Assembly: GCA_009782825.1 (NCBI GenBank) | Contig: WRII01000005.1 | Span: forward strand, 1 to 64,000 | Origin: Peptococcaceae bacterium | GTDB lineage: Bacteria > Bacillota > Desulfitobacteriia > Desulfitobacteriales > Syntrophobotulaceae | DNA: 64,000 nt | Direction of reading: 5' to 3' | In this document: positions 1-64,000 of the stretch, piece after piece | Layout: every line of letters begins with the position of its first letter | Numbering within the stretch: the first letter of the stretch is position 1 | Made by a program: the position numbers and the translations under genes | Notes under the pieces: generated by a model | Told to the model about the DNA's origin: nothing | The model's database searches: none | What the model saw: only the letters and a program-made list of their open reading frames with translations

Positions 1-150
1 TTCTTAGCGACGGCGCGGCAAAATTCGACTGTTTGAACGCAGCGCAGCGGAGTGAGTTTCGAAATTTTGCTGCAGAGGAGCTTAGAAGCGCACAATCCCA
101 TAGAATCGAGCGCGTTAAATGTTTGCCCGCTCTGTGTGGCCGGCTTCAAG
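1..150. repeat. right part of a dispersed palindromic repeat
   Basis: The stretch ends in GAGCGCGTTAAATGTTTGCC followed by a CGCTCTG...GGCCGGCTT tail. This closely matches the right end of a palindromic element at 54776-54911, which has GAGCGCGTTAAATGTTCGCC followed by CCCTCTGCTTGCCCGCCTT. Inside it, a GCAAAATT... arm near 18 and a ...AAATTTTGC arm near 62 can pair imperfectly, as the inner arms do in the other copy. The left outer arm would lie outside the window. I see no gene here. Confidence 0.5.
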
Positions 151-290
151 GAACAACCCCGTGTTCTGGAATATTCTGCTACAACAATTAATTGGTACGC
201 CCAATATTATGAGTTCCATTCGACACAAACAACGGAATTGTAGTATACTTATTGCAGCAGGATGGAAAAAATCAAAGGAGAATTTTCACA

Positions 291-881
291 ATGGGCAACG
301 CAACATTGTTTTTCCAAAGAAATCCAATGCAATTTTTATTAACATCACATCTAAATTGTCTTGTTGACAATGCGATCAGATATCAAATTCCCCCGAATAA
401 GCCGATAGAAATCGAGTTGGCTCCCGGGCTGCATATGGTGCAAATGTCCTTTTCATACATGGGGAACGAATGTGGTATGGCATCTGTTCAGGCCATTATA
501 GAACCTGGCAAGCAATATCAGATGATTTATAGGCCTCCGCTTGTTGTTTATCAAGGCGGAACCATCTCCATATATGTTGTCGGTGGTGATCCGCAAATGC
601 ATGATGTGCATGATGCCAACTTATTTCAAGCAAATCCCATACAGCACATAGAATACAAGAGAAGTCAAAAAGGACTCGCCATGGCTTCTCTCATATTAGG
701 CATTATTTCATGCCTTCTGCCATGTATTGGTGTCATTACTGCAATTGTGGGATTGTCTTTGGGGTTCACAAGCCTGGCACAGCAAAAAGGGGGTACAGGT
801 ATGGCTTGGGCAGGAATGATATTAGGCACTCTGGGTATGATCATATCGGCTGTTGTCCCTTTTTTAGTGTGGTTTCTATGA
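291..881 (+). CDS. DUF4190-type membrane protein
   Basis: A 196-residue protein of unknown function. The N-terminal ~110 residues are soluble and rich in beta-strand-like sequence. The C-terminal ~60 residues hold two hydrophobic segments with small-residue motifs (GLAMASLILGIISCLLPCIG and GMAWAGMILGTLGMI), the pattern of DUF4190 membrane tails. I chose the ATG at 291 because AAAGGAG lies about 10 nt upstream; an in-frame start at 252 has no comparable ribosome site. It converges on tsaD with only 18 nt between the two stops and no clear terminator. The N-terminal half may bind a ligand or sense the cell surface, but that is a guess. Confidence 0.75.
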   Translation: MGNATLFFQRNPMQFLLTSHLNCLVDNAIRYQIPPNKPIEIELAPGLHMVQMSFSYMGNECGMASVQAIIEPGKQYQMIYRPPLVVYQGGTISIYVVGGDPQMHDVHDANLFQANPIQHIEYKRSQKGLAMASLILGIISCLLPCIGVITAIVGLSLGFTSLAQQKGGTGMAWAGMILGTLGMIISAVVPFLVWFL

Positions 882-899
882 GAATAGCCAATTCCCTGT

Positions 900-1994
900 T
901 CAGAACCCCAGCCCCGGCACAGCGTTGAGAGTCCAAGGCGACACCCTGTCCGCCAGATAATAGTAATAACCGGCGGTGGCGACCATAGCCCCGTTGTCTG
1001 TACACAGGGACACGGATGGAACATATAAAGGAAGATATTGGTATGGGTGCTGACTTTGCCGTTGGCTCTGCCATTGACTTTGGTTTCGGCTCTCCCGTTG
1101 ACCTTGGTTTCGGCTTTGCCCTTGTGTTTCGACGGCCAAAGCTTGTCTGAGGGCGCTGTTAGCCGCGACTCCCCCAGCCAGAGCCAAGGCGCGGGTATCA
1201 GGAAAGTGATCCAGGGCCAGGCGTATTTTGGCCAGCAGAACATCAATGACAGCACGCTGAAAGGAAGCGGCCACATCTTCGGTATTCAGAATATGCCCTT
1301 TCATACGGGCCGTGTTGAGAAGATTAAGCACAGCAGACTTAAGTCCGCTGAAACTGAAGTCTAAACTTCCCGGTTCGAGCAGGGAACGCGGCAGCTCGAA
1401 GGCCATTTCATTCCCCCGGGCCGCCGCGCGTTCAATAGGAGGGCCGCCGGGGTAACCAAGATTCAAAGTGCGGGCCACTTTGTCAAAAGCTTCACCAGCG
1501 GCGTCATCACGGGTACGGCCTACAACGCGGTAGGTCAGGTAGTCCTCAAAATACAGGATATTGGTATGCCCCCCTGAAGCCAGAAGCGCCAAGAGAGGAA
1601 ATTCCATATGGGGGTGCTCAAGAAGATTGACCAGAACATGGGCTTCTAAATGGTTAACACCAATCAGCGGGAGACCGGCAGCAAAGGCCAAAGCTTTAGC
1701 GTAGGCCACACCCACCAGAAGAGACCCGACAAGACCCGGACCGTAAGTGACAGCTACTGCGGAAAGGTCACGAAACTCCAGATGAGCCTCTTCCATGGCT
1801 TTTTCCACCACAGCATCAATGTGGAGACAGTGCTCCCGGGAGGCAATTTCCGGAACAACGCCGCCGTAAGGGTGATGCACGTCAATTTGCGAAGAAGTAA
1901 TATGACTCAGCAGCGTGTGTCCATCAGCCAGAACAGCGGCAGAGGTTTCATCACAGCTTGTCTCTATGCCTAAGATGACGGATGAAAATACCAT
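900..1994 (-). CDS. tsaD: tRNA N6-adenosine threonylcarbamoyltransferase TsaD
   Basis: Catalytic subunit of the TsaBDE complex; it transfers the threonylcarbamoyl group to A37 of ANN-decoding tRNAs. The sequence shows the Kae1/TsaD hallmarks: GIETSCDETS near residue 9, HLEAH at 115-119 (metal-binding His), ASGGHT near 139, GGVAANSALR near 274 and SLCTDNGAM near 329. At 364 residues it is longer than the usual ~335-340. The excess is a Gln/Ser/Arg/Asn low-complexity block at about residues 288-320, encoded by degenerate tandem repeats at about 1035-1133 and lying between two conserved motifs. It is the last gene of a tsaE-tsaB-rimI-tsaD run. The gene is open throughout and keeps its catalytic motifs, so it is probably functional. 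Confidence 0.97.
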   Translation of the reverse strand: MVFSSVILGIETSCDETSAAVLADGHTLLSHITSSQIDVHHPYGGVVPEIASREHCLHIDAVVEKAMEEAHLEFRDLSAVAVTYGPGLVGSLLVGVAYAKALAFAAGLPLIGVNHLEAHVLVNLLEHPHMEFPLLALLASGGHTNILYFEDYLTYRVVGRTRDDAAGEAFDKVARTLNLGYPGGPPIERAAARGNEMAFELPRSLLEPGSLDFSFSGLKSAVLNLLNTARMKGHILNTEDVAASFQRAVIDVLLAKIRLALDHFPDTRALALAGGVAANSALRQALAVETQGQSRNQGQRESRNQSQWQSQRQSQHPYQYLPLYVPSVSLCTDNGAMVATAGYYYYLADRVSPWTLNAVPGLGF

Positions 1995-2018
1995 TGATAC
2001 CTCTCCATTTATTATAAA

Positions 2019-2543
2019 TCAAAGTGTAACCCACATAATCAGAGCATCCTCTTGGTTATCTGAATAATACCTGGGCCGGACCCCCATGGTGGCAAATCCA
2101 AGTTTATGATATAACCGCAGCGCAATCTCATTGGAAACCCGCACCTCCAAAGTCATGCGCGCGATACCTGTCCGAACACAATGATACATGATGGTACGCA
2201 GAAGATATTCTCCCCATCCTTTGCTCCGATACTCAAGGCCAATGGCAAGATTAGTGATATGGGCCTCGTCATAGATCACCCAGTATCCCATATAGCCAAT
2301 CACCTTTCCCTGAAACACAAGGCTGTAATAATGGGCGAGTTCATTTTCCCGCAGCTCGGATTGAAAAGAGGACAAGGACCAGGGATTGGGAAAAGACTCC
2401 TGCTCTATGGACATAACCTCAAGCAAGTCCTGCTCAGACATTTTTCGGATGGCGGGTCTATCCATATTGGTGACCCGGGGGGAGTCGTTGATAAGATGAA
2501 GATGGCGAGGGTGTGTTCTGTTTTTGTTGTTTACATAACGCAT
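2019..2543 (-). CDS. rimI: ribosomal protein bS18 alanine N-acetyltransferase RimI
   Basis: GNAT acetyltransferase of the RimI type, which acetylates the N-terminal alanine of ribosomal protein S18. Visible features are the MSIEQESFPNPWS segment typical of RimI, the acetyl-CoA loop region around EYRSKGWGEYLL, and the C-terminal RLYHKLGFATMGVRPRYY motif with the catalytic-type Tyr. The chosen ATG at 2543 gives 174 residues and has AAAGGA 6 nt upstream. The domain proper begins about 25 residues later, so a start at 2465 is possible, but it lacks a Shine-Dalgarno. It lies between tsaB and tsaD, the usual neighbourhood of rimI in Firmicutes. Confidence 0.93.
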   Translation of the reverse strand: MRYVNNKNRTHPRHLHLINDSPRVTNMDRPAIRKMSEQDLLEVMSIEQESFPNPWSLSSFQSELRENELAHYYSLVFQGKVIGYMGYWVIYDEAHITNLAIGLEYRSKGWGEYLLRTIMYHCVRTGIARMTLEVRVSNEIALRLYHKLGFATMGVRPRYYSDNQEDALIMWVTL

Positions 2544-2686
2544 ACCTAATCCTTTCCACATTCAGCCCACATAAAAACAGACAGGTCTTGAGGGTGTTGC
2601 AAAACAAATAATTTTGCAGCAAGCAGGCAAAATGATTCGTTTTGCACAATTCCATTTCCCAGTATAACAAATGACTATTAATAATT

Positions 2687-3607
2687 TCAACTTGTGGCAT
2701 GATTCTGCCTTTCTTGCTGTTTGGCCCGTTGTTCCTGTTTCAGTAAATATTGGGTCTCTGCTTCAGATAAACGTATATAATAGGGCGCGGTTTCCAGGTG
2801 TTTCTCTCGTTGTTGTGCATAAACAAATTCACGCACAACATAAGACCCTCGCGGCAAGGCCTGTTCAGGAGGCAAAATCATGGCGCGCTTTCCCAGGTGG
2901 TCCCGGATCAGCTGCCGGGTCTCTTTGCGCAGAAGCGCATCTCCGGCAAAAATGACTGTACGCGGGTATTCATGGGCGTGATCCTGAGAAAGTTCCTGAA
3001 GCTGCCGCAAGAAATTCTCCGGCGCCGCGGCACATGGAGCAATAGAGCAGAGGCGATTTTCGGGAGAACTCCAGACATAACAAGCCGCATACCATTCATT
3101 TTTTCGAGCGTCCAGAGCGACGGCGGTTACGGGACTCTCCTCTCCGCCCCAAACTATGTGTGAGGTGGCCCAGGACAGACAATCGAGAGAAAGGACACTC
3201 CACAGAGGCAAATGAAGGGCTTTCGCCAGCCCTTGAGCTGTCGCCAAGCCGATACGAATACCTGTAAAGGAGCCTGGCCCGCGGACGGCAATGATGCCAT
3301 CCAGATCCTCCAGTGTCCATCCCGCGGCAGAAAGGAGAGCCTCCAGAAACGGAATGAGCCGTTCAGAATGGGTTTGGTGATCATGCAAAAACCCTTCGCC
3401 GATCACATGAATAGCGGTCTCCTCCCCTGCCCTATCTGTAGGGCAGGTTTCTTCATCTGCATGGCGGGTTTCTTGAGCTGCATAGGTTTCTTGATCTGTG
3501 CGGCAGGTTTCTTGATCTGTACGGCAGGTTCCTTCATCTGTGCGGCAGATCTCTGCCAGAGCTAAGGCAGTAGCTTTAGTTGTGGTGTCAATTGTCAGGC
3601 ACTTCAA
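2687..3607 (-). CDS. tsaB: tRNA threonylcarbamoyladenosine biosynthesis protein TsaB
   Basis: Inactive Kae1-like partner of TsaD that scaffolds the t6A complex. The family start MKCLTIDTTT, the segment IIAVRGPGSFTGIRIGLATA (residues ~105-124) and LDCLSW are all visible. Normal TsaB has about 220-240 residues; this one has 306. Part of the excess is a block at about residues 20-64 made of 7-residue units (CRTDQET and variants), encoded by a 21-bp tandem repeat at about 3416-3550. It splits the first beta-strand from the rest of the N-terminal lobe. The C-terminus is also extended and charged (QEQRAKQQERQ). The start overlaps the end of tsaE by 20 nt, so translation is probably coupled. Confidence 0.95.
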   Translation of the reverse strand: MKCLTIDTTTKATALALAEICRTDEGTCRTDQETCRTDQETYAAQETRHADEETCPTDRAGEETAIHVIGEGFLHDHQTHSERLIPFLEALLSAAGWTLEDLDGIIAVRGPGSFTGIRIGLATAQGLAKALHLPLWSVLSLDCLSWATSHIVWGGEESPVTAVALDARKNEWYAACYVWSSPENRLCSIAPCAAAPENFLRQLQELSQDHAHEYPRTVIFAGDALLRKETRQLIRDHLGKRAMILPPEQALPRGSYVVREFVYAQQREKHLETAPYYIRLSEAETQYLLKQEQRAKQQERQNHATS

Positions 3608-4136
3608 GAGCTGTCTCCTTATCTTTTATCATCGTCCCTTTTATATTTTTCCACTGATCCCACCGGACAGCCCTATTGCCAAGAAAAGAAAGACTCATTT
3701 CGCGAGGGGCTTCGCCGCTGCCAGCCATATGGAGCTCATACCGGTCGGGGGGCAATTGGTCAGTAATAATCTGCGGCCATTCGATAAGCACAATCGTATC
3801 GTCCCTTATAAATTCCCAAATACCGATGATGTCTGCCTCCGCCGGGTCACGCAAACGATATAGATCCATATGGATCAGGTGCGCCAAGGGTATCTGAGAT
3901 CCTTCATAGAGTTGAATCATGGTAAATGTAGGACTGGTGATGGGTTCCTTGACACCTAGGGCATGACCAATCCCTTGGGCCACAAGGGTTTTTCCTGCGC
4001 CAAGGTCTCCATAAAGGCACAGGAGATCGCCGGGGTGCAAAAACATCCCCAGACGGACGCCCCAGGTATAGGTCTGGGAGGCGTTTAGAGTTTCCCAAGA
4101 ATCCCGGCATAATAAATTTGGAAGCATTATATTCAT
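3588..4136 (-). CDS. tsaE: tRNA threonylcarbamoyladenosine biosynthesis ATPase TsaE
   Basis: Small P-loop ATPase that drives turnover of the TsaBD complex. Walker A is GDLGAGKT (residues ~43-50), followed by the conserved ITSPTFTMIQLYEG and the HMDLYRLRDPAEADIIGIWE region, then LIEWPQ. At 182 residues it has an extended C-terminal tail relative to the ~150-residue family. It heads the tsaE-tsaB-rimI-tsaD cluster. Its start lies about 50 nt downstream of the amidohydrolase stop on the same strand, so the five genes may be co-transcribed. Confidence 0.95.
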   Translation of the reverse strand: MNIMLPNLLCRDSWETLNASQTYTWGVRLGMFLHPGDLLCLYGDLGAGKTLVAQGIGHALGVKEPITSPTFTMIQLYEGSQIPLAHLIHMDLYRLRDPAEADIIGIWEFIRDDTIVLIEWPQIITDQLPPDRYELHMAGSGEAPREMSLSFLGNRAVRWDQWKNIKGTMIKDKETALEVPDN

Positions 4137-4185
4137 AGCGTCTTATCCATGACATCCATTCATTTCATCCAAACATTTCATCCCA

Positions 4186-5469
4186 TCATTTTACCCAGGT
4201 TCCATCAATCATAACCGCCTTGGCTTCTGCTTCCCAACTTAAAGGACGATGACTCCAAAGGACAAGATCGGCATCTTTCCCGGACTCCAAAGACCCGACA
4301 CGGTGGGAAACGCCCAGAAGTTCAGCGGGCCAGATGGTGATCGCTTTGAGGGCATCCTCTTCTGTCATACCGCTGCGGACCGCTAAGGCTGCGCATAAAG
4401 GCAAATATTCAATAGGAATGACACCGTGGTCTGTCACAATAGCGACTTTGATACCCTGTTTGACTAAAACCCCTGGTGTGCCGAAAGTTCTATCCTTGAG
4501 CTCAACTTTGGCCCGGGAGGTCAGAGAGGGTCCTATCACTGCACCGTAGGGATACGCCGCCAAAATATCAGCGATTTTATGCCCGTCTGTACAATGATCC
4601 AGAATAAGATCCACATCGAATTCCCGGGCGATGCGGATGGCCGTCATGATATCATCGCTGCGATGAGCGTGAGCCCGCAGCGGAATGGTTTTGTTCAAAA
4701 CCAGAGCTATATTTTCCAGGCCCAAGTCCCAATCAGGCAATTTATCCGGATCGCTCTCCCCCTGCACCTTTTTCTCCACGTAATTTTGAGCGTCGGCGAG
4801 AGCTTGGCGCAGCAAAGCGGCCGTACCCATGCGCGTCATGGGCATCTTCTTTTGTTCGCCGTAGACCATTTTGGGGTTTTCTCCAAAAGCGACCTTAAGG
4901 CCGGCTGGGTCGCGCAGGATCATATGGTCAACGACGCGCCCCGCTGTTTTGAGCACAACTCCGGTTCCGCCGATTACATTGGCGGAACCCGGACATGTGA
5001 ACACTGCTGTGACTCCGGCCTGTCTGGCGTCTTGGAACCCCACATCCTCAGGGTTAACACCATCCAAAGCTCTGAGCTGGGGCGTCAGAGGTTCGGTCAT
5101 TTCGTTGACGTCGTCTCCTTCATCTCTGTAAATCTCTTCCCCGATCCCCACATGACAATGGGCGTCAATGAATCCCGGCAAAACCCAATGGCCTGTCGCG
5201 TCAACAACGGAAACAGCTTCAGCAGAAACAGCTTCAGCAGATTCTCCCTCACGGCACTCTTCACTCCCGCGGCAAAACTCTTCAATCTCGCGGCACAAAG
5301 GGGCTACGGCTTGCACAATGTTATGACAGGGTTCACAAGGGGCTTCATGTTTGAGAAGGCGGCAAATCTTCCCGTCTTCAATAAGAAGGCTGCCGTTAAA
5401 AGGGGGCTCTCCGGTCATAGACCAGATCATCCCGTTAACGACAGCAAAACGTGTAGGGGTATGCATCAC
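4186..5469 (-). CDS. amidohydrolase of the imidazolonepropionase-like group
   Basis: Metal-dependent hydrolase with a TIM-barrel fold; the substrate is unknown. Metal-ligand motifs are in order: DAHCHVGIG (residue ~102), RAHAHRSDD, LILDHCTDGHK and IVTDHGVIP. The C-terminus closes with the GSLESGKDADLVLW beta-sandwich motif of the superfamily. The N-terminal beta-sandwich carries a Cys/Glu/Ala-rich expansion at about residues 41-87, including a duplicated SAEAV unit, encoded by repetitive DNA at about 5209-5349. Homologues are often labelled imidazolonepropionase, but no histidine-utilisation genes are nearby, so I do not claim that reaction. Confidence 0.88.
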   Translation of the reverse strand: MMHTPTRFAVVNGMIWSMTGEPPFNGSLLIEDGKICRLLKHEAPCEPCHNIVQAVAPLCREIEEFCRGSEECREGESAEAVSAEAVSVVDATGHWVLPGFIDAHCHVGIGEEIYRDEGDDVNEMTEPLTPQLRALDGVNPEDVGFQDARQAGVTAVFTCPGSANVIGGTGVVLKTAGRVVDHMILRDPAGLKVAFGENPKMVYGEQKKMPMTRMGTAALLRQALADAQNYVEKKVQGESDPDKLPDWDLGLENIALVLNKTIPLRAHAHRSDDIMTAIRIAREFDVDLILDHCTDGHKIADILAAYPYGAVIGPSLTSRAKVELKDRTFGTPGVLVKQGIKVAIVTDHGVIPIEYLPLCAALAVRSGMTEEDALKAITIWPAELLGVSHRVGSLESGKDADLVLWSHRPLSWEAEAKAVMIDGTWVK

Positions 5470-5486
5470 CTATGTACCTCCAAGGT

Positions 5487-5837
5487 CTATATATCAGTGA
5501 GATTGAGACTCACATTGATTGCATTATTGACAAACCCCATGACTTCATCATCAAGGACGGCTACCTTCTCTTTCAGCCGGCTTTTGTCGATGGTACGTAT
5601 TTGTTCAGTCAGAATAACAGAATCCTTTTCCAGTCCGCTTCGTTGTGCGCGAACCTCCACATGAGTGGGAAGTTTGGCTTTGGAAATCTGCGACGTAATC
5701 GCCGCAATTATGGTTGTCGGGCTGTATTGGTTGCCAATATTATTCTGTATGACCAAAACGGGTCTCGTACCGCCCTGCTCCGACCCCACCACAGGGTTGA
5801 GCTCGGCATAATATATTTCCCCGCGTCTAATACTCAT
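5487..5837 (-). CDS. ndoA: type II toxin, endoribonuclease NdoA (MazF/PemK family)
   Basis: mRNA interferase toxin. The family signature is plain: [29 protein letters not shown], then TIIAAITSQ and [13 protein letters not shown]. It has 116 residues from the ATG at 5837, the usual size; a GTG four codons earlier (5849) is the alternative. The start overlaps the end of the antitoxin gene by 11 nt, consistent with coupled translation. In many Firmicutes this pair follows alr; here the only alanine racemase lies about 22 kb away as a MurF fusion. Confidence 0.95.
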
Positions 5838-6120
5838 ATCCAGCAGCACTCCATAGTTTATGACTATTATAATAAATGACGTTGGCTTCTTCTTCTACTA
5901 TGGACAAATCTTTGGCAATGGTCAGATTGATGGTCGCCATTTCCAGATATCCTTGACGCATTTGTTCTACTAATCCTTCTCGCTTATGTTGCTTAAGTGC
6001 ATTGCGGATTGCTTCCCGAATAAATTCGCCGCGATCTTGGTGCTCCAAAGCGACAATATCATCAACTTCGGCAACAAGATTTTCAGGCAAATGAATGACA
6101 ATTTTAGTCGTATCCGACAT
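5827..6120 (-). CDS. ndoAI: antitoxin NdoAI (ribbon-helix-helix, MazE-type)
   Basis: Antitoxin partner of NdoA. The N-terminal ~45 residues have the ribbon-helix-helix pattern [18 protein letters not shown] followed by [12 protein letters not shown], and the acidic C-terminal part would wrap the toxin. It has 97 residues, as expected. RHH antitoxins of this type usually repress their own operon, so an operator is expected just upstream (6121-6200), though I cannot point to a specific site. Confidence 0.93.
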
Positions 6121-6555
6121 TACCTAGCCCCCCACTCGCTGATATTACCATTATATACGTTGAAAGGCTAAAGTGTCAATGGAAGACTGAGAAAAATAGG
6201 TAGATTCACGTCAAATAAAAGAAATTATAGAAAAATATAAGAGGAATGTGATACCCTTGTCCAAGGAGATTACCAATTAATCCTAAATAGTGGGTATTTT
6301 TAGGAATTACTCCTTATATTATTCCATATCCTTTGCTTTGGTTATATTCTATCCCCTGCTTTATAACTTGTCCAATGTGAACTCTGTCCATACAGATCTC
6401 ATCTTAAGAAATTATGGTAGAAACTTGACATCCTTTCAGATATCGAGTATTTTTATTACAATAAATCACGCAATTCGGCATTTATATTGATATTTCTTAA
6501 TTTTTCAATAATTTATGCCCTGATTTATAGCAATTCTTTAAGAGGAGGAGTACCT
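6121..6555. other. AT-rich intergenic region without a supported gene
   Basis: This stretch of about 430 bp should hold the promoter of the minus-strand ndoAI/ndoA pair and that of the plus-strand DUF4234 gene. It is AT-rich. The only open frame (6290-6490 plus) has no Shine-Dalgarno and a biased, hydrophobic AT-driven translation, so I do not count it as a gene. A small CCTTGTCCAAGG palindrome lies near 6254. Confidence 0.4.
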
Positions 6556-7035
6556 ATGAACAGACAAATGTATCAGGACGCACCGGAAGCACATCGCAGA
6601 GAGACATATCAAGGAGGCGTCTATCAGGGGGCGCCCATGAGGCAGCTTAACACGAGACGGGGATTATTGAAACTCATCTTGCTCTCAATCGTGACACTGG
6701 GTATTTATTCAATCGTTTTTTGGAGCGGACTTTCCAGCGACATCGACACAATTGCCGGTCGATATGATGGAAGGAAAACCATGCATTATTGTTTGCTGTA
6801 TTTCTTGGTTGGACCCATTACTCTCGGGATTGCCTATTTATTCTGGAATCATAATATATCTGGAAGAATGGGAAATGAATTGATGCGCCGGCGTATCAAT
6901 TACAGTTTTGGCGCTTCTGATTTCTGGCTTTGGGATATTCTTGGTTCATTGATTTTGATTGGCCCCTTTGTTTATGCTCATAAAATAGCCAAAGCCGGCA
7001 ATTTACTGGCTCAAGACTATAATAGTAAAGGATGA
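6556..7035 (+). CDS. DUF4234 family membrane protein
   Basis: A 159-residue protein of unknown function. A polar, Tyr/Gln-rich N-terminus (about 30 residues) precedes hydrophobic segments at residues ~37-57, 75-98 and 128-150. The sequence LLSIVTLGIYSIVFW is typical of DUF4234 proteins. I chose ATG 6556 because AGAGGAGGAG sits about 6-14 nt upstream; the longer open frame from 6487 has no support. It stands alone on the plus strand ahead of the arsR-cadA promoter. Confidence 0.8.
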   Translation: MNRQMYQDAPEAHRRETYQGGVYQGAPMRQLNTRRGLLKLILLSIVTLGIYSIVFWSGLSSDIDTIAGRYDGRKTMHYCLLYFLVGPITLGIAYLFWNHNISGRMGNELMRRRINYSFGASDFWLWDILGSLILIGPFVYAHKIAKAGNLLAQDYNSKG

Positions 7036-7076
7036 GCGCCTCTGGCATCTATCTAACATCTATGACAATATCTTCC

Positions 7077-7160
7077 GATATATTCCGGAATATCTCTTGA
7101 CCTCACGCTCCATAAGGTATATAATGCAATTATAGTTGATCAGTTGTTCAATCATGATAT
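7077..7160 (+). promoter_or_regulatory. sigma-A promoter and likely ArsR operator of the arsR-cadA unit
   Basis: A -35 TTGACC (7097-7102) and a -10 TATAAT (7120-7125) are separated by exactly 17 bp. Just upstream is the near-palindrome GATATATTCCGGAATATC (about 7077-7094). Downstream of the -10 lies the dyad TTGATCAGTTGTTCAATCA (about 7137-7155), placed where a CzrA/CmtR-type repressor would block transcription. The promoter call is direct; assigning the dyads to the repressor is inference. Confidence 0.75.
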
Positions 7161-7232
7161 TATCTTCTCCAGAAAGGTGGGTTTAACATACAACCTCATA
7201 ATCACCCAGACACGATCCGCTGCGACTGTAAT

Positions 7233-7562
7233 GTGATTCATCATGACGTGGTCAACGATGTCCAAAAACACATGCCTCCCGAAGAAGACCTGATGGAATT
7301 GGCTGATCTGTTCAAAGTTTTTGGCGATTCCACCCGTGTACACATTGTTTATGCGCTCTTTCGGGCAGAAATGTGTGTCTGTGATATCGCTGTGCTTCTC
7401 AATATGACAAAGTCGGCCATCTCCCACCAGCTCCGCATATTGCGCCAGGCCCGTCTTGTCAAGCCTCGCAAAGAGGGCCGCACCGTGTTTTATTCTTTGG
7501 ATGATGAGCATGTCACTACGATTTTTGCCCAAGGGCTGCTGCACATCTCCCATGACCACTAA
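7233..7562 (+). CDS. ArsR/SmtB-family metal-responsive repressor
   Basis: Winged-helix repressor that releases DNA on metal binding. ELADLFKVFGDSTRVHIVYAL, the CVCDIA motif and the recognition helix NMTKSAISHQLRILRQARLV are all present, with a C-terminal HDH. The coordinates use a GTG at 7233 that has no ribosome site. The frame is open upstream to a TGA at 7155 and encodes HNHPDTIRCDCNV, a Cys-containing N-terminus of the kind found in this family. The only start-like codon behind a good Shine-Dalgarno (AAAGGTGG at 7173-7180) is ATA at 7188. The real protein may therefore start at 7188 and have 124 residues. It precedes a Zn/Cd/Pb-type ATPase, which suggests the ligand. Confidence 0.93.
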   Translation: MIHHDVVNDVQKHMPPEEDLMELADLFKVFGDSTRVHIVYALFRAEMCVCDIAVLLNMTKSAISHQLRILRQARLVKPRKEGRTVFYSLDDEHVTTIFAQGLLHISHDH

Positions 7563-7600
7563 CCACTGATCACTGACCACTTGCGGGCGCAGCCCGCGTT
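7553..7600. repeat. dispersed repeat family 2, short copy
   Basis: TGACCACT/AACCACTGATCACTG units are followed by the palindrome TTGCGGGCGCAGCCCGCGTT. The same arrangement occurs at 39782-39917, 46208-46297 and 57540-57616. This copy begins inside the 3' end of the arsR gene, so the final HDH codons and stop are made of repeat sequence. It fills the arsR-cadA spacer and could form a hairpin in the transcript. Confidence 0.8.
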
Positions 7601-7625
7601 AGATAAATCACAGGAGGACAAGGTT

Positions 7626-9779
7626 ATGAAAAAAGAGCTGCTGTTGGAAGGGCTCTCCTGCGCCGGATGCGCGGCGCAAATTGAAAAGGATGTTAACAAA
7701 TTAAACGGTGTCACAGCCTCCCTTAATTTCGTCACAAAAACTCTCAGCCTGAATATCGATACAGGTATCCATAAGGATATCGACAGTCCCGTTAACATAA
7801 AATCTCTTCTGACTCAAACAGAAACGATTATTCAAAGCATAGAACCCGGTGTTGTCACTGTCATAAAAGAACCCGGCCGAATCCAGGCTTCCGCCTCACT
7901 CCAGGGCCGTGCTCTCCCCCGTTCCTCCGTCCGCCGCATCCTTGACCATCATGGCGAGAAGATATGTCTTGTTCTGGGCAGTCTGAGCTTTGCGAGCGGA
8001 GTGTTTTTGGGATTGCCGGCGCCATGGCCGTTGATGTGCTTTCTGTTCAGCTATCTGATGATAGGCGGCAAAGTTCTCCGGCAAGCCGGGGCCACCATTG
8101 CCCGGGGCCGGATTTTTGATGAGAACTTCCTGATGAGCATCGCCACCCTGGGGGCTCTTGCCATCGGCGAATATCCGGAAGCTGTGGCCGTTATGCTGTT
8201 TTATCGAATCGGCGCTCTGCTGCAAGATATGGCTGTCAACCGTTCCCGCCGTTCGATCTCGGCTCTCATGGAGATCCGGCCAGACTCCGCCACAGTCAAA
8301 ATAGGAGACGCGTATAAAGTGGTGTCTCCCGAACAGGTCAGTATCGGGGATGTGATTGTGGTCAAACCCGGAGAGCGCATCCCGCTGGATGGCCGCATCA
8401 TAACCGGTCATGCGGCCCTGGACGTTTCGGCCCTCACCGGAGAATCCCTGCCCCGGGAAGTATCCGTGGGCGACGATGTGCTGTCAGGCTCCATCAATAG
8501 CAATGGGGCTCTGACGATAAAAGTGACAAAAGCTTTTAGCGAATCGACTCTGACCCAAATTCTTGACCTGGTGGAAAACGCCGGTCATAAAAAAGCTGCC
8601 GCTGAAAATTTCATCACAAAATTCGCCCGCTATTACACCCCCTTCGTGGTCGCCGTCGCTGCCGGATTGGCCTTGATTCCGCCGCTGATCATCCCCGGGG
8701 CTCTGTTCGCCGACTGGATCTACCGCGCCTTGGGCTTTCTGGTGGTAGCCTGCCCGTGCGCCCTGGTGATATCGATTCCGTTAAGCTTTTTTGCCGGAAT
8801 CGGGGCCGCCTCCCGCAAAGGGATCCTCGTCAAAGGCAGCAACTATCTGGAAGCGCTAAACAGCGTCAGAACCGTGGTTTTTGATAAAACAGGCACCCTG
8901 ACCGAGGGCGTGTTTCGGGTAACCCAGGTGGAGAGTGCGGAGGGGTTTACAAAACAGGATATCTTACGCTATGCCGCCCATGCCGAATGGTTTTCCAATC
9001 ACCCCATTGCCCTGTCTATTCAAAAAGCCTACCCGGGGAACATTGACAAGGAAACCCTCACGGAGTATCAAGAAATCCCCGGCCACGGCGCCCGCGTGCT
9101 GCTGAAGGGACAGGTTCTCCTGGCCGGCAACAGGCATCTGATGAAAAGGTATGATATTCCCTTTACCCCTTCCACGGCCCTAGGGAGCTTGGTGTATGTG
9201 GCAGTGGATGGGATTTACGCGGGCAGCATTGTGATTTCTGATGGGGTGAGAAAGGACAGCTGCCGGGCTGTGGCCCAGCTCAGGGCAGGGGGGATTTACA
9301 CAACCATGTTGACCGGAGACAGCCGGGCTGTGGCGGAGGAGGTTGCCGCAAAAACGGGAGTGAGCAGCGTCTTTGCCGAACTGCTGCCTCAGGAAAAGGT
9401 CGAACGCCTGGAGAAATTGCGTTCCTCGTCTCAGGGAAAGGGAAGCAAGTTGGCTTTTGTCGGAGACGGCATCAATGATGCTCCGGCCCTGGCCATCAGC
9501 GATGTGGGTATCGCCATGGGCGGCCTGGGCTCGGATGCGGCTATCGAGGCGGCTGATATTGTGCTGATGACTGACGAGGTGTCTAAGGTGCCGGAGGCTA
9601 TCCGTATCGCCCGTAAAACCCGGGCTGTTGTCTGGCAGAATATTGTTTTTGCCCTCGGGATAAAGGCCGTTATCCTGATTCTGGTCGCTATGGGAATCGC
9701 CGGAATATGGCAGGCGGTGTTTGGGGATGTGGGAGTGGCGTTGATTGCGATTGTGAACGCGATGCGGTGTATGCGCTGA
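7626..9779 (+). CDS. cadA: P1B-type heavy-metal (Zn/Cd/Pb) exporting ATPase
   Basis: Membrane pump that exports divalent soft metals. In order: an N-terminal heavy-metal-associated domain with CAGC (residues 12-15), hydrophobic helices, TGES phosphatase loop, the CPC metal site in VVACPCALV, the phosphorylation motif DKTGT, the HP motif SNHPIA, GDGINDAPAL, and a C-terminal helix pair ending VALIAIVNAMR. The 717-residue length fits a single-HMA CadA/ZntA pump. The CPC motif with HMA fits Zn2+/Cd2+/Pb2+; I see no copper-type signature. ATG 7626 follows AGGAGG. It is probably controlled by the adjacent ArsR protein, with a repeat hairpin between the two genes. Confidence 0.95.
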   Translation: MKKELLLEGLSCAGCAAQIEKDVNKLNGVTASLNFVTKTLSLNIDTGIHKDIDSPVNIKSLLTQTETIIQSIEPGVVTVIKEPGRIQASASLQGRALPRSSVRRILDHHGEKICLVLGSLSFASGVFLGLPAPWPLMCFLFSYLMIGGKVLRQAGATIARGRIFDENFLMSIATLGALAIGEYPEAVAVMLFYRIGALLQDMAVNRSRRSISALMEIRPDSATVKIGDAYKVVSPEQVSIGDVIVVKPGERIPLDGRIITGHAALDVSALTGESLPREVSVGDDVLSGSINSNGALTIKVTKAFSESTLTQILDLVENAGHKKAAAENFITKFARYYTPFVVAVAAGLALIPPLIIPGALFADWIYRALGFLVVACPCALVISIPLSFFAGIGAASRKGILVKGSNYLEALNSVRTVVFDKTGTLTEGVFRVTQVESAEGFTKQDILRYAAHAEWFSNHPIALSIQKAYPGNIDKETLTEYQEIPGHGARVLLKGQVLLAGNRHLMKRYDIPFTPSTALGSLVYVAVDGIYAGSIVISDGVRKDSCRAVAQLRAGGIYTTMLTGDSRAVAEEVAAKTGVSSVFAELLPQEKVERLEKLRSSSQGKGSKLAFVGDGINDAPALAISDVGIAMGGLGSDAAIEAADIVLMTDEVSKVPEAIRIARKTRAVVWQNIVFALGIKAVILILVAMGIAGIWQAVFGDVGVALIAIVNAMRCMR

Positions 9780-9804
9780 GATGGCTCGAAAAAGGGTACC
9801 CCGC

Positions 9805-10746
9805 TTATTTGTGAAGGGGAAGACACTCTAATCCTCTTATCGGTGCAGGATTAGCCACATGCGATACAGCCCAGTCCAGGTAGGCGCCCCACGTGTCCCA
9901 TGTTGTCGCGACCTGTTGGTTGACCATCTGACCTGACTCATCCAGTTCTCGAAAACCGATCGGCTTGCCCCGGCACCATAACGACACCCGCGCCAACCCT
10001 CCCGAGGCATAGAACTCATAGGACGCACCGTCCAACCCACCCATCGCACCCCCTACCTGCCAGAGCGTCCCATCAGGACGGAACCGTGCCCACCGCCCCA
10101 CCGGCGTACCTCTGACACGAAATTCGTACCCCGCCACCGACCCGTTGTCGTGACGACTAAACGCCAGACCCGACCAGACCCGGTCCGTGGGGACCTGCCC
10201 TTCAGACCCCACCACGCCCAAGCAGCCAACATCTTGACCATGAGCCACCACATATTCTGCCGGCAACACTAAAGGTTCAATCTCTCTGGCTGACCTGGGC
10301 CTGCGGGCAACCCGGTCCAAATAGTCTCCCCAGTCTTCGCCATACGACCACTCTTCCACAACCTGACCAGCGTTGTCGAAACGACGCCGCGCTCCTTGCG
10401 TCCACCCGCACGTAAACACTACTCTTTGCAACGTTCCAGACTCGTGGAACTCGTACATCGTCCCATCAGAACAGTCCATTCTCTTAACTCGACCATTATG
10501 ATGAAACTTGACCTTCTGGCCTGCGCGGGTGCCATCGGAATAAATCTCATAAGAATTTATTACTTCATCAGGATTCCACGCGCATGCTATGCCGGTGAAG
10601 TATGTCTCCTCACCAGTGAGTGGATCGATCAGCACCGCACGATCCCCCGAGTCGTCGTGATCCCACTCCCATCCCCCATCGTGCGCCCGCAAAAACTCGC
10701 CAGGCAGGATGTACTTCATGGCCCAATCCGCAGTTACTACAGACAT
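9805..10746 (-). CDS. YwqK/MORN-like repeat protein with internal duplication
   Basis: A 313-residue protein without signal peptide or membrane segments. It contains repeated motifs such as YEIYSDGTRAGQKVKFHHNG, YEFHESGTLQRV, RWARFRPDGTLWQVG and YEFYASGGLARV, the beta-hairpin pattern of MORN/YwqK-type repeats. The two halves (about residues 10-155 and 156-305) resemble each other in order: LPGEF/LPAEY, ...GRVKR/...GTLWQ, YEFHESG/YEFYASG, DWGDYLDRVA/TWGAYLDWAV. The gene is GC-rich compared with the AT-rich genes downstream of it. YwqK-type proteins are often annotated as antitoxins or immunity factors, but no toxin is adjacent. The function is unknown. Confidence 0.7.
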   Translation of the reverse strand: MSVVTADWAMKYILPGEFLRAHDGGWEWDHDDSGDRAVLIDPLTGEETYFTGIACAWNPDEVINSYEIYSDGTRAGQKVKFHHNGRVKRMDCSDGTMYEFHESGTLQRVVFTCGWTQGARRRFDNAGQVVEEWSYGEDWGDYLDRVARRPRSAREIEPLVLPAEYVVAHGQDVGCLGVVGSEGQVPTDRVWSGLAFSRHDNGSVAGYEFRVRGTPVGRWARFRPDGTLWQVGGAMGGLDGASYEFYASGGLARVSLWCRGKPIGFRELDESGQMVNQQVATTWDTWGAYLDWAVSHVANPAPIRGLECLPLHK

Positions 10747-10970
10747 CGTCTCCCTCCCTCCCGCTCAATCATGGATAAGATATACACCCTTAAGGATACA
10801 CATACAAAGAACAAAAAACAAACAAAAACAAGTTTTTATCCACATTCTGAATTCCGACATTCTTCATTCTGACTCCTGACTCCTCCTCTCTTTGGTTGTG
10901 GCCGTAGGCCACCCTGTGCTATAGTTATCATATTGAATATGTTTTGTGAACGTGATGAGGAGGAATAGAC

Positions 10971-11114
10971 ATGGCATTGCCAAAAGAAAATGAACGGTAC
11001 ACCTATTCAGATTACTGTTCGTGGGATAATGATGAACGCTGGGAGCTTATAGATGGCGTTCCATATGCAATGACCCCGGCTCCGTCACGGTTTCACCAAA
11101 CTATCAAGGATTAA
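10971..11114 (+). pseudogene. truncated Uma2-family (DUF820) endonuclease
   Basis: The 47 codons encode MALPKENERYTYSDYCSWDN and continue with ERWELIDGVPYAMTPAPS, the N-terminus of Uma2 restriction-endonuclease-like proteins. The frame stops at TAA 11112 soon after RFHQTIKD, so the catalytic D-x(n)-E-x-K part is missing. A good ribosome site (GAGGAGGAATAG) precedes the ATG. The gene is a fragment, probably inactivated by a deletion. Confidence 0.8.
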
Positions 11115-11175
11115 TGACGCATCTCCTGCTCACGCCAAAAGTGTTGATGGAAAGAAACGAAACGGAGGGATGATA

Positions 11176-11431
11176 ATGACCTATATTGACACAGATCCTG
11201 ATGCATTTGAAAGATCTGAAAAGGAAGGGGTTATCAAATGGATGCGGTCTAAGACGAATGGAGAGGATATGGTTGACAAGTGCTCCCAATCGAGATATAC
11301 TGCTGAAATGCTTGTGGGCAACCAATTTTAACGATCAATTTGATGTTAAGGTATTCAAAAAAAACGGAAAATGGTATTATTCTATTGGGTTAGGAGATAA
11401 TTTTGATCCTCCTGTATGCGTAAATACTTAG
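11176..11431 (+). pseudogene. frameshifted hypothetical gene
   Basis: Two frames overlap. From ATG 11176, 51 codons run to a TAA at 11329 (ending ...YTAEMLVGNQF). The +1 frame takes over at the same point with NDQFDVKVFKKNGKWYYSIG and stops at 11431. Read together they make one protein of about 85 residues, so a one-base indel near 11320-11330 is likely. I do not recognise the family. The alternative is a real 51-residue protein. Confidence 0.5.
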
Positions 11432-11518
11432 GAGAATTCGAAGCAATACGTAATCGGGGTTTGCTAACAGCCCATACTTTTTGTTTTCTTAGAAATATTA
11501 AAAATATTAGAGAGATAC

Positions 11519-12235
11519 ATGATGGAATTGAAGGAAAAAGAGAAATTCGATATACTTGAAAGTCAGTTTGCTGAAATTCAAAGAAAACTGGCTGACAAGA
11601 TAAACCTAGTGAATCGGCTCTCGATAAAAGATATCGATCTTATATCAGGTGTTGATCTTGCGTACTGGGAAAGCAAGGGTAAAGAATATGCTGTCTGCTG
11701 TATTGTGATGCTATCTTGCAAAACAAGAGAAATCGTTGAAATGAAATATTTATCCGGAGAAGTAACTGTTCCGTATGTTGCAGGTTATCTCTCATTCAGA
11801 GAGTTGCCCCTAATACTAGAAACATACAAGTTATTAGAGAACAACCCAGATGTCATTATGTTTGATGGCAATGGTTATTTACACTATAGGAATATGGGTA
11901 TAGCAACACATGCCTCTTTTTACCTTAACAAACCGACAATCGGTGTTGCCAAGAGTTATTTGAAAATTGATAATGTTGATTATATGATGCCAGAAGATAA
12001 GGTCGGTGCTTTCACGGATATTATTATAAACGGCAAAGTCTATGGCAGAGCATTAAGGACACATAAGGGCGTGAGACCCATTTTTGTCTCTTGTGGGAAT
12101 TGGATAGATTTGGATACAGCGACTGAGTTGGTATTAGATTTGATTGATAAGGAAAGTCATTTGCCAATGATCATAAGAAAAGCAGATATTGAAACCAGAA
12201 AACAAAGATCGAAATTGATGTCCCAGCCCCAATAA
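11519..12235 (+). CDS. nfi: endonuclease V (deoxyinosine 3'-endonuclease)
   Basis: Repair nuclease that nicks DNA one base 3' of hypoxanthine. Family motifs are visible: LISGVDLAYW (with the metal-binding Asp), YVAGYLSFRELPLILE, IMFDGNGYLHYRNMGIATHA, and PTIGVAKSYL. At 238 residues it is close to the usual ~225. Unlike E. coli Nfi, the sequence is AT-rich and Lys/Ile-rich and differs sharply in composition from the downstream mnmH gene, so this block looks assembled from different sources. It stands alone; the start is one of two consecutive ATGs at 11519/11522. Confidence 0.93.
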   Translation: MMELKEKEKFDILESQFAEIQRKLADKINLVNRLSIKDIDLISGVDLAYWESKGKEYAVCCIVMLSCKTREIVEMKYLSGEVTVPYVAGYLSFRELPLILETYKLLENNPDVIMFDGNGYLHYRNMGIATHASFYLNKPTIGVAKSYLKIDNVDYMMPEDKVGAFTDIIINGKVYGRALRTHKGVRPIFVSCGNWIDLDTATELVLDLIDKESHLPMIIRKADIETRKQRSKLMSQPQ

Positions 12236-12299
12236 CCATTGTCGCTGACCCCTTTCAGTCGTAAGGATAGCACATGGAGAACACGGAGTGTAATCACCC

Positions 12300-13424
12300 A
12301 TGAAAGAGCTCTTACCAGGCTTCCCCACATCCGCCCCGCCAGGATTCGATCTGCGCGGCACACTTGAAAACCGCGCTGATTGCGATGCCATCATTGACGT
12401 CCGATCCCCCGCCGAATTCGCGGAAGACCATATTCCCGGCGCTCTGAATTGTCCTGTCCTCAGCAATGACGAACGTCACGAAGTCGGCCTCCTGTACGCC
12501 CACGCCCCCTTCGAGGCCAGAAAACTGGGTGCAGGTTTAGTCGCCAAAAACATCGCCGCCATGCTCCAAACCCCTGCATTTGACCACCCAAAAAACTGGC
12601 GGCCTCTTATTTATTGTTGGCGCGGCGGCATGCGGAGCCAAAGTGCCGCCCTATGGCTCAACTTGATCGGCTGGCGCGCCAGATACCTCTCAGGCGGCTA
12701 CAAGACATGGCGCAAGCATGTTATTCATGTCCTGGATACCCTTCCCCCCCAATTCCAATGGCGCGTCATCTGCGGCGCAACCGGCAGCGGCAAAACACGG
12801 CTGCTCACCGCCCTGGCCCAGCAAGGGGAACAAACCCTCGACCTGGAAGATCTGGCCGCCCACAGAGGTTCCGTCCTCGGCGACCTGCCGGATCGCCGAC
12901 AGCCGGCACAAAAAGAGTTCGAAACCCGCCTCGCCGAACATATTGAAGGCTCCGATCCGGCCAAAGTGATTTACGTCGAAGCTGAGAGCCGTAAAATTGG
13001 CAAGCTTACCCTGCCCAACGCTCTGATAGAGGCCATGCGCGCCGCGCCATGCCTCGAAATTTGCGCCACCGAGAAAGCTCGCCTCGCCTACCTGCTTGAC
13101 GACTACGCCCATCTGGGTGACAACCCCACAGATCTGGCAGCCAGACTGGAACACCTGCGCGGCCCCATCGACAACATAACTCTAAACCGCTGGAAAAGAT
13201 GGGCCCACGAGCGCAACCTTCCGGATCTTTTCCGGGAACTTATCACCTGCCACTATGATCCCCTTTACACACGATCCCAGCATAAAAACTTCCGCCGTTT
13301 TGCCGATGCACAACAGGTGATGACCAACGATCTGTCAGAAGAATCGCTGCAGAAACTGGCAACGGAAGTGATAAAACTCCCTCATCTGCTCAGTTATAGA
13401 ACCTATGAAGAGAATCCTGCTTAG
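12300..13424 (+). CDS. mnmH: tRNA 2-selenouridine synthase (MnmH/SelU/YbbB)
   Basis: Replaces sulfur by selenium (through a geranylated intermediate) at the wobble 2-thiouridine of certain tRNAs, using selenophosphate. The N-terminal rhodanese domain has DVRSPAEFAEDHIPGA and the active-site Cys loop CWRGGMRSQS. A P-loop GATGSGKT follows near residue 160 and the C-terminal half ends in the conserved CHYDPLYTRSQ region. The length of 374 is normal. The gene is GC-rich between AT-rich nfi and argC. The family is best known from Proteobacteria, so transfer is plausible. It needs SelD, which is not in this window. Confidence 0.94.
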   Translation: MKELLPGFPTSAPPGFDLRGTLENRADCDAIIDVRSPAEFAEDHIPGALNCPVLSNDERHEVGLLYAHAPFEARKLGAGLVAKNIAAMLQTPAFDHPKNWRPLIYCWRGGMRSQSAALWLNLIGWRARYLSGGYKTWRKHVIHVLDTLPPQFQWRVICGATGSGKTRLLTALAQQGEQTLDLEDLAAHRGSVLGDLPDRRQPAQKEFETRLAEHIEGSDPAKVIYVEAESRKIGKLTLPNALIEAMRAAPCLEICATEKARLAYLLDDYAHLGDNPTDLAARLEHLRGPIDNITLNRWKRWAHERNLPDLFRELITCHYDPLYTRSQHKNFRRFADAQQVMTNDLSEESLQKLATEVIKLPHLLSYRTYEENPA

Positions 13425-13486
13425 GTCCGTAACCCGCTTAGGGACTGTAACACTGCCAATCCCACCCGGAAAGGATGAATGGACGT

Positions 13487-14542
13487 ATGATTAGAATTGG
13501 AATCATGGGAGCTACAGGGTATATGGGAGGCGAGGTTGTAAAAAAGCTTTTACATAATCCACTCTATCACATAGCTTGGCTCACCAGCAGAAACGCCGGT
13601 AAAATTGAAGACTTTCACCGAAATCTATATGGATGTGATCTGGAATTTATTGACTATGACAAGATCACGGAGTGTGACGCCGTAGTCCTGTCACTACCGT
13701 CCGGTTTGGCCATGGAACTAGCTCCAGTGTTTTTGGAAAAAGGGACAAAAGTTGTTGATCTAAGCGCGGATTTCCGTCTAAAAGATATTGTGTGCTGGGA
13801 AAAAGTCTATTCCAAAAAACACTTACGCCCCGAACTGGTTCAAGAGGCTGTTTACGGAATACCCGAATTGCACCGTGCCGAGATTAAAGCAGCTTCTCTT
13901 ATTGCCAATCCAGGATGTTTTTCATCGGCTGTTATTCTTGGACTCATGCCCTTGATGGGCTGTGAGCAGGTTGATAAAAGCACCATTTCCGTTACCGGCT
14001 TATCCGGCACATCCGGAGTGGGTGCGGAATTGGACATTGTGGCGCATCATCCGGAAGCTCATAATAATATTGTTGCCTACAACGTAACCGGACACAGGCA
14101 CACTTACGAAATGGAACAAGAATTGCAGCTTCTGACTCCCGACCGTGTCTCGATTCATTTTACACCTGCTTATGTCCCTGTTACGAGAGGCATCTTAGCT
14201 GTATGTAACTTATTTTATAGTGGAGATCTCACCCGGGATGGACTTCTCCGTGTTTTTCAGGACTATTATAAGGATGAACCCTTTATTAAAGTGTTGAACT
14301 ATGAGTTAGACATAAACTCCTCATGGAAATATAAACCCTATCCATGGGTGACCTCTGTCGCAGCGACAAATTACTGTCACATAGGCGTCGATATTGATAC
14401 AGAAAGAAACCGCATTGTTATTTTCAGCGCCCTTGATAATATGGGCAAAGGCGGAGCCCATGTGTGTATTGAGAATCTCAATCTCATGTTCGGGTTAGAG
14501 GAAGAAAGTGGCTTGCTGGATTACGGGTATCACCCTTGTTGA
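13487..14542 (+). CDS. argC: N-acetyl-gamma-glutamyl-phosphate reductase
   Basis: NADP-dependent reductase of arginine synthesis. The Rossmann motif GIMGATGYMGGEV opens the protein; the catalytic Cys lies in NPGCFSS (about residue 145), followed by VTGLSGTSGVGAEL, HRHTYEMEQEL and TPAYVPVTRGI. It has 351 residues. I chose ATG 13487 because AAAGGA is about 11 nt upstream, whereas an ATG at 13475 abuts that site. No other arg gene is nearby, so this is a solitary copy. A lysine-pathway analogue (LysY) is less likely without partner genes. Confidence 0.9.
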   Translation: MIRIGIMGATGYMGGEVVKKLLHNPLYHIAWLTSRNAGKIEDFHRNLYGCDLEFIDYDKITECDAVVLSLPSGLAMELAPVFLEKGTKVVDLSADFRLKDIVCWEKVYSKKHLRPELVQEAVYGIPELHRAEIKAASLIANPGCFSSAVILGLMPLMGCEQVDKSTISVTGLSGTSGVGAELDIVAHHPEAHNNIVAYNVTGHRHTYEMEQELQLLTPDRVSIHFTPAYVPVTRGILAVCNLFYSGDLTRDGLLRVFQDYYKDEPFIKVLNYELDINSSWKYKPYPWVTSVAATNYCHIGVDIDTERNRIVIFSALDNMGKGGAHVCIENLNLMFGLEEESGLLDYGYHPC

Positions 14543-14586
14543 TCTGGAGCACTTATATCGAAATAATCAGGTGTTGCCAGGTAGCC

Positions 14587-15702
14587 TCATCCATACAGCA
14601 AAATAATGTTCTCAGGAGCCACGCCCATTTCAGTGGGGAAATGCTCCCTTCTTTTTTCTTTAGGGATCTTCCACCAGATATCCGGCGATTCCCCAGTCTG
14701 TCCGGTATAGCGAAATAACATCGTATATTCAAAGGGATCTTCTATTTCATCCGACAAAAGCACAGGAAAACGATTCTGTATGGCCTTAGGGTTAAAAAAA
14801 TGGGCCCTGATACCAATGGCGCAAAGAGTATCACCCACAGGCCGTTCCGTTGTGAAGCGGACACCCCAATCCGGAACACTCACTTCATAATCGCCCGTTT
14901 TTTGGGCGTCCACAACATTCTTGCATCCTGTCAGAAAAGCGGCCGCCCGGCTTTCGGGATCCCTGAAAAACTCTTTGGTATCTTTGTAAACCGTCAGCTT
15001 GCCCGCGTCCAGCAAAGCAATTTTTCGGCAGAGCTGGTACGCCTCATCGCGATTATGCGTGACCAGCACCACGTCTTTCCCAAAACCTTTGAGCAGTTTC
15101 TGAGTCTCAATCTGAAGCTGACCGCGCAAATGACTGTCCAACGCGCTGAACGGTTCGTCTAAAATGAGCAGTTCGGGATTACCCACCAAGATACGTGCCA
15201 GGGCGACACGCTGCTGCTGTCCGCCGGAAAGCTGGCTGGGCCGGCGGTTTTCCAGACCCCCCAACCGCATGACTTCTATGATTTCCTGTAGGGAGCGCTC
15301 TCTATCAGCTTTATCTCTAGCTTTATCTCTAGCTTGATCTCTGCCTCTATCTCTATCTCTATCTCCACCTCCACCTCCACCTCCCTCTTTGGCGCTCCTC
15401 AAACCACACAGAATATTCTGACGCACAGTCATATTGGGAAAGAGCGCGTAATTCTGGAACAAATAACCAATGCGCCTTTGCTGCGGCGCCAGATCAATAC
15501 GGCGTTCCGCGTCAAATAACGTCTTCCCGTTCAAGATAATTCTGCCGCTGCTGGGCTTGACAACCCCGGCAATACACATCAGCGTCATGCTCTTGCCACT
15601 TCCTGAAGCGCCAAGCAGCCCTGTAACATCGTCGTCAGTTTCAAAGGAAACATCCAGGCGGAAATCCCCAAGATTTTTTTGAATCTCCACACTCAAACTC
15701 AT
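14587..15702 (-). CDS. modC: molybdate ABC transporter ATP-binding protein
   Basis: ATPase of the molybdate importer. Walker A GASGSGKS (residues ~31-38), Q-loop LFQNYALFPNMTV, signature LSGGQQQRVALAR, Walker B LLILDEPFSALD and switch LVTHNRDEAY are present. The C-terminal ~140 residues are a degenerate regulatory domain. Between the Q-loop and the signature, at residues 104-136, lies a low-complexity run of seven glycines and Arg/Asp/Lys/Ala repeats encoded by 6- and 12-bp tandem repeats at about 15295-15393. This is the helical subdomain, where such an insert is unusual. It overlaps modB by 4 nt. Confidence 0.92.
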   Translation of the reverse strand: MSLSVEIQKNLGDFRLDVSFETDDDVTGLLGASGSGKSMTLMCIAGVVKPSSGRIILNGKTLFDAERRIDLAPQQRRIGYLFQNYALFPNMTVRQNILCGLRSAKEGGGGGGGDRDRDRGRDQARDKARDKADRERSLQEIIEVMRLGGLENRRPSQLSGGQQQRVALARILVGNPELLILDEPFSALDSHLRGQLQIETQKLLKGFGKDVVLVTHNRDEAYQLCRKIALLDAGKLTVYKDTKEFFRDPESRAAAFLTGCKNVVDAQKTGDYEVSVPDWGVRFTTERPVGDTLCAIGIRAHFFNPKAIQNRFPVLLSDEIEDPFEYTMLFRYTGQTGESPDIWWKIPKEKRREHFPTEMGVAPENIILLYG

Positions 15703-16394
15703 GGCGCCGCCACCTTCTTTTTAGGCTTTTCTGACCCCTCACGCTTTTCCAAAAGATTCACGGCCGTCAGAACAAGGGCGCTGATCACAATATTGACCAA
15801 TACCCACTTGAAAGCCAACCCATCGTTATTGGTACGCCAAAGCTGATACACCGTCGTCGATATTGTTGCGGTTTTTCCCGGCGTGTAGCCTATCAGCATA
15901 CTTGTCGCGCCGTACTCGCCGAGGGCCCGGGCAAACGCCAGCACCGTTCCCGCCAGAATCCCCTGCCGGCAGGCAGGCATCCGTATCCGCCAAAAAATAT
16001 AGGTATTGCTCAGTCCCAAGGTCTGGCCGGAATAGGCCAGCGTCTTATCAAAACTCTCAAAAGCCCCCCGCGCCGTACGATACATCAGCGGAAACGCTAC
16101 CAAGGCGGCAGCGAGTACGCCCCCGTACCATGTCATCACAAACTTTATTCCGAATTGTGCGAGAAAAGCGCCCAGCGGACGCTGTACCCCAAAGACCATA
16201 ATCAAAAAATAACCACACACTGTTGGCGGCAGCACCAGCGGCAAAGTCAGCACCACATCAAGAACACCCTTGAGCGCGCGTGGAAGCCGAACCGCGTAAT
16301 AGGCCGCGAATATCCCTGTAAAAAACACAATGACGCAGCTTATCGCCGCAATTCTGACAGAATTCAAAAGAGGAAACCAATCCATAATCCTCAC
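15699..16394 (-). CDS. modB: molybdate ABC transporter permease
   Basis: Inner-membrane permease subunit, 231 residues, with five or more hydrophobic helices and the coupling (EAA-like) loop around SGQTLGLSNTYIFWRI. The segment LPLVLPPTVCGYFLI is characteristic of ModB. It overlaps modC at its end and the preceding flavoprotein gene by 4 nt at its start, so the three genes are an operon. No modA (periplasmic/lipoprotein binding component) is found in the operon or window. Confidence 0.92.
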   Translation of the reverse strand: MRIMDWFPLLNSVRIAAISCVIVFFTGIFAAYYAVRLPRALKGVLDVVLTLPLVLPPTVCGYFLIMVFGVQRPLGAFLAQFGIKFVMTWYGGVLAAALVAFPLMYRTARGAFESFDKTLAYSGQTLGLSNTYIFWRIRMPACRQGILAGTVLAFARALGEYGATSMLIGYTPGKTATISTTVYQLWRTNNDGLAFKWVLVNIVISALVLTAVNLLEKREGSEKPKKKVAAP

Positions 16395-16873
16395 ACTCTT
16401 CTTTTCCCCGTCATAGAAGACACGGACAATTTCAATACTGTGATCCCCGCCAAAGCCCGAGGAGAATACTCTGGTTTTCCCACAAACCCATAGTGTGCCA
16501 TCAGAGCATCCAGCGCGCTGATCTTTTGAGTCTCATCCGTGAGGAGGACAATTTCCCCCTCCCCCATCACACTCTGAAATTCAGCGGAATAGCTGCAGGC
16601 CTTTTCAGCCCCCAGGGTTTTATAAGAGCATTCCCCTTCAAAGCAGACCTTAGGATTACGCGCGATAATATCCAATTTCTTGCCCACAGGGGCACAGTGT
16701 AAAAAGAGAGAGACTTTCCCCTTCTCTGCTCTGTAGCCAAAATTCATCGGCACAATATACGGCTGATGATCCGCACATAACCCCAACCTGATAACATCAC
16801 ACCTGTCCAAGACCTCAAGAAGGTTCTGCAGGCCGGTAATCTCCCGGTCTTTTCTCCTCATTTCCCTGTTCAT
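16391..16873 (-). CDS. pyridoxamine 5'-phosphate oxidase-related (NimA-like) flavoprotein
   Basis: A 160-residue split-barrel flavin-binding protein. Family features include MRRKDREITG at the start, VIRLGLCADHQPYIVPMNFG, LFLHCAPVGKKLDIIARN and VCFEGE. It probably binds FMN or a related cofactor; the substrate is unknown. ATG 16873 is preceded by GGGAGGAATC, a strong ribosome site; a longer frame from 16942 has none. It is the first gene of the unit with modB and modC. Proteins of this family are often called nitroimidazole-resistance protein NimA-like. Confidence 0.88.
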   Translation of the reverse strand: MNREMRRKDREITGLQNLLEVLDRCDVIRLGLCADHQPYIVPMNFGYRAEKGKVSLFLHCAPVGKKLDIIARNPKVCFEGECSYKTLGAEKACSYSAEFQSVMGEGEIVLLTDETQKISALDALMAHYGFVGKPEYSPRALAGITVLKLSVSSMTGKRRV

Positions 16874-16991
16874 GATTCCTCCCTTTGGCGCTGCCATTTG
16901 ACGTCTATAATTATATAGTATTATTATTGGATCTAACAACAAAAAAATATCACATCATAGCATTTCATGAAACAGGAAGGAAACTCTTCTC

Positions 16992-18224
16992 TTGAACACA
17001 TTGGATCCCCCCCAAAAAGATAAAGGCCTGCGGAATATCTTCTTTATCGGTTTGGTAAGCTTTTTTACCGACATCAGCACAGAGATGGTCTATCCGGTTG
17101 TGCCTTTGTATCTGACTGCCGCGTTTGGGGCAACACCTGCGCTGATCGGACTCATTGAAGGCATTGCCGAAAGCTTAGCCAGCCTCTTAAAAGTATACAG
17201 CGGCTATATATCGGACCGGTTTCAACGCAAAAAGGCTCTGGCTTTCACCGGCTACGCCACAGGCATTCTTTATAAACTGGTGCTGATTTTTACCGCGTCT
17301 TGGGCCGGCGTGCTTGTGGCGCGGGTGATTGACCGCTTTGGCAAGGGCATCCGCACCGCACCGCGAGATGTCCTAGTCAGCGAAAGCGCCCCTCCGGGTA
17401 AAATGGGCAACGCTTTTGGGCTGCATAAAGCTCTGGATATGGCCGGAACAGCGTTGGGCATTCTGTTCACCTTCCTGCTGTTTAAAAATGGGATCGTCAA
17501 TGGGGCCGGGACTGGAACCGGGGCCGGGGCTGGGGAGTTTGACTACACGGGGCTCTTCTGGCTTTCGTTGATTCCCGCTGTTTTGGGCCTTTGTATGTTT
17601 TTCTTTATCAAAGAAAAACGAGGGGAACGAACCCACAAACAGCGGATTGCTTTTTGGCAAAGTTTCAAAGGCCTGGACAAACAGCTCAAACTCTATCTGC
17701 TGGTGGTGTTGTTATTTACGTTGGGCAATTCCTCCAACGCCTTTCTGCTGCTGAAGGCGCAGGCGGTGGGGTTTGATAATGTCAATGTGATTCTGTTATA
17801 TTTTATCTACAGCGCGACCGCCGCGGCTTTTTCCATGCCGTTGGGGAGATTGTCGGACAAAATAGGCCGCAAAAAACTGCTGGTATCCGGATATTTTATC
17901 TTTGCCGCTGTATATCTCGGTTTTGCCGTGGCGTTGAGCCAACCTGTTATGGTTCTGTTGTTCGTCTTGTACGGGCTTTACACCGCCATGATTACCGGTG
18001 TGGAACGGGCTTTTGTCGCGGAAATCGCGCCGCCGGAAATAAAAGGGACTCTGTTGGGGCTGCAGTCAACTGTCGCGGGGATTGCCCTGCTGCCGGCAAG
18101 CCTGATTACCGGTGTGTTGTGGAGTGCCTTTGGCAGCGTTGTGCCATTTGTTTTTGGGGCGTTGCTGTCTTTGGCCGCCGCGCTGATTTTGCTGGTGTTT
18201 ATGAAGCAAGTGAGATTATCATAA
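16992..18224 (+). CDS. MFS transporter
   Basis: Major facilitator with about 12 hydrophobic helices, 410 residues. The A-loop motif appears as GYISDRFQRKKAL and its second-half repeat as GRLSDKIGRKKLL. RFGKGIRTAPRDVLV is typical of a subgroup of bacterial MFS permeases of unknown substrate. The start is TTG 16992 behind AGGAAGG. A Gly/Ala/Thr low-complexity tract (NGAGTGTGAGAGE, residues ~170-182) sits in a loop and is encoded by a GGGGCCGG-type repeat. It is divergent from the modBC operon. Confidence 0.87.
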   Translation: MNTLDPPQKDKGLRNIFFIGLVSFFTDISTEMVYPVVPLYLTAAFGATPALIGLIEGIAESLASLLKVYSGYISDRFQRKKALAFTGYATGILYKLVLIFTASWAGVLVARVIDRFGKGIRTAPRDVLVSESAPPGKMGNAFGLHKALDMAGTALGILFTFLLFKNGIVNGAGTGTGAGAGEFDYTGLFWLSLIPAVLGLCMFFFIKEKRGERTHKQRIAFWQSFKGLDKQLKLYLLVVLLFTLGNSSNAFLLLKAQAVGFDNVNVILLYFIYSATAAAFSMPLGRLSDKIGRKKLLVSGYFIFAAVYLGFAVALSQPVMVLLFVLYGLYTAMITGVERAFVAEIAPPEIKGTLLGLQSTVAGIALLPASLITGVLWSAFGSVVPFVFGALLSLAAALILLVFMKQVRLS

Positions 18225-18308
18225 GGATCTTTCAAAAAATAGAAGATCATAAAAATATCTAATAAGAAAATCATCAGAAGATCATCAGAAAACGAGGAAA
18301 GGGTAAAG

Positions 18309-19157
18309 ATGAAGCTTGGAAAATTAAGTCGGCGTTGGTGTGTCTTTGGCGCTGTTATTCTCTTACTGGCCATAGCGTTTGTTGCATTCAGGCAAACGCC
18401 GCATTATTATCCGGCACGCAGTTATGTTGTTCTCAAGGCGCTCAATATTTTTGATGCGGTGAGCGAGATCTGGAGAGAAGACAAGATATGCGTACGTCTC
18501 CCGGATGGACGGTCAACACCTAAAACAGACTGGTCACCCCAAGTCTCTGTGTTTCGGCCGGGAGAGGTCTTTGCCACGTCTATAGGACGCGAAGCTGAGC
18601 TGACCATACTCTATAATTTTGGCGCTTTCGGGGGGAACTCCTATTCGTCGGTGTTGGATCCAAGTTCGCCTTTGTATTCAGGGTTTTATGGAGCCTACAT
18701 TGCCAAAGACCCCCAGGGGCCTTTTGGCTTTACAGAGGATGGCACTGCCGATTTGCAGATGCTGGCCTTGATAACCGCTTTCGACTTTAGCGATCTTGTC
18801 TTGTGGTCCTTGGGCTGCCGGAAAACTGTCACGGCCAAGGATTTTTTGAATGGGGACATCGCCATAGAAGAAAATGTGACATACGCCGGCTTGCTGGGGT
18901 GGAGCAAGATAGATTGTGTTTTTGAGGGCAGGGGGCTCTGGCACATGTATCAGAAAAACCAACCGGGCTATTTACAGTATGGCCTTCCTCCCGTGGGAAG
19001 CGGTGAGGATTTTGCTCCCACAACTCTTTATGGCCGGGTCTACGCGCGGTATCTGGACAATTACGGCGTTACCCTGTATCTTTATATTATGACGACTGAC
19101 CGGCAGGCTTTGGAGGACTGTGACACCCACATCCTGAGCCACGCTGAGATCTTATAA
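18309..19157 (+). CDS. hypothetical membrane-anchored protein
   Basis: A 282-residue protein with one N-terminal hydrophobic segment (residues ~10-28, after a basic MKLGKLSRR start), so it is probably anchored with its bulk outside. I recognise no domain. The rest contains many aromatic residues and a few cysteines. An AT-rich spacer with imperfect GAAGATCATCA repeats precedes it, and AACGAGGAAAGGG gives the ribosome site. A MITE follows 16 nt after the stop. Confidence 0.65.
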   Translation: MKLGKLSRRWCVFGAVILLLAIAFVAFRQTPHYYPARSYVVLKALNIFDAVSEIWREDKICVRLPDGRSTPKTDWSPQVSVFRPGEVFATSIGREAELTILYNFGAFGGNSYSSVLDPSSPLYSGFYGAYIAKDPQGPFGFTEDGTADLQMLALITAFDFSDLVLWSLGCRKTVTAKDFLNGDIAIEENVTYAGLLGWSKIDCVFEGRGLWHMYQKNQPGYLQYGLPPVGSGEDFAPTTLYGRVYARYLDNYGVTLYLYIMTTDRQALEDCDTHILSHAEIL

Positions 19158-19173
19158 GCTGTCATGGAATCAA

Positions 19174-19331
19174 GGGACTGTAACTAAATAACTTTGACAT
19201 TATTCCTTGTCTTTTTGCCGCCATGTTTCGTTGAAAATCCTTGAAAACCTTCCAGGTTGCCTGCGGATTTTCGCCTTGCCTGTCGACAAAAATCCGGCGG
19301 CCTAATGTCAAACTTATTTAGTTACAGCCCC
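19174..19331. mobile_element. MITE with 'GGGACTGTAACT' terminal inverted repeats, copy A
   Basis: The left end GGGACTGTAACTAAATAACT runs into TTGACATTA. The right end is its near-exact reverse complement (TAATGTCAAACTTATTTAGT then TACAGCCCC), giving arms of about 29 bp with two mismatches. The element is about 158 bp long and has no ORF. The inside is shared with copy B at 37907-38213. Solitary or short versions of the ends occur at 46147-46197 and 54915-54940. It lies 37 bp upstream of an AraC gene. Confidence 0.88.
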
Positions 19332-19368
19332 CAACTGGACAGTCCCAAATTCGAAAACAGGTAACACC

Positions 19369-20154
19369 ATGTATTATCCCATTCAAATTCCATTTATATT
19401 AAACCACGACTTTTCTGAGAACGTACGTTATACCGAAGAAGTCGACGTACAGTTTCATGGTTTTGTCATATGTTTTTGGGAAATGCAGTCCATAAATTCA
19501 ACTTGCCGCACACTAGAGAATGTTATTGTCACTGATGGATGTATCGACCTTATTGTGGATCCCTCAGAGAAACGGATCGGGTTCTCTGGTATGAGCGCCA
19601 CTCATTTTCATTATGAAATCCACTTGCCGATCTGGTTCTTCGGCGCGCGGCTTGGTCCCGGTGTTTTTCGCCTTTTGACAGGGCATTCGGCTGCGGACGC
19701 GATGGATCGCTTTCTGCCTCTTGTTGACGTAGATAGGACGTTTAATCCGCATTCCTTCTTTTCTCTATCGCCTGAAAAAATCAAAATGGAAACCAAGAAT
19801 ATCTTGCTGAAGCTCATGAAGCAGACATATCCCAATACCTTTACAGAACTGTTTAACAAGCTTTGCAATAATCCTCCCGCGAATACCACAATGCTTGCCG
19901 ATATGCTGCATTTCAGTCCGCGTCAGTGTCAGCGGCTGTTTAAGCTTCATTTCGGATTCCCACCCAAACTGGCTCTCTCCATCCTCCGCTTTCAAAAATG
20001 CCTTAAAATTCTATGTTCCGGCCAGGCAAGCCCTGCTGATATTCTGAACCTCACTACGTATTATGACCAGTCTCATATGATTAAGGATTTCCAAAAAAAC
20101 CTTGGTATCACTCCTTTTCAGCTCATCCATAAGTATCCCCCTAAAAGATTGTAA
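19369..20154 (+). CDS. AraC-family transcriptional regulator
   Basis: A 261-residue regulator. The C-terminal ~100 residues contain two helix-turn-helix units: MLADMLHFSPRQCQRLFKLH and ILNLTTYYDQSHMIKDFQKN, ending with LGITPFQLIHKY. The N-terminal part (DUF6597-like, with a HFHYEIHLPIWFFGARLGPG segment) is the presumed sensory domain. Its promoter must lie inside or next to the MITE just upstream. The target is unknown; the VOC gene downstream on the same strand is a candidate. Confidence 0.88.
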   Translation: MYYPIQIPFILNHDFSENVRYTEEVDVQFHGFVICFWEMQSINSTCRTLENVIVTDGCIDLIVDPSEKRIGFSGMSATHFHYEIHLPIWFFGARLGPGVFRLLTGHSAADAMDRFLPLVDVDRTFNPHSFFSLSPEKIKMETKNILLKLMKQTYPNTFTELFNKLCNNPPANTTMLADMLHFSPRQCQRLFKLHFGFPPKLALSILRFQKCLKILCSGQASPADILNLTTYYDQSHMIKDFQKNLGITPFQLIHKYPPKRL

Positions 20155-20331
20155 CTAACTATAATTAAGTTGGACAATATGCCACCGGATTTTTGAAGAT
20201 AAAGTGCATCACCTGCGTTGCCGAATTCTGCTATCAGCGTTGAGGATGGCGTATTTATACAATACATTTCGCAGGATTATTGTTATTCTTCATTACAAAT
20301 ATGAGTTTTTAAAAGAAAGGGGATACCAGCT

Positions 20332-20724
20332 ATGTACACAAATATGACAACCAATCTGATGGTTGAGGATGTGAAAAAATCACTTGGTTTTTATGAGGGT
20401 ATGTTAGGTTTTTCTGTAACAGCGACTGTGCCAAATGAAAGTGACGGATTTCAGTTCGCAATTCTTGTCAAGGACAATATCCATCTCATGCTTCAAGAGC
20501 GGACAAACCTAATTTCGGAACTGCCGTCTTATGACACGCCGAGAGTCCAACCCTCAGCGACTCTTTATGTTATGGTAGACAACTTCGGTGTACTTTATGA
20601 AGAACTCAAGGCCAAAACTGAGCTTCTCTGTGAACTGCATGAAACTTTCTATGGCGTGAAGGAATTTGCTGTGGCAGATTGCGACGGATATGCCGTTGTG
20701 TTTACCGAACATAAGGAAATTTAA
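20332..20724 (+). CDS. VOC-superfamily (glyoxalase/bleomycin-resistance-like) protein
   Basis: A 130-residue protein with the paired beta-alpha-beta-beta-beta units of the vicinal-oxygen-chelate fold. It starts with TNLMVEDVKKSLGFYEGMLGF and ends with VKEFAVADCDGYAVVFTEH. GAAAGGGG precedes the ATG. It may be an enzyme or a drug-binding resistance protein; the sequence does not decide. Its 3' end abuts the truncated helicase gene, so this is a rearrangement border. Confidence 0.87.
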   Translation: MYTNMTTNLMVEDVKKSLGFYEGMLGFSVTATVPNESDGFQFAILVKDNIHLMLQERTNLISELPSYDTPRVQPSATLYVMVDNFGVLYEELKAKTELLCELHETFYGVKEFAVADCDGYAVVFTEHKEI

Positions 20725-20745
20725 GCGTGCGGCTTTTGGATCCCC

Positions 20746-21600
20746 CTACAATAGCACGACTGGATTGAAATGTTTGGAATACCTTTCCACATCGTTGCTC
20801 TCAATGATGAATACACCGTCATGCCCAGTGATCTCTGTCATGCTTGTTGTGATATTCTTCGTGTTTGGGTACACCGCATTGGCGAAGGTACAGATGTTCC
20901 TATTGAATCTGCGGCTGACCATGTTTTCCTCAATGGTTGCAACACCGTTTTTTTGTTTGTCGGCGCAGAACTCCCAAAGATTCCGTCCTGCCTTTCCTTT
21001 GTTCTTCTGTGAATTATGGGTACTATATGTCGCCTGTTTATTGTCTCCAACGCAAATGACATCAATCCCTAAATCGAATAGCATGTCAACAATGCTCAAA
21101 TCGTGTCCTGCCATGTCCTGCATTTCGTCAATGTAGATATGCGAGTACACTTTTTCCAATCGACTTATCACAGACCCGAGGCTCTGTTTATTGAGATACA
21201 CAGCGAGTTCACTGGCATTGTCTTTCTTCACCAGCCGTTGGCAGCCGCTAAAATATCGCTTCGCTTCACCCTCCTTGCCATAGTTGACTTGTCCATAACG
21301 GTCGGCGAAATCAAAAGCCTTTATCTGTTTGATTCCAATGATGTACGACTGATAGGGTCTAATAAGTTCTGCCAAAAGAAACTGATACCATGAACGCACG
21401 GTTATTCGCTGGCTGGGTACTCCGAGATTTTGCTTTGCGAGTTCGCCGTTGACGGTGTCAACTCCTTTATTCGTGTATGTTGTTATTAGAATACGCTTGC
21501 CGTTTACCGCGTCATTTGCATTTGACAACGCCTCATTGCAAATGCTCCATGTTTTACCGGAGCCAGCGGCACACATCTTAATCGTATTGTTCGATGACAT
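20746..21600 (-). pseudogene. truncated UvrD-like helicase, GajB-type (Gabija-like system)
   Basis: The 284-residue open frame keeps the N-terminal helicase motifs: MCAAGSGKT (Walker A, residues ~9-17), LITTYTNKGVDTVNGEL (motif Ia), IYIDEMQDMAG (Walker B) and VCVGDNKQATY. It then stops shortly after NTKNITTSMTEITG, whereas GajB/UvrD-like proteins continue for another ~200 residues with motifs IV-VI. The start overlaps the OLD-nuclease TOPRIM end by 23 nt, the gajA-gajB arrangement of Gabija. The C-terminus was lost at the junction with the VOC gene, so the protein is very unlikely to be an active helicase. Confidence 0.75.
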
Positions 21601-22625
21601 TCTTCAAATACCCTGGATACTGGATTTTTTCGAGGCTATCGAATACTCGCATAGCCCATTCAACTTTGTTGTTTACCATATAGGCTTTTGCCTCATTAGC
21701 AGTCTTGCCAGACATAGAACCGTTCTTAGAGATTGCTTTCAAGAATGCCTCTGTTGGAGTGCCGCTCTCTAAATTGACGGCTACTACGCTTGGCTCTATC
21801 GTATTCAAGCTTTCATCGGATTCGTAAAAGAAACTGCAATAATCGCTATCGACATACCCGTTATATTTCTGTGTAATGTGTTTGTCGATGTCCCCGTCAT
21901 TGTCTGTGACAATCGAAACCGGCTTCTTCATCAGGATGGCGATGTCGCAGTATCTCTTGAATGCAAGCGAATTGACAGTGATAATATCTATACCATCAGT
22001 TATGGGTAGCTTGTCGTTTTTATCGAAATAAGCCCTTCAGTTTAGCCATGCTTGTGAAAGATAAATTGTTTTCAGGTTCCTCCATCAAAAGCATGTTCAC
22101 TTCCTCTGCGGAGTGCTTGATTGCTAGTTCGATTTTTATTGTGTTCTGTGTGCCGAATCCAATATTCTCAAATGGTGTAGCGTCAACGATGACTGACATC
22201 TGGCGTTTCCATTCATCGACTTCTTCTTCTTTCAAGTCGATGGTCAGTGAGCGGTCGCCAATATGTACGTTTTCCTTCACGTTTTCATTGGGCTTTTCGA
22301 CAAGCTCGTTGGTATGAAAATCATTGCGGCTTTTTCGATAGGCCGTACTTAGATCAATCTGCTCTTGCTCTGATAAATAGGCAGTGATGTTCTCGGAGAC
22401 AAAGCGGTCAACCATGCGGGAATAGTCTTTGCGCGTTGTGTCAATGAAGGCAGCCTTTATTGGGCAGAACCGGAAATGGATTTGTTCACCGACGAAATAC
22501 CGATAACGCACAATGTAGAATGTAGAATTCGACCGGGATGTCGAAAACCTCATTTTTCTCCCACATCCGCTTATAAGTTGGCTCATACTCCGTGTTGAAC
22601 TCAACATCAATCCTGATACTCAATC
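21578..22625 (-). pseudogene. broken OLD-family ATP-dependent nuclease, GajA-type
   Basis: Pieces of one gene in several frames. The segment near 22625-22530 encodes DVEFNTEYEPTYKRMWEK. A 7-bp duplication (TTCTACATTCTACA, about 22521-22534) then shifts the frame into the ATPase part, which has LLMEEPENNLSFTSMAKL. An internal deletion near 22015-22025 joins this to AYFDKNDKLPITDGIDIITV and the TOPRIM end MKKPVSIVTDNDGD. About 70-80 residues, including the H-loop and the first TOPRIM acidic motif, are missing, and so is the N-terminal P-loop. The gene order with the helicase fits Gabija or a class 2 OLD system. It cannot be functional. Confidence 0.75.
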
Positions 22626-22719
22626 ACTATGCGTTCAATAATCAAGTCTTTGCCCTCCGTCTGGGTTTTGTATTCGCCGGATTATCGTTGTATTGGTTGT
22701 ATTGTTTGAGCAGAGCCAT

Positions 22720-23147
22720 CTATACTCCATAAACGTCCCGACAGGCTCTTTCGTAGTCTTCTTTTTTGTCTAATCTATGGACAAACTCGCGAATCTTGCT
22801 GCGCCGCACTTGAAGCGTACTCCTCGATGGTGGAATATACTGTGCAACGTCTGAACCATCAATGGTGTTGATGAGGCTATTTATGAGTGAGCGGGTCTTT
22901 TCGATGACCAATATGTGCCCCTCATTGTCGGCATTGAAAGATGGCGTAACCTCGTATGGGAGCTTGTGGATATGCCGTTTGCCCATCGCGCCTTCGGGCT
23001 GGAAGTCGGCGATGATTTCGCCAAGTGCGCGGCTGTTGAGTAGGCCACAAATATAAAGAGCTTCATCCTCTTCCAAAGCCTTTTTTTCACGTATTTAAGC
23101 CATTTTCGAGGGATAAAACTGCCGTATTCTGGGATTGTTCTATTAAA
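22720..23147 (-). pseudogene. C-terminal remnant of an N6-adenine DNA methylase / type II R-M protein
   Basis: The 3' end of a larger gene. The frame from about 23147 encodes PEYGSFIPRKWLKYVKK, then a run of seven A (23091-23097, minus strand) puts the rest out of frame; eight A would join it to ALEEDEALYICGLLNSRALG and MGKRHIHKLPYEVTP. Ends with a LNS...GKRHIHKLP arrangement occur in Eco57I/BREX-type methylases and similar specificity domains. The methyltransferase core (NPPY) is absent. It lies immediately upstream of the broken Gabija-like genes and is part of the same decayed defence cluster. Confidence 0.55.
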
Positions 23148-23243
23148 TCATAGAACTTTTGATAGAACTATTGTAACGCGAAGAGCACGAAGAGACAAGT
23201 GAAATCAATTAAATAATTAAAACCGTAAGGACGGAGAGGAACT

Positions 23244-23603
23244 TTATTGAGTAGTTCTTTGCTCTCGAATGGTATATTCGACAGCCGACATTTTATGTTC
23301 TAACGTCTCAACACGGCTTTCCAAACCTATAGCTAAATCCAATTTATGGTTGAGTATTGCATGCCCGTCCATTGTTACTTTTATGGCTTTATCCATGTCA
23401 TGTTCTACTTTGAATTCAAGCTTTCTTAATCGTTTGCTAACCTCTTCCAGATCAGCTTTTGTGGCCATCTCTGCTCTTACGGCGGCCAGATCGTCTCTCA
23501 CTGCGGCTAGCTTGGAATCAAAAACCTCTTCTGTCCGGGCTAGTCGTGTTTCTACCACGTCCACCAGCACTAATTTCAATTCTTGCATTTCTTCTTTTGT
23601 CAT
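23244..23603 (-). CDS. hypothetical coiled-coil protein
   Basis: A 119-residue, highly charged protein dominated by heptad-like helices (for example DSKLAAVRDDLAAVRAEMAT and LRKLEFKVEHDMDKAI). It has no membrane segment and no recognised catalytic motif. ATG 23603 has GAGGTG 6 nt upstream; a GTG three codons earlier is less likely. Similar small coiled-coil proteins are frequent beside mobile DNA in Firmicutes, but I cannot assign a role. Confidence 0.65.
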   Translation of the reverse strand: MTKEEMQELKLVLVDVVETRLARTEEVFDSKLAAVRDDLAAVRAEMATKADLEEVSKRLRKLEFKVEHDMDKAIKVTMDGHAILNHKLDLAIGLESRVETLEHKMSAVEYTIREQRTTQ

Positions 23604-23655
23604 GTCGTTCACCTCGGGTATTATTGTAGCATGAATGCAGGTAGTCTGTCATCTC

Positions 23656-24051
23656 CTAATCTGGTTTATTAAATACCTCATTAAAAATCTCATCAATCTC
23701 CTCATTGCTTATAGGAACTATGGCTTCTTCTATGGTTTCTCCTACGATCTTTTTAATGAAGGCCTCATGTTCTTTTTGAGTAAGCGCAATTTGATCAACT
23801 CTCTTATTAAGTTTTAGATAATTTTCTTCATCTCTATATTCGGACGGAGGATAGTAAACATGTGGCTTAAAGAATAAAGTTACAAAAAACAATATCAAAA
23901 GTAAGGCGGGAAACAACATAACATACCAAATGAAAATATGCTGTAATTCTGATGCTACCAAAGGCAAAACAATTGCGCCGGCTGTTTCAGCTACACCAGC
24001 AAATAAAGCGACAATACCAAGCGGTTTATAATTACGTTTTTCATTTAACAT
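23656..24051 (-). CDS. hypothetical two-helix membrane protein
   Basis: A 131-residue protein with two hydrophobic segments (residues ~12-32 and 40-62) and an acidic cytoplasmic-type tail with LNKRVDQIALTQKEHEAFIK and a repeated EEI(D/F)EIFNEVF pattern. The ribosome site AAGGAGATAGG precedes the ATG at 24051. The family is unknown. Confidence 0.6.
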   Translation of the reverse strand: MLNEKRNYKPLGIVALFAGVAETAGAIVLPLVASELQHIFIWYVMLFPALLLILFFVTLFFKPHVYYPPSEYRDEENYLKLNKRVDQIALTQKEHEAFIKKIVGETIEEAIVPISNEEIDEIFNEVFNKPD

Positions 24052-24116
24052 CAGCCCTATCTCCTTATGTGATTATTGTGGCATAAAATTCCTTATAAAG
24101 CAAGCCGACTATCATT

Positions 24117-24140
24117 CTCAGCAATACTGAGGGTTTTTTT
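24117..24140 (+). terminator. intrinsic terminator
   Basis: CTCAG-CAATA-CTGAG stem-loop followed by GGTTTTTTT on the plus strand. No plus-strand gene ends nearby, so it may close an unannotated transcript or be a leftover. Confidence 0.6.
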
Positions 24141-24239
24141 ATTCTACCGACGCGATAATTCAAGGATATTAATTGCATTAATAGCATTATTAATAACAAT
24201 TATGGAGCTTTCCACGAATTTAGCCGTAATATAAAGTAG

Positions 24240-24470
24240 AGGGATAAAAAAGAACCAAACACCCAACGGCCCCGCCGAAAGGACAGCCGCGAAAAGGGTC
24301 ATAAGAACCGAAAAAGGCGTCAGCTCTAGTCAGAGGCCGACATGAAAAGTAGGGGGAAAGGCAAGAGGACGAACCGGGGGAACGACCCGCGGGGCCGGAA
24401 GGTCATGAAGGTTCACTAACCGAGATCGCGCAACAAGCAGGGCGTTCAGCGGTAGTTGCTGAGCGCCATT
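24240..24470. other. GC-rich islet, candidate structured RNA or IS200/IS605 remnant
   Basis: Inside the AT-rich 550-bp gap 24052-24601 lies about 230 bp that is GC- and purine-rich. It ends in a strong hairpin, GGCGTTCAGC-GGTAGTT-GCTGAGCGCC (10-bp stem with one G-U pair). On the plus strand the first third translates as a short basic tail (NQTPNGPAERTAAKRV) before a stop, which resembles the low-complexity C-termini of TnpB proteins. On the minus strand a 52-codon frame from an ATG near 24301 encodes a hydrophobic peptide, but it has no ribosome site. A structured RNA, a TnpB/omega-RNA leftover, or a broken gene are all possible. Confidence 0.3.
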
Positions 24471-24601
24471 AAACTTATTTGCCGGAATTTTCAAATATGC
24501 TTGACATCATCTATCGGAGACAAAGTCACTTTTCTATGAATACGAGATGAGAGCCGTAAACTTTTTTAAAAAACTACCTTGACAGAACGTGTCTTTCCTA
24601 T

Positions 24602-24889
24602 ATGATTGGTTATTTTACTCCAGAGAAGGGTTTGCCAAAAGATCAATTAGGAAATTTTACCATTCTCCCCATCCCGGCCTCAACCTGGGCTGTCTTTCCA
24701 ACAGAGGAACTGAGTATGGCAGAAACTGCACAACAAGCTGCTGTCATGTGGAAACGTATTTTCACTGAATGGTTCTCCACATCTGGTTATGAGCTGGCAC
24801 CGGATGTCCCGGAATTTGAAGTGCACCATGACAGAGGCAACAGTAAATTTGTAACAGAAATTTATATTCCGATAGTGAAATTGTCATAG
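24602..24889 (+). pseudogene. C-terminal fragment of a GyrI-like/AraC effector-binding domain
   Basis: The 95 codons encode LPIPASTWAVFPTEELSMAE, FTEWFSTSGYELAPDVPEFE and the closing strand VTEIYIPIVK. This is the second half of the effector-binding (Rob/GyrI-like) fold found at the C-terminus of AraC and MerR regulators. The first half and any DNA-binding domain are missing, and no ribosome site precedes the ATG. It is probably a remnant. Confidence 0.65.
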
Positions 24890-24899
24890 AACATTCTTC

Positions 24900-25817
24900 T
24901 TATGTATTAAAACCCCTCAAAATCCCAATCATCTCATTATAGTATTTAGAGACATTCTGATGGGGAGACAACCCGGAAACTTGCCCATCCCCTGTCTCAA
25001 GAATGATGAAACTTCCATCTTCCATCTCACCAAAATCGACTGTGTAGTAACGACTCGGAAGATGAGCGCATCTTTCGACCAAGTCCCTTGGGACAACAGG
25101 ACTGTCCTCCGGTTGATTGGAATTTCGGCTCACTGTCAAAACATGGTTATTCAAATAGAACGCTCTGTATTCATTTGTCGCCTTTTCCCCATATCGTTTG
25201 AGCTCGATAAAATCTTTCAGAACAATACCCCCAGTAAACAAAGGTTGTCGAAGCTCGATAAACCGGCTGATAAAGTCGTCCAATTCCTTTTGAGTAAGGG
25301 GTGTGGTAAACGAAGCAGGAAAATCATGCCCCTTAACAGATTTGACATAATCTTTGATGATAAATTTCTCGAAAGTCTTGTTGACGACTTCTGCGGAAAT
25401 ATCGCTGGGGTCAGAAAAAGAAATGGATTGTGGCGTGTCGTCTTTGATAAACGGATAAACATGGGGAAACAGGTGCAATCGATCATATTCGGCAGGAGTG
25501 TTGATCAGATCAGCTCCTAAAGTCTGTATTCCGGCATGGAACAGCTTATATTCATCGGGTTTAAACATCCAAGTTCTCCCGATGCAAAGGACACCTGGCT
25601 CAAGGCCCGGGTAAAACTTTAGAGTGGCTGAAGGGTTCTCTACGAATTTGTCATGGTCATAAAAAGCAATTTTAAACCCAGGGATCGAGCGGACACACAA
25701 GAACTCTGACTCATAACATTCATCAACTTTTTTCTTGTCATCATAACAGCTTGGGAAAATAAGTGTTATGTTTGAGGGCATTATGTTTGAGGGTGATCTC
25801 TTTTCTTCTAATCTCAT
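24900..25817 (-). CDS. ATP-grasp domain protein (DUF4343-like)
   Basis: A 305-residue protein. The C-terminal half has ATP-grasp features: FIIKDYVKSVKGHDFPAS (Lys in an IxKDYVK strand), GGIVLKDFIELKRYG, NEYRAFYLNNHVL, YYTVDFGEMEDGSFIILETG with the metal-binding pattern of the family, and a terminal helix. Such proteins ligate amino acids or peptides in uncharacterised pathways. AGGAAAGATCAA precedes ATG 25817. A Met at codon 13 is an alternative start. No obvious partner genes are near. Confidence 0.8.
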   Translation of the reverse strand: MRLEEKRSPSNIMPSNITLIFPSCYDDKKKVDECYESEFLCVRSIPGFKIAFYDHDKFVENPSATLKFYPGLEPGVLCIGRTWMFKPDEYKLFHAGIQTLGADLINTPAEYDRLHLFPHVYPFIKDDTPQSISFSDPSDISAEVVNKTFEKFIIKDYVKSVKGHDFPASFTTPLTQKELDDFISRFIELRQPLFTGGIVLKDFIELKRYGEKATNEYRAFYLNNHVLTVSRNSNQPEDSPVVPRDLVERCAHLPSRYYTVDFGEMEDGSFIILETGDGQVSGLSPHQNVSKYYNEMIGILRGFNT

Positions 25818-26048
25818 TTGATCTTTCCTGCATCTTTAAATCTTTAAGATAATCAATCAATTATTCAATTATTCAATTATTCGAGAAAACTTTCCGGTTC
25901 ACCTTCTTTCTTCAAAAGAGTTTTATCCCAATTCAGCGACTCTTTATGTTATTACTCAATCAATTCAACCGCGAATGACATGGTTTTATGCAATTACAGG
26001 CCGCAAAGACAACAGCATCTCGCTTTTGGGAAGCCGAGTTTGTGTGCC

Positions 26049-26459
26049 ACCAAGAAAGAGAGTATGCTCAAAATTGAAACGGACAAACATCATACCAACC
26101 ATGTGCAAGCTTTTCGACGCGTACACAAGTGTTAAGGCTTTGGCGCTTTGCTATCAAGTCATCAGGTCGTTTCCCATCCCTGGTATAGACCAGCGATCTG
26201 GGAGATGTCTCATCTCCGCGAAAAACAATACAATCAGGAAACTCAAGGTAAATCAGAATAGAATCACTACGAAAATTTTTCGGGAACACCCCCCTGCAAA
26301 AACACATCATAAGGCGGCCGCAGCGGCCCATCGGCCGAAAACTCACTGGTTGCCCCCTGAATAAAAGTCCAGCTCTTGATTGATCGGCCATACTACAAGA
26401 CAGAGTAAAACCAGCGGGACAACAATAAGCAATACCTTTTTGGTTCTGCGGTTAAGCAT
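26049..26459 (-). pseudogene. chimeric, disrupted copy of the downstream hypothetical gene
   Basis: This is a second copy of the gene at 26813-27439. It keeps the N-terminal anchor (MLNRRTKKVLLIVVPLVLLC, from ATG 26459) and the C-terminal end (FPDCIVFRGDETSPRSLVYT). The middle ~320 bp are replaced by about 83 bp (26285-26367) nearly identical to 58883-58967, which lies inside the YnbB-like gene. The insert introduces a stop soon after the anchor. The C-terminal part stays open in another frame (26068-26391). Confidence 0.8.
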
Positions 26460-26495
26460 TGACTTCTCCTTACAGATTACATTTTCCTGATGTTA

Positions 26496-26825
26496 CTAAA
26501 TCTTCCCTGAAAAATTTTCTTCAAATTCCATCGTAGTAATAAACGGTTTGAGGTGAACGGAAGCGTTTAAGTCTTTCCAACGTTGCAAAATAAACCAGTT
26601 TCGAAATCCGGGAAATGTAGTTACCGCAAATCCTGTTATGCTGCCATATCCATCAGAAATAAAATCTCCTGGATCCAACCCGAAGTAATCATAATAAATA
26701 TTTCGCATTGTGCCACTATAGTCATTTCCGGTCTTTGAGTAAGAAAGAATTTCAATTTTATTCCTTTGTAAATTGATTTCTCTTGTGTTTTTAGCAGAGA
26801 GCATGCTCGAGATCAAAACGGACAA
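26496..26825 (-). CDS. hypothetical protein (partner X of a duplicated pair)
   Basis: A 109-residue protein I do not recognise. Its start overlaps the end of the upstream gene by 13 nt, so the two are probably co-translated. The last ~22 codons recur as a degenerate copy at 27478-27545, showing that the X-Y unit has been tandemly duplicated. The sequence is rich in Tyr, Phe and Gly with no hydrophobic anchor. It may be the second half of a two-gene system or a split gene. Confidence 0.5.
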   Translation of the reverse strand: MSVLISSMLSAKNTREINLQRNKIEILSYSKTGNDYSGTMRNIYYDYFGLDPGDFISDGYGSITGFAVTTFPGFRNWFILQRWKDLNASVHLKPFITTMEFEENFSGKI

Positions 26826-27439
26826 ACATCATACCAACCACGCGCTAGTTTTTCTACACGTACACAATTATTATATCTTTGGTACTTTGCTATCAAGCCA
26901 TCAGGTCGTTTCCCATCCCTGGTATAGACCAGCGATCTGGGAGATGTCTCATCTCCGGTAAAAACAATACAATCAGGAAACTCGATATAAATCTCAATAA
27001 AATCACTTCGAAAATTTTTCGGGAAAACTTTCTTGTAGTTTTTTATGGATTCCCAGCCTTCTGCTGAAACTTCATAATATTCAATTCTCCAATCTTTATC
27101 TAGCGAGTTCCATTTATAAACCCCCAATCCACTATCAGTGACCTTGAAAGAAATAGTTTTACCGTACGAACTCGATACCTCAGATAAATCAGGCTGACTG
27201 TCAACGAAACGGTTAATTTCCTGAACCAGTAGTGAAAGTTCTTTTTCATATGGTTTTAACGCCGTCACTTTATGAAAAGTGTTTTTCCATGATAAACTGG
27301 TTTTGCAGAAAAACCCCCACCAATTTTGAACATTGTAATCAAAGGGCGCAAGCTCTTGGTTGATCGGCCATATAATAAGACAGAGCAAAATCAGGGGCAC
27401 AATAATTCGCAACACCTTTTTAGTTTTGCGGTTCAGCAT
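26813..27439 (-). CDS. hypothetical membrane-anchored protein (intact copy Y)
   Basis: A 208-residue protein with an N-terminal hydrophobic anchor (IIVPLILLCLIIWP, residues ~12-25) and a soluble exterior domain containing CIVFTGDETSPRSLVYTRDG and a closing RVEKLARGWYDVCPF. The family is unknown. GGAGAAATC precedes the ATG. A disrupted paralogue lies about 400 bp downstream at 26049-26459. It is likely secreted or anchored at the cell surface. Confidence 0.65.
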   Translation of the reverse strand: MLNRKTKKVLRIIVPLILLCLIIWPINQELAPFDYNVQNWWGFFCKTSLSWKNTFHKVTALKPYEKELSLLVQEINRFVDSQPDLSEVSSSYGKTISFKVTDSGLGVYKWNSLDKDWRIEYYEVSAEGWESIKNYKKVFPKNFRSDFIEIYIEFPDCIVFTGDETSPRSLVYTRDGKRPDGLIAKYQRYNNCVRVEKLARGWYDVCPF

Positions 27440-27477
27440 TGATTTCTCCTTACAGATTACGTTTTCCTGATGTCACT

Positions 27478-27545
27478 CAATCGTCCCTGAAAAGGTTTCT
27501 TCAAATTCCATCGTAGTAACAAACGGTTTGGGATGAACGTTTGAC
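27478..27545 (-). pseudogene. 3' remnant of a second copy of gene X
   Basis: About 60 bp match the 3' end of the gene at 26496-26825 (TTCTTCAAATTCCATCGTAG and flanks) with a few differences. It sits just upstream of copy Y, as gene X sits upstream of the disrupted Y copy. It is the footprint of a tandem duplication of the X-Y pair. Confidence 0.65.
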
Positions 27546-27699
27546 GGACTTAGGCTGTGCAGTGACATATTTTTCCTCCTGCTTTGGCTTTGTCTCTTAA
27601 GCACTATGTGTCATGCGTCATGGGACAATACTATTATCTATATCATCCGATACATTTCTAACCGATACCGGTTTCTTGTCATGGAAATATTCATCATGA

Positions 27700-30225
27700 C
27701 TAAAAAGTCTCTATGCGATCAGCCTTATTCTTAATATTTGTTATAATTTCATATCCAATCGTATCACACAACTCCGCCATACGCTCAATAGTCATATTGA
27801 CATTATCGAATATAGCCACCTCATTGCCGACCTCTACCTCAGGAGTGATATCGGTAACATCAACCATCGTATAGTCCATGGTCACATTACCGATAATGGG
27901 GGCTAACTGCCCCTTAATCACGAAAGCTCCGGCATTTGACAACTTACGCATCAGCCCATCGGAATACCCTACAGGAACTTCAGCAATCCGCGTCATGCGC
28001 TTTGTGACAAAATGACGCCCGTAACTTATGCTGACGCCTTTGCCCAACTCCTTAACCTGTGTGACTTGTGTGACATATTTTAACGCCGGCTTCAACTCCA
28101 CCTTATCTTTTATTTCCTCACACGGATAATACCCTCTCAGCATATATCCCGGACGCACCATATTGAAATGTTCCGCCTTGGGATTGAAAATGGCGGCGCC
28201 GGCACAAGCGTGTTTGTAGCGGATCTTTCCGGTTATGTTTTCTACGATCCCTATTGCCTTTCTGAATCTTTCCGTCTGCATCGCTGTGTAGGCTAAATCC
28301 TCAGGATCGTACATATCTGCGCTTGAATAATGTGTATAGATCCCTTCCACTCTTAAGTTTCTGCACTCTGACAAGGCCTTGGCGAACTCATAGCAATTCT
28401 CCACTAGAACGCCAAGCCGGCTCATCCCTGTGTCTACCTCAATATGAACGCCTAATTTTTTGTCGGCTTTTATGGCGGCTTCGTTCAGGCTCTGAACAAA
28501 GTCCGCATCACAGACAGATGTGACAACATAGTCACGCTCCGCAATCCACTCTGTCTCTTCAGCAAAGGGCTGATACAGAACAAGAAATTTTGCATGGGGC
28601 ATGAGGGTATGAAGGTCTTCCGCTTCCTGTAAATCCGCAATGGCAAAGAAGCTGCAGTCATTATAAATATTTGTAAGTAAATCTGCGCCGCTCCCGTAAG
28701 CATCTGCTTTGATAACCGGCATCACCTGAACACGGCTTCCCACATAATGTTTTATGGCGGCATAGTTATGTTTGAGGGCATCCACATCCACGAGAAGCCG
28801 TGTTTGTGCGGGTATGATACTCCCTCGTTCCAGAAGCTTATAGATGAATTCGTACTGCTCCCACATGTTCATATCTTTTGAGCCTTTTATGAGAATCATA
28901 TCTCCGGAACCCATTTCGCTGTTGCGGAGAATCGAGGTAAGAACGGTATTCAACTCTTCTTTTGTCGAAAAACAACACGCATCTGGTCTTCCCTCAAGAA
29001 AAGCCTCACGGTTATTCCCAATATAATAAACTTTGTCTGCTTTACCGGCTGTATAAAGGGCAATTTCACGATGGAGCTCCGCGCTTCTTTCCCCCAGCTC
29101 CAAAAGCTCCCCGAGAATAGCGATCTTCTTCCCGTCATTTTTTAATTCCGCAAGGGTGTCCAGAGCCGCTTTTGTTGAATCCGGGCTGGCGTTATAATAA
29201 TCTTTTATAAACTTTATGCCATGGACAGTGGCAGCCTCCAAACGCATAGAGCTGCGCGGGTAAATACGCAACGCTTCTATTGCCAATTTGAGCGGAACAC
29301 CCAATTGAACACCCGTTGTCAAGGCTAACAGCGCATTTTGAACATTATGCCGCCCCAGAACAGGTAGAGAACACCTATATGTGTTCTCTTGATCATGGAC
29401 CAAGAACGTCAAGCCATATCTGTTCTTATCCCAATACTGACAGATATCCGTCGCATAAAGAAGATTGTGGCTCTCCGGGCTTAGTCCGCAAAAGAGCACA
29501 TCGTGCTTATCAGATTGAACTTTGGCCAGCCTATCATCATCACTGCATAAAACAAGAGTCCCGTTTTCCTTAAGGCCCTCAACGATTTCCATTTTGGCGT
29601 TAAAAACATCCGCGTGTGTCCCGCCTAAATTTCCAATATGGGCGATGCCTATTTTTGTAATAATGGCGATGTCAGGTTTCACGATATTCGTGAGTGTGCG
29701 AATTTCGCCCATGTGATTCATTCCCATTTCGACAACAGCCATATCGTAGTTATGATCCAGTTTGAGAAGTGTTTGCGGAACACCCAATTCATTATTGAGG
29801 TTCTTTTCGGTAGCCAGCACCTTGTATTTGGCGGATAATACAGAGGTCAGCATATCTTTGACTGTGGTTTTTCCGTTACTGCCGGTTATGGCGATTATCG
29901 GCTTAGCAAATTTACTGCGGTAATATGAGGCAATATCTTGGAAGGCTTTCTTGGTGTCGCTGACTTTGAGTGTTGGGATAGGGGTGTCTACCTCCTCGGA
30001 CACGATGGCCATGCGCGCCCCTTTTTGAGCGGCAATGGAAACATACCTGTGTCCATTATCCTTATCCGTCACAAGAGCCACAAAAGCCGCGTCTTTCACA
30101 GTATCACGTGAATCGAATTTGACAGCAGACAACGAAAAATCATCACCGTGATAAGGTGTTGTTCCCTGTGTGCAAGCGGTTATTTCTTTGAAAGTTAATT
30201 GATCCAAGACAGACCCCTCCAGCAA
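27700..30225 (-). CDS. murF-alr: bifunctional MurF - alanine racemase fusion
   Basis: Two enzymes in one 841-residue chain. Residues 1-~460 are UDP-MurNAc-tripeptide:D-Ala-D-Ala ligase: P-loop ITGSNGKTT (113-121), EKNLNNELGVP and VEMGMNHMGEI. Residues ~475-841 are a PLP alanine racemase: VDVDALKHNYAAI, the PLP-lysine segment VMPVIKADAYGSGA (Lys506) and SYGRHF...EVPVGYSDG with the catalytic Tyr. The fusion couples D-alanine supply to the last cytoplasmic step of stem-peptide assembly. It is well known in Bacteroidetes; in a Firmicute context, where alr usually stands alone next to ndoAI, it is notable. The ddl gene is at 57617. Confidence 0.96.
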   Translation of the reverse strand: MLEGSVLDQLTFKEITACTQGTTPYHGDDFSLSAVKFDSRDTVKDAAFVALVTDKDNGHRYVSIAAQKGARMAIVSEEVDTPIPTLKVSDTKKAFQDIASYYRSKFAKPIIAITGSNGKTTVKDMLTSVLSAKYKVLATEKNLNNELGVPQTLLKLDHNYDMAVVEMGMNHMGEIRTLTNIVKPDIAIITKIGIAHIGNLGGTHADVFNAKMEIVEGLKENGTLVLCSDDDRLAKVQSDKHDVLFCGLSPESHNLLYATDICQYWDKNRYGLTFLVHDQENTYRCSLPVLGRHNVQNALLALTTGVQLGVPLKLAIEALRIYPRSSMRLEAATVHGIKFIKDYYNASPDSTKAALDTLAELKNDGKKIAILGELLELGERSAELHREIALYTAGKADKVYYIGNNREAFLEGRPDACCFSTKEELNTVLTSILRNSEMGSGDMILIKGSKDMNMWEQYEFIYKLLERGSIIPAQTRLLVDVDALKHNYAAIKHYVGSRVQVMPVIKADAYGSGADLLTNIYNDCSFFAIADLQEAEDLHTLMPHAKFLVLYQPFAEETEWIAERDYVVTSVCDADFVQSLNEAAIKADKKLGVHIEVDTGMSRLGVLVENCYEFAKALSECRNLRVEGIYTHYSSADMYDPEDLAYTAMQTERFRKAIGIVENITGKIRYKHACAGAAIFNPKAEHFNMVRPGYMLRGYYPCEEIKDKVELKPALKYVTQVTQVKELGKGVSISYGRHFVTKRMTRIAEVPVGYSDGLMRKLSNAGAFVIKGQLAPIIGNVTMDYTMVDVTDITPEVEVGNEVAIFDNVNMTIERMAELCDTIGYEIITNIKNKADRIETF

Positions 30226-30265
30226 GCTTAATCTGATAACTAACCGGAACTAACGGATTGCTGCA

Positions 30266-31609
30266 CTAGCTTAGGGTGTTAAGCCGCCCACTCACCGTCC
30301 AGCTCTTAGCCTTTTCCACATGGACATGGACTAGCTGCCCCGCCAAGTCCTGCCCTGTCCCCGGATCCTCAAACACCACAATATCATTCCCCCGAGTACG
30401 CCCCATCAACCGGCGGGCATCCTTTTTGCTTGGCCCTTCCACAAGGACTTCCACATCCTTACCCACGAGTCCCTGCCGCCACTCCAAGCTCTTGCGGTTC
30501 TGCACCTCCATAAGACGCGACAAACGTTCTCTTTTGACCTCCAGCGGAATCTGATCCGGTAATTCCGCTGCCCGGGTTCCCGAGCGCTTGGAGAACATAA
30601 ACGTGAAAGCCTGAGTAAACCCCACTTGTTCTACCAGATCCAGCGTCCCTTGAAAATCCTCCTCCGTCTCCCCGGGAAACCCCACAATAATATCTGTAGA
30701 CAGCGTCACCTGAGGCGCCTCCCGGCGGATAGCCGCCACCCGTTCCCTGTAGTCCCGGGCCGTATACCCACGGTTCATGGCCGCCAGCACCTGGTCGCTT
30801 CCCGCCTGAAAAGGCAGATGAATATGCTCGCAGACATGATGACTCTCAGCCATGACACGAATCAGCTTATCGCTCAAATCCTTCGGATGAGATGTCACAA
30901 ACCAGATCCTCTCCAGCCCTGTCACAGCATCGATTTCCTTGAGCAAGTCGGCAAAATCCGTTTTAAACCCATCTTTGATTCCATACGAGTTCACATTTTG
31001 ACCCAACAGCGTCAAATCCCGGCAGCCATTTGCCGCCAGCATACGCACCTGGCCTAAAATATCCTCCGGATCGCGGCTGCGCTCCCTCCCTCGCACATAG
31101 GGCACGATACAATAGGCACAATAATTATCACATCCATACATAATGGATACCGATGCCTTGAGACTGCCCTTCTGCGCCTCCGGCGCCAATTCCGTCCGAC
31201 CAGACGTATCCGGCGATACCCGGATCACCTTTTCCCCCTCCATCGCCCGCTTGAGCAGATGGGAAAACTGATCATAATCAAAAGTCCCTGTCCATAAATC
31301 CACATGAGGCGCCCTTTTGCTATAGGAACGAACCGCGTCAGGCTGCTGAACCATGCATCCGCACACCCCAATCAGTAAATCAGGATTGCGATCCTTCAGC
31401 GCCTTAAGTTCGCCGATACGGCCCAAAATCTTGCGTTCAGCGCTCTCCCGCACACAACACGTGGTAATCAGGATGAGATCGGCCTCCGAAGGCTCCTTCG
31501 TCTCAACATACCCGTAATCCTCCGCCAAAGACCGCAGGGAATCACTGTCCCGCACCGACATTTGGCAGCCAAAAGCCTGGATAAATACTTTTCTGTCCGA
31601 ATCTGTCAC
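30266..31609 (-). CDS. miaB: tRNA-i6A37 methylthiotransferase MiaB
   Basis: Radical-SAM enzyme that adds a methylthio group to i6A37 of tRNA. The N-terminal UPF0004 domain has its cluster cysteines at C15, C51 and C85, the radical-SAM motif CDNYCAYC is at 160-167, and a C-terminal TRAM domain follows (residues ~380-447). The length of 447 and the family phrases PYVRGRERSR and LLGQNVNSYG separate it from MtaB and RimO. The gene lies about 40 bp downstream of murF-alr in the minus-strand order. Confidence 0.96.
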   Translation of the reverse strand: MTDSDRKVFIQAFGCQMSVRDSDSLRSLAEDYGYVETKEPSEADLILITTCCVRESAERKILGRIGELKALKDRNPDLLIGVCGCMVQQPDAVRSYSKRAPHVDLWTGTFDYDQFSHLLKRAMEGEKVIRVSPDTSGRTELAPEAQKGSLKASVSIMYGCDNYCAYCIVPYVRGRERSRDPEDILGQVRMLAANGCRDLTLLGQNVNSYGIKDGFKTDFADLLKEIDAVTGLERIWFVTSHPKDLSDKLIRVMAESHHVCEHIHLPFQAGSDQVLAAMNRGYTARDYRERVAAIRREAPQVTLSTDIIVGFPGETEEDFQGTLDLVEQVGFTQAFTFMFSKRSGTRAAELPDQIPLEVKRERLSRLMEVQNRKSLEWRQGLVGKDVEVLVEGPSKKDARRLMGRTRGNDIVVFEDPGTGQDLAGQLVHVHVEKAKSWTVSGRLNTLS

Positions 31610-31634
31610 GTGAACCTCCTCAGGCTGATCCCTA

Positions 31635-32213
31635 CTACTGAAGATCTATTAGGTTTTCTTCTGCAAATTGCCCCCAAAAAGGAACAGTCTTTTTTATCTT
31701 GTCATATCTTACTTCTGTTCTGCTGCCGAATTCATGGTCAAAATATTTGAAGAGATCCTCTCCATAGTAAATGATATCTCTTTGATAAACAGATAAGACT
31801 GGATTTCCTGCCTCATTGGGAGAGCCAGGCAAATATCTGTGGCTGTAAATAGGAATAAGCGAGGGGACGATTTTTAATCTTTCTCGTGCAATCTCTACAG
31901 CTGTATCCATATTTTCCGGCCTTTCTCCCCAAGATTCCATCCAAAAAGCACTATGTTTAACATCAAACAATAACCCATGAACAGGCCAGTCTAACCGCCT
32001 TCTGACTTTCGCAGCATTTGTCTTGCTGAAATCCCTCCAGTCACAAAACTGGTAAGGATAAAACGCCATATAAAGTTCCTTTAAGTCAGGAGGAAAAGAT
32101 ATATTATAAAAATTTTCAGCATCCTGTATTTCTTGATTCGATAAGCCGTTTAACAGAGTATACCCTTTAGCTCTTATCAGATCCGCCGCCTTATCGATCT
32201 TCTTTTCAAACAA
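31635..32213 (-). CDS. SMI1/KNR4 family protein
   Basis: A 192-residue protein with the SMI1/KNR4 pattern: GLSNQEIQDAENFYNISFPP near residue 24, followed by DLKELYMAFYP, a SLIPIYSHRYLP segment and NPVLSVYQRDIIYYG. In bacteria these domains often act as immunity proteins to polymorphic toxins. No toxin gene is adjacent, but the small hypothetical gene upstream on the same strand is a possible partner. Confidence 0.88.
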   Translation of the reverse strand: MFEKKIDKAADLIRAKGYTLLNGLSNQEIQDAENFYNISFPPDLKELYMAFYPYQFCDWRDFSKTNAAKVRRRLDWPVHGLLFDVKHSAFWMESWGERPENMDTAVEIARERLKIVPSLIPIYSHRYLPGSPNEAGNPVLSVYQRDIIYYGEDLFKYFDHEFGSRTEVRYDKIKKTVPFWGQFAEENLIDLQ

Positions 32214-32268
32214 GTGGGGTTACACTCCTTTCGCGCCACTGGCAAGGGCTCGATAAACCACCTTTTCT

Positions 32269-32547
32269 TTATACAAGATATTCATTTATGTCATACCTTC
32301 TCTCATCAAGTAAGGGAAGCAGGCGCGCACAGGACTGCCATTCGCTCTCCGAAAAACGGTCGCGGTTTTTCCTGAGAAACAAATATAACCCATTTCCATT
32401 CACCTGCAAACATTTATGCAACCAGATGTCAAAGCTCTCCATATTTCCTCTGGAGGCTAAAAGATGCTTTAATATCAGATAAAAGTCATTAATACAGCTA
32501 AAAAGTTCGGAAAGACTGTCGTCGTTTCTAATTGGTTGATAGCTCAT
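32269..32547 (-). CDS. small hypothetical protein
   Basis: A 92-residue protein of unknown family (starts MSYQPIRNDDSLSELFSCIN). ATG 32547 has GAAGGAAG about 7 nt upstream, which is better than the in-frame start at 32592. It precedes the SMI1/KNR4 gene by about 55 bp on the same strand, so the two may be a pair. It appears soluble and helical. Confidence 0.6.
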   Translation of the reverse strand: MSYQPIRNDDSLSELFSCINDFYLILKHLLASRGNMESFDIWLHKCLQVNGNGLYLFLRKNRDRFSESEWQSCARLLPLLDERRYDINEYLV

Positions 32548-32725
32548 TTTGCACTTCCTTCTATAACAGACATCGTCCAATTTCCCAATCACCTATTACC
32601 CTAATAATACTTCGATTTTACGTTGTTTTCAAGAGTGAAAAAATCACTATTGTGAAAAAATCGCTATCTTCCCAGCGTTCTGTGTGATTCTCGCGAGAAT
32701 AACCGCTCCAGATAAATAGTGTTCG

Positions 32726-33640
32726 TCAAGAAAAATTTGACACAGTATACCTATAGGAAGGATCAATTAACATCAATTCCTTCAAGGTATCTATTTCAAC
32801 AATATCCGAGAAAGCACATTCCCTGATGGCAACATGATATTCATCGCGAAAACACTCCAAAGGAACCTGATCCCAGAAAATATTTCTATACTGAGCCTGT
32901 TGATAAATATCCCTAAGATGATGACGCAGCCTCACCCCATCTTGTTGAGTCCAATAGGAAATACTGTACATATGATAACAGTTTTCTCCGCCCAATTGCA
33001 TCGCTGATATACGCCCCTCTTGACTCAACAGACACCAGTCATCAGTTCTTTTCACTGGAACCCCCAGATAATTGGAACCATATTGATACTTGGTGATTAA
33101 CTCAGAGTTATAGAGCAGCAAATCAGATTCAAACACATAGGCATTCTCAAAAAAATCCCTGGCAAAATAAGCTGATGAAATATTATTTCCCTTACTGTAG
33201 ACAGGATTCTCAATAAAAGTAATATGGGGATACTTCTCTAAAAGCTGGCGAAATACCTCAGACAAGTACCCGACAACGATGTATATCTCCTTAATTCCCA
33301 CTGCGGTCACTGCGTCAAGGAGCCGGTCAATAATTCTGGTCCCATTCACCATAACCAAAGGCTTAGGCGTCATTAAGGTAACGGGAAGCATCCGTGACCC
33401 AAAACCCGCTGCCAAAAACACGGCCCTTTTCGCTCTGTAGGGAGATAAGGCCTCACTCCCAGCAAAGGTCACACCTCTATCATCAAGGAGCCCCCCCATG
33501 TAAAGAACACCCAATGACTCCCGAACCCTTTCCTCAGATAACCCAGTCAGCTCCCTGAGATCACCAACTGAAGGAACCCCTTTGCCCCCTTCAACAAGAA
33601 CCAGAATCTCAAAACACTCTTTACTCATACTCATACGCAT
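32726..33640 (-). CDS. nucleotidyltransferase (LicC/PntC-like cytidylyltransferase) with N-terminal winged helix
   Basis: Residues ~5-65 look like a winged helix (DLRELTGLSEERVRESLGVL). From residue ~72 a sugar-phosphate-type NTP transferase follows: AVFLAAGFGSRMLPVTLMTPKPLV, then EIYIVVGYLSEVF, IENPVYSKGNNISSAYFA and an Asp metal site in VFESDLLLYN. The NNISSA segment resembles phosphocholine and 2-aminoethylphosphonate cytidylyltransferases (LicC, PntC). It overlaps the permease gene by 10 nt and ends an ABC-transporter operon. That suggests the imported head-group is activated with CTP for surface decoration. The substrate is inferred, not shown. Confidence 0.82.
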   Translation of the reverse strand: MRMSMSKECFEILVLVEGGKGVPSVGDLRELTGLSEERVRESLGVLYMGGLLDDRGVTFAGSEALSPYRAKRAVFLAAGFGSRMLPVTLMTPKPLVMVNGTRIIDRLLDAVTAVGIKEIYIVVGYLSEVFRQLLEKYPHITFIENPVYSKGNNISSAYFARDFFENAYVFESDLLLYNSELITKYQYGSNYLGVPVKRTDDWCLLSQEGRISAMQLGGENCYHMYSISYWTQQDGVRLRHHLRDIYQQAQYRNIFWDQVPLECFRDEYHVAIRECAFSDIVEIDTLKELMLIDPSYRYTVSNFS

Positions 33641-35244
33641 TTCTCACTTCCCAAAAGGCGGCGCTTAACCAAGGCTATACCTATCTTCATCACGATATTA
33701 ACAGCCAGGATCATTAACGACACAAAAGCAGCCCCTTCCCAATTCATATCCTTTTCAAAGGATGTAATCATAATAGAGATCGGCTTCGTCTCAGAAGTAT
33801 ACAGGAATGTTACAGCAGATATAGTCATCATGGAATTCACGAAGAGGTACATAAACATTTCGGCAATCGTCCCCTTCGCCTGGGGCAGCAAAACATTTAA
33901 AAAAATACGTATTCTGCTTATCCCCAAGGTCGCCCCCACATCTTCAAGGTTCTCATTCAACTTGTTAAAAGTATTGTACATCATCAAATAAGGCGACGCG
34001 ATAAAGTGGGCCAGATTGACCATAATCAGAATAGCAATCGTATGGTACAGAAAAGTCGGGCTGAAAAAGATCGCGTAGGACAAGCCCAAAACCAGACCCG
34101 GTATAGCCAGAGTCGTAATCGAAATCAGATGAAGGATCTTCGATGTGACACCACGCATTCTCGCCGTAAAATAGGATGTGACCGACGCGACCACAACCCC
34201 AACACCCCCAACAAACAGCGATATCATAACCGAATTTTTCAAATAGATACCGGCGCCCTTATCAAATGTCTTTGCAATATTCTCCAGGGTAAATGCCATA
34301 TCATAAGGATAATGCCTAAGAAAAGTCAGCACTATAAACGCACCGATAGGAAGCAGAACCAGTAAAGCAACCGCACCGCAAAAAGTATAGGAAAACAGGT
34401 CACGCAATGTATTTTTAGCCGTTTCAAAGGGCTTAATGACAAAAGACAAATTGCCCCTGTCTTTGTTAAGCAGATCAATCACGAAGGCCATGACAGCCGG
34501 CATAAGCAAAACCAGCGCAATGACGCTTCCTTTGCCCAAATCCCCCTGCCCTATCACCTCCTGATACATCATAACCGGAAGAGTAAGGCTGTGAGTATCC
34601 CCCACAAACATCGGCACACCATAATCGGTAATAATCATCGTGAACACCGCAAAAGCCACAATAATCATAGGTTTGCGTAAATAGGGCAAAGATATCCCCG
34701 TAAGCTGCCGGATCTTGGGCACCCCCAGAACACCGGCAGCCTCATAGGGAGAGCTGTCCTCATAGCGAAGAATGTCCGAAACCATCAGAAACGCCACCGG
34801 AAAAGAATACATCACCGAGCCGATAACAATTCCCCAAAAGCCATAGATTGACACGTCGATTTGCAATAAATCTGTGATCACATTTGATATAACACCGTTC
34901 TTGCCAAAGAGGATGATAAGGCCTATGCCATGAGAAAATGAGGGAATGAGCATGGGCAGGGTAAAAAGTATTGTTAGAAGCACTTTAAACCGAATATGTG
35001 AACGGAGAACACACCAAGACAAGAGAGAAGCGAGAGCCACCGAAATCAGTGTTGCGGTTAGGGAAATTGTTAAAGAATTCATAAGGGCGTTATGAAAATT
35101 GACAGAAGACATAATTTTAACGATGTTAGTTTCAGATTCCGCTATCTTAAAAAGCATACGGAGCAAAGGAAAAAGCACAATAACCGCAAAAAATGAAATC
35201 AACAGCCATTTTGTTATGAGAGCGTATTGGCGATCTGAGCGCAC
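33631..35244 (-). CDS. ABC transporter permease with two fused transmembrane modules
   Basis: A 537-residue protein with about 12 hydrophobic helices and two coupling loops: EAAGVLGVPKIRQLTGI and EDVGATLGISRIRIFLNV. The two halves are tandem binding-protein-dependent permease domains, as in FbpB/ThiP-type and phosphonate-type importers. The gene is co-linear with a lipoprotein binding component and an ATPase, which gives a complete importer. The overlap with the cytidylyltransferase start supports a single transcript. Confidence 0.9.
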   Translation of the reverse strand: MRSDRQYALITKWLLISFFAVIVLFPLLRMLFKIAESETNIVKIMSSVNFHNALMNSLTISLTATLISVALASLLSWCVLRSHIRFKVLLTILFTLPMLIPSFSHGIGLIILFGKNGVISNVITDLLQIDVSIYGFWGIVIGSVMYSFPVAFLMVSDILRYEDSSPYEAAGVLGVPKIRQLTGISLPYLRKPMIIVAFAVFTMIITDYGVPMFVGDTHSLTLPVMMYQEVIGQGDLGKGSVIALVLLMPAVMAFVIDLLNKDRGNLSFVIKPFETAKNTLRDLFSYTFCGAVALLVLLPIGAFIVLTFLRHYPYDMAFTLENIAKTFDKGAGIYLKNSVMISLFVGGVGVVVASVTSYFTARMRGVTSKILHLISITTLAIPGLVLGLSYAIFFSPTFLYHTIAILIMVNLAHFIASPYLMMYNTFNKLNENLEDVGATLGISRIRIFLNVLLPQAKGTIAEMFMYLFVNSMMTISAVTFLYTSETKPISIMITSFEKDMNWEGAAFVSLMILAVNIVMKIGIALVKRRLLGSEKCV

Positions 35245-35258
35245 ACTTTCCCTCCGCT

Positions 35259-36059
35259 CTATAGTTTATTAAAGAATTGTGCCAAAGAGTCGATTTTCAA
35301 CCTCATGTTCTCCTGCACAAAAGACTTAACATAAGTGTTAGCAGGTTTATCGATAATCTCCATCGGAGTGCCAATCTGTTGAATAACTCCCTTTTCCAGT
35401 ACCATAATTCTGTCGGACATCGCCAGAGCTTCCTCCTGGTCATGGGTAATATAGATCATTGTGGACCCAAATTCCTTCTGAAGGCCTTTGATCTCCGACC
35501 GCAGCGAAAGCCTCATTTCCGCATCCAAAGCCGACATGGGCTCATCCAATAAAATAACGTCAGGACTTGTCGCCAGAGTCCTGGCAATAGCCACCCTCTG
35601 CTGCTGACCTCCTGATAGTTTATAGGGACGTTTATGCATATGTTCTTTCAATCCGACCCGGTGAATCAAATCCACAGCAATCTTATAGGCATCCTTCTTT
35701 TTCTCCTGATCGAACTTTAATGCATATTGAACATTATTCAGAACCGTCATATTCTCAAAAAGAGCATAGTTCTGAAACACAATTCCCATCTTACGCTTAG
35801 CCGGCGGAAAAGCAGTTATATTGATACCATCTTTATATATTTTGCCTTGAGTGGGTTTCAGCAGTCCCAGCAAAACCCGGAGGATTGTTGTTTTACCACA
35901 ACCGGAAGGGCCGAGGATAGAGAGAAATTCTTTATCCTCGACCGCAAAACTAACATCCTGCAAGATTGTGTTATCACCGAACTCCACTCTCAGGTTTTCG
36001 ACAGCAAGCTTGCCGTGACATTTAGCTTCGCATCTGGCCTCGTCCATCAATGGATCCAT
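35259..36059 (-). CDS. ABC transporter ATP-binding protein
   Basis: A 266-residue nucleotide-binding subunit: Walker A GPSGCGKTT, Q-loop FQNYALFENMTVL, signature LSGGQQQRVAIAR, Walker B VILLDEPMSALD, and switch ITHDQEEAL. It is of the CysA/PotA/FbpC group. Its start overlaps the end of the binding-protein gene by 13 nt; the permease follows 14 nt after the stop. The chain has no long regulatory domain. Confidence 0.93.
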   Translation of the reverse strand: MDPLMDEARCEAKCHGKLAVENLRVEFGDNTILQDVSFAVEDKEFLSILGPSGCGKTTILRVLLGLLKPTQGKIYKDGINITAFPPAKRKMGIVFQNYALFENMTVLNNVQYALKFDQEKKKDAYKIAVDLIHRVGLKEHMHKRPYKLSGGQQQRVAIARTLATSPDVILLDEPMSALDAEMRLSLRSEIKGLQKEFGSTMIYITHDQEEALAMSDRIMVLEKGVIQQIGTPMEIIDKPANTYVKSFVQENMRLKIDSLAQFFNKL

Positions 36060-37024
36060 TTATCAAGGATACGAGTCTTCTCTTCAGGAGTGTTGACACC
36101 CATATCCGAATATTTTATATCCGAAGGATAATTGGGAATGGAAAAATCTAAATCCTTATAGATTTTTTCCGGATAGAATTTCTCTTTATCGGCCTTGATA
36201 AGGTCACTGTAAAAATAATCAAAAACTGCTTTGACCGCGGCTTTGTCTTGTCTGCTGTCAATCATCCCCATTCCGTAACGGGAAACCGGAGACCCCTCAT
36301 CAAAATAGACAATCTTAAGATTGGCGCCTTCGTTGATTTTGGTAACCGTCTGCGCTGTCATACCCAGGCCAATACCGGCCTCGCCCCGCACCAAATCGTT
36401 AACAGGACCGGATCCTGATGTGGTGAATTGAGTAATGTTTTTCGCGAGCTCATCCATATACGCAAAAGCCTGGTCTTCCCCCATGGCAACAATCAGGCTC
36501 TTCAGGAACATGTAGCCGGTGCCTGATGATTTTGGGTTCGGCATGGAGACAAGACCTTTGTACTCAGGCTTAATCAAATCAGAATAGCTGGTGGGTTCCT
36601 CAACACCCTTGTCTTTGAGAACATCAGGATTGATGGCAATACATCCTCCGTTTTTGCATTCCGGAATAAACTTCTTCGAGGGCAGAACCATATCCTCCAC
36701 AAAGGGAGCGAAGTCATAATCGGAGAGCTCAGCCAGATAGGGCTCGAATTTTGACGCGTAGCCATAATCACAATCAAAAACAATATCGCATTGTATATTT
36801 TTTCCTTCGGTCATCAGCTTATTCGCTAAGGTCCCGGTCGCCATTTCCTCAATAATAATGTCATAATCTGGAAACTTCTCCTTGAGCCTGCTCCTAAACT
36901 CCTCATTGCGGTAATCCTCTGCCCCTGAGTAAATCACCACTTTGTTGTCATCCTCTTTTTTGGTGCAGCCAAAGGCCGCCATAAGAACTGTTAAAACCAG
37001 CAGAATACCCAATACCCTTTTCAC
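36047..37024 (-). CDS. extracellular solute-binding lipoprotein (family 1) of the ABC importer
   Basis: A 325-residue lipoprotein. The signal KRVLGILLVLTVLMAAFGC ends with a lipobox Cys at about residue 20. The mature part has NKVVIYSGAEDYRNEEFRSR, IIIEEMATGTLANKL and GIGLGMTAQ, typical of Fe3+/polyamine/phosphonate-type binding proteins. I chose GTG 37024 because AGAGGGG lies 6 nt upstream and the signal peptide starts here; the open frame to 37087 adds residues without a ribosome site. A perfect 15-bp inverted repeat lies 54 bp upstream in the leader. Confidence 0.9.
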   Translation of the reverse strand: MKRVLGILLVLTVLMAAFGCTKKEDDNKVVIYSGAEDYRNEEFRSRLKEKFPDYDIIIEEMATGTLANKLMTEGKNIQCDIVFDCDYGYASKFEPYLAELSDYDFAPFVEDMVLPSKKFIPECKNGGCIAINPDVLKDKGVEEPTSYSDLIKPEYKGLVSMPNPKSSGTGYMFLKSLIVAMGEDQAFAYMDELAKNITQFTTSGSGPVNDLVRGEAGIGLGMTAQTVTKINEGANLKIVYFDEGSPVSRYGMGMIDSRQDKAAVKAVFDYFYSDLIKADKEKFYPEKIYKDLDFSIPNYPSDIKYSDMGVNTPEEKTRILDKWIH

Positions 37025-37077
37025 TTTCAGCCCCTCTTCTCCGGCATTTTTTTGGTAGATTAATTGTTTTGTAATCC

Positions 37078-37115
37078 ATGGAAACATATTTGTCGCCGGT
37101 CAAATATGTTTCCAT
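37078..37115. promoter_or_regulatory. perfect inverted repeat in the leader of the ABC operon
   Basis: Two 15-bp arms (ATGGAAACATATTTG and its exact complement) flank the 8-base loop TCGCCGGT. It lies 54 bp upstream of the GTG start of the binding-protein gene. It could be an operator for a dimeric regulator or an RNA hairpin in the leader. The rest of 37116-37437 holds a small CAACTGCTGGATT direct repeat near 37249 and presumably the cupin promoter. Confidence 0.5.
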
Positions 37116-37437
37116 CAAAAATGTTGCTGCGCCTTTTGCTTAGCCTTCATTTTTAACACAAACCGCATTCGCAGGATTCGTCATGAATCGATTAATTATT
37201 CAAATATATGTTGAATTTCATCTTAGCATGCTTTTCATGATCATGTCAACTGCTGGATTCAACAACTGCTGGATTCAACAACATGCCACATCATCACATC
37301 ATCTGCAGATGCGCGGGTGCGGTCAAAATCTTATTCTGACTAATTTTTGGACAATTTTTTACTATCAATTTTCTGTTAAATGAGGTATGCTCATGTTAAT
37401 ATGATCATAATCCCAGAATCCCATAGGAGGTGTAAAC

Positions 37438-37842
37438 ATGTCCATATTTAAAGAATTCGAAGAGGGAAAATTGTATCTATCATCAGGCCTTACCGGCACA
37501 GAAGAACAGCCCGTGGATGCGAAATCCATTGCCTGGTCGCCCCATGCCAAGTTTGACGGGGTGGAGCTCAAGCACTTGATCACAGCTAAGGATACGGAGG
37601 GCGTCTTTAGCTACCATCTCGTCCGTATTGCTCCCCAAAAGAAAATCGGCCTGCACATCCACAACACACAGTTGGAAACCCACGAAGTTATTACCGGAAG
37701 CGGCCTGTGTAAGAAAGCCGATCAGGAAATCATCTACAAGGCAGGTACCCTATCCGTCTTACCTGCCGGCATTGAGCATGAAGTCACAGCTGGCCCTGAC
37801 GGTCTGTCCCTTTTTGCCAAGTTTATTCCAGCATTGTGTTAG
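37438..37842 (+). CDS. cupin-domain protein
   Basis: A 134-residue single-domain cupin. Motif 1 contains KKIGLHIHNTQLETHEVITG and motif 2 GTLSVLPAGIEHEVTAG, with His/Glu metal ligands. The function is unknown; small cupins bind metal and may be isomerases, lyases or sensors. AGGAGGTG lies 7 nt before the ATG. It is transcribed away from the ABC operon and is followed by MITE copy B. Confidence 0.87.
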   Translation: MSIFKEFEEGKLYLSSGLTGTEEQPVDAKSIAWSPHAKFDGVELKHLITAKDTEGVFSYHLVRIAPQKKIGLHIHNTQLETHEVITGSGLCKKADQEIIYKAGTLSVLPAGIEHEVTAGPDGLSLFAKFIPALC

Positions 37843-37906
37843 GGCCGCACAGCGGTGCTCGTTCCACACGGCTTAATCACTCCGCGCTGCGGTACCCAAT
37901 CCCTTA

Positions 37907-38213
37907 GGGACTGTAACTAAATAACTTTGACATTATTCCTTGTCTTTTTGGCGGCAGGTGCTTGCTCTGATAGTTTGCTGTTGGCGATATGCCGTTGGCT
38001 ATTTACATTCGATGCTTGAGTGCTTGCGCCATGTTTCGTTGAAAATCCTTGAAAACCTTCCAGGTTGTCTGCGGATTTTCGCCTTGCCTGACGCAAGCAC
38101 TCAACATCGATTCTAGATAATCATCTGTCCGCAGCTAAACGCCAACTATCAAGGCCAACACCAAACGCCAAAAATCCGGCGGCCTAATGTCAAACTTATT
38201 TAGTTACAGCCCC
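37907..38213. mobile_element. MITE with 'GGGACTGTAACT' ends, longer copy B
   Basis: The ends are the same as in copy A at 19174-19331 (GGGACTGTAACTAAATAACT, right end AGTTACAGCCCC). The shared core is interrupted on both sides by an extra inverted pair of ~75 bp (near TGCTTGCTCTGATAGTTTGC on the left and CAAGCACTCAAC...AACGCCAAC on the right), so B is about 307 bp and would fold into a longer hairpin. Its last base is the first base of the stop codon of the AraC gene on the minus strand. Confidence 0.88.
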
Positions 38214-38977
38214 TAACAGGTTTCCTTTATGTTCTTCTGATATACTCTTCTGACACATCCCCTATATTCAGAAGGCGTGAAACCAACAATGTTTTTGAAG
38301 CATTTAATAAAATGGCTCTGGTCATAAAAACCCAGAGCTAAAGCAATATCTATAAACAGCTTCCCATTTTCAATCATTCTCTGAGCCTTACGGATTTTGC
38401 TTTGAAGGAGGAATTTGTGCGGTGTCACGCCAATATGTCTTTTGAATTTTTTGATGTAATGGTGCAGACTATACCCTGCTTCACCTGCTGTCACCTGTAA
38501 TCTGTTATGGTTCTCCGGTGCACGCCAAAAGGCATGCGCACTTGAGAGAATAATACGATCCGACGGCTGAGGGGCTTGACAAATGTACAAAGCCTCGGCA
38601 GCTTTTGCTAATAACACGGCATTCACATTGAGCCCGAGTTGATGTAGCGCTTGTGAGAGAACGCTGGACAAATTGGCTGGCGCGAAAGTCGGAGATTCGA
38701 CAAGGTTTTTGTTTACACATATGGACAGCATCTCATAGGCATCTGGCAGCAACAGGGCATGGACCTGATACGGAGCCACAATAAAATAACTTCCGGACGA
38801 GTAAGTTGTGAAGGCCTCATGACATTTCAGGGTAATTTGTCCGCATAGGATCAGTCCGATTGTGTAAACCGAGACATGGTTATGTTCTTGGTATTTTATA
38901 GATTTGTTTTTTAGGTGGATGATTTCCCACTGCTCACAACGGCAGTAGACTGCTCGACCCATCATGCTCACGATCAA
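38213..38977 (-). CDS. AraC-family transcriptional regulator with cupin-like sensor
   Basis: A 254-residue regulator. The N-terminal ~100 residues resemble an AraC-type cupin (EHNHVSVYTIGLILCGQITL, FIVAPYQVHALLL). The C-terminal ~100 residues have two HTH units, including YSLHHYIKKFKRHIGVTPHK and DIALALGFYDQSHFIKCFKN, ending VGFTPSEYRG. The stop codon TAG uses the terminal bases of MITE B, so the final residues may be MITE-derived. The target is unknown; it may regulate the cupin gene downstream on the other strand. Confidence 0.88.
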   Translation of the reverse strand: MIVSMMGRAVYCRCEQWEIIHLKNKSIKYQEHNHVSVYTIGLILCGQITLKCHEAFTTYSSGSYFIVAPYQVHALLLPDAYEMLSICVNKNLVESPTFAPANLSSVLSQALHQLGLNVNAVLLAKAAEALYICQAPQPSDRIILSSAHAFWRAPENHNRLQVTAGEAGYSLHHYIKKFKRHIGVTPHKFLLQSKIRKAQRMIENGKLFIDIALALGFYDQSHFIKCFKNIVGFTPSEYRGCVRRVYQKNIKETC

Positions 38978-39199
38978 TCGCTCACTTTCTTAGGGTTCCT
39001 GTAGAACGCTTTGCGCATTCATTACTTTGTGACGACTTAGTAATGCCATTGAACCATATTCAGGTTGTGGACATAGTCCTCTTTAGCTATAGTATATAGT
39101 TCGTTTGCCCCAAAAACAATAAGAATTAATACAGATTTAAGGACTTCTTAATATCTCTCGTGTTAGAATTAATATATTAATAATTTGGAGGGGAGAATT

Positions 39200-39781
39200 A
39201 TGAAAAAGAAATTTATATTATCTTGTGCTTTTGTTCTTATACTAAGTTTTGTTCTTACTGGATGCACAGATTCTTATCAGGCAGGAAAGATAACAGATAA
39301 TTGTTACGAAAACGAGTCTTTGAACTTAAAGTTTACGGCTCCTCAAGGGTATCAAATAAAATCGGGAGAGGACAGTGAAGTAGAAATTTCTTCATCCGGG
39401 AGTGGTTCTTCTATAATTTTGCTTGTTGAGAATCCTTTGGCAAGTATAGGTTCCACTGAAAAATATATTGAGGCATTAAAAAACGATATTTCTAAAGAAA
39501 TTGATCAAGAAAACGAAAAGCCGATCACTATAGGAAGGAAGATAAAAAACCATTCATTTAGCGATGAAATTACAGAGGTAGAAATAGCAGGAGAAACTTA
39601 TCAAAAACTATCCTGCACCATAATCAAGGAGACCTTAGTAACCCGCGAAAGCACAATAAAGCAAGATTATTATATTCGCAAATGCAAAAATAGAATTATA
39701 GTTATTATCGCGACATATGGAAATTATGGTAAAAGTGAAGCAGGAATGGATGAATTGATGAACAATTTCGTAACACTCTAA
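39200..39781 (+). CDS. lipoprotein of unknown function
   Basis: A 193-residue protein. The signal KKKFILSCAFVLILSFVLTG is followed by a lipobox Cys at residue 22. The mature part has NLKFTAPQGYQIKSGE, an acidic region and Tyr-rich strands, similar to small PsbP/DUF-type extracellular lipoproteins; I make no firm family call. ATG 39200 follows GGAGGGG. The gene is the only cargo of the inverted-repeat-bounded segment 38997-40023. Confidence 0.75.
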   Translation: MKKKFILSCAFVLILSFVLTGCTDSYQAGKITDNCYENESLNLKFTAPQGYQIKSGEDSEVEISSSGSGSSIILLVENPLASIGSTEKYIEALKNDISKEIDQENEKPITIGRKIKNHSFSDEITEVEIAGETYQKLSCTIIKETLVTRESTIKQDYYIRKCKNRIIVIIATYGNYGKSEAGMDELMNNFVTL

Positions 39782-39917
39782 TGCGGGCTTTGCCCGCAAG
39801 TGGTCAGTGATCAGTGGTTAGTGGTCAGTGATCAGTGGTTAGTGGTTAGTGGTTAGTGGTTAGTGGTTAGTGGTTAGTATTGGATTTTCTTGTTTTTTAT
39901 TGACGCTTTGCGTCTGT
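39782..39917. repeat. dispersed repeat family 2, long copy
   Basis: This begins with the TGCGGGCTTTGCCCGCA palindrome right at the stop of the lipoprotein gene, continues with about 11 tandem AGTGGTTAGTGG/AGTGGTCAGTGATC units, and ends with GGATTTTCTTGTTTTTTATT and GACGCTTTGCGTC. It is the longest tandem tract of the four copies; the number of units differs between copies. Confidence 0.85.
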
Positions 39918-40051
39918 AAGTTACTAAAGCGGACTAGGTTCACAACCTATACTTGGTTCATTGGGATTATTAAGTCGTCACAAAGTAATACAAAGTAATG
40001 AATGTGCAAAGCGTTCTACAGGAGTTAGTGCCCTCACAAAGTATTATTTCC

Positions 40052-41494
40052 TCACTCCAACCCATGAATAAACAACCCGCTTCTCAACTTCGGCTCAAAC
40101 CACGTCGATTTGGGCGGCATCATCTTCCCCGCGTCAGACACCCGAAACAATTCCTCAATAGATACCGGATACAAGGCAAAAGCCACAGCCATTTCTCCTG
40201 AATCCACACGATTCTCCAACTCACGCACCCCGCGTATCCCTCCGACAAAATCTATCCTCTGATCCCGGCGCGGATCCTGTATCCCCAGAATAGGCGCCAA
40301 GACTCTATTTTGCAGCAGAGACGCATCCAGCGCTTCCGCCGGATCTTCTGGCATGCCGTCCCCCGGTACAGTTAGTTTATACCATTTTCTGTCCAGATAC
40401 ATAAATAACTGACACGTATTTGACCCTGTTGTACTGTTCACTGATTCTATGATGCTCACTTCTTCATTCTTTCTGTTGTTCCCTAAATCTCCGACATTCG
40501 CTTTATAATGGACATCATGGACATCATGGACATCATGGACATCGCACATTATACGCTGTGCATCATCAGGCTCATTTTCCCATATAGACCCCGACTTATT
40601 ACTAAACACACCAGCAGAGGCTTCACCCTGCGCATTGCCCAATACCTCCACTTGAGCTACGTCCCCAACCTTGCACAAAAACTCATCAGCCGTTAACCTG
40701 TTCAAATCCCGTACCACCCGGTTGTACGCCATAATATACATCTGATCATTGGGAAAAATCACCGCCAAAGCAAAGTTAAAACCTTCCTCTCCCGTATAAC
40801 CGGGCTTACCCCGGCGTCTTTGCAGACCCACCTGCACCGCCGCAGACATGCGGTGATGTCCATCAGCAATATAAAAATCCTCCACTTGCGCAAACGCCTC
40901 TTCCAATTGCCTGAGGACAGCTCCATCATCAATACGCCATACCTCATGCATCACTCCATCTTCAGCTGTGAAAGCGTAGAGGGGACGTTGACCTATCCAA
41001 CCCTCAATCACATCATTGATACTTTTTCGGGAACGATATGTGAGAAAAACCGGCCCCGTATGTGCCCCGCATCCATCCACATGCCGAATCCGATCCCGTT
41101 CCTTCTCTTCCCGGGTCAGCTCGTGTTTCTTGATCGTCCCTTGCAGATACTCATCAATACTGACACAAGCCACAAGACCCGTCTGAGCCCGTCCCTCCCG
41201 GGTCAGCCGGTAAATATACAGGGCGGGATCCTCCTCTTGGATGAGGATCCCCTCTTCTCTCATGTGAGACAGCGCCAAAGCAGCTTGGGCATAAACCCTG
41301 TCCTCGTAAGGAGCAACATCGTCATCAAGATCAATCTCCGCCCGATCCACATGCAGAAAAGAGACAGGGTTGCCCTGTGCCATCTCCTTGGCTTCTTCGC
41401 GGTTCATAACGTCATAAGGCAAGGCCGCCACACGAGCCGCATACTCCGGAACCGGCCGTATCCCTCGAAAAGCCTTTACTATCATTTCACTCAC
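40052..41494 (-). CDS. DUF1015 family protein
   Basis: A 480-residue protein of unknown biochemical function; DUF1015 genes commonly neighbour serA and serC in Clostridia, as here. Typical features are FRGIRPVPEYAARVAALPYD at the start, NPVSFLHVDRAEIDL, and FYIADGHHRMSAA near residue 207. A variable stretch at about residues 289-360 contains four DVH units (318-329) from a 9-bp repeat at 40508-40543 and looks like an insertion. The start is a GTG inside the 19-bp tandem repeat at 41489-41621, with an ATG three codons later as alternative. Confidence 0.88.
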   Translation of the reverse strand: MSEMIVKAFRGIRPVPEYAARVAALPYDVMNREEAKEMAQGNPVSFLHVDRAEIDLDDDVAPYEDRVYAQAALALSHMREEGILIQEEDPALYIYRLTREGRAQTGLVACVSIDEYLQGTIKKHELTREEKERDRIRHVDGCGAHTGPVFLTYRSRKSINDVIEGWIGQRPLYAFTAEDGVMHEVWRIDDGAVLRQLEEAFAQVEDFYIADGHHRMSAAVQVGLQRRRGKPGYTGEEGFNFALAVIFPNDQMYIMAYNRVVRDLNRLTADEFLCKVGDVAQVEVLGNAQGEASAGVFSNKSGSIWENEPDDAQRIMCDVHDVHDVHDVHYKANVGDLGNNRKNEEVSIIESVNSTTGSNTCQLFMYLDRKWYKLTVPGDGMPEDPAEALDASLLQNRVLAPILGIQDPRRDQRIDFVGGIRGVRELENRVDSGEMAVAFALYPVSIEELFRVSDAGKMMPPKSTWFEPKLRSGLFIHGLE

Positions 41495-41621
41495 ACCATT
41501 ATATCTTACTCACACCATTATATCTTACTCACACCATTATATCTTACTCACACCATTATATCTTACTCACACCATTATATCTTACTCACACCATTATATC
41601 TTACTCACACCATTATATCTT
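41489..41621. repeat. 19-bp tandem repeat, seven copies
   Basis: Seven perfect copies of ACTCACACCATTATATCTT plus a degenerate eighth. On the minus strand every unit reads AAGATATAATGGTGTGAGT and contains a TATAAT box. The array abuts the DUF1015 start codon and lies 31 bp from the serA stop. It is a direct repeat without spacers, so it is not a CRISPR. Confidence 0.95.
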
Positions 41622-41652
41622 ACTCACACACTATATCCCTCTCACTCAAACA

Positions 41653-42819
41653 TCAAATCACCCTCACACGGACAACAGACTCAATCTTCTCCATTTCTTC
41701 CGCCAAGTTTTTGCCATCAATCTCATCCACATCAATATCGATCAGCGTGTACCCAACCATATCCTGACTTTGGTTGATCATATCGCTGATATTGATACCC
41801 TTGCTCCCCAGGAGCCCTGCCAGTGCCCCCACCACTTTGGGAACATTCTTATGAACCACACAAACCCTTTTCCGTCCCGTATAGCTTAGAAAACAGGACG
41901 GGAAATTGACTGAATTGCTGATATTTCCCCGCTCCAGATACTCTTTCAGCTGCATACTCGCCATCATGGCACAAACCTCTTCCGATTCCGGCGTAGACGC
42001 CCCCAGATGCGGAATAGGAAGAATAGCCTCATTCCCCAACAATTCCGGCACCGGAAAATCCGTCACATAACAGCCTATCTTCCCCTCTTCAATAGCCGCC
42101 AGCAGATCATCATTATCCACCAGCCCAGCCCGGGAGAAGTTCAGCAGACGCACACCTTGTTTCATGAGGGCAAAACTTTCTTTGTTAATCATTTTTTCCG
42201 TTTTAGAACCGAACGGAACATGGATCGAGATATAGTCGCACCCCCGATAAATCTCCTCCACAGAAACTGCCTTCGCAACCCTTCTGGAAAGATTCCAAGC
42301 CGCGTCTACGGACATAAAGGGATCATACCCCATGACCTCCATCCCCAAACGGTACACATCGTTAGCCACGCGGACGCCAATAGCGCCAAGCCCAATCACG
42401 CCCAGCTTCTTACCCATGAGTTCAGGTCCTACATACTGAGCCTTCTTCTTTTCCACCTGCTCAGCCACATCCTGCTGACCTTGCAGAGATTGCACCCAAG
42501 TAATACCTTGATGAATTTTCCGGGAAGATAACAGCAGCGCCGCGATAACCAGCTCCTTAACCGCATTGGCATTGGCCCCCGGCGTGTTGAAGACCACAAT
42601 TCCCTTGTCCGAACAGGTCTGCAACGGAATATTGTTGACCCCAGCCCCGGCTCTGGCCACAGCCTTAAGCGAAGCAGGCAACTCCATGTCGTGCATCTTG
42701 TAGCTTCTCAGCAAAATGCCATCCGGCTGTGGATCCTCTTTCCGGATCATATAATCCTTCTCCGGAAAACAGTCTAATCCCTGCTGGGCGATATTATTTA
42801 AGGTAACAAGTTTAAACAT
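41653..42819 (-). CDS. serA: D-3-phosphoglycerate dehydrogenase with C-terminal ACT domain
   Basis: First enzyme of serine synthesis. NAD-binding GKKLGVIGLGAIGVRVANDV (residues ~139-158), catalytic Arg in LLNFSRAGLVDN, and a His in LPIPHLGASTPES. The last ~80 residues are an ACT domain (VPKVVGALAGLLGSKGINIS, YTLIDIDVDE) that probably binds serine for feedback inhibition. I chose ATG 42819 because GGAGGG lies 7 nt upstream; a longer frame from 42858 is possible. It lies downstream of serC on the same strand. Confidence 0.95.
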   Translation of the reverse strand: MFKLVTLNNIAQQGLDCFPEKDYMIRKEDPQPDGILLRSYKMHDMELPASLKAVARAGAGVNNIPLQTCSDKGIVVFNTPGANANAVKELVIAALLLSSRKIHQGITWVQSLQGQQDVAEQVEKKKAQYVGPELMGKKLGVIGLGAIGVRVANDVYRLGMEVMGYDPFMSVDAAWNLSRRVAKAVSVEEIYRGCDYISIHVPFGSKTEKMINKESFALMKQGVRLLNFSRAGLVDNDDLLAAIEEGKIGCYVTDFPVPELLGNEAILPIPHLGASTPESEEVCAMMASMQLKEYLERGNISNSVNFPSCFLSYTGRKRVCVVHKNVPKVVGALAGLLGSKGINISDMINQSQDMVGYTLIDIDVDEIDGKNLAEEMEKIESVVRVRVI

Positions 42820-42907
42820 TCTGATTCCCTCCACATTTTTCTTATTGTATAGGTGCATAAGATTGATTTTTTCTTATTCCATAGTATTGAGTTAATCCCC
42901 TCATCCC

Positions 42908-43993
42908 TCAACCGTTCTGCGCCTCAAATTCCTTCATGAAATCAACCAGCGCGTGTACCCCTTCCCGGGGCATAGCGTTATAAATACTCGCTCTCATACC
43001 CCCCACAGAACGGTGCCCACCTAAGTTGACCAGTCCCTTCCGCTTGGCTTCTTTCAAAAATTGAGCGTCAACATCAGGATTCCCCGTCACAAAGGGAACA
43101 TTCATCAAGGAACGATCCCTTTTATCCACGGTACCCTGGAAAAGCTTCGAATTATCCAAGAAATCATACAGCACAGCCGCTTTGTCCTCATTATACTTCT
43201 GGATCGCCTTCACGCCGCCCTGAGCCGCCAGCCATTCAAACACAAGCTTCGCCATATAGATGCCAAACGTCGGCGGCGTATTGTACAAAGACTTATTGTC
43301 CGCATGGGTTTTGTAATCGAACATCGTTGGAATATGGGGCAGAGGATTCCCGATCAGGTCCTCCCTGATAATGACGATAGTTAGGCCCGCCGGGCCAATA
43401 TTCTTCTGGGCCCCCGCATAGATCAGGCCAAACCGGCTCACATCATACGCCTCCGACAGAATAGAGCTGGACATATCCGTCACCAAAGGAACACTGCCCG
43501 TATCAGGCAGGCTGGTGTACCGCGTACCATAGATGGTGTTGTTCACAGTAATGTGAAAATAATCCGCATCCGGACTGAACGTGCTCGGATCCAAGTCCGG
43601 AATATAGGCGAAGGTTCTATCCGCCGAAGACGCGATAGTAGTGACCTGGCCGTAGCGCGCCGCCTCTGAAGCCGCTTTTTTCGCCCATTGCCCTGTGATG
43701 ACAAAATCCATCTTACCGCCCCGCACAAGATTCATCGGCACCATGGAAAATTGCATGCTGGCGCCTCCCTGCAGGAATAAAATCTGATATCCCTGAGGAA
43801 TGTTCATGAGTTGACGCAGCAGGTCCTGGGCCCCCATTATGATTTCTTCAAATGCCGCCGAGCGATGACTCATTTCCATAACCGACATCCCTGCCGTTTC
43901 ATAAGCCACCAGCTGCTTCTGGGCTTTTTCCAAAACCTCAACCGGCAAAACCGCCGGTCCGGGTGAAAAATTGTAAACGCGTTCCTGTTGCAT
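42908..43993 (-). CDS. serC: phosphoserine aminotransferase
   Basis: PLP-dependent class V aminotransferase converting 3-phosphohydroxypyruvate to phosphoserine. It opens with RVYNFSPGPAVLPVEVLEKA, contains LFLQGGASMQFSMVPMNL and the PLP-Lys segment IYAGAQKNIGPAGLTIVII (residues ~192-210), and ends with GHRSVGGMRASIYNAMP. The 361-residue length is normal. It is followed by serA and DUF1015 in the same direction. A TATAAT-like -10 lies on the minus strand at 44102-44107. Confidence 0.96.
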   Translation of the reverse strand: MQQERVYNFSPGPAVLPVEVLEKAQKQLVAYETAGMSVMEMSHRSAAFEEIIMGAQDLLRQLMNIPQGYQILFLQGGASMQFSMVPMNLVRGGKMDFVITGQWAKKAASEAARYGQVTTIASSADRTFAYIPDLDPSTFSPDADYFHITVNNTIYGTRYTSLPDTGSVPLVTDMSSSILSEAYDVSRFGLIYAGAQKNIGPAGLTIVIIREDLIGNPLPHIPTMFDYKTHADNKSLYNTPPTFGIYMAKLVFEWLAAQGGVKAIQKYNEDKAAVLYDFLDNSKLFQGTVDKRDRSLMNVPFVTGNPDVDAQFLKEAKRKGLVNLGGHRSVGGMRASIYNAMPREGVHALVDFMKEFEAQNG

Positions 43994-44055
43994 GGGGTTG
44001 TTCTCTCCTTACTATTTTTTCTGCCAATTTTTTTTGCCAAACTATCCCTGTGATT

Positions 44056-44253
44056 ATGCCCAAAAGGGACTTGTTCGAGCTTTTATTAGGCGAACGATAC
44101 TATTATACAAAAAAAGTCGGGATGATGCCACCTGAAAAAAGCAGGAGAGCAGGAGAGCCAAGTTCTCAGGCGTATTTCTATCAGAATGACCCTACTGAGA
44201 TGCCCTTGCGCCTGTTAGATGAAAATGGCATAATAGCCTGGGTACGGTTTTAG
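44056..44253 (+). CDS. possible small protein, weak
   Basis: A 65-codon frame starting MPKRDLFELL and ending QNDPTEMPLRLLDENGIIAW. The ending looks protein-like, but the start has no ribosome site, and the frame overlaps the serC promoter on the other strand. It may be the relic of a gene whose remainder is lost. Confidence 0.25.
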   Translation: MPKRDLFELLLGERYYYTKKVGMMPPEKSRRAGEPSSQAYFYQNDPTEMPLRLLDENGIIAWVRF

Positions 44254-44285
44254 ATCGGAATTTGGATGTAGAGGATGATAAAGCC

Positions 44286-44603
44286 ATGTCTGTTGCTTTA
44301 TATAAGTTCAATAGGGATAGATCAAAAATCGTTTTGAGCGTAAATATATCGACTCAGCGTTTTTATGTGAAATATTGGATTCCTGCCATATCTGAAATTG
44401 GTGTTAAATATATTTGTGATGGGAGCAGGTTTGGTAAGTCGAATTTAGATGATGTTTTGAAAGAGTTAGATTTATTGCATATATGGGCATTGGAAAATAT
44501 GAATGGTTATGATCAGGAGTATATGATAACTAGAATTAAAGACTTGCAGAGAATGATACCAAAAGCTTTAGAGGATGTAGATGCGATTTTGCACATCTTT
44601 TGA
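44286..44603 (+). CDS. hypothetical protein
   Basis: A 105-residue helical protein of unknown family from ATG 44286, with AGAGGATG 8 nt upstream; an in-frame ATG lies at 44262. Features include FYVKYWIPAISEIGVKYIC and DVLKELDLLHIWALENMNG. Small, lone plus-strand genes of this kind often belong to toxin-immunity or mobile islands, but nothing adjacent supports that. It is followed by a converging pseudogene. Confidence 0.5.
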   Translation: MSVALYKFNRDRSKIVLSVNISTQRFYVKYWIPAISEIGVKYICDGSRFGKSNLDDVLKELDLLHIWALENMNGYDQEYMITRIKDLQRMIPKALEDVDAILHIF

Positions 44604-44749
44604 ACCCGTGTAACCTGGGTTATCTCCATACCGTCTGGACGATGCTATGTGCAAGCGGGAATCTATCCGCCGGACTGGGCGGGGCGGCCATTAATTTTGG
44701 CTCTGAAGATACGCCATGGCTTTTTGGGACAATTCCTCCAAAGTCATTC

Positions 44750-45968
44750 TCAGTTCCACTCAGAAGCAAGCAGAAAGTCCCGGATGTTTTTGTGTTTGAT
44801 CCCTTCGCGGCTCATGTCGAACTCATCCAGTGACACAACATACTTCGGAAAATTGTCCCGTACCGGTTCGTATGCGCCGAACTCACGTTGAATCGTCTCT
44901 TCTGACGCAAGAAGGTAGGTAACCTGAACATAGAGCCTCTCCTTCTTATTCTCACAGATGAAGTCAATCTCCTTCGCTCCCGCTCTACCGACTGTAACTT
45001 TGTAACCCCTCCGAAGCAGCTCCATGAAAACGATGTTCTCCAGAATGAGATTCACGTCCTTCATGTTGCCTCCGTACACCGCCTCGCGGAGTCCGTGGTC
45101 GGCGATGTAATATTTCTCGTTGACCGCAAGCAGCTTCTTGCCCTGTAAATCCTGTCTGCGTACTTGGTAGATGAGAAAAGCGTTCATGCAATAATTGATA
45201 TAGTTCATCGTCGTTTCGGGAGCCATCACACGGTTTGCGTTCTTAAAATATTTTGAGATGGACGCCGCCGAAAACGTCGTCCCAACACCGTTGAATATAT
45301 ATGCTATGATACGCTCCAGCTGATCGACGTCACGAACCTTATTGCGTTTTACGATGTCTTTAAGGACAACCGAATTGAATAAATCCTGTAAGTAGATTTG
45401 TGACGGTGATTCTTCATAGCGGAGATTTCCGAGATAAGGCATACCGCCGAGGGTCATATACCTTGTGAACGCTTCCTTTTGCTGCACGTTCGGGAAGATA
45501 GAGATGTATAGCTCCAAGAACTCCCCGAAGGAAAAAGGATAAATAAATGATGAATTCAACATACCGCCCGGCAAGGTAAGTCGCAAGTTCGCCTGAAAGC
45601 AGCTTGGCGTTTGAACCTGTGATATAGATGTCACAGTCAAATTTAACACGGAGCGAATTGACGCATTTTTCCCATTCCAAAACCTCTTGAATTTCATCGA
45701 AGAAAAGATATGCCTTCCCTTCGATGCCCGCCATCCTCTGCGTGACCTCTTTGTGCAGAGCCTCAGCGGTGCGCAGCCAAGCGTTGTCCATGTCCTCAAA
45801 ATTGAGTTTGATAAACTGTGAGCCGGAAATCCCTTGCGTTGTTAACTCGGCCTGTATCAATTCCAGCATGACCGATTTCCCGCTACGTCTGACGCCGGTC
45901 AGCACTTTTATGAGATCGCTCCCGATAAACGGCCGGATGCGGCTCATGTACGCCTCTCTTTGAATCAT
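44750..45968 (-). pseudogene. frameshifted AAA ATPase with DUF4143 domain
   Basis: Two frames make one protein of about 400 residues. The N-terminal frame (from ATG 45968) has VLTGVRRSGKSVMLELIQAE (P-loop), FFDEIQEV (Walker B) and ITGSNAKLLSGELATYLAGR, then runs out of frame. The C-terminal frame continues from YPFSFGEFLELY through the DUF4143 domain (GAKEIDFICENKKERLYVQV). The break is a tandem TTTA duplication on the minus strand (TAAATAAA at 45540-45547, plus); removing one unit restores the frame. A phase-switch or a simple mutation are both possible. Confidence 0.85.
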
Positions 45969-46069
45969 GAATATTAACACTCCTCCCAATAGCAACGACA
46001 TCATTATTTCACATATACAACTGAATTACAAGTATGTTCTCTTGATTTGTTAAGATATATCTTAATGTT

Positions 46070-46139
<70 letters not shown>

Positions 46140-46146
46140 GGGATTA

Positions 46147-46197
46147 GGGGCTGTAACTATCATCCAAGTTATTGAGTTACAGTCCCCAACCACTTTT
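46147..46197. repeat. short palindrome with MITE ends
   Basis: GGGGCTGTAACT at the left and AGTTACAGTCCCC at the right face each other around a short ATCATCCAAGTTATTG core. The outer ~12 bp are the terminal repeats of the MITE family at 19174 and 37907. It is about 51 bp long and looks like an internally deleted copy. Confidence 0.8.
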
Positions 46198-46207
46198 AGT
46201 CACTTAT

Positions 46208-46297
46208 GGGTGCGAAGTGTCAATAAAAAAACAAGAAAATCCCTGACCACTAACCACTGACCACTGATCCCTGACCACTTGCGGGCGCAGCCCGCGT
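46208..46297. repeat. dispersed repeat family 2, copy at the 3' end of the EF-G-like gene
   Basis: GTGCGAAGTGTCAATAAAAA, then ACAAGAAAATCC, TGACCACT units and TTGCGGGCGCAGCCCGCGTT. It is in the same orientation as the copies at 7553 and 57540. It ends 15 bp downstream of the EF-G-like stop codon (minus strand). Confidence 0.85.
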
Positions 46298-46312
46298 TGA
46301 CAGCAGAACCCT

Positions 46313-48283
46313 CTACCCCTCTTTCTGAGCCTTCAACTGCGCAATCAACGTCTCACCCAGCTTAGGGGGCACATCCTCATACCCGACAAACGTACTTGTA
46401 AAAGATCCTCTCCCCTGCGTCATAGCTCTGAGATCAATCGTATAGCGCATCATTTCCGCCTGAGGCACACGCCCCCGGATAAGCTGCATCTTCCCGTCCC
46501 GATCCATGCCCAGCATATGACCTCTCTTGTTGTTTAAATCTCCAATGACCTGACCCACGAATTCTTCCGGGACGCGGATATCCACTTCAACCACAGGCTC
46601 TTTGAGGACAGGATTCGCCTGTTCGCAGCCTTTTCTAAAGGCCAGTTTTGCCGCCAGCTTGAAAGCCATCTCATTGGAATCAACAGGGTGGTATGACCCG
46701 TCATAAAGGGTACATTTGATATTGGTCATCGGGTATCCGGCCAGGAACCCTTCGGACATAGCTTCGCGCAATCCTTTTTCCACAGCGGGGAAAAAGTTCC
46801 GCGGCACAGAACCGCCCACCACCGTTTCCACAAATACAAAGTCCTGATCCGGACAGGGCTCCAAAGTAATCCACACATCTCCGTACTGCCCGCTGCCTCC
46901 GGTTTGTTTTTTGTGCTTGCCTTGAATTTGGACAGTTTTACGGATGGTCTCCCGGTAAGGAACCCGGGGCGCCTCGGTTTCCACCCCCACCCCGAATTTG
47001 CGGGCCAGTTTTTCCTTGATGACATCCAGCTGCGTATCGCCGATGCCCGTCAACAGCGTCTGATGGGTTTCAACAGGTTTCGAAATTTCCAGAGTGGGAT
47101 CCTCGTCACTGAGACGGGTCAGGGCCGACCCCATCTTGTCTTCGTCCGCCTTGCTCTTGGCTCGTATGGCCAGAGAGAAGGTCGGTTTGGGAAATTCAAT
47201 ACTGTCCAGAGTCACTTTCTTTTCTTTGCCGCACAAGGTGTCCCCTGTCTTGGTTTCCTGCAGCTTGGACACCACAACAATATCTCCGGCCTTGGCCGCT
47301 GGCGTATTTTCCTGATGCTTGCCGCGCAGGAAAAAGAGCTGCCCCACTTTCTCGTCCACATCCCGGCTCCCATTGAGAAGTATGCTGTCACTGTTCAACG
47401 TGCCTCCGTAAACCCGCAGGAAAGACATTTTGCCCAGATAAGCGTCCGCCAAAGTTTTGAAAACCAACACCGCTTTGCTCTCCTGAGACTCAGGAACCAC
47501 GGCATACTCGCTGATAAACTGGGCCAGCTCTTTGACCCCCACATTCTTTTCTACAGACCCGAACAGAACGGGTACCATAAGATTTTGGGCCAACGCGAGG
47601 CACAGAATCTTTTTATTATCCTCCAGGGTCAAGGGCTCCTCTTCAAGATATTTCATCAAAACATCATCATCGGCTTCCGCAGCCGCCTCGGCCAAAGCAT
47701 CCAGCAATACCGCGGCCTCATCGGCATAGGTGTCGGGAACCTTGCCCAGAATATCGATCACTTGGCTGAAAGAAGCCTCTGTTCCCACAGGAATCTGCAT
47801 CTGCACAAAACGCACCCCGGGAAAACTACTCTTGAGCTGCTCCAATACCTTTTCCACGTTGGCATTTTCGCGATCCAATTTGTTGATGTAGACCATGCGG
47901 GGCATCTTCTTGACATCCATCATCTCCCAGATCATCTCAGCCTGGACTTCGACGCCATCCGCTCCCGATATCACCATGAGTCCCGTTTCCGCCACCCGCA
48001 GCCCCGAAACGACTTCGCCAATAAAATCAGCATATCCCGGCGTATCCAAAAGGTTGATTTTCACCTGACCCAATTCAATAGGCACAAGAGACAGATTCAT
48101 AGAAATCTGCCGATGGGTTTCCTCCGGCAGGTAATCAGAAACGGTGTTGCCATCCACAACCTTACCCATCCGCGTCGTAACTCCGGTATTGTAAAGCATG
48201 GCCTCCGCCAGGGACGTCTTTCCTGTCCCACCGTGTCCTACCAGACAGATATTCCGAATGTTGCTGGTTTCATAAGCTTTCAA
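46313..48283 (-). CDS. elongation factor G-like GTPase
   Basis: A 656-residue translation GTPase of the EF-G-like (FusA2-type) branch. G1 VGHGGTGKTS, G2 region RQISMNLSL, G3 LLDTPGYADF, G4 INKLD, followed by a domain II, EF-G domain IV (GGSGQYGDVWITLEP, ETVVGGSVPRNFFP) and domain V. It is shorter than EF-G (~692) and lacks some canonical sequence, for example the switch I region is replaced by HRQISMN. Its role is unproven. The ribosome context and the start at 48283 are acceptable. A second, antisense long frame in this gene is a shadow. Confidence 0.92.
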   Translation of the reverse strand: MKAYETSNIRNICLVGHGGTGKTSLAEAMLYNTGVTTRMGKVVDGNTVSDYLPEETHRQISMNLSLVPIELGQVKINLLDTPGYADFIGEVVSGLRVAETGLMVISGADGVEVQAEMIWEMMDVKKMPRMVYINKLDRENANVEKVLEQLKSSFPGVRFVQMQIPVGTEASFSQVIDILGKVPDTYADEAAVLLDALAEAAAEADDDVLMKYLEEEPLTLEDNKKILCLALAQNLMVPVLFGSVEKNVGVKELAQFISEYAVVPESQESKAVLVFKTLADAYLGKMSFLRVYGGTLNSDSILLNGSRDVDEKVGQLFFLRGKHQENTPAAKAGDIVVVSKLQETKTGDTLCGKEKKVTLDSIEFPKPTFSLAIRAKSKADEDKMGSALTRLSDEDPTLEISKPVETHQTLLTGIGDTQLDVIKEKLARKFGVGVETEAPRVPYRETIRKTVQIQGKHKKQTGGSGQYGDVWITLEPCPDQDFVFVETVVGGSVPRNFFPAVEKGLREAMSEGFLAGYPMTNIKCTLYDGSYHPVDSNEMAFKLAAKLAFRKGCEQANPVLKEPVVEVDIRVPEEFVGQVIGDLNNKRGHMLGMDRDGKMQLIRGRVPQAEMMRYTIDLRAMTQGRGSFTSTFVGYEDVPPKLGETLIAQLKAQKEG

Positions 48284-48334
48284 TACAATCGCCCCTTTAT
48301 TTTAAAATGATATAACCCGCTAAGGTGATAAGCC

Positions 48335-48485
48335 GTGCACCCTGTCTATTGTACATTGTACATTGTAAAGTGCTCTTCGCCAAGTCGCTGCAAATTGTAC
48401 ACTGTAAAGTCATCTTCGCCAAGGTGTTTCAAACTGGACATTATAAAGCGCTCTTCGCCAAGATGTTCCAACCTGGACATTGGAC
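48335..48485. repeat. degenerate ~45-bp tandem repeat
   Basis: Three imperfect units of the type GTAAAGTGCTCTTCGCCAAG followed by a T/C-rich part and ACTGGACATT, preceded by TGTACATTGTACATTGTA. The array fills the spacer between the EF-G-like start and the SpoVB-like gene and may carry both promoters. Confidence 0.75.
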
Positions 48486-48551
48486 ATGGGCTTCGTCATG
48501 GGCAGTCATCCTCCGGCATATATGTTTAAAAGACCCTCGGGAGGAGATGCC

Positions 48552-50108
48552 ATGGCCAACCGGCTGATTGTGGGAGCCGCCATTTTGTTCGGCGCTAATC
48601 TTGTCAACAAGATCATGGGCTTTGTTTACCAATACCTGATCATGCACTATATCGGCAGCGAAGCCTTCGGCCTGTACCAGATGGCCTTCCCCGTTTATAT
48701 GACAACTCTGGTTTTTACAACGGCAGGGCTTCCTTTAGCCGTGGCGAAAATGGTGTCAGAAAAAATCTCCTTGGGCGCTCCCCAAGATGCTCGCAAAATC
48801 TTCCATACAGCCCTCCTCATCCTCTTCGTCTCCGGCACTCTGGTGACCTTGCTTGTTTATCTGAATATTCCAATTATATCAACAGAATTTTTTCCTGACA
48901 AACGAGTGGGCATGATTTTTAAAATTTGTATTCCCTCTGTGCTCATTGTCTCCGTTTCTTCCGGCTTCCGTGGGTATTTTCAAGGACTGCAAAATATGCT
49001 CCCCTCCGCCACCAGCCAGATCGTCGGCCAAATTGCCCGGGTAGGTCTGGGCTTCTACGCCGCCTGGCTTCTGCTGCCTATGGGAGTAGAATGGGCCGCC
49101 TGCGGCCTGGCCCTGGGCATGGTGGCTGCCGAACTCATTGCCTTGATCATGATTATGATCTTCTATGTCTGGCAGCGCAGTCAGGACAAAAAACGTGTCT
49201 ATCAGCCTCACCGCATGCGCTATCGCCACATTTGCAAGGATCTCTTCACGCTCTCTGTGCCCACCACAGGCAGCCGCCTGGCCGCCAGCCTTCTGTCTAC
49301 TCTTGATACCCTTATCATCCCACGGCAGCTGGGCAAGGCCGGCTATAGCATATCTGAATCCACATCCCTTTTCGGTCAGCTTAACGGCACCGCCCTGACC
49401 CTTCTCACCTTCCCGAATGTGTTTACCTTCGCCTTAGCCACTTCCCTCGTCCCCGCGATTTCCGCGGCCATGGCCCGGAAAAACTACCAGTTAGCCGGCA
49501 GCCGCTGCAATGACGCCATTCGCGCCACCGTTTTGCTTGGCCTGCCTTGCGCGATTTTCCTCTTTATCTTTGCCGATATCCTGTCCGGTGTCTTTAAAAG
49601 CCCCCAGATCGCTCCTGCCTTGCAAATTATGGCCGCCACCGGCCTCTTCACCTATCTGATGCAAACCACCACAGGTATTTTACAAGGGGTAGGCAAAATG
49701 CATGTCCCCCTGGTTCATTCCCTCGTCGGCGCCTTCATCCGCATTCCCCTTCTCTTTTATCTGACCGCCCAGCCGGAACTGGGGATCCTGGGATGCGCGC
49801 TGACTTACAGCATTAACAGTGTCATTGTCACCTCTCTCAATTTTGCCGCCATATTGAGGTATATCAAGGTTAAGTTCAACTATGTAAAACTTTTCGGCAA
49901 ACCCCTGCTGGCCGCCGCCGCCATGTTCGCCTCCATGATCGCGATGAAGAGTGTGCTGGGCGGACAGTCCCTGCTTTCGTTTGCCACCGCTTTGCTCATC
50001 TTGAGTATCGGGTTTGCCGTGTATGTCGGTGTGCTGTGGCTGATCAAAGGGATCTCAAGCAAGGATCTGAGCATACTGCCGTGGTTTAACAAGGTTCCCA
50101 GGGCGTGA
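48552..50108 (+). CDS. spoVB: polysaccharide flippase of the SpoVB/MurJ-like MOP family
   Basis: Integral membrane protein with about 14 hydrophobic segments, 518 residues. It contains the Polysacc_synt signature region (ANLVNKIMGFVYQYLIMHYI, EAFGLYQMAFPVYMTTLVFT) and closely resembles stage V sporulation protein B, which is required for spore cortex formation and is proposed to flip lipid-linked precursors. ATG 48552 is behind GGGAGGAGA. I am not certain that it is SpoVB rather than a sister flippase; the SpoVB call is by sequence resemblance only. Confidence 0.85.
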   Translation: MANRLIVGAAILFGANLVNKIMGFVYQYLIMHYIGSEAFGLYQMAFPVYMTTLVFTTAGLPLAVAKMVSEKISLGAPQDARKIFHTALLILFVSGTLVTLLVYLNIPIISTEFFPDKRVGMIFKICIPSVLIVSVSSGFRGYFQGLQNMLPSATSQIVGQIARVGLGFYAAWLLLPMGVEWAACGLALGMVAAELIALIMIMIFYVWQRSQDKKRVYQPHRMRYRHICKDLFTLSVPTTGSRLAASLLSTLDTLIIPRQLGKAGYSISESTSLFGQLNGTALTLLTFPNVFTFALATSLVPAISAAMARKNYQLAGSRCNDAIRATVLLGLPCAIFLFIFADILSGVFKSPQIAPALQIMAATGLFTYLMQTTTGILQGVGKMHVPLVHSLVGAFIRIPLLFYLTAQPELGILGCALTYSINSVIVTSLNFAAILRYIKVKFNYVKLFGKPLLAAAAMFASMIAMKSVLGGQSLLSFATALLILSIGFAVYVGVLWLIKGISSKDLSILPWFNKVPRA

Positions 50109-50167
50109 AATCATGTTGTATATTTGCGCACAATATGCTATTATAATGTACAAAGGAGGATTTTTCC

Positions 50168-50473
50168 ATGTCAATAACAAATATTAACATCCGAACAGAC
50201 AGCGAAATTAAAACGAGAGCACAAGAAATTTTTGCAATGCTGGGACTGGATATGACAACGGCAATTAACCTGTTTTTACGCCAAACTGTCCGTATGAACG
50301 ACATTCCGTTTGTTCTAAGCACACGAAAAGCCAAACCAGAAGAGGCTCAGGAAATACCAAAAGAAAATGTCGGGCCACTATTTGAATATGGTCGCGGGTG
50401 CATGAAAGGGAAAATGTGGATGGCAGACGACTTTGACGCACCATTGGAAGATTTTAAGGAGTATATGGAATGA
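50168..50473 (+). CDS. RelB/DinJ-family antitoxin
   Basis: A 101-residue antitoxin. The N-terminus NINIRTDSEIKTRAQEIFAM and GLDMTTAINLFLRQTV is the RelB/DinJ pattern, with a C-terminal acidic tail ending PLEDFKEYME. Its gene overlaps the following PIN-toxin start by 4 nt (ATGA), so the two form a TA operon. AAAGGAGG precedes the ATG. The toxin is truncated, so the pair is probably not a complete module. Confidence 0.88.
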   Translation: MSITNINIRTDSEIKTRAQEIFAMLGLDMTTAINLFLRQTVRMNDIPFVLSTRKAKPEEAQEIPKENVGPLFEYGRGCMKGKMWMADDFDAPLEDFKEYME

Positions 50474-50589
50474 AATATCTGCTTGACACTCATGCGTGCC
50501 TTTGGTATTTCGAGGATTCGAATAAGCTTAGCGAAACAGCGGCGAATATCTTTTCACTTTTTGCACTGGTAAAAAGTTCACAGCCATAG
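50470..50589 (+). pseudogene. truncated PIN-domain (VapC-like) toxin
   Basis: 39 codons start MKYLLDTHACLWYFEDSNKL, the first strand and catalytic Asp of a PIN nuclease, then diverge after SETAANIF and stop at TAG 50587. The remaining PIN acidic residues are missing. The divergence point coincides with a minus-strand fragment (50536-50641) encoding LLKEIEVLYPRYGCELF, a piece of another protein, so a deletion or insertion has joined two sequences. Confidence 0.8.
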
Positions 50590-50643
50590 CGCGGATAGAG
50601 CACTTCAATTTCTTTCAGAAGTTTGGTTCCGCTTTCATGATTA

Positions 50644-51636
50644 TCATGTGCGCATCCCCCTCACTCCTCGCTGCAAAGGCATATCACTGTCCATACTCCA
50701 GAACACATGCCCCGGCTTTTTCATAAAGAAGCGGACATAGATCAGTCCCAACAGGATCACCAGAGTGCATACTACGCCACCTTCCGCGCCAAAGGCGCCC
50801 CCCGTCACCCAATCAGGTCCCGCAAAAACAGTGTTCATAATCGATACCTTCCCATCTCCGCCGCTTACAGCCATGCCAAAAACAGAACCCTGGAAGAAAT
50901 TCCACGTAATATGATACCCTATAGGCGCCCACAGCCTCCCCGTTTTGATAAACAGAAAGGCAAACAAAATCCCCACTAACATGAGATTCACCAGGGCCAC
51001 ACCCACCACATAAGCCTGGACAGACTCTTGCATAACCCAGAAATTAGGAATATGCAGAACCGAAAACATCACAGCCGGCAGCACAACAATCAACCACTTC
51101 AACCGAGTCGTCTTCAGAGCCGTCATCATAAAACCCCGTGACATCAGCTCCTCATTAAAGCCCACAAAAATGAACAAAACCAATCCGCCTATAAACCCAG
51201 GGTGACCCACCCCGGACCAATCCACATGTGTTATGGACGCCGTCTTCGTGAGCACCAGAACCGCGACCACCAACCCCATAGACACAATGCCAAACACACA
51301 TCCGAAAAGCAATTGCTTCAGCCAGCCCTTCCTGTCAAGGCCCATTTGAGCCAGAGGCCTTTTATAGAGCAGCCAAAAAAGCAGCAATACGACCCCTATA
51401 ATCATCACTAACATAAAATACTGAACCCCATAGCTCCCCTCAAGCCGCGAAGCCATTTCCGCAACCCTGTTCTGATACTCGGCCGTGTCGGATACAGGCG
51501 CCTCCGCGGCTGCCATAACAAGCGCTGCAACACCCACAATCATAACCACCATAAATTGCACCGCAATAAACGCAGCGCCGAGAAGTGATAAACCCCACCC
51601 CGAGCGAATTTCACCATATTTGTTCTTAAAGATCAT
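50644..51636 (-). CDS. CPBP-family intramembrane metalloprotease
   Basis: A 330-residue multi-spanning protein with a glutamate motif GFNEELMSRGFMMTAL (EE-x3-R), then ...SVLHIPNF and a later FLFIKTGRLWAPIGYHITWNF with His/Asn. These are the conserved boxes of CPBP (Abi/CaaX-type) proteases, associated with bacteriocin self-immunity and prenyl-protein cleavage in other organisms. A second CPBP gene is upstream on the same strand, about 50 bp away. Confidence 0.9.
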   Translation of the reverse strand: MIFKNKYGEIRSGWGLSLLGAAFIAVQFMVVMIVGVAALVMAAAEAPVSDTAEYQNRVAEMASRLEGSYGVQYFMLVMIIGVVLLLFWLLYKRPLAQMGLDRKGWLKQLLFGCVFGIVSMGLVVAVLVLTKTASITHVDWSGVGHPGFIGGLVLFIFVGFNEELMSRGFMMTALKTTRLKWLIVVLPAVMFSVLHIPNFWVMQESVQAYVVGVALVNLMLVGILFAFLFIKTGRLWAPIGYHITWNFFQGSVFGMAVSGGDGKVSIMNTVFAGPDWVTGGAFGAEGGVVCTLVILLGLIYVRFFMKKPGHVFWSMDSDMPLQRGVRGMRT

Positions 51637-51685
51637 GATGTACAGCTCCTTTTAAACTCGGAATTCCTTGCCAGTTCCTTGCTGC

Positions 51686-52747
51686 TCAAAACCAGCTAAT
51701 GCCAGCAGCCAGCAGCATCAGAACACTAACAACCAGCGCCGATACCATAGCCCCAGAAGTCCAGAAACAAGACCAGCGCCGCGGCCAATAGGGATCTGAC
51801 GTATTCATGTCCGGCAGCTGAGATCCTTCGCTCCGATCATCATGAACACCCGGATCATTCCGGTGACGCATAATACCCAGAAAAGGTTTAATTTTAGCCC
51901 AATTTATGATTAAGATGATACACGCCAGAGTCACAATTCCTATTTGGATGATTATCCAAAGATCATGTGCGGTTTTTTCCTCCAGGGGCATAAACACATA
52001 TTCTGTAAGGACAAAAAAAGTATTATTGAAAGCATGAATGAGAATTGCCGGTCTTAAAGAGCCTGTCCGCAGTGTGACTATACCCAGAAAAATACCAAAG
52101 ACAAACGCACCTGGCGCCTGAATAAAATTGCCATGAATCAGGCCAAAAAACAGCGCGGAAACTATGACCGCAAAACCGTTGCCATATGGCTTTATCGCAT
52201 GTAAAAGAATGCCGCGGCACAAGAATTCTTCAAACACAGGAGCCCCAATACAGATAGCCGCAGCATATAAAAATGCAGCCAGAGGCTCCGTTGGCACAGA
52301 AGTCAGAAACTCCGGAACATACAGGTGCAGATTCAACAGAGAAAGCGCGTTTTTGAGAAACTCACTCATGAAATCCACCACAGTCGTCATTCCCATAGCC
52401 ACCACTGTTATGACGATCAAACCAGAAACCTTCATACGACTCGGTCCCAACAAGGGCTTAAGCCTGATCCGGGTTAGCGCCCCCCCGGCAAGGGCAGTCA
52501 GCCAGGCTGCGAAAGGAGACAGGAACACAGCGAAAGCCAAAAACAAAGAATCAGAGCTCAAGGCAGAACTCCCTTCCAAAGCAGCAGACATATCCTGACC
52601 ATTGGCTAAAGCAAACATCACGATTCCTATCGCCCAAATCATGGCCAACAGAATACTTATCCCAAACGAAAAAGCCCAATAGAGCAGCACAGTCCCCCCC
52701 GCCCGATTCATGAGAGACCGGATATGCGGAAAATTTGATGAAATCAT
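51686..52747 (-). CDS. CPBP-family intramembrane metalloprotease, second copy
   Basis: A 353-residue multi-spanning protein with APVFEEFLCRGILLHAIKPY (EE-x3-R), ALFFGLIHGNF with the conserved His, and LRPAILIHAFNNTFFV. Motif spacing matches the CPBP family. The start is ATG 52747 with AGGAGGACGATG upstream; an ATG two codons earlier is too close to that site. It neighbours a similar gene (50644-51636) but the two sequences are not close duplicates. Confidence 0.9.
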   Translation of the reverse strand: MISSNFPHIRSLMNRAGGTVLLYWAFSFGISILLAMIWAIGIVMFALANGQDMSAALEGSSALSSDSLFLAFAVFLSPFAAWLTALAGGALTRIRLKPLLGPSRMKVSGLIVITVVAMGMTTVVDFMSEFLKNALSLLNLHLYVPEFLTSVPTEPLAAFLYAAAICIGAPVFEEFLCRGILLHAIKPYGNGFAVIVSALFFGLIHGNFIQAPGAFVFGIFLGIVTLRTGSLRPAILIHAFNNTFFVLTEYVFMPLEEKTAHDLWIIIQIGIVTLACIILIINWAKIKPFLGIMRHRNDPGVHDDRSEGSQLPDMNTSDPYWPRRWSCFWTSGAMVSALVVSVLMLLAAGISWF

Positions 52748-52782
52748 GAACATCGTCCTCCTTTTTCAAGATAGTTATTTAA

Positions 52783-53022
52783 CTACCTCTTCCTGTAATG
52801 CCAATATGTAAGAGTCACCGCCACCAGCGAAACAAGCAGTATAATAATCTTGTAGACAATAAAAATCTTAAGCACAGACAGCAGGACAATCACCACCAAG
52901 GCTCCTATGGGCACCAAATAATAGGCGCGCCCACGGGCTTTCTTCCCCTTTTTGTGATCCCGCCACATCATCAGCAAGAAAACAATCATATAAACAACAA
53001 ACACTTTCAAGGCTATCCCCAT
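52783..53022 (-). CDS. small two-helix membrane protein
   Basis: A 79-residue protein with hydrophobic segments at about residues 4-20 and 36-71 and a basic middle (RDHKKGKKARGR). The family is unknown. It overlaps the 3' end of surE by 10 nt and probably rides on that transcript. Confidence 0.65.
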   Translation of the reverse strand: MGIALKVFVVYMIVFLLMMWRDHKKGKKARGRAYYLVPIGALVVIVLLSVLKIFIVYKIIILLVSLVAVTLTYWHYRKR

Positions 53023-53786
53023 GGTTCGCCTCTTTCCACCAGCTTCTCCAGTTCAGCATAATCTGTCAGATCCCCCAACAGAGGCGTAATAGACACAAAA
53101 CCCCTGGCGATAGCCTCCTGATCCGTCCCCTCCGCCTCATCCTCAGGCTGGGATCCATAGACCCAATAGTATTCCCGACCAAAAGGACTCTTACGCGTCT
53201 CAAAACGGTTGAGGAATGCCCGGCGTCCCAAACGGGCCAGACAGTATCCCTGCCACGCCTCCCGGGGATGATGGGGAAAATTAATATTGAGCAGCCCCTC
53301 AAATGAGGTCAGAACCTCATCCTCCAGCAGCACATCCCGCACAAAAGCCGCCGCGGATTCAAAATTCATCCCCTCCGTAAAAGACTTCACCGCCAGAGAC
53401 AACGCGAAAGCTTTCACACCCAGCAGCATGCTTTCCATCGCCGCCGCCACCGTTCCCGAATAGAAAACATCACTGCCCAAATTAGGTCCGGCATTGATAC
53501 CCGAAAGCACCAACTCCGGCCGGAACCCCAGAATATCTCCCTGCAAAGCCAGCTTGATACAATCTGTCGGCGTTCCCGCCACCGCAAAACCCTGACCGCC
53601 GCAGGGCAGCTCATGCCGGGCAAGAAACAGAGGTTTATGCAATGTCACGGCACGTCCCGTCGCCGACTGCTGCCGCTCCGGGGCCACAATACATATCTGA
53701 TGGCAGTTCGTCTCAGCCAGTACCCGATAGAGAGTCTGCAGTCCCGGCGCCTGGAATCCATCGTCATTTGTCAATAAAATACGCAT
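53013..53786 (-). CDS. surE: 5'/3'-nucleotidase SurE
   Basis: Nucleotidase with the SurE signature MRILLTNDDGFQAPGLQTL at the start, APERQQSATGRAVTL, and VLSGINAGPNLGSDVFYSGT with the metal-site residues. It has 257 residues, typical. The start could also be 53795. It belongs to a minus-strand run folE-DUF4264-surE with near-abutting genes. Confidence 0.95.
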   Translation of the reverse strand: MRILLTNDDGFQAPGLQTLYRVLAETNCHQICIVAPERQQSATGRAVTLHKPLFLARHELPCGGQGFAVAGTPTDCIKLALQGDILGFRPELVLSGINAGPNLGSDVFYSGTVAAAMESMLLGVKAFALSLAVKSFTEGMNFESAAAFVRDVLLEDEVLTSFEGLLNINFPHHPREAWQGYCLARLGRRAFLNRFETRKSPFGREYYWVYGSQPEDEAEGTDQEAIARGFVSITPLLGDLTDYAELEKLVERGEPWG

Positions 53787-53787
53787 A

Positions 53788-54030
53788 CTACTCAACCTCG
53801 TAAATCGTCATGGTCATGGCATCCTGCTCCTTAGACAGCCCAAACATCAAATTATGTTTGCGTAAATTGCGGTTGAGAAAATCCACAATCTTATACATGT
53901 TATCGTAAGCTTCAAACTTCTGAGCGCCGATGAGATCCAGCTTACCTGAATGGGCCTGTCCCTTGTCGTCATTGTCGTCATAAGCTCCACCCGTATTAGC
54001 GGCATCAAGAAGGTTAACCTTTTTCAACAT
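53788..54030 (-). CDS. DUF4264 (YpmA-like) protein
   Basis: A small 80-residue protein of unknown function. The C-terminal half carries NMYKIVDFLNRNLRKHNLMF and GLSKEQDAMTMTIYE, the family pattern of YpmA. ATG 54030 begins MLKKVNLLD; a longer frame from 54054 is possible. It ends next to surE and starts about 45 bp after folE. Confidence 0.75.
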   Translation of the reverse strand: MLKKVNLLDAANTGGAYDDNDDKGQAHSGKLDLIGAQKFEAYDNMYKIVDFLNRNLRKHNLMFGLSKEQDAMTMTIYEVE

Positions 54031-54073
54031 ATCATCATCCCCCCATACTCCCATACTCCCTTCTATCTCCTGA

Positions 54074-54640
54074 TCACCCTCCCCGAATCAGCGCAAACGC
54101 CTCAGCCCGCGTCGCCCCATTAGATTCAAAAATGCCGCGCACCGCCGACGTCAGCGTCTTCGATCCCGGCTTCTTGACACCCCGCAGGGTCATGCACAGA
54201 TGTTCTGCCTCAAGCACCACCAACACCCCCCGCGCATCCAGTTCCTGGACAATGGTATCCGCAACCTGGGTTGTCAAGCGCTCCTGCAGCTGAGGTCGGC
54301 GGCTGAACGTCTCAAGCACCCGCACCAATTTTGACAAACCGGAAATTCTGCCCTGGCGCGGGATATAGGCAACATGGGCTTGCCCCACAAAAGGCAATAA
54401 GTGATGTTCGCACATGGAATAAAAAGGAATGTCCTTAACAATAACCATCTCCTCATGACCTTCCTTGAACTGGATCATGAGATCCTCATCAGGATCCTCC
54501 CTCAGTCCAGAAAAAGCTTCGGCATAAAAACGCGCCACCCTCGCCGGCGTCTCCCTCAGCCCTTCCCGGTTCGGATCTTCCCCGATAGCCTCAAGTATCA
54601 TGGTCACAGCCGTTTCAATTTTTTCCTGATCAAACGCCAT
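54074..54640 (-). CDS. folE: GTP cyclohydrolase I
   Basis: First enzyme of folate synthesis. The zinc and catalytic motif is [22 protein letters not shown] (Cys and His ligands), followed by [20 protein letters not shown] and [18 protein letters not shown] with the second Cys. It is 188 residues, the usual length for bacterial FolE. It is the first gene of the folE-DUF4264-surE run. Confidence 0.97.
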
Positions 54641-54775
54641 TATCTTTACCTCAAAAAGTACATTGTGATCACATCACATGATTTAGTAAACATGCATTTG
54701 ATTTTATCATAGACTTGATCTATCGGCAAAAATCCGGAAATCTTGAAATTTTGGTGCAGAACTCGTCAAGCCTCG

Positions 54776-54911
54776 AACAAAGGGCAAGCAGAGGGGGCGA
54801 ACAGTTATAAGCTGCGACTTTGCTGAGGAAAATCCTGAGCAACGCAGCGCGTTGATCAGGATTTTCTCAGCATGGAGCGCGTTAAATGTTCGCCCCCTCT
54901 GCTTGCCCGCC
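54776..54911. repeat. dispersed palindromic repeat with nested hairpins
   Basis: Outer arms GGGCAAGCAGAGGGGGCGAA and TTCGCCCCCTCTGCTTGCCC are exact complements. Inner arms CTGAGGAAAATCCTGAGCAA and GATCAGGATTTTCTCAG also pair. The element is about 135 bp in the 54641-54945 gap, which has no gene. A partial copy lies at the left edge of the window (1-150). Confidence 0.85.
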
Positions 54912-54914
54912 TTA

Positions 54915-54940
54915 GGGACTGTAACTAAATAACTTTGACA
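54915..54940. repeat. solitary MITE terminal repeat
   Basis: GGGACTGTAACTAAATAACT followed by TTGACA, identical to the left end of the MITEs at 19174 and 37907, with no matching right end downstream. It touches the end of the palindromic repeat and lies 6 bp from the TPR gene stop. Confidence 0.85.
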
Positions 54941-54945
54941 GGCAA

Positions 54946-56100
54946 TTAAGCATACTTCAGCAGTTCATTATAACAGTCCACCGAATACTCATACTCTTGC
55001 TTTTGTTCATAAATATTACCCAAGAGAATCCATGCCTTGTCAGCATCCGGTTCAAGGGCCAGAATTTTTTTGAGGACATCAATCCCCTCAGACCATTGTC
55101 CTCGCTGCGCGTAACAGACAGCCAGGTTGTACATGATAGTCACATCCTCACATTCGCCCTCCTTGAGAGCCGTCTTGTAATATTCAATGGCTTTGCGGCT
55201 GCGTCCCAGGGCCATGGAAATATAGCCAAGATTGTTCAGAATAATCGCATCATCCGAACACAATTCATAAGCCTTCCTGAGAAGCGGATATGCTTTTTCC
55301 GGCTTCCCCAGCTTCTGATAGACCCCTGCCAGATTGGACAAAACATCCAGGTTCTCTGACTCTGCCCGCAGCACCCGCTCATATTTGCGGCAAGCTTTAT
55401 CCAGATCCCCATACAGGGCCTGACAATAAGCCCAGCGAACCAACGTCTCGTTGGATCCCGCGTACCAGTAAGCCCGTTTATAACTGTTGTTAGCCCCAGC
55501 CAGAAACTTAAGCTTCAGCTGAGCCTCCGCCTTCATTTCCCAATAAATACTGCTGCGGGGCTTGAGGCTGCAGCACCCGGCAAAGCAGTTGAGCGCATCC
55601 TGATAATTTTCGCAGCAGAAATGGATATTCCCCAGCCTGAAGAGGATCGCGGCATTTTCCGGATAAGTACATTTTGCGCGATTGAGTACAGCAATAGCCA
55701 TATCCCATTCCCCCATCTCAAGGAGGCAGTCTGCGTGAAGAGTAAAAGCCTTAAGGGTGGAATTCTCATGTTTTCCCGCCTCCTCCATATGAGCAAGAGC
55801 CTCTTGTAAAAGCCCTTGTCCATAGCTGCATTGAGCGAGAAGTAAATACACTTCGCCTATCTGGCTTTTCAACGCCCGGGGTAAAACCGTACACAAATAG
55901 TCCTTAGGCTCCTGATAAATCTGCCGGGCAATGAGCTTACGCACTTCTTTGAAACGGATCGTCTCCCCAGGATCCTCCTTGAGCATATCAATCCATTTAT
56001 CAATATCCTCAGACCCATCGGCGCCGCCAACACGTTTTCTGGGATCAAACCGTTTCCAGTCCAACGCCTTAAGATTTGACGCAAACTCCTTCCATTGCAT
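54946..56100 (-). CDS. TPR-repeat protein
   Basis: A 384-residue protein made of about nine 34-residue TPR helix pairs from residue ~75 on (for example AAILFRLGNIHFCCENYQDA, DAIILNNLGYISMALGRSRK, DVTIMYNLAVCYAQRGQWSE). The N-terminal ~70 residues are charged and not TPR. It probably mediates protein contacts; no enzyme domain is present. Its 3' end lies just inside a repeat cluster. Confidence 0.87.
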   Translation of the reverse strand: MQWKEFASNLKALDWKRFDPRKRVGGADGSEDIDKWIDMLKEDPGETIRFKEVRKLIARQIYQEPKDYLCTVLPRALKSQIGEVYLLLAQCSYGQGLLQEALAHMEEAGKHENSTLKAFTLHADCLLEMGEWDMAIAVLNRAKCTYPENAAILFRLGNIHFCCENYQDALNCFAGCCSLKPRSSIYWEMKAEAQLKLKFLAGANNSYKRAYWYAGSNETLVRWAYCQALYGDLDKACRKYERVLRAESENLDVLSNLAGVYQKLGKPEKAYPLLRKAYELCSDDAIILNNLGYISMALGRSRKAIEYYKTALKEGECEDVTIMYNLAVCYAQRGQWSEGIDVLKKILALEPDADKAWILLGNIYEQKQEYEYSVDCYNELLKYA

Positions 56101-56300
56101 AAGCCATATCTCCTCTCCTTACAGTTGATATCCCTCAACTGTGGTTTAGAGTAAGACCTTTCTCTCTGGCTCCCTCTATTCCCTTCGCCAACTCCCAAAA
56201 TCGTTCTACAAAACCCCCCTTCTTTTCGAGTCTTTTGCCAGAAATCACGATCATTAGAGATATTCAATAATTTTAGATGATTCTTTTTTATCACATCATG

Positions 56301-56666
56301 TCACTGTGCACAGGGAATATAAATCTCCTGCCCGGCCGTCAGATATGTACTCTTAAGGTCGTTATATTTGAGGGTCTGCTCAATAAGAATATGAGATTCA
56401 CTATCTGGAAAAGCCTGAGAAACCAACTGCCATAGACTATCGCCTTCCTGAACCGTGATCAGCTTGTAGCTGACCTCCTCCCCGTTGTTCACCGCAAAAT
56501 TCTTGGCCGCCGTACCTTCTGCCAACACCGTGGAAGAAACCACAAAGAGCACTAGGGCACTCATCACCCCTAAAACCCCCAAGATCCCCAAGACCCCTCT
56601 CCCGGACTTTCCCCTGGTCAGAACTCCATTTATGACCTCAGCCGTTAATGCGTTTGGGTGTGCCAT
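56301..56666 (-). CDS. yneA: LysM protein, YneA-like SOS cell-division inhibitor
   Basis: A 121-residue protein with a membrane anchor (residues ~24-45) and a C-terminal LysM domain (YKLITVQEGDSLWQLVSQAF ... LTAGQEIYIP). Position and layout match yneA of Bacillus, which is divergent from lexA and blocks division after DNA damage. Two perfect LexA boxes (56697, 56724) lie just upstream. The anchor is encoded by 9-bp repeats of the type GTCTTGGGG, giving LGILGVLGV. The ribosome site GAAAGGGGAAGG precedes the ATG. Confidence 0.87.
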   Translation of the reverse strand: MAHPNALTAEVINGVLTRGKSGRGVLGILGVLGVMSALVLFVVSSTVLAEGTAAKNFAVNNGEEVSYKLITVQEGDSLWQLVSQAFPDSESHILIEQTLKYNDLKSTYLTAGQEIYIPCAQ

Positions 56667-56696
56667 TTTCCTTCCCCTTTCGAGTTAAAATAACAA

Positions 56697-56708
56697 GAAC
56701 ATATGTTC
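56697..56708. promoter_or_regulatory. LexA box 1
   Basis: The perfect palindrome GAACATATGTTC, core of the Gram-positive SOS box. It lies 30 bp upstream of the yneA start. Confidence 0.9.
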
Positions 56709-56723
56709 TATTTAAAAATACAC

Positions 56724-56735
56724 GAACATATGTTC
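56724..56735. promoter_or_regulatory. LexA box 2
   Basis: A second exact GAACATATGTTC, 27 bp from the first (centre to centre), in a CGAACATATGTTCC context. It lies between yneA and lexA and can serve either gene. Confidence 0.9.
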
Positions 56736-56764
56736 CTTGTCAAGGGATTTTCCTGAATTTTTCT

Positions 56765-56778
56765 CGAACATGAGTTTG
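56765..56778. promoter_or_regulatory. weak LexA box 3 near the lexA promoter
   Basis: CGAACATGAGTTTG matches the SOS box in most positions. It lies closer to lexA than boxes 1 and 2 and could give autoregulation. It is weaker than the other two. Confidence 0.5.
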
Positions 56779-56876
56779 TATTTTTTGCCATGCTGTGTTA
56801 GACTAAATATGTATCCACATTATTAAAAGGATATCAACATTAAAAAATGATATCAACACCAAAGAAAGGCATCATC

Positions 56877-57518
56877 ATGAAAGACTTAAGTTCCCGCCAA
56901 CAGCAGATCCTCACCTACATCAAACAGCATCTCTCCCAAAAAGGCTACCCCCCTTCCGTCCGCGAAATCGGCGAAGCCATCGGCCTGTCCTCCAGCTCGA
57001 CGGTTCATTTTCACCTGAACGCTCTCGAGGAAAAAGGCTGCCTGCGCCGGGATCCCACCAAACCCCGCGCCATTGAACTGCTCACTACCCCCGACAGCCC
57101 CCTCTCCGATTCCGCCGATGATCTCTCTCTGCCCCAGGTTTCCTACGCCCCTATCATTGGACACGTCACAGCCGGCGCTCCCATTCTGGCGCTGGAGAAT
57201 ATCGAGGACTATTTTCCGATCCCCGCAGATCTTGCCCGGGACGATGACGTCTTTTTCCTGCGGGTTCGGGGAGATAGTATGATCGAAGCCGGCATTCTGG
57301 ACAAAGATCTCCTCCTGGTGCGCCAGCAATCCTCAGCAAAAAACAGTGACATTGTCGTCGCCATGCTCGCCGACGATCTCGTCACTGTAAAACGCTTCTT
57401 TATGGAAAAAAATCGTGTGCGCCTGCAACCGGAAAACGCCGCCATGGAACCCATTTACTCCCGGGACGTTTCCGTGCTTGGCAAAGTCATTGGTGTCTTT
57501 CGGACTTTGGTAAGTTGA
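56877..57518 (+). CDS. lexA: LexA repressor
   Basis: SOS repressor-protease, 213 residues. The winged-helix N-terminus ([40 protein letters not shown]) is followed by the self-cleavage Ala-Gly in HVTAGAPI (residue ~97), catalytic Ser in [10 protein letters not shown] and Lys in [11 protein letters not shown] 56877 is preceded by AGAAAGG; the frame from 56847 adds ten unsupported residues. It is divergent from yneA with LexA boxes between them, as in Bacillus. Confidence 0.96.
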
Positions 57519-57539
57519 CAGGACTATTAGCACCTTACA

Positions 57540-57616
57540 GACGCGAAGCGTCAATAAAAAACAAGAAAATCCAATACTGACCACTGACCACTGACCACTT
57601 GCGGGCAAAGCCCGCA
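57540..57616. repeat. dispersed repeat family 2, copy between lexA and ddl
   Basis: GACGCGAAGCGTCAATAAAA, then ACAAGAAAATCC, three TGACCACT units and TTGCGGGCAAAGCCCGCATT. It fills the gap between the convergent lexA and ddl genes; the last base touches the ddl stop codon. Confidence 0.9.
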
Positions 57617-58720
57617 TTAGACAAGCTGACGATTCCGCCTTAACACACACCGATTAATCCCAATTTCAATCAGACGATCCAACAACTCGCCATAAGGCAC
57701 ACCCGAAACCTCCCAGAGTTTCGAATACATCGAAATATTCGTAAATCCCGGCATTGTATTGATCTCGTTGACATAAATCTCCCCTTCAGCCGTCACAAAA
57801 AAATCTACACGGCTCGGACCCGACGCATCCACACCCCGAAAAGTCTCGCAGGCATATTTCTGCAGCCGTTTAACCAGATGCTCCTCCAAAGACGCCGGGT
57901 ACACAAGACGTGCCGAATCATTCACATATTTTGCCTCATAATCATAAAACCCATCCGTGGGAATAATCTCTCCCGGCAAAGACGCCTGAGAATTATGGGT
58001 ATCTCCCAAAACTGACACCTCTATCTCACGGCCAACAATCTCCGCCTCAATAACAATTTTATTATCAAACCCCAACGCAAACTCCACAGCCTTTTTCAGC
58101 CCCATGCGATCCTTAGCCCGGGTAATACCCACACTAGACCCCAAGTTAGCCGGCTTAATAAAACACGGATACCCCAGATCCTCCTCCACAGCTTGGAGCA
58201 GCGCCTCCTCGTTCCCGCTCACGAAGTCACTGTCAAAAACCAAATATGGCCCCACAGGCAATCCCGCCTGGGCAATAACCGCCTTCATACGATCTTTATC
58301 CATAGCCAGAGCCGACCCCAGAATCCCCGATCCCACATAGGATATCCCCGCCAGCTCCAAAGCCCCCTGGACTGTCCCATCCTCGCCGTTAGGCCCATGC
58401 AGAACCGGAAAAACCACATCACAGAGCCCCTGATCTTGGGGCAAACTCTTGTCAAGCCCCACAAAACGCGGCGATGTGGGATCCAAAGCCAAGGTCACCG
58501 CCTGATGATGGGGCAGAACCACCCCATCAGCACTTCCCAGCCACTCCTCTGGCTGAACATTCCAAAACCATCTGCCCTCTTTGTCAATCCCCACCGCAAA
58601 AACCTCATACCGATCCCGATCCAGCGCCTCAATCACCGACGCCGCCGATCTGATGGAAACCTCATGCTCTCCCGATTTTCCACCGAAAAGAACCACCACT
58701 TTTTTCTTCAATGGACTCAT
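57617..58720 (-). CDS. ddl: D-alanine--D-alanine ligase
   Basis: ATP-grasp ligase that makes D-Ala-D-Ala. It opens with VVVLFGGKSGEHEVSIRSAA, has GPNGEDGTVQGALELAGISY, the ATP site HxSSVGI-like NLGSSVGITRA, and the C-terminal SRVDFFVTAEGEIYVNEINT MPGFTNISMYSKLWE block (shown split). It is 367 residues. It works with the MurF-Alr fusion at 27700. The start could lie a few codons later. Confidence 0.96.
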   Translation of the reverse strand: MSPLKKKVVVLFGGKSGEHEVSIRSAASVIEALDRDRYEVFAVGIDKEGRWFWNVQPEEWLGSADGVVLPHHQAVTLALDPTSPRFVGLDKSLPQDQGLCDVVFPVLHGPNGEDGTVQGALELAGISYVGSGILGSALAMDKDRMKAVIAQAGLPVGPYLVFDSDFVSGNEEALLQAVEEDLGYPCFIKPANLGSSVGITRAKDRMGLKKAVEFALGFDNKIVIEAEIVGREIEVSVLGDTHNSQASLPGEIIPTDGFYDYEAKYVNDSARLVYPASLEEHLVKRLQKYACETFRGVDASGPSRVDFFVTAEGEIYVNEINTMPGFTNISMYSKLWEVSGVPYGELLDRLIEIGINRCVLRRNRQLV

Positions 58721-58799
58721 GCCGCTCCTCCTTATAAATAGATTTTCCAGGAATTCTCATGTGGCCTCTGCCTCATGGGCGTTTTTACTTCATTGCAAC

Positions 58800-60179
58800 T
58801 CATTTATAGCCTTCTGTCAGCTGCCCCTGTTCCCACAACCTCAGTGCCGCCCGCACATGAATCTCCTCCAAATAGAGGTACGAACACCCCCCCTGCAAAA
58901 ACACATCATAGGGCGGCCGCAGCGGCCCATCGGCCGAAAACTCACTGGTTGCCCCCTGAATAAAAGTCCCTCCCGCCATAATCACTTCATCTGTATAGCC
59001 CGGCATTTCCCCCGGAACAGGATGGACATGAGCATCAATGGGTGATATCGCGTGAAGCCCTTGACAGAACGCAATCATTTTTTCTCGATCCTTTAAACGT
59101 ATAGCCTGGATAATATCCGTCCGCGGTTCATAAGGTTCGGGACTCACGTCAAACCCCAGCGCCTGCCAAAATCCCGCCGCAAAAACTGCCCCCTTCAGCG
59201 CTTCAAACACTGTCAGCGGACTTAAGTACAATCCCTGCACCATGAGACGCGCCATCTCGCCCGTAGCCCCCAGCTCCAAGCCAATCCCCGGAGCCGCAAA
59301 GCGCGCCGCCGCCCTTTCCACCAAGTCCCTTCTCCCAGCCACATATCCTCCAGAAGGCGCAAGAGTTCCACCCAGATTTTTGATAAGCGACCCCGCCAGC
59401 AGATCGGCTCCCACATGACCCGGCTCCACATCCTCCACAAGCTCCCCATAACAATTATCCACAAAAATAATAATATCAGGAAATCTCTCTTTTGCAAAGC
59501 GGATAAAATCCTCGATTTGACGCATATTCACAGCGCCCCGCCAAGCATATCCCTTGGATCTCTGCAAGGCAAACATTCTCACTTTTTGCGCCTGAGAGGC
59601 AGCCCGATCCATTTGGTTAACTTGGACCACACACCTCTCAATAGCCGCGTAATCCAAAGTATGATCAGCCATCAGATCAACCGCCTGAAAGGAAACCCCA
59701 TATTCCGCCAAGCTTCCCACAGCCTGTCCCCGGACACCCATCACCGTCTGCAATGTATCATAAGGCTGCCCTGTAACAAAGACCAGGACATCTCCCGGCT
59801 TCAGGTTCCCAAACAGCGCCGCGCTGATGGCATGAGTCCCCGACACAAACTGATGCCGCACCAACGCGCACTCCGTCCCCATAAGAACAGCCACAATGCG
59901 GTCCATCCCTTCCCGTCCCCGATCATCCAGGCCATATCCGGTGCTGCCACGCAGATCGCTTCCCGCCAGGCGGGCCCGACAGAAAGACTCCACAACCCGC
60001 CGATGGTTACGACGCGCTATTTCTGTCAGCTCAGGCAATTTCCCGGCCAGAACCTCCTGACCCCGTTCGTACGCCTGCCCAATCCAAGGCGGCAACGGCA
60101 GCAAAGACTCTCTTGTTCCAAAATCCCCCATTAACGACAGATCCCCTTCATCCGCATCAGCACATCCAATCAACGCCAA
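58800..60179 (-). CDS. YnbB-like PLP enzyme (methionine gamma-lyase family)
   Basis: A 459-residue PLP-dependent protein of the group annotated as aluminium-resistance or methionine gamma-lyase family (YnbB). Characteristic stretches are STGYGLDDRGREGMDRIVAV, RHQFVSGTHAISAALFGNLK, FVDNCYGELVEDVEPGHVGA and the PLP-Lys segment SLIKNLGGTLAPSGGYVAG. The true activity is unproven. The gene commonly neighbours lexA in Clostridia. A ~83-bp part (58883-58967) is duplicated at 26285-26367. Confidence 0.9.
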   Translation of the reverse strand: MALIGCADADEGDLSLMGDFGTRESLLPLPPWIGQAYERGQEVLAGKLPELTEIARRNHRRVVESFCRARLAGSDLRGSTGYGLDDRGREGMDRIVAVLMGTECALVRHQFVSGTHAISAALFGNLKPGDVLVFVTGQPYDTLQTVMGVRGQAVGSLAEYGVSFQAVDLMADHTLDYAAIERCVVQVNQMDRAASQAQKVRMFALQRSKGYAWRGAVNMRQIEDFIRFAKERFPDIIIFVDNCYGELVEDVEPGHVGADLLAGSLIKNLGGTLAPSGGYVAGRRDLVERAAARFAAPGIGLELGATGEMARLMVQGLYLSPLTVFEALKGAVFAAGFWQALGFDVSPEPYEPRTDIIQAIRLKDREKMIAFCQGLHAISPIDAHVHPVPGEMPGYTDEVIMAGGTFIQGATSEFSADGPLRPPYDVFLQGGCSYLYLEEIHVRAALRLWEQGQLTEGYK

Positions 60180-60199
60180 TCCCTATCTCCGGCGCAATG

Positions 60200-60841
60200 T
60201 CACCGAATCATCATATTGAACTTCCTCTCATGCCCAATCGTCGTCACATCCTCGTGGCCCGGAAAAACAGCTGTGGAATCAGGCAGCGACATAAGATGCG
60301 TCTGGATACCCGTGACCAGCTTCCTCATATCCCCGCCCGGAAAATCTGTGCGCCCTACCGCTTCCTTGAACAACGTATCCCCACTGAAAACACCGTCCAC
60401 TGTTTTCAAACAAATTCCTCCCGGAGTGTGGCCAGGGGTATGCAGCACCTCCACAGACAGCTTTCCCACCGGAATCACATCACCATGCTCCAACACATCC
60501 ACAACACCGGCAGCCATACTGAAAGGCTTTCTGGAAACAAAAGCTGTCAGATTAAGGATGGCATTCGTCAGCATCCCCAGATCGTCCTTATGAATAGATA
60601 CCGCCAAGTCGTGAGCCTCTCTGAGCTCCTCCGCCGCGCCAACATGATCGATATGCCCATGAGTCAGCACAATGCGTTCCAGCGTCACCCCGTTCTCCTC
60701 AGCCCACGCCATAATCTCCGGCGCGTTGTCCCCCGGATCAATAACAATACCCTTCATGGTGTCCGGGCAGTAATGCACATAGCAGTTCATGGTCATGCCC
60801 GGCATATAGGTCTTTAATGTGACAATTTTGCGTAAAAACAT
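60200..60841 (-). CDS. metallo-beta-lactamase-fold hydrolase
   Basis: A 213-residue MBL-fold enzyme with the metal site LTHGHIDHVGAAEELR, GHTPGGICL, a SGDTLFKEAVGRTDFPGGD strand and VFPGHEDVTTIGHE at the C-terminus. This is the glyoxalase II-like subgroup (hydroxyacylglutathione hydrolase-like); the substrate is not determined. ATG 60841 is behind AGGGGG; a frame from 60922 extends it without support. It lies downstream of rel, as is common in Clostridia. Confidence 0.9.
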   Translation of the reverse strand: MFLRKIVTLKTYMPGMTMNCYVHYCPDTMKGIVIDPGDNAPEIMAWAEENGVTLERIVLTHGHIDHVGAAEELREAHDLAVSIHKDDLGMLTNAILNLTAFVSRKPFSMAAGVVDVLEHGDVIPVGKLSVEVLHTPGHTPGGICLKTVDGVFSGDTLFKEAVGRTDFPGGDMRKLVTGIQTHLMSLPDSTAVFPGHEDVTTIGHERKFNMMIR

Positions 60842-61012
60842 AATGTCCCCCTGCTTCAGATTTCTAGAATTACACAGCTTTGTTCGTAATATTTCACACG
60901 TATGTAGATCTCTCAGTAACATTATTATACCGAGTCATACCATATTGTCAAAGTAGGAGTGTGTTTATTTTATTGTACTTAACAATTGCTATTGCCCTTC
61001 CAATATGCCGCC

Positions 61013-63178
61013 TCAGACCCTCTCCGCCACCACAACATCCCTCACCCGGCGCAGCTTCTCCAAAATAGCGCCCAAATGGCTCAAATCCCGAACCTCGACC
61101 CGCAAATAAACCTGGGACATATGCGCTTTATCCACATGAACCGTCAACCCCAGCAAACGGATATGCGTTTCATTGATCACATTCATAATGTCGGAAATCA
61201 GGTGTGGACCCTCTCTCCCCTCAAGATGAACATCCACAGGATAAAGCGCATCCCGATTCCCCGGAGCCATCCCCATTCCATCCCACATCACATCCACCAT
61301 ACGTTCAGGCTCCTGCGTCTGCAAAGCCATCGCTTGAGGACATGTACAACGATGGATAGAGACCCCGCGGCCCCGGGTCGTATAACCCACTACGTCATCC
61401 CCAGGCATAGGAGAACAGCATTTAGAAAATCGCACCGCCACATTGTCGATCCCTTTCACACGAATACTGGACGCATCGCCCGGCGTACGCTCCTTAGCAA
61501 AATCAATCTCCTCAGGCGCCTGTCGGATCTCTTCCTGAGGCAGCCATTCCTTGAGCTTGAGCAGAACCCGGGTATAGGTAATATTCCCCGCACCCATAAC
61601 CGCGTACAAGTCCTCCACCGTGTTCAGGGAAAAATGTTTCGCAAGACGCTGCATATTTTCTGTAGACAGCACCGTCTCCGGCGACAACCCCATCTTCCAA
61701 GCCTGCTTTTCCACTCCTTCCTTACCTAAGGCAATATGCTCCTCCCGCTTCTCCTTGCGGAACCACTGGCGGATTTTGTTCTTCGCCTGAGACGTCTTCA
61801 CCATGCACACCCAGTCGCGGCTGGGTCCTTGAGGAATTTTTGACGTCAGAATCTCAACAATATCCCCATTCTGCAGTTTCGTTTCAAAAGTCGCGATGCG
61901 GCCATTGATTTTAGCGCCAATACAGCGGTGTCCCACATCCGTGTGAACCCTGTACGCGAAATCAATGGGACAGGAATCCGCCGGCAATTCAATCACATCG
62001 CCTTTGGGAGTAAACACAAACACCGTATCCGCGAACAGGTCAACCTGCAGCGCTTCCATAAATTCTCCCGCATCCTTGGAATCATGCTGCCATTCCAGCA
62101 GCTGGCGCAGCCAAGCCAGCTTTTGCTCAAAACCCGCCTGTGACGCCGCGTTTTCTTTATACTTCCAATGCGCCGCGATGCCATACTCCGCCGTTTGGTG
62201 CATAGCTCGGGTACGGATCTGGATTTCGAAAGGCTCCCCCGCCTTTCCAATCACTGTGGTATGCAACGACTGATAAAGATTCGGTTTTGGCATGGCAATA
62301 TAGTCTTTAAACCGCCCGGGCAAGGGCTTCCATAGGGTATGGATCAGCCCCAGAACCCCATAACACTCATTGACGCTGTCCACAATAACACGGATAGCTG
62401 TCAGATCATAAATCTCACTCAAATCCTTGTTCTGATGCAGCATTTTTCGGTAAATACTGTAGTAATGCTTCGGCCTGCCGGAAATATCAGCATGAACGCC
62501 CACTTCTTCCAAGCGCTCCCGCAGTTGGGATATGACCTCATCAACCTTTCTCTCCCGTTCCTGCCGTTTTAAGGAAATCCCCTCAATCAGATCAAAATAT
62601 TCCTGAGGATGCATGAACTTAAAAGACAAGTCCTCAAGCTCCCATTTAATCTGAAATATCCCCAAGCGATTTGCCAGCGGCGCATAGATCTCTAAAGTCT
62701 CCTGGGCGATAGACTGCTGTTTGTTCGGCGTATGATAGCGGAGCGTTCTCATATTGTGCAGCCGGTCAGCCAGCTTGATCAGAATCACACGAATATCGTT
62801 GGCCATGGCCAAGAACATCTTGCGCAAGTTTTCCACCTGGAGTTCCATCTTAGTTTTGTAGGATATTTTGTTAAGTTTGGTCACTCCGTCCACCAGATTA
62901 GCCACCTCAGCGCCGAATCTGGCCCGCAGCGCCTCCAGCGCAAAGTCAGTATCTTCAGCCACATCATGCAGTAAGGCAGCCTGAATCGTGGCGGCATCCA
63001 TCTCCAGCTCCGCCAAAATAATAGCCGTCTCTAACGGGTGTTGAATATAAGCTTCCCCCGAAATGCGGTACTGGTTCCCATGAGCCTCTTCCGCCAAACG
63101 GAAAGCCTCCGCAATATTGTTCCAGTCCTTTTCATTCACATAGTGAGCTTGTTGTTTAAGATCCTGCATGGATGCCAT
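61013..63178 (-). CDS. relA: bifunctional (p)ppGpp synthetase/hydrolase Rel
   Basis: 721-residue stringent-response enzyme. In order: HD hydrolase (QHPLETAIILAELEMDAATI, LLHDVAEDTDF; intact, residues ~46-80), synthetase (DYIAMPKPNLYQSLHTTVIG), TGS domain (VFVFTPKGDVIELPADSCPI), a zinc-finger-like CCSPMPGDDVVGYTTRGRGV region, and an ACT domain at the end. GAGGTGTAG precedes ATG 63178. It sits 3 bp after the recJ stop, so the two are probably co-transcribed. Confidence 0.97.
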   Translation of the reverse strand: MASMQDLKQQAHYVNEKDWNNIAEAFRLAEEAHGNQYRISGEAYIQHPLETAIILAELEMDAATIQAALLHDVAEDTDFALEALRARFGAEVANLVDGVTKLNKISYKTKMELQVENLRKMFLAMANDIRVILIKLADRLHNMRTLRYHTPNKQQSIAQETLEIYAPLANRLGIFQIKWELEDLSFKFMHPQEYFDLIEGISLKRQERERKVDEVISQLRERLEEVGVHADISGRPKHYYSIYRKMLHQNKDLSEIYDLTAIRVIVDSVNECYGVLGLIHTLWKPLPGRFKDYIAMPKPNLYQSLHTTVIGKAGEPFEIQIRTRAMHQTAEYGIAAHWKYKENAASQAGFEQKLAWLRQLLEWQHDSKDAGEFMEALQVDLFADTVFVFTPKGDVIELPADSCPIDFAYRVHTDVGHRCIGAKINGRIATFETKLQNGDIVEILTSKIPQGPSRDWVCMVKTSQAKNKIRQWFRKEKREEHIALGKEGVEKQAWKMGLSPETVLSTENMQRLAKHFSLNTVEDLYAVMGAGNITYTRVLLKLKEWLPQEEIRQAPEEIDFAKERTPGDASSIRVKGIDNVAVRFSKCCSPMPGDDVVGYTTRGRGVSIHRCTCPQAMALQTQEPERMVDVMWDGMGMAPGNRDALYPVDVHLEGREGPHLISDIMNVINETHIRLLGLTVHVDKAHMSQVYLRVEVRDLSHLGAILEKLRRVRDVVVAERV

Positions 63179-63181
63179 AGT

Positions 63182-64000
63182 CTACACCTCAGTTACGCCC
63201 TGCGAATATATCGTATACCGGAAAGAGGCCGCCAAATCACGCTTTGCCGGGTCTTTTGCCAAAGACAGCGTCCAAGGCCTGGTCCCGCCTAACCACTCAA
63301 TAAGATCCAATTCCTCCAGGATTTTAAGGCACTCGCACTCCTGAGGCGACGCCTCCTCCCAAGCTATCCCAGACTCTGCCAACCCCTGAGAAGCCCTGTG
63401 GCGCAAATTCCTATAAACATCCGCGACACACTCCCTGTTCATAAGCCCCCCATAAGTTTCCGAAATGTCCGGAATGTCCGGCTTATCAACAGCGCCGTGT
63501 CCCTCATCCATTTTACCCTGCTCCTCACTTCCCGTATCCTGTCCCTTCTCCTCTTCCCACCTCGCCTCCCCCGCAGCTGCCCAATCCCGCATCAGAATCT
63601 GCGCTGTTTCGAGACCCCTGTAACGATTGATCTCCAACGTCCCCACCAGGTCAATAAGGCCGGCCGCGCAGACAGCCTTCTCTTCCTCTCCTCTATTGAA
63701 TGCCAGCACCTCACAAGTTGTGATTTTACCTTCCGTTTCCGTCGCCACCTTCAGCTTAAGATGACGTCCGTCTTTCCCTATACGCCGGACCGACACCACA
63801 CTCACATTGCGAAAACCAAATACCGGCGCAGGATTCCCCGCCCCATAGGGCGCCAGATGCTCAAGAGCGTGAAGTACCCGCACATCAATAGTGTCCAGAG
63901 TCAAAACAGCCTCCACCTGAATACGCGGCACAAACAGATCCGGCTCCGCATCAGCCAAAGCCTTATTGAGCCCCCCGCGCAGCCGGTCAATATCCTCAAC
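63182..64000 (-). CDS. recJ: single-stranded-DNA exonuclease RecJ, 3' part
   Basis: The C-terminal ~272 codons of a gene that runs off the right edge. It shows the RecJ OB-fold region: HALEHLAPYGAGNPAPVFGF, VGTLEINRYRGLETAQILMR, and the frame stays open upstream to 64000. The catalytic DHH part is outside the window. Between the OB region and the C-terminal domain lies a Glu/Gly/Asp-rich tract (about 63449-63562) that looks like an in-frame low-complexity insert. Confidence 0.9.
   Translation of the reverse strand, partial: VEDIDRLRGGLNKALADAEPDLFVPRIQVEAVLTLDTIDVRVLHALEHLAPYGAGNPAPVFGFRNVSVVSVRRIGKDGRHLKLKVATETEGKITTCEVLAFNRGEEEKAVCAAGLIDLVGTLEINRYRGLETAQILMRDWAAAGEARWEEEKGQDTGSEEQGKMDEGHGAVDKPDIPDISETYGGLMNRECVADVYRNLRHRASQGLAESGIAWEEASPQECECLKILEELDLIEWLGGTRPWTLSLAKDPAKRDLAASFRYTIYSQGVTEV

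What the first reader, a model, noticed from the sequence alone, without database searches (positions are those of the whole stretch)
1035..63562. Genome-wide pattern: in-frame microsatellite growth inside housekeeping genes
At least six genes here (tsaD, tsaB, amidohydrolase, modC, the MFS permease at 17500-17540, DUF1015) and possibly recJ (63449-63562) carry low-complexity, repeat-encoded inserts in loops between conserved motifs. Unit sizes are mostly multiples of 3. Intergenic microsatellites (41489, 46070, 48335) and pseudogenes made by short duplications occur in the same window. Reduced mismatch repair, or tolerance of variable loops, is a possible explanation.
Basis: inference. Interest (0 to 1): 0.75.

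Follow-up and report, generated by a model that had tools for sequence, protein, structure and literature searches.

The report
Genus-wide in-frame minisatellites in core genes
In this bacterium and two species of its genus, short DNA stretches of 6-60 letters have been copied head-to-tail about six times more often than in related genera, and inside genes almost only lengths that keep the reading frame survive, so enzymes such as the tRNA-modifying TsaD carry species-specific floppy inserts that relatives lack.

Summary
The pattern is real and genus-wide, but "microsatellite" is the wrong word. About 1.26 Mb from three congeneric genomes holds 29 tandem arrays per 100 kb (TRF score >=50), against 4.6 in four related genomes; shuffles give about 0-0.5. 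In genes with homologues outside the genus the excess is 8.5-fold. The excess lies in units of 6 bp and more (perfect repeats in ORFs, units 8-24 bp: 106 versus 3). Units of 1-2 bp are not raised. Inside genes 88-92% of non-heptamer periods are multiples of three; outside genes 41-50%. Units are mostly unique to their locus. TsaD, TsaB, ModC, DUF1015 and, less clearly, the amidohydrolase have confirmed lineage-specific loop inserts. recJ is not an example; MFS is weak and untested. MutS and MutL look intact and mono/dinucleotide repeats are normal, so reduced mismatch repair is not supported. Best reading: frequent slippage or template-switch tandem duplication of 6-60-bp units, filtered by purifying selection for frame and tolerant loops; the genetic cause is unknown. 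Part of the intergenic repeats is something else: a dispersed ~100-bp hairpin-heptamer-hairpin element with species-specific heptamers.

The parts
1064..1124 (-). 24-bp array in tsaD (gene 900-1994): ~26-aa Q/S/R/N insert between a helix and a strand near the C-terminus (residues ~291-320)
   Evidence: TRF score 87; absent in 29 aligned relatives; pLDDT <50 at residues 293-317
3434..3548 (-). 21-bp array in tsaB (gene 2687-3607): ~45-aa insert in the first beta-hairpin, unit about CRTDQET
   Evidence: TRF score 125; shorter, different inserts in congeners G002/G001, none outside the genus
5210..5295 (-). 15-bp and 21-bp arrays in amidohydrolase (gene 4186-5469), lengthened loop before the DAHCHVG motif
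   Evidence: TRF scores 64, 66; loop ~15-20 aa longer than in family members, different in each congener
15307..15384 (-). 12/6-bp array in modC-type ABC ATPase (gene 14587-15702): GGGGGGGDRDRDRGRDQARDKARDKA insert upstream of the signature motif
   Evidence: TRF score 76; absent in congeners and outgroups
17502..17535 (+). 6-bp G/A/T-coding tract in MFS permease (gene 16992-18224)
   Evidence: TRF score 33 only; no relative compared; weak
40415..40600 (-). DUF1015 (gene 40052-41494) loop insert of ~60 aa, with a pure 9-bp x4 array at 40508-40543 (DVH repeats)
   Evidence: loop ~8-10 aa outside the genus, intermediate in congeners; insert ends approximate
63449..63562 (-). recJ low-complexity linker: considered and not accepted as an example
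   Evidence: linker variable in all relatives; total length 692 aa vs 680-713 in the family
41489..41637 (.). intergenic 19-bp x 7.9 array upstream of DUF1015
   Evidence: TRF score 284, 98% matches
46084..46139 (.). intergenic TGTGTA x9 array
   Evidence: TRF score 91
48360..48482 (.). 39-bp x3.2 array, mostly between ORFs
   Evidence: TRF score 148
39778..39925 (+). copy of the dispersed hairpin-heptamer-hairpin element, expanded AGTGGTY array
   Evidence: ends approximate
57527..57620 (-). copy of the same element, 3 heptamers
   Evidence: ends approximate
46185..46303 (-). copy of the same element, divergent tail
   Evidence: ends approximate
7553..7602 (-). head and heptamers of the same element, tail missing

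Best explanation
This genus has an elevated rate of short tandem duplication: segments of about 6-60 nt are duplicated head-to-tail by strand slippage or template switching during replication, and arrays then grow and shrink by further slippage (inferred). The process is largely blind to frame (supported by intergenic periods) and acts on local sequence (shown by unit uniqueness). Inside genes, purifying selection removes changes that break the frame or fall in structured parts, leaving hydrophilic in-frame repeats in loops and linkers of conserved enzymes (shown as a pattern). Arrays turn over between species (shown). The cause is not mismatch-repair loss; a lineage change in replisome or single-strand/flap processing is more likely (inferred, gene not identified).
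For: Excess in all three congeners, in coding and intergenic DNA. Unit-size threshold: perfect repeats in ORFs, units 8-24 bp 106 versus 3, units 1-2 bp not raised. Frame filter: non-heptamer arrays with period a multiple of three 64/73 coding versus 12/29 intergenic in this genome, p=4e-6; similar in G002 and G001. Local origin: 45 of 53 coding arrays (period 12-30) have no 14-mer of their unit elsewhere in 464 kb. Turnover: 52 of 60 array comparisons lack a same-period array in the congener orthologue. Arrays rich in P, S, T, Q, G and poor in most hydrophobic residues. Indels of 6 aa or more 2.6-fold as frequent as between outgroups of similar identity. Carriers include the MutL linker, glycogen phosphorylase, CheA, FlhF, NadC, CtpA and HolA.
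Against: No causal gene found: the PolA 5' nuclease domain is present in all three and SbcD is missing only in this genome. Rate and selection cannot be separated without mutation-accumulation or population data. Densities rest on samples (464 kb of 2.99 Mb here) and a simple ORF caller that favours in-frame arrays. Small samples of some other family genera (G007, G012, G015) also show many arrays, so the boundary of the trait is uncertain.
Confidence: 0.55

Rival explanations
1. Relaxed selection only: duplications arise at a normal rate, but a small effective population or unusual tolerance of misfolding lets loop inserts persist.
For: Inserts lie in loops and linkers; indels in orthologues are raised.
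Against: Intergenic arrays are raised too; units of 1-2 bp are not raised, which general relaxation should also lift; frame-breaking arrays are still strongly depleted in genes.
Confidence: 0.25
2. Mismatch-repair deficiency, the first reader's proposal: slippage errors go uncorrected.
For: mutS and mutL are no longer close neighbours in this genome and G001, unlike in most relatives; no MutL_C hit in G002.
Against: MutS in all three and MutL in two are of full length with their domains, MutL here with its motifs; mono- and dinucleotide repeats are not raised; the raised units are larger than mismatch repair corrects.
Confidence: 0.05
3. Adaptive variation: arrays are contingency loci that tune proteins.
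For: CheA, FlhF, a protein kinase and a sortase-type protein are among the carriers.
Against: Equally found in TsaD, TsaB, MutL linker, NadC and glycogen phosphorylase; periods that are multiples of three cannot switch genes on and off; arrays are mostly not shared between congeners.
Confidence: 0.08
4. In-frame insertion of a dispersed selfish element, as with Rickettsia palindromic elements.
For: A dispersed element does exist in these genomes.
Against: It is mainly intergenic, and coding array units are mostly unique to their locus.
Confidence: 0.03
5. Assembly or sequencing artefact.
For: All three congeners are fragmented draft assemblies.
Against: The excess recurs in three separate genomes, obeys the coding frame inside genes and not outside them, and leaves the flanking conserved motifs in register.
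Confidence: 0.04

Closest known systems
Intragenic tandem repeats / VNTRs of bacteria (e.g. Legionella pneumophila, PMC2639597)
   Same: In-frame repeat units of minisatellite size that differ between lineages
   Different: Here many carriers are core enzymes and the excess is a property of a whole genus
Long simple sequence repeats of prokaryotes with 5-11-nt units, heptamers most abundant (Mrazek et al. 2007 as described in PMC4679880); TAACTGA repeats of Beggiatoaceae and cyanobacteria (PMC4679880)
   Same: Dispersed intergenic heptamer arrays
   Different: In two of the three congeners the heptamers sit inside a ~100-bp element with conserved hairpin head and tail and a species-specific heptamer; coding arrays are mostly not heptameric
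Rickettsia palindromic elements (described in PMC10969869)
   Same: In-frame inserts in unrelated metabolic genes
   Different: Those are dispersed sequence families; these are locally generated tandem repeats, mostly unique to their locus
Low-complexity inserts of Plasmodium housekeeping proteins (from memory)
   Same: Hydrophilic inserts between conserved blocks of core enzymes
   Different: Eukaryote with extreme A+T; here a bacterium near 48-50% G+C

Membership tests
Coding minisatellites / VNTRs | Head-to-tail units of about 6-60 bp inside ORFs | tested here: met
Coding minisatellites / VNTRs | Copy number varies among strains of one species | not testable with these tools
   only one genome per species held; between species arrays differ
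Microsatellite instability from mismatch-repair loss | Excess of mono- and dinucleotide runs | tested here: not met
   1.15 versus 2.40 per 100 kb coding
Microsatellite instability from mismatch-repair loss | Broken or absent mutS or mutL | tested here: not met
   MutS in all three; MutL in two, here with GFRGEAL and DQHAAHERIRYEE; G002 MutL not found in a 91% complete genome
Rickettsia-type in-frame selfish elements | One sequence family at many coding sites | tested here: not met
   45 of 53 array units have no 14-mer elsewhere in the sample
BOX/REP/MITE-like intergenic elements (for the heptamer element) | Dispersed, conserved ends, hairpins, mostly intergenic | tested here: met
BOX/REP/MITE-like intergenic elements (for the heptamer element) | Mobilising transposase or target-site duplication identified | not tested

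The most novel reading that the evidence does not exclude
A whole bacterial genus is a heritable minisatellite mutator: an altered replication or flap-processing function, not mismatch repair, makes 6-60-nt tandem duplications frequent, so its core proteome is continually decorated with new loop inserts.
Probability: 0.4. Interest if true: 0.75.

Novelty: new variant of a known kind. Interest (0 to 1): 0.55.

Why it matters
In-frame repeats in bacterial genes are usually discussed as variable loci of surface proteins. A genus in which about 9% of the sampled conserved genes carry such arrays, against about 1% in relatives, is a natural experiment on where enzymes accept insertions and on what limits tandem duplication of units larger than mismatch repair handles. 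It also warns that a low-complexity insert in a core enzyme need not have a function.

Tried and rejected
Mismatch-repair loss (MutS/MutL intact, 1-2-bp repeats normal). Loss of the PolA 5' flap nuclease, chosen because yeast FEN1/Rad27 mutants show such duplications (from memory): domain present in all three congeners. Loss of SbcD: not found in this genome only, present in both congeners that show the trait. Dispersed element as source of the coding inserts (units unique). recJ as an example. The FliI repeat at L054 is conserved sequence LGSILDGLGRPLDG shared with G002, not an insert, so not every TRF hit is an expansion. The 16-bp duplication at 37247 lies between genes rather than in a recognisable pseudogene. 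Rfam found nothing in the window. No MFS homologue was in the fetched loci.

Full report
What was checked. The window is contig C5:1-64000 of a 2.99-Mb, 119-contig draft genome, 95% complete. TRF confirms arrays in tsaD, tsaB, the amidohydrolase, modC and DUF1015; the MFS tract scores only 33. Pfam confirms the gene families.

Individual genes. TsaD carries a ~26-aa Q/S/R/N insert between GGVAANSALRQALAVE and VPSVSLCTDN. It is absent in 29 other aligned genomes, including congener G002. An AlphaFold model from a shallow five-sequence alignment (mean pLDDT 73.6) puts it in a low-confidence loop (293-317) between a helix and a strand. TsaB has a ~45-aa insert in its first hairpin; G002 and G001 have shorter, unrelated inserts at the same place, and genera outside have none. 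DUF1015 shows the same nested pattern. The modC insert is private to this genome; the amidohydrolase loop is lengthened differently in each congener; recJ shows nothing beyond its ordinary variable linker.

Genome-wide test. Samples of 464, 400 and 400 kb from the three congeners contain 366 arrays (TRF score >=50), 29.0 per 100 kb, against 33 in 712 kb of four relatives, 4.6 per 100 kb. Dinucleotide-preserving shuffles give about 0-0.5 in the large samples. Restricted to ORFs with homologues outside the genus, 17 of 185 carry an array against 4 of 339 (two further order-level genomes, with 1 of 17, were left out), and the density ratio is 8.5. Between congeners at 66-67% identity, indels of 6 aa or more are 2.6 times as frequent as between outgroup pairs at 62-64%.

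Unit size. Perfect repeats in ORFs, counted by unit, genus versus outgroups (1134 versus 625 kb of ORFs): 1-2 bp 13 versus 15; 3-5 bp 33 versus 8; 8-12 bp 50 versus 3; 13-24 bp 56 versus 0. The 3-5-bp class is mildly raised (p=0.03), 31 of 33 being trinucleotides. So the main excess sits above the loop size on which mismatch repair acts (established knowledge: up to about 4 nt).

Frame and origin. Non-heptamer array periods are multiples of three in 64/73, 79/86 and 46/51 coding cases, and 12/29, 6/12 and 12/26 intergenic cases for G000, G002 and G001. The intergenic share is near or somewhat above one third, so the generating process shows little frame preference and selection supplies it. 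ORF calling itself favours in-frame arrays, which inflates the contrast. Units are mostly local: 45/53 (G000) and 54/62 (G002) have no 14-mer elsewhere in the sample. Only 8 of 60 array comparisons find a same-period array in the congener orthologue.

Repair genes. MutS domain I is present in all three congeners, in open frames of 881-895 aa, and MutS_V is strong here. MutL here is 705 aa with GFRGEAL and DQHAAHERIRYEE and carries a KDVS repeat in its linker. MutL_C was not found in G002 (91% complete). The mutS and mutL matches lie on different contigs here and in G001, while in most relatives they lie 4-7 kb apart. PolA's 5' nuclease is present in all three; SbcD is missing only here.

Intergenic component. 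Four heptamer arrays in the window belong to a ~100-bp element: CTAAYGCGGGC-loop-GCCCGCA, heptamers, then AGTATTGGATTTTCTTGTTTTTTATTGACGCTTCGCGTCTGTAAGTTACTAA. It occurs about 20 times in 464 kb here and about 35 times in 400 kb of G002, with the same head and tail but different heptamers (AGTGRTY versus CAGTATT/CAGGATT). G001 has only a few relics by BLAST and instead TTGTCCA arrays. G015, of another genus in the family, shares the AGTGRTY heptamers and tail-like pieces.

Conclusion. The size threshold and the intact MutS/MutL argue for slippage or template switching outside the reach of mismatch repair; the cause is open.

Noticed in passing
window 39778-39925, 57527-57620, 46185-46303, 7553-7602; many sites in G000 and G002: Dispersed ~100-bp element: hairpin head, heptamer array, hairpin tail, CTAA at both ends; same ends in two species but different heptamer units. 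Resembles BOX/REP/MITE or IS200/605-derived elements; no Rfam match in the window.
   Followed up: partly
G001 sample (L082-L101): TTGTCCA heptamer arrays, often beside a GGCTGAaggataTCAGCC hairpin, at 18.5 period-7 perfect runs per 100 kb.
   Followed up: partly
window 37900-38218 and 46140-46190: Inverted ends TTAGGGACTGTAACTAAATAA / TTATTTAGTTACAGCCCCTAA about 310 bp apart, and a shorter related hairpin beside the TGTGTA array; looks like a MITE family.
   Followed up: no
G000 C39 and C4; G001 C44 and C41: mutS and mutL lie on different contigs in this genome and in G001, although 4-7 kb apart in most relatives.
   Followed up: partly
L050:6667-7746 (-): DNA polymerase III delta subunit with a GSSGGSSGGGSGGSK tract at residues 92-106, within its N-terminal domain match.
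   Followed up: no
L054:995-1597 (-): A perfect 46-bp tandem duplication near the 3' end of an ORF, not a multiple of three: looks like a fresh frame-shifting duplication.
   Followed up: no
L059:2299-4380 (+): FlhF-like SRP54 GTPase with a ~90-aa AKTSTGAKTSTG repeat region before the GTPase domain.
   Followed up: no
G015 (family genus g5), many contigs: Shares the AGTGRTY heptamer arrays of this genome although G001, in the same genus, does not.
   Followed up: no

What the first reader, a model, noticed from the sequence alone, without database searches (positions are those of the whole stretch)
20746..23147. Decayed Gabija-like defence island with an adjacent DNA-methylase tail
An OLD nuclease and UvrD-like helicase overlap head to tail as in Gabija, but the nuclease has a 7-bp duplication, an internal deletion spanning the H-loop/TOPRIM start and a missing N-terminus, and the helicase is cut at 284 residues. 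A methylase C-terminus follows. The tract documents loss of an anti-phage system.
Basis: partly seen in the sequence, partly recalled or inferred. Interest (0 to 1): 0.7.

Follow-up and report, generated by a model that had tools for sequence, protein, structure and literature searches.

The report
Broken remnant of a Gabija operon
A bacterial chromosome carries the wreck of a Gabija anti-phage gene pair: the nuclease gene has lost its ATP-binding start and part of its catalytic site, and the helicase gene has lost its last quarter, so this is an ordinary, probably recent, dead defence system.

Summary
On the minus strand, 22617→20746, lie remnants of a two-gene Gabija operon of a compact branch (PADLOC GajA PDLC00102 and GajB PDLC00148). 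Intact relatives exist: a member of the same taxonomic family (546 + 368 aa) and a Planococcus plasmid (543 + 378 aa, closest). Family profiles built here find solved GajA and GajB as their best Protein Data Bank matches. Lesions, measured against intact relatives: GajA residues 1 to about 112 missing (Walker A); a perfect 7-bp tandem duplication at 22512-22525 shifting the frame; residues about 310-391 missing (H-loop and first TOPRIM glutamate), with a second frameshift; GajB ending at residue 284 of about 370, losing helicase motifs V and VI. No other copy and no missing piece was found in the genome. Upstream, not downstream, sits the last 116 residues of a type IIG-like methyltransferase. 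No in-frame stop interrupts 2.2 kb of retained coding sequence, so the inactivation is recent (at most about 3.6% neutral divergence). Two genus mates lack both genes, and no strain close enough to show the intact ancestor is held. Ordinary pseudogene; interest low. Side lead: all 12 intact compact GajB examined have no room for the 2B subdomain.

The parts
20746..21600 (-). gajB remnant: 284-aa open frame, N-terminal about three quarters of a compact GajB (Walker A to just before motif V), C-terminus with motifs V and VI absent
   Evidence: PDLC00148 6.2e-71; 44% to Planococcus GajB; alignment
21578..22036 (-). gajA remnant, C-terminal part: TOPRIM with DND motif, residues 392-543 of the Planococcus protein; ends in the stop that overlaps the gajB start by 23 nt
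   Evidence: 53% to Planococcus GajA, E 1.3e-49; PDLC00102
22036..22038 (-). junction of the internal gajA deletion (about residues 310-391 absent) with a frameshift
   Evidence: tblastn and hmmsearch fragment ends
22038..22520 (-). gajA remnant, middle part: dimerisation region and signature/Walker B segment (LMEEPENNLS), residues 149-309
   Evidence: 44% to Planococcus GajA, E 2.7e-44; PDLC00102 7.5e-38
22512..22525 (-). 7-bp tandem duplication (AATGTAG x2 on the + strand) that shifts the gajA frame
   Evidence: direct read and frame change at this point
22522..22617 (-). gajA remnant, residues about 113-150; everything upstream (Walker A half) is absent
   Evidence: hmmsearch 12.5 bits, i-E 1e-5; 44% to Planococcus
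22720..23076 (-). C-terminal 116 residues of a type IIG-like restriction enzyme/N6-adenine methyltransferase (intact relative 1094 aa); start and catalytic part absent
   Evidence: 44% over 116 aa to Hymenobacter protein, 1e-22, itself PDLC03630 8.6e-48

Best explanation
This is a recently inactivated gajA-gajB (Gabija, class 2 OLD nuclease plus UvrD-like helicase) operon of the compact branch, next to the tail of a type IIG-like restriction-methylation enzyme. When intact, GajA would be an ABC-ATPase/TOPRIM nuclease assembled with GajB to cut invading DNA (inferred from characterised Gabija). Here it cannot work. GajA lacks its P-loop, H-loop and first TOPRIM glutamate and is split over three frames. 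GajB lacks motifs V and VI. Shown: homology, lesions, absence of other copies in this assembly. Inferred: loss of function, recency, and the order of events.
For: GajA and GajB models match at 7.5e-38/4e-22 and 6.2e-71. Intact homologous operons with the same gene order were found in a family member, a Planococcus plasmid and other plasmids and genomes. Protein Data Bank best hits are GajA and GajB. The segments that would hold the P-loop residues G35-K36, H326 and E382 (TOPRIM Glu), all invariant in 12 intact GajA, are absent. GajA E379 and D432/D434 are the active site in B. cereus (PMC10781630). No other full or partial copy was found in the genome, which is about 95% complete. Zero in-frame stops in 2226 nt of retained coding sequence, giving an upper bound of about 3.6% neutral substitutions.
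Against: The gajB fragment and the C-terminal gajA fragment are still open frames and could be translated. A draft assembly error could mimic the 7-bp duplication, though hardly three separate deletions. No expression data.
Confidence: 0.93

Rival explanations
1. Assembly or sequencing artefact: the genome carries an intact operon that was misassembled.
For: Draft genome in 119 contigs, with several contigs ending in a multicopy repeat.
Against: The locus lies inside an 83-kb contig, far from its ends; the missing segments are found nowhere else in the assembly; several independent large deletions would have to be errors, while flanking genes are open.
Confidence: 0.04
2. A fragment kept for a use of its own, for example the 284-aa GajB-like ATPase piece or the 117-aa TOPRIM piece expressed as a small regulator or decoy.
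For: No in-frame stops in the retained pieces; gajB keeps its start and the 23-nt overlap.
Against: Motifs V and VI, present in all 12 intact relatives, are gone; recent inactivation explains the lack of stops as well; no second genome with the same fragment was found.
Confidence: 0.03
3. The remnant belongs to another OLD/ATPase plus helicase system (PARIS, Septu/PtuA, retron effector), not Gabija.
For: Intact relatives also match AriA and PtuA models more weakly.
Against: GajA and GajB models win by hundreds of bits in intact relatives, and solved GajA/GajB are the best Protein Data Bank hits.
Confidence: 0.03

Closest known systems
Gabija, compact branch (PADLOC PDLC00102/PDLC00098 GajA with PDLC00148/PDLC00140 GajB), e.g. 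Planococcus lenghuensis plasmid NZ_CP019642
   Same: Gene order, 23-nt overlap, 44-53% protein identity over the retained segments
   Different: Window copy is missing the GajA N-terminus, about 82 internal residues and the GajB C-terminus, and is frameshifted
Canonical Gabija of Bacillus cereus VD045 (GajA 578 aa, GajB 494 aa; PDB 8SM3)
   Same: ABC ATPase plus TOPRIM nuclease followed by a UvrD-like helicase; found by family profiles as the best solved match
   Different: Compact GajB is 337-412 aa with only about 16-21 residues between motifs IV and V, hence no room for subdomain 2B
Type IIG restriction enzyme-methyltransferase (PADLOC PDLC03630)
   Same: C-terminal 116 residues of the upstream remnant
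   Different: Only about a tenth of the protein remains; the catalytic domain is absent

Membership tests
Gabija | GajA: class 2 OLD protein, N-terminal ABC ATPase plus C-terminal TOPRIM | tested here: inconclusive
   Homology of retained parts is clear (PDLC00102 7.5e-38 and 4e-22) and intact relatives have both domains (PF13175, PF20469); in the window the ATPase N-terminus and the first TOPRIM motif are absent, so it is a remnant of a member, not a working member
Gabija | GajB: UvrD-like SF1 helicase encoded next to GajA | tested here: met
   PDLC00148 6.2e-71; only Protein Data Bank hits are GajB; truncated after residue 283
Gabija | Complete TOPRIM active site (invariant Glu and DxD) | tested here: not met
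   DND present at about 21.9 kb; the invariant Glu lies in the deleted segment
Gabija | Anti-phage activity | not testable with these tools
   Requires expression; expected absent in the broken locus
Type IIG restriction-modification | N6-adenine methyltransferase catalytic domain fused to a nuclease | tested here: not met
   Only the C-terminal 116 residues remain

The most novel reading that the evidence does not exclude
The remnant belongs to a compact Gabija branch whose GajB lacks the 2B subdomain altogether; if such systems are active, 2B rotation, discussed as part of GajB activation, is dispensable. The broken window copy itself adds nothing functional.
Probability: 0.5. Interest if true: 0.4.

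Novelty: new member of a known kind. Interest (0 to 1): 0.15.

Why it matters
It is one more example of turnover of defence genes: a Gabija operon and a restriction-methylation gene in pieces side by side, probably inactivated recently. The intact relatives collected on the way point to a compact Gabija branch without the GajB 2B subdomain, for which no experimental test turned up in the limited paper searches made here.

Tried and rejected
Search of genome contigs with the GajB fragment gave only one distant locus, and viral contigs gave none. The methylase tail is absent from the 398 other genomes of the phylum that were sampled and from phages. Rfam found no RNA in the window. The roughly 95 nt between the methylase stop and the first GajA homology (22626-22719, an ATG right after the methylase stop with broken frames) matched nothing in the GajA profile and remains unassigned. 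An empty-site comparison failed: in genus mates G001 and G002 the gene at 18309-19157 is conserved, but the AraC, glyoxalase and Gabija genes do not follow it. A fixed methylase-Gabija association was rejected, because intact compact operons have varied neighbours.

Full report
What is there. Reading the minus strand from 22617 down to 20746 gives, in order, three pieces of a GajA-type OLD nuclease in three different frames, and a 284-codon open frame for the first three quarters of a GajB-type helicase. PADLOC models identify them: GajA PDLC00102 at 7.5e-38 and 4e-22 on the two larger pieces, GajB PDLC00148 at 6.2e-71. The genes overlap by 23 nt, as in the closest intact relative.

Intact relatives. 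A genome of the same taxonomic family (G018) has an intact pair of 546 and 368 aa in a defence-rich neighbourhood. A Planococcus lenghuensis plasmid carries the closest pair, 543 and 378 aa. Others lie on plasmids of Streptomyces, Enterobacter, Lactiplantibacillus, Bacillus methanolicus, Agrobacterium and Rhodococcus, and in four more genomes of the phylum. Twelve intact GajA and twelve intact GajB were aligned. A profile of the GajA set finds solved GajA first in the Protein Data Bank (1.3e-17), and one of the GajB set (which includes the window fragment) finds solved GajB first (6e-19). The window GajB alone hits only GajB entries there.

Lesions. Against these relatives: (1) GajA residues 1 to about 112, with the P-loop, are absent; (2) a perfect 7-bp tandem duplication at 22512-22525 shifts the frame; (3) residues about 310-391 are absent, joining 22038 to 22036 out of frame and removing the conserved H326 and the first TOPRIM glutamate E382 (numbers of the Planococcus protein), while the DND motif is kept; (4) GajB stops at residue 284, just after motif IV, so that the SKG (motif V) and TRA (motif VI) segments are lost. 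The break in gajB lies at about 20750, some 25 bases from the end of the convergent glyoxalase-family gene (20332-20724). The B. cereus active site consists of E379, D432 and D434 (PMC10781630), so the GajA remnant is not expected to cut DNA.

Copies elsewhere. No other GajA or GajB and none of the missing pieces were found in the genome. A 47-residue hit on contig C37 (6.9e-5) covers only the ATPase start and lies in an intact 382-aa frame; this looks like an unrelated ABC-type ATPase, but was not examined further. The two genus mates have neither gene. Their neighbourhood differs beyond 19.2 kb, so no empty site or intact ancestor can be shown.

Age. In 2226 nt of retained coding sequence (gajA, gajB and methylase pieces together) there is no in-frame stop. 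With a transition weight of 2 about 83 stops are expected per substitution per site, so the 95% bound on neutral divergence since inactivation is about 3.6%. This assumes no selection on the fragments.

Methylase tail. The frame 22720-23076 matches the last 116 residues of a 1094-aa Hymenobacter protein at 44%, which itself matches the type IIG restriction-methyltransferase model PDLC03630 at 8.6e-48. It lies upstream of gajA in the direction of transcription. Intact compact Gabija operons have varied neighbours, so it is best read as a separate restriction-modification remnant.

Side lead. In all twelve intact compact GajB only about 16-21 residues separate the motif IV leucine from the motif V KG, which leaves no room for the 2B subdomain described for B. 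cereus GajB, whose rotation was discussed as part of activation (PMC10781630). GajB helicase activity is itself disputed (PMC10681800). A paper search for GajB with '2B domain' returned only two structural papers. The missing 2B is an inference from sequence; no structure was predicted.

Verdict. The locus is an ordinary, recently broken Gabija operon; interest is low.

Noticed in passing
window 19174-19331: A 158-bp element with 29-nt terminal inverted repeats has many near-identical whole or partial copies in the genome, several at contig ends. Some copies carry one or two extra modules of about 72-74 nt at fixed positions, and the two modules look like inverted relatives of each other (MITE or BOX-like modular element).
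   Followed up: partly
L041 3435-5014 (Xanthomonas hortorum plasmid CP104904): GajA of another compact Gabija operon is annotated as two consecutive ORFs (828 and 750 nt), possibly a second broken copy.
   Followed up: no
window 26057-27539: Duplicated segments around a 208-aa ORF: 26057-26289 and 26796-27028 are 88% identical, 26371-26559 and 27351-27539 87%; one copy seems incomplete.
   Followed up: no
window 23244-23612: A 122-aa coiled-coil-like ORF lies in sequence with further copies on contigs C3, C4, C33 and C54.
   Followed up: no
window 44750-45911: An ATPase gene that resembles the DUF4143 type (by eye) appears split into two frames near 45.8 kb.
   Followed up: no
window 27700-30225: MurF and alanine racemase look fused in one 841-aa frame; genus mates have only distant, separate matches.
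   Followed up: no
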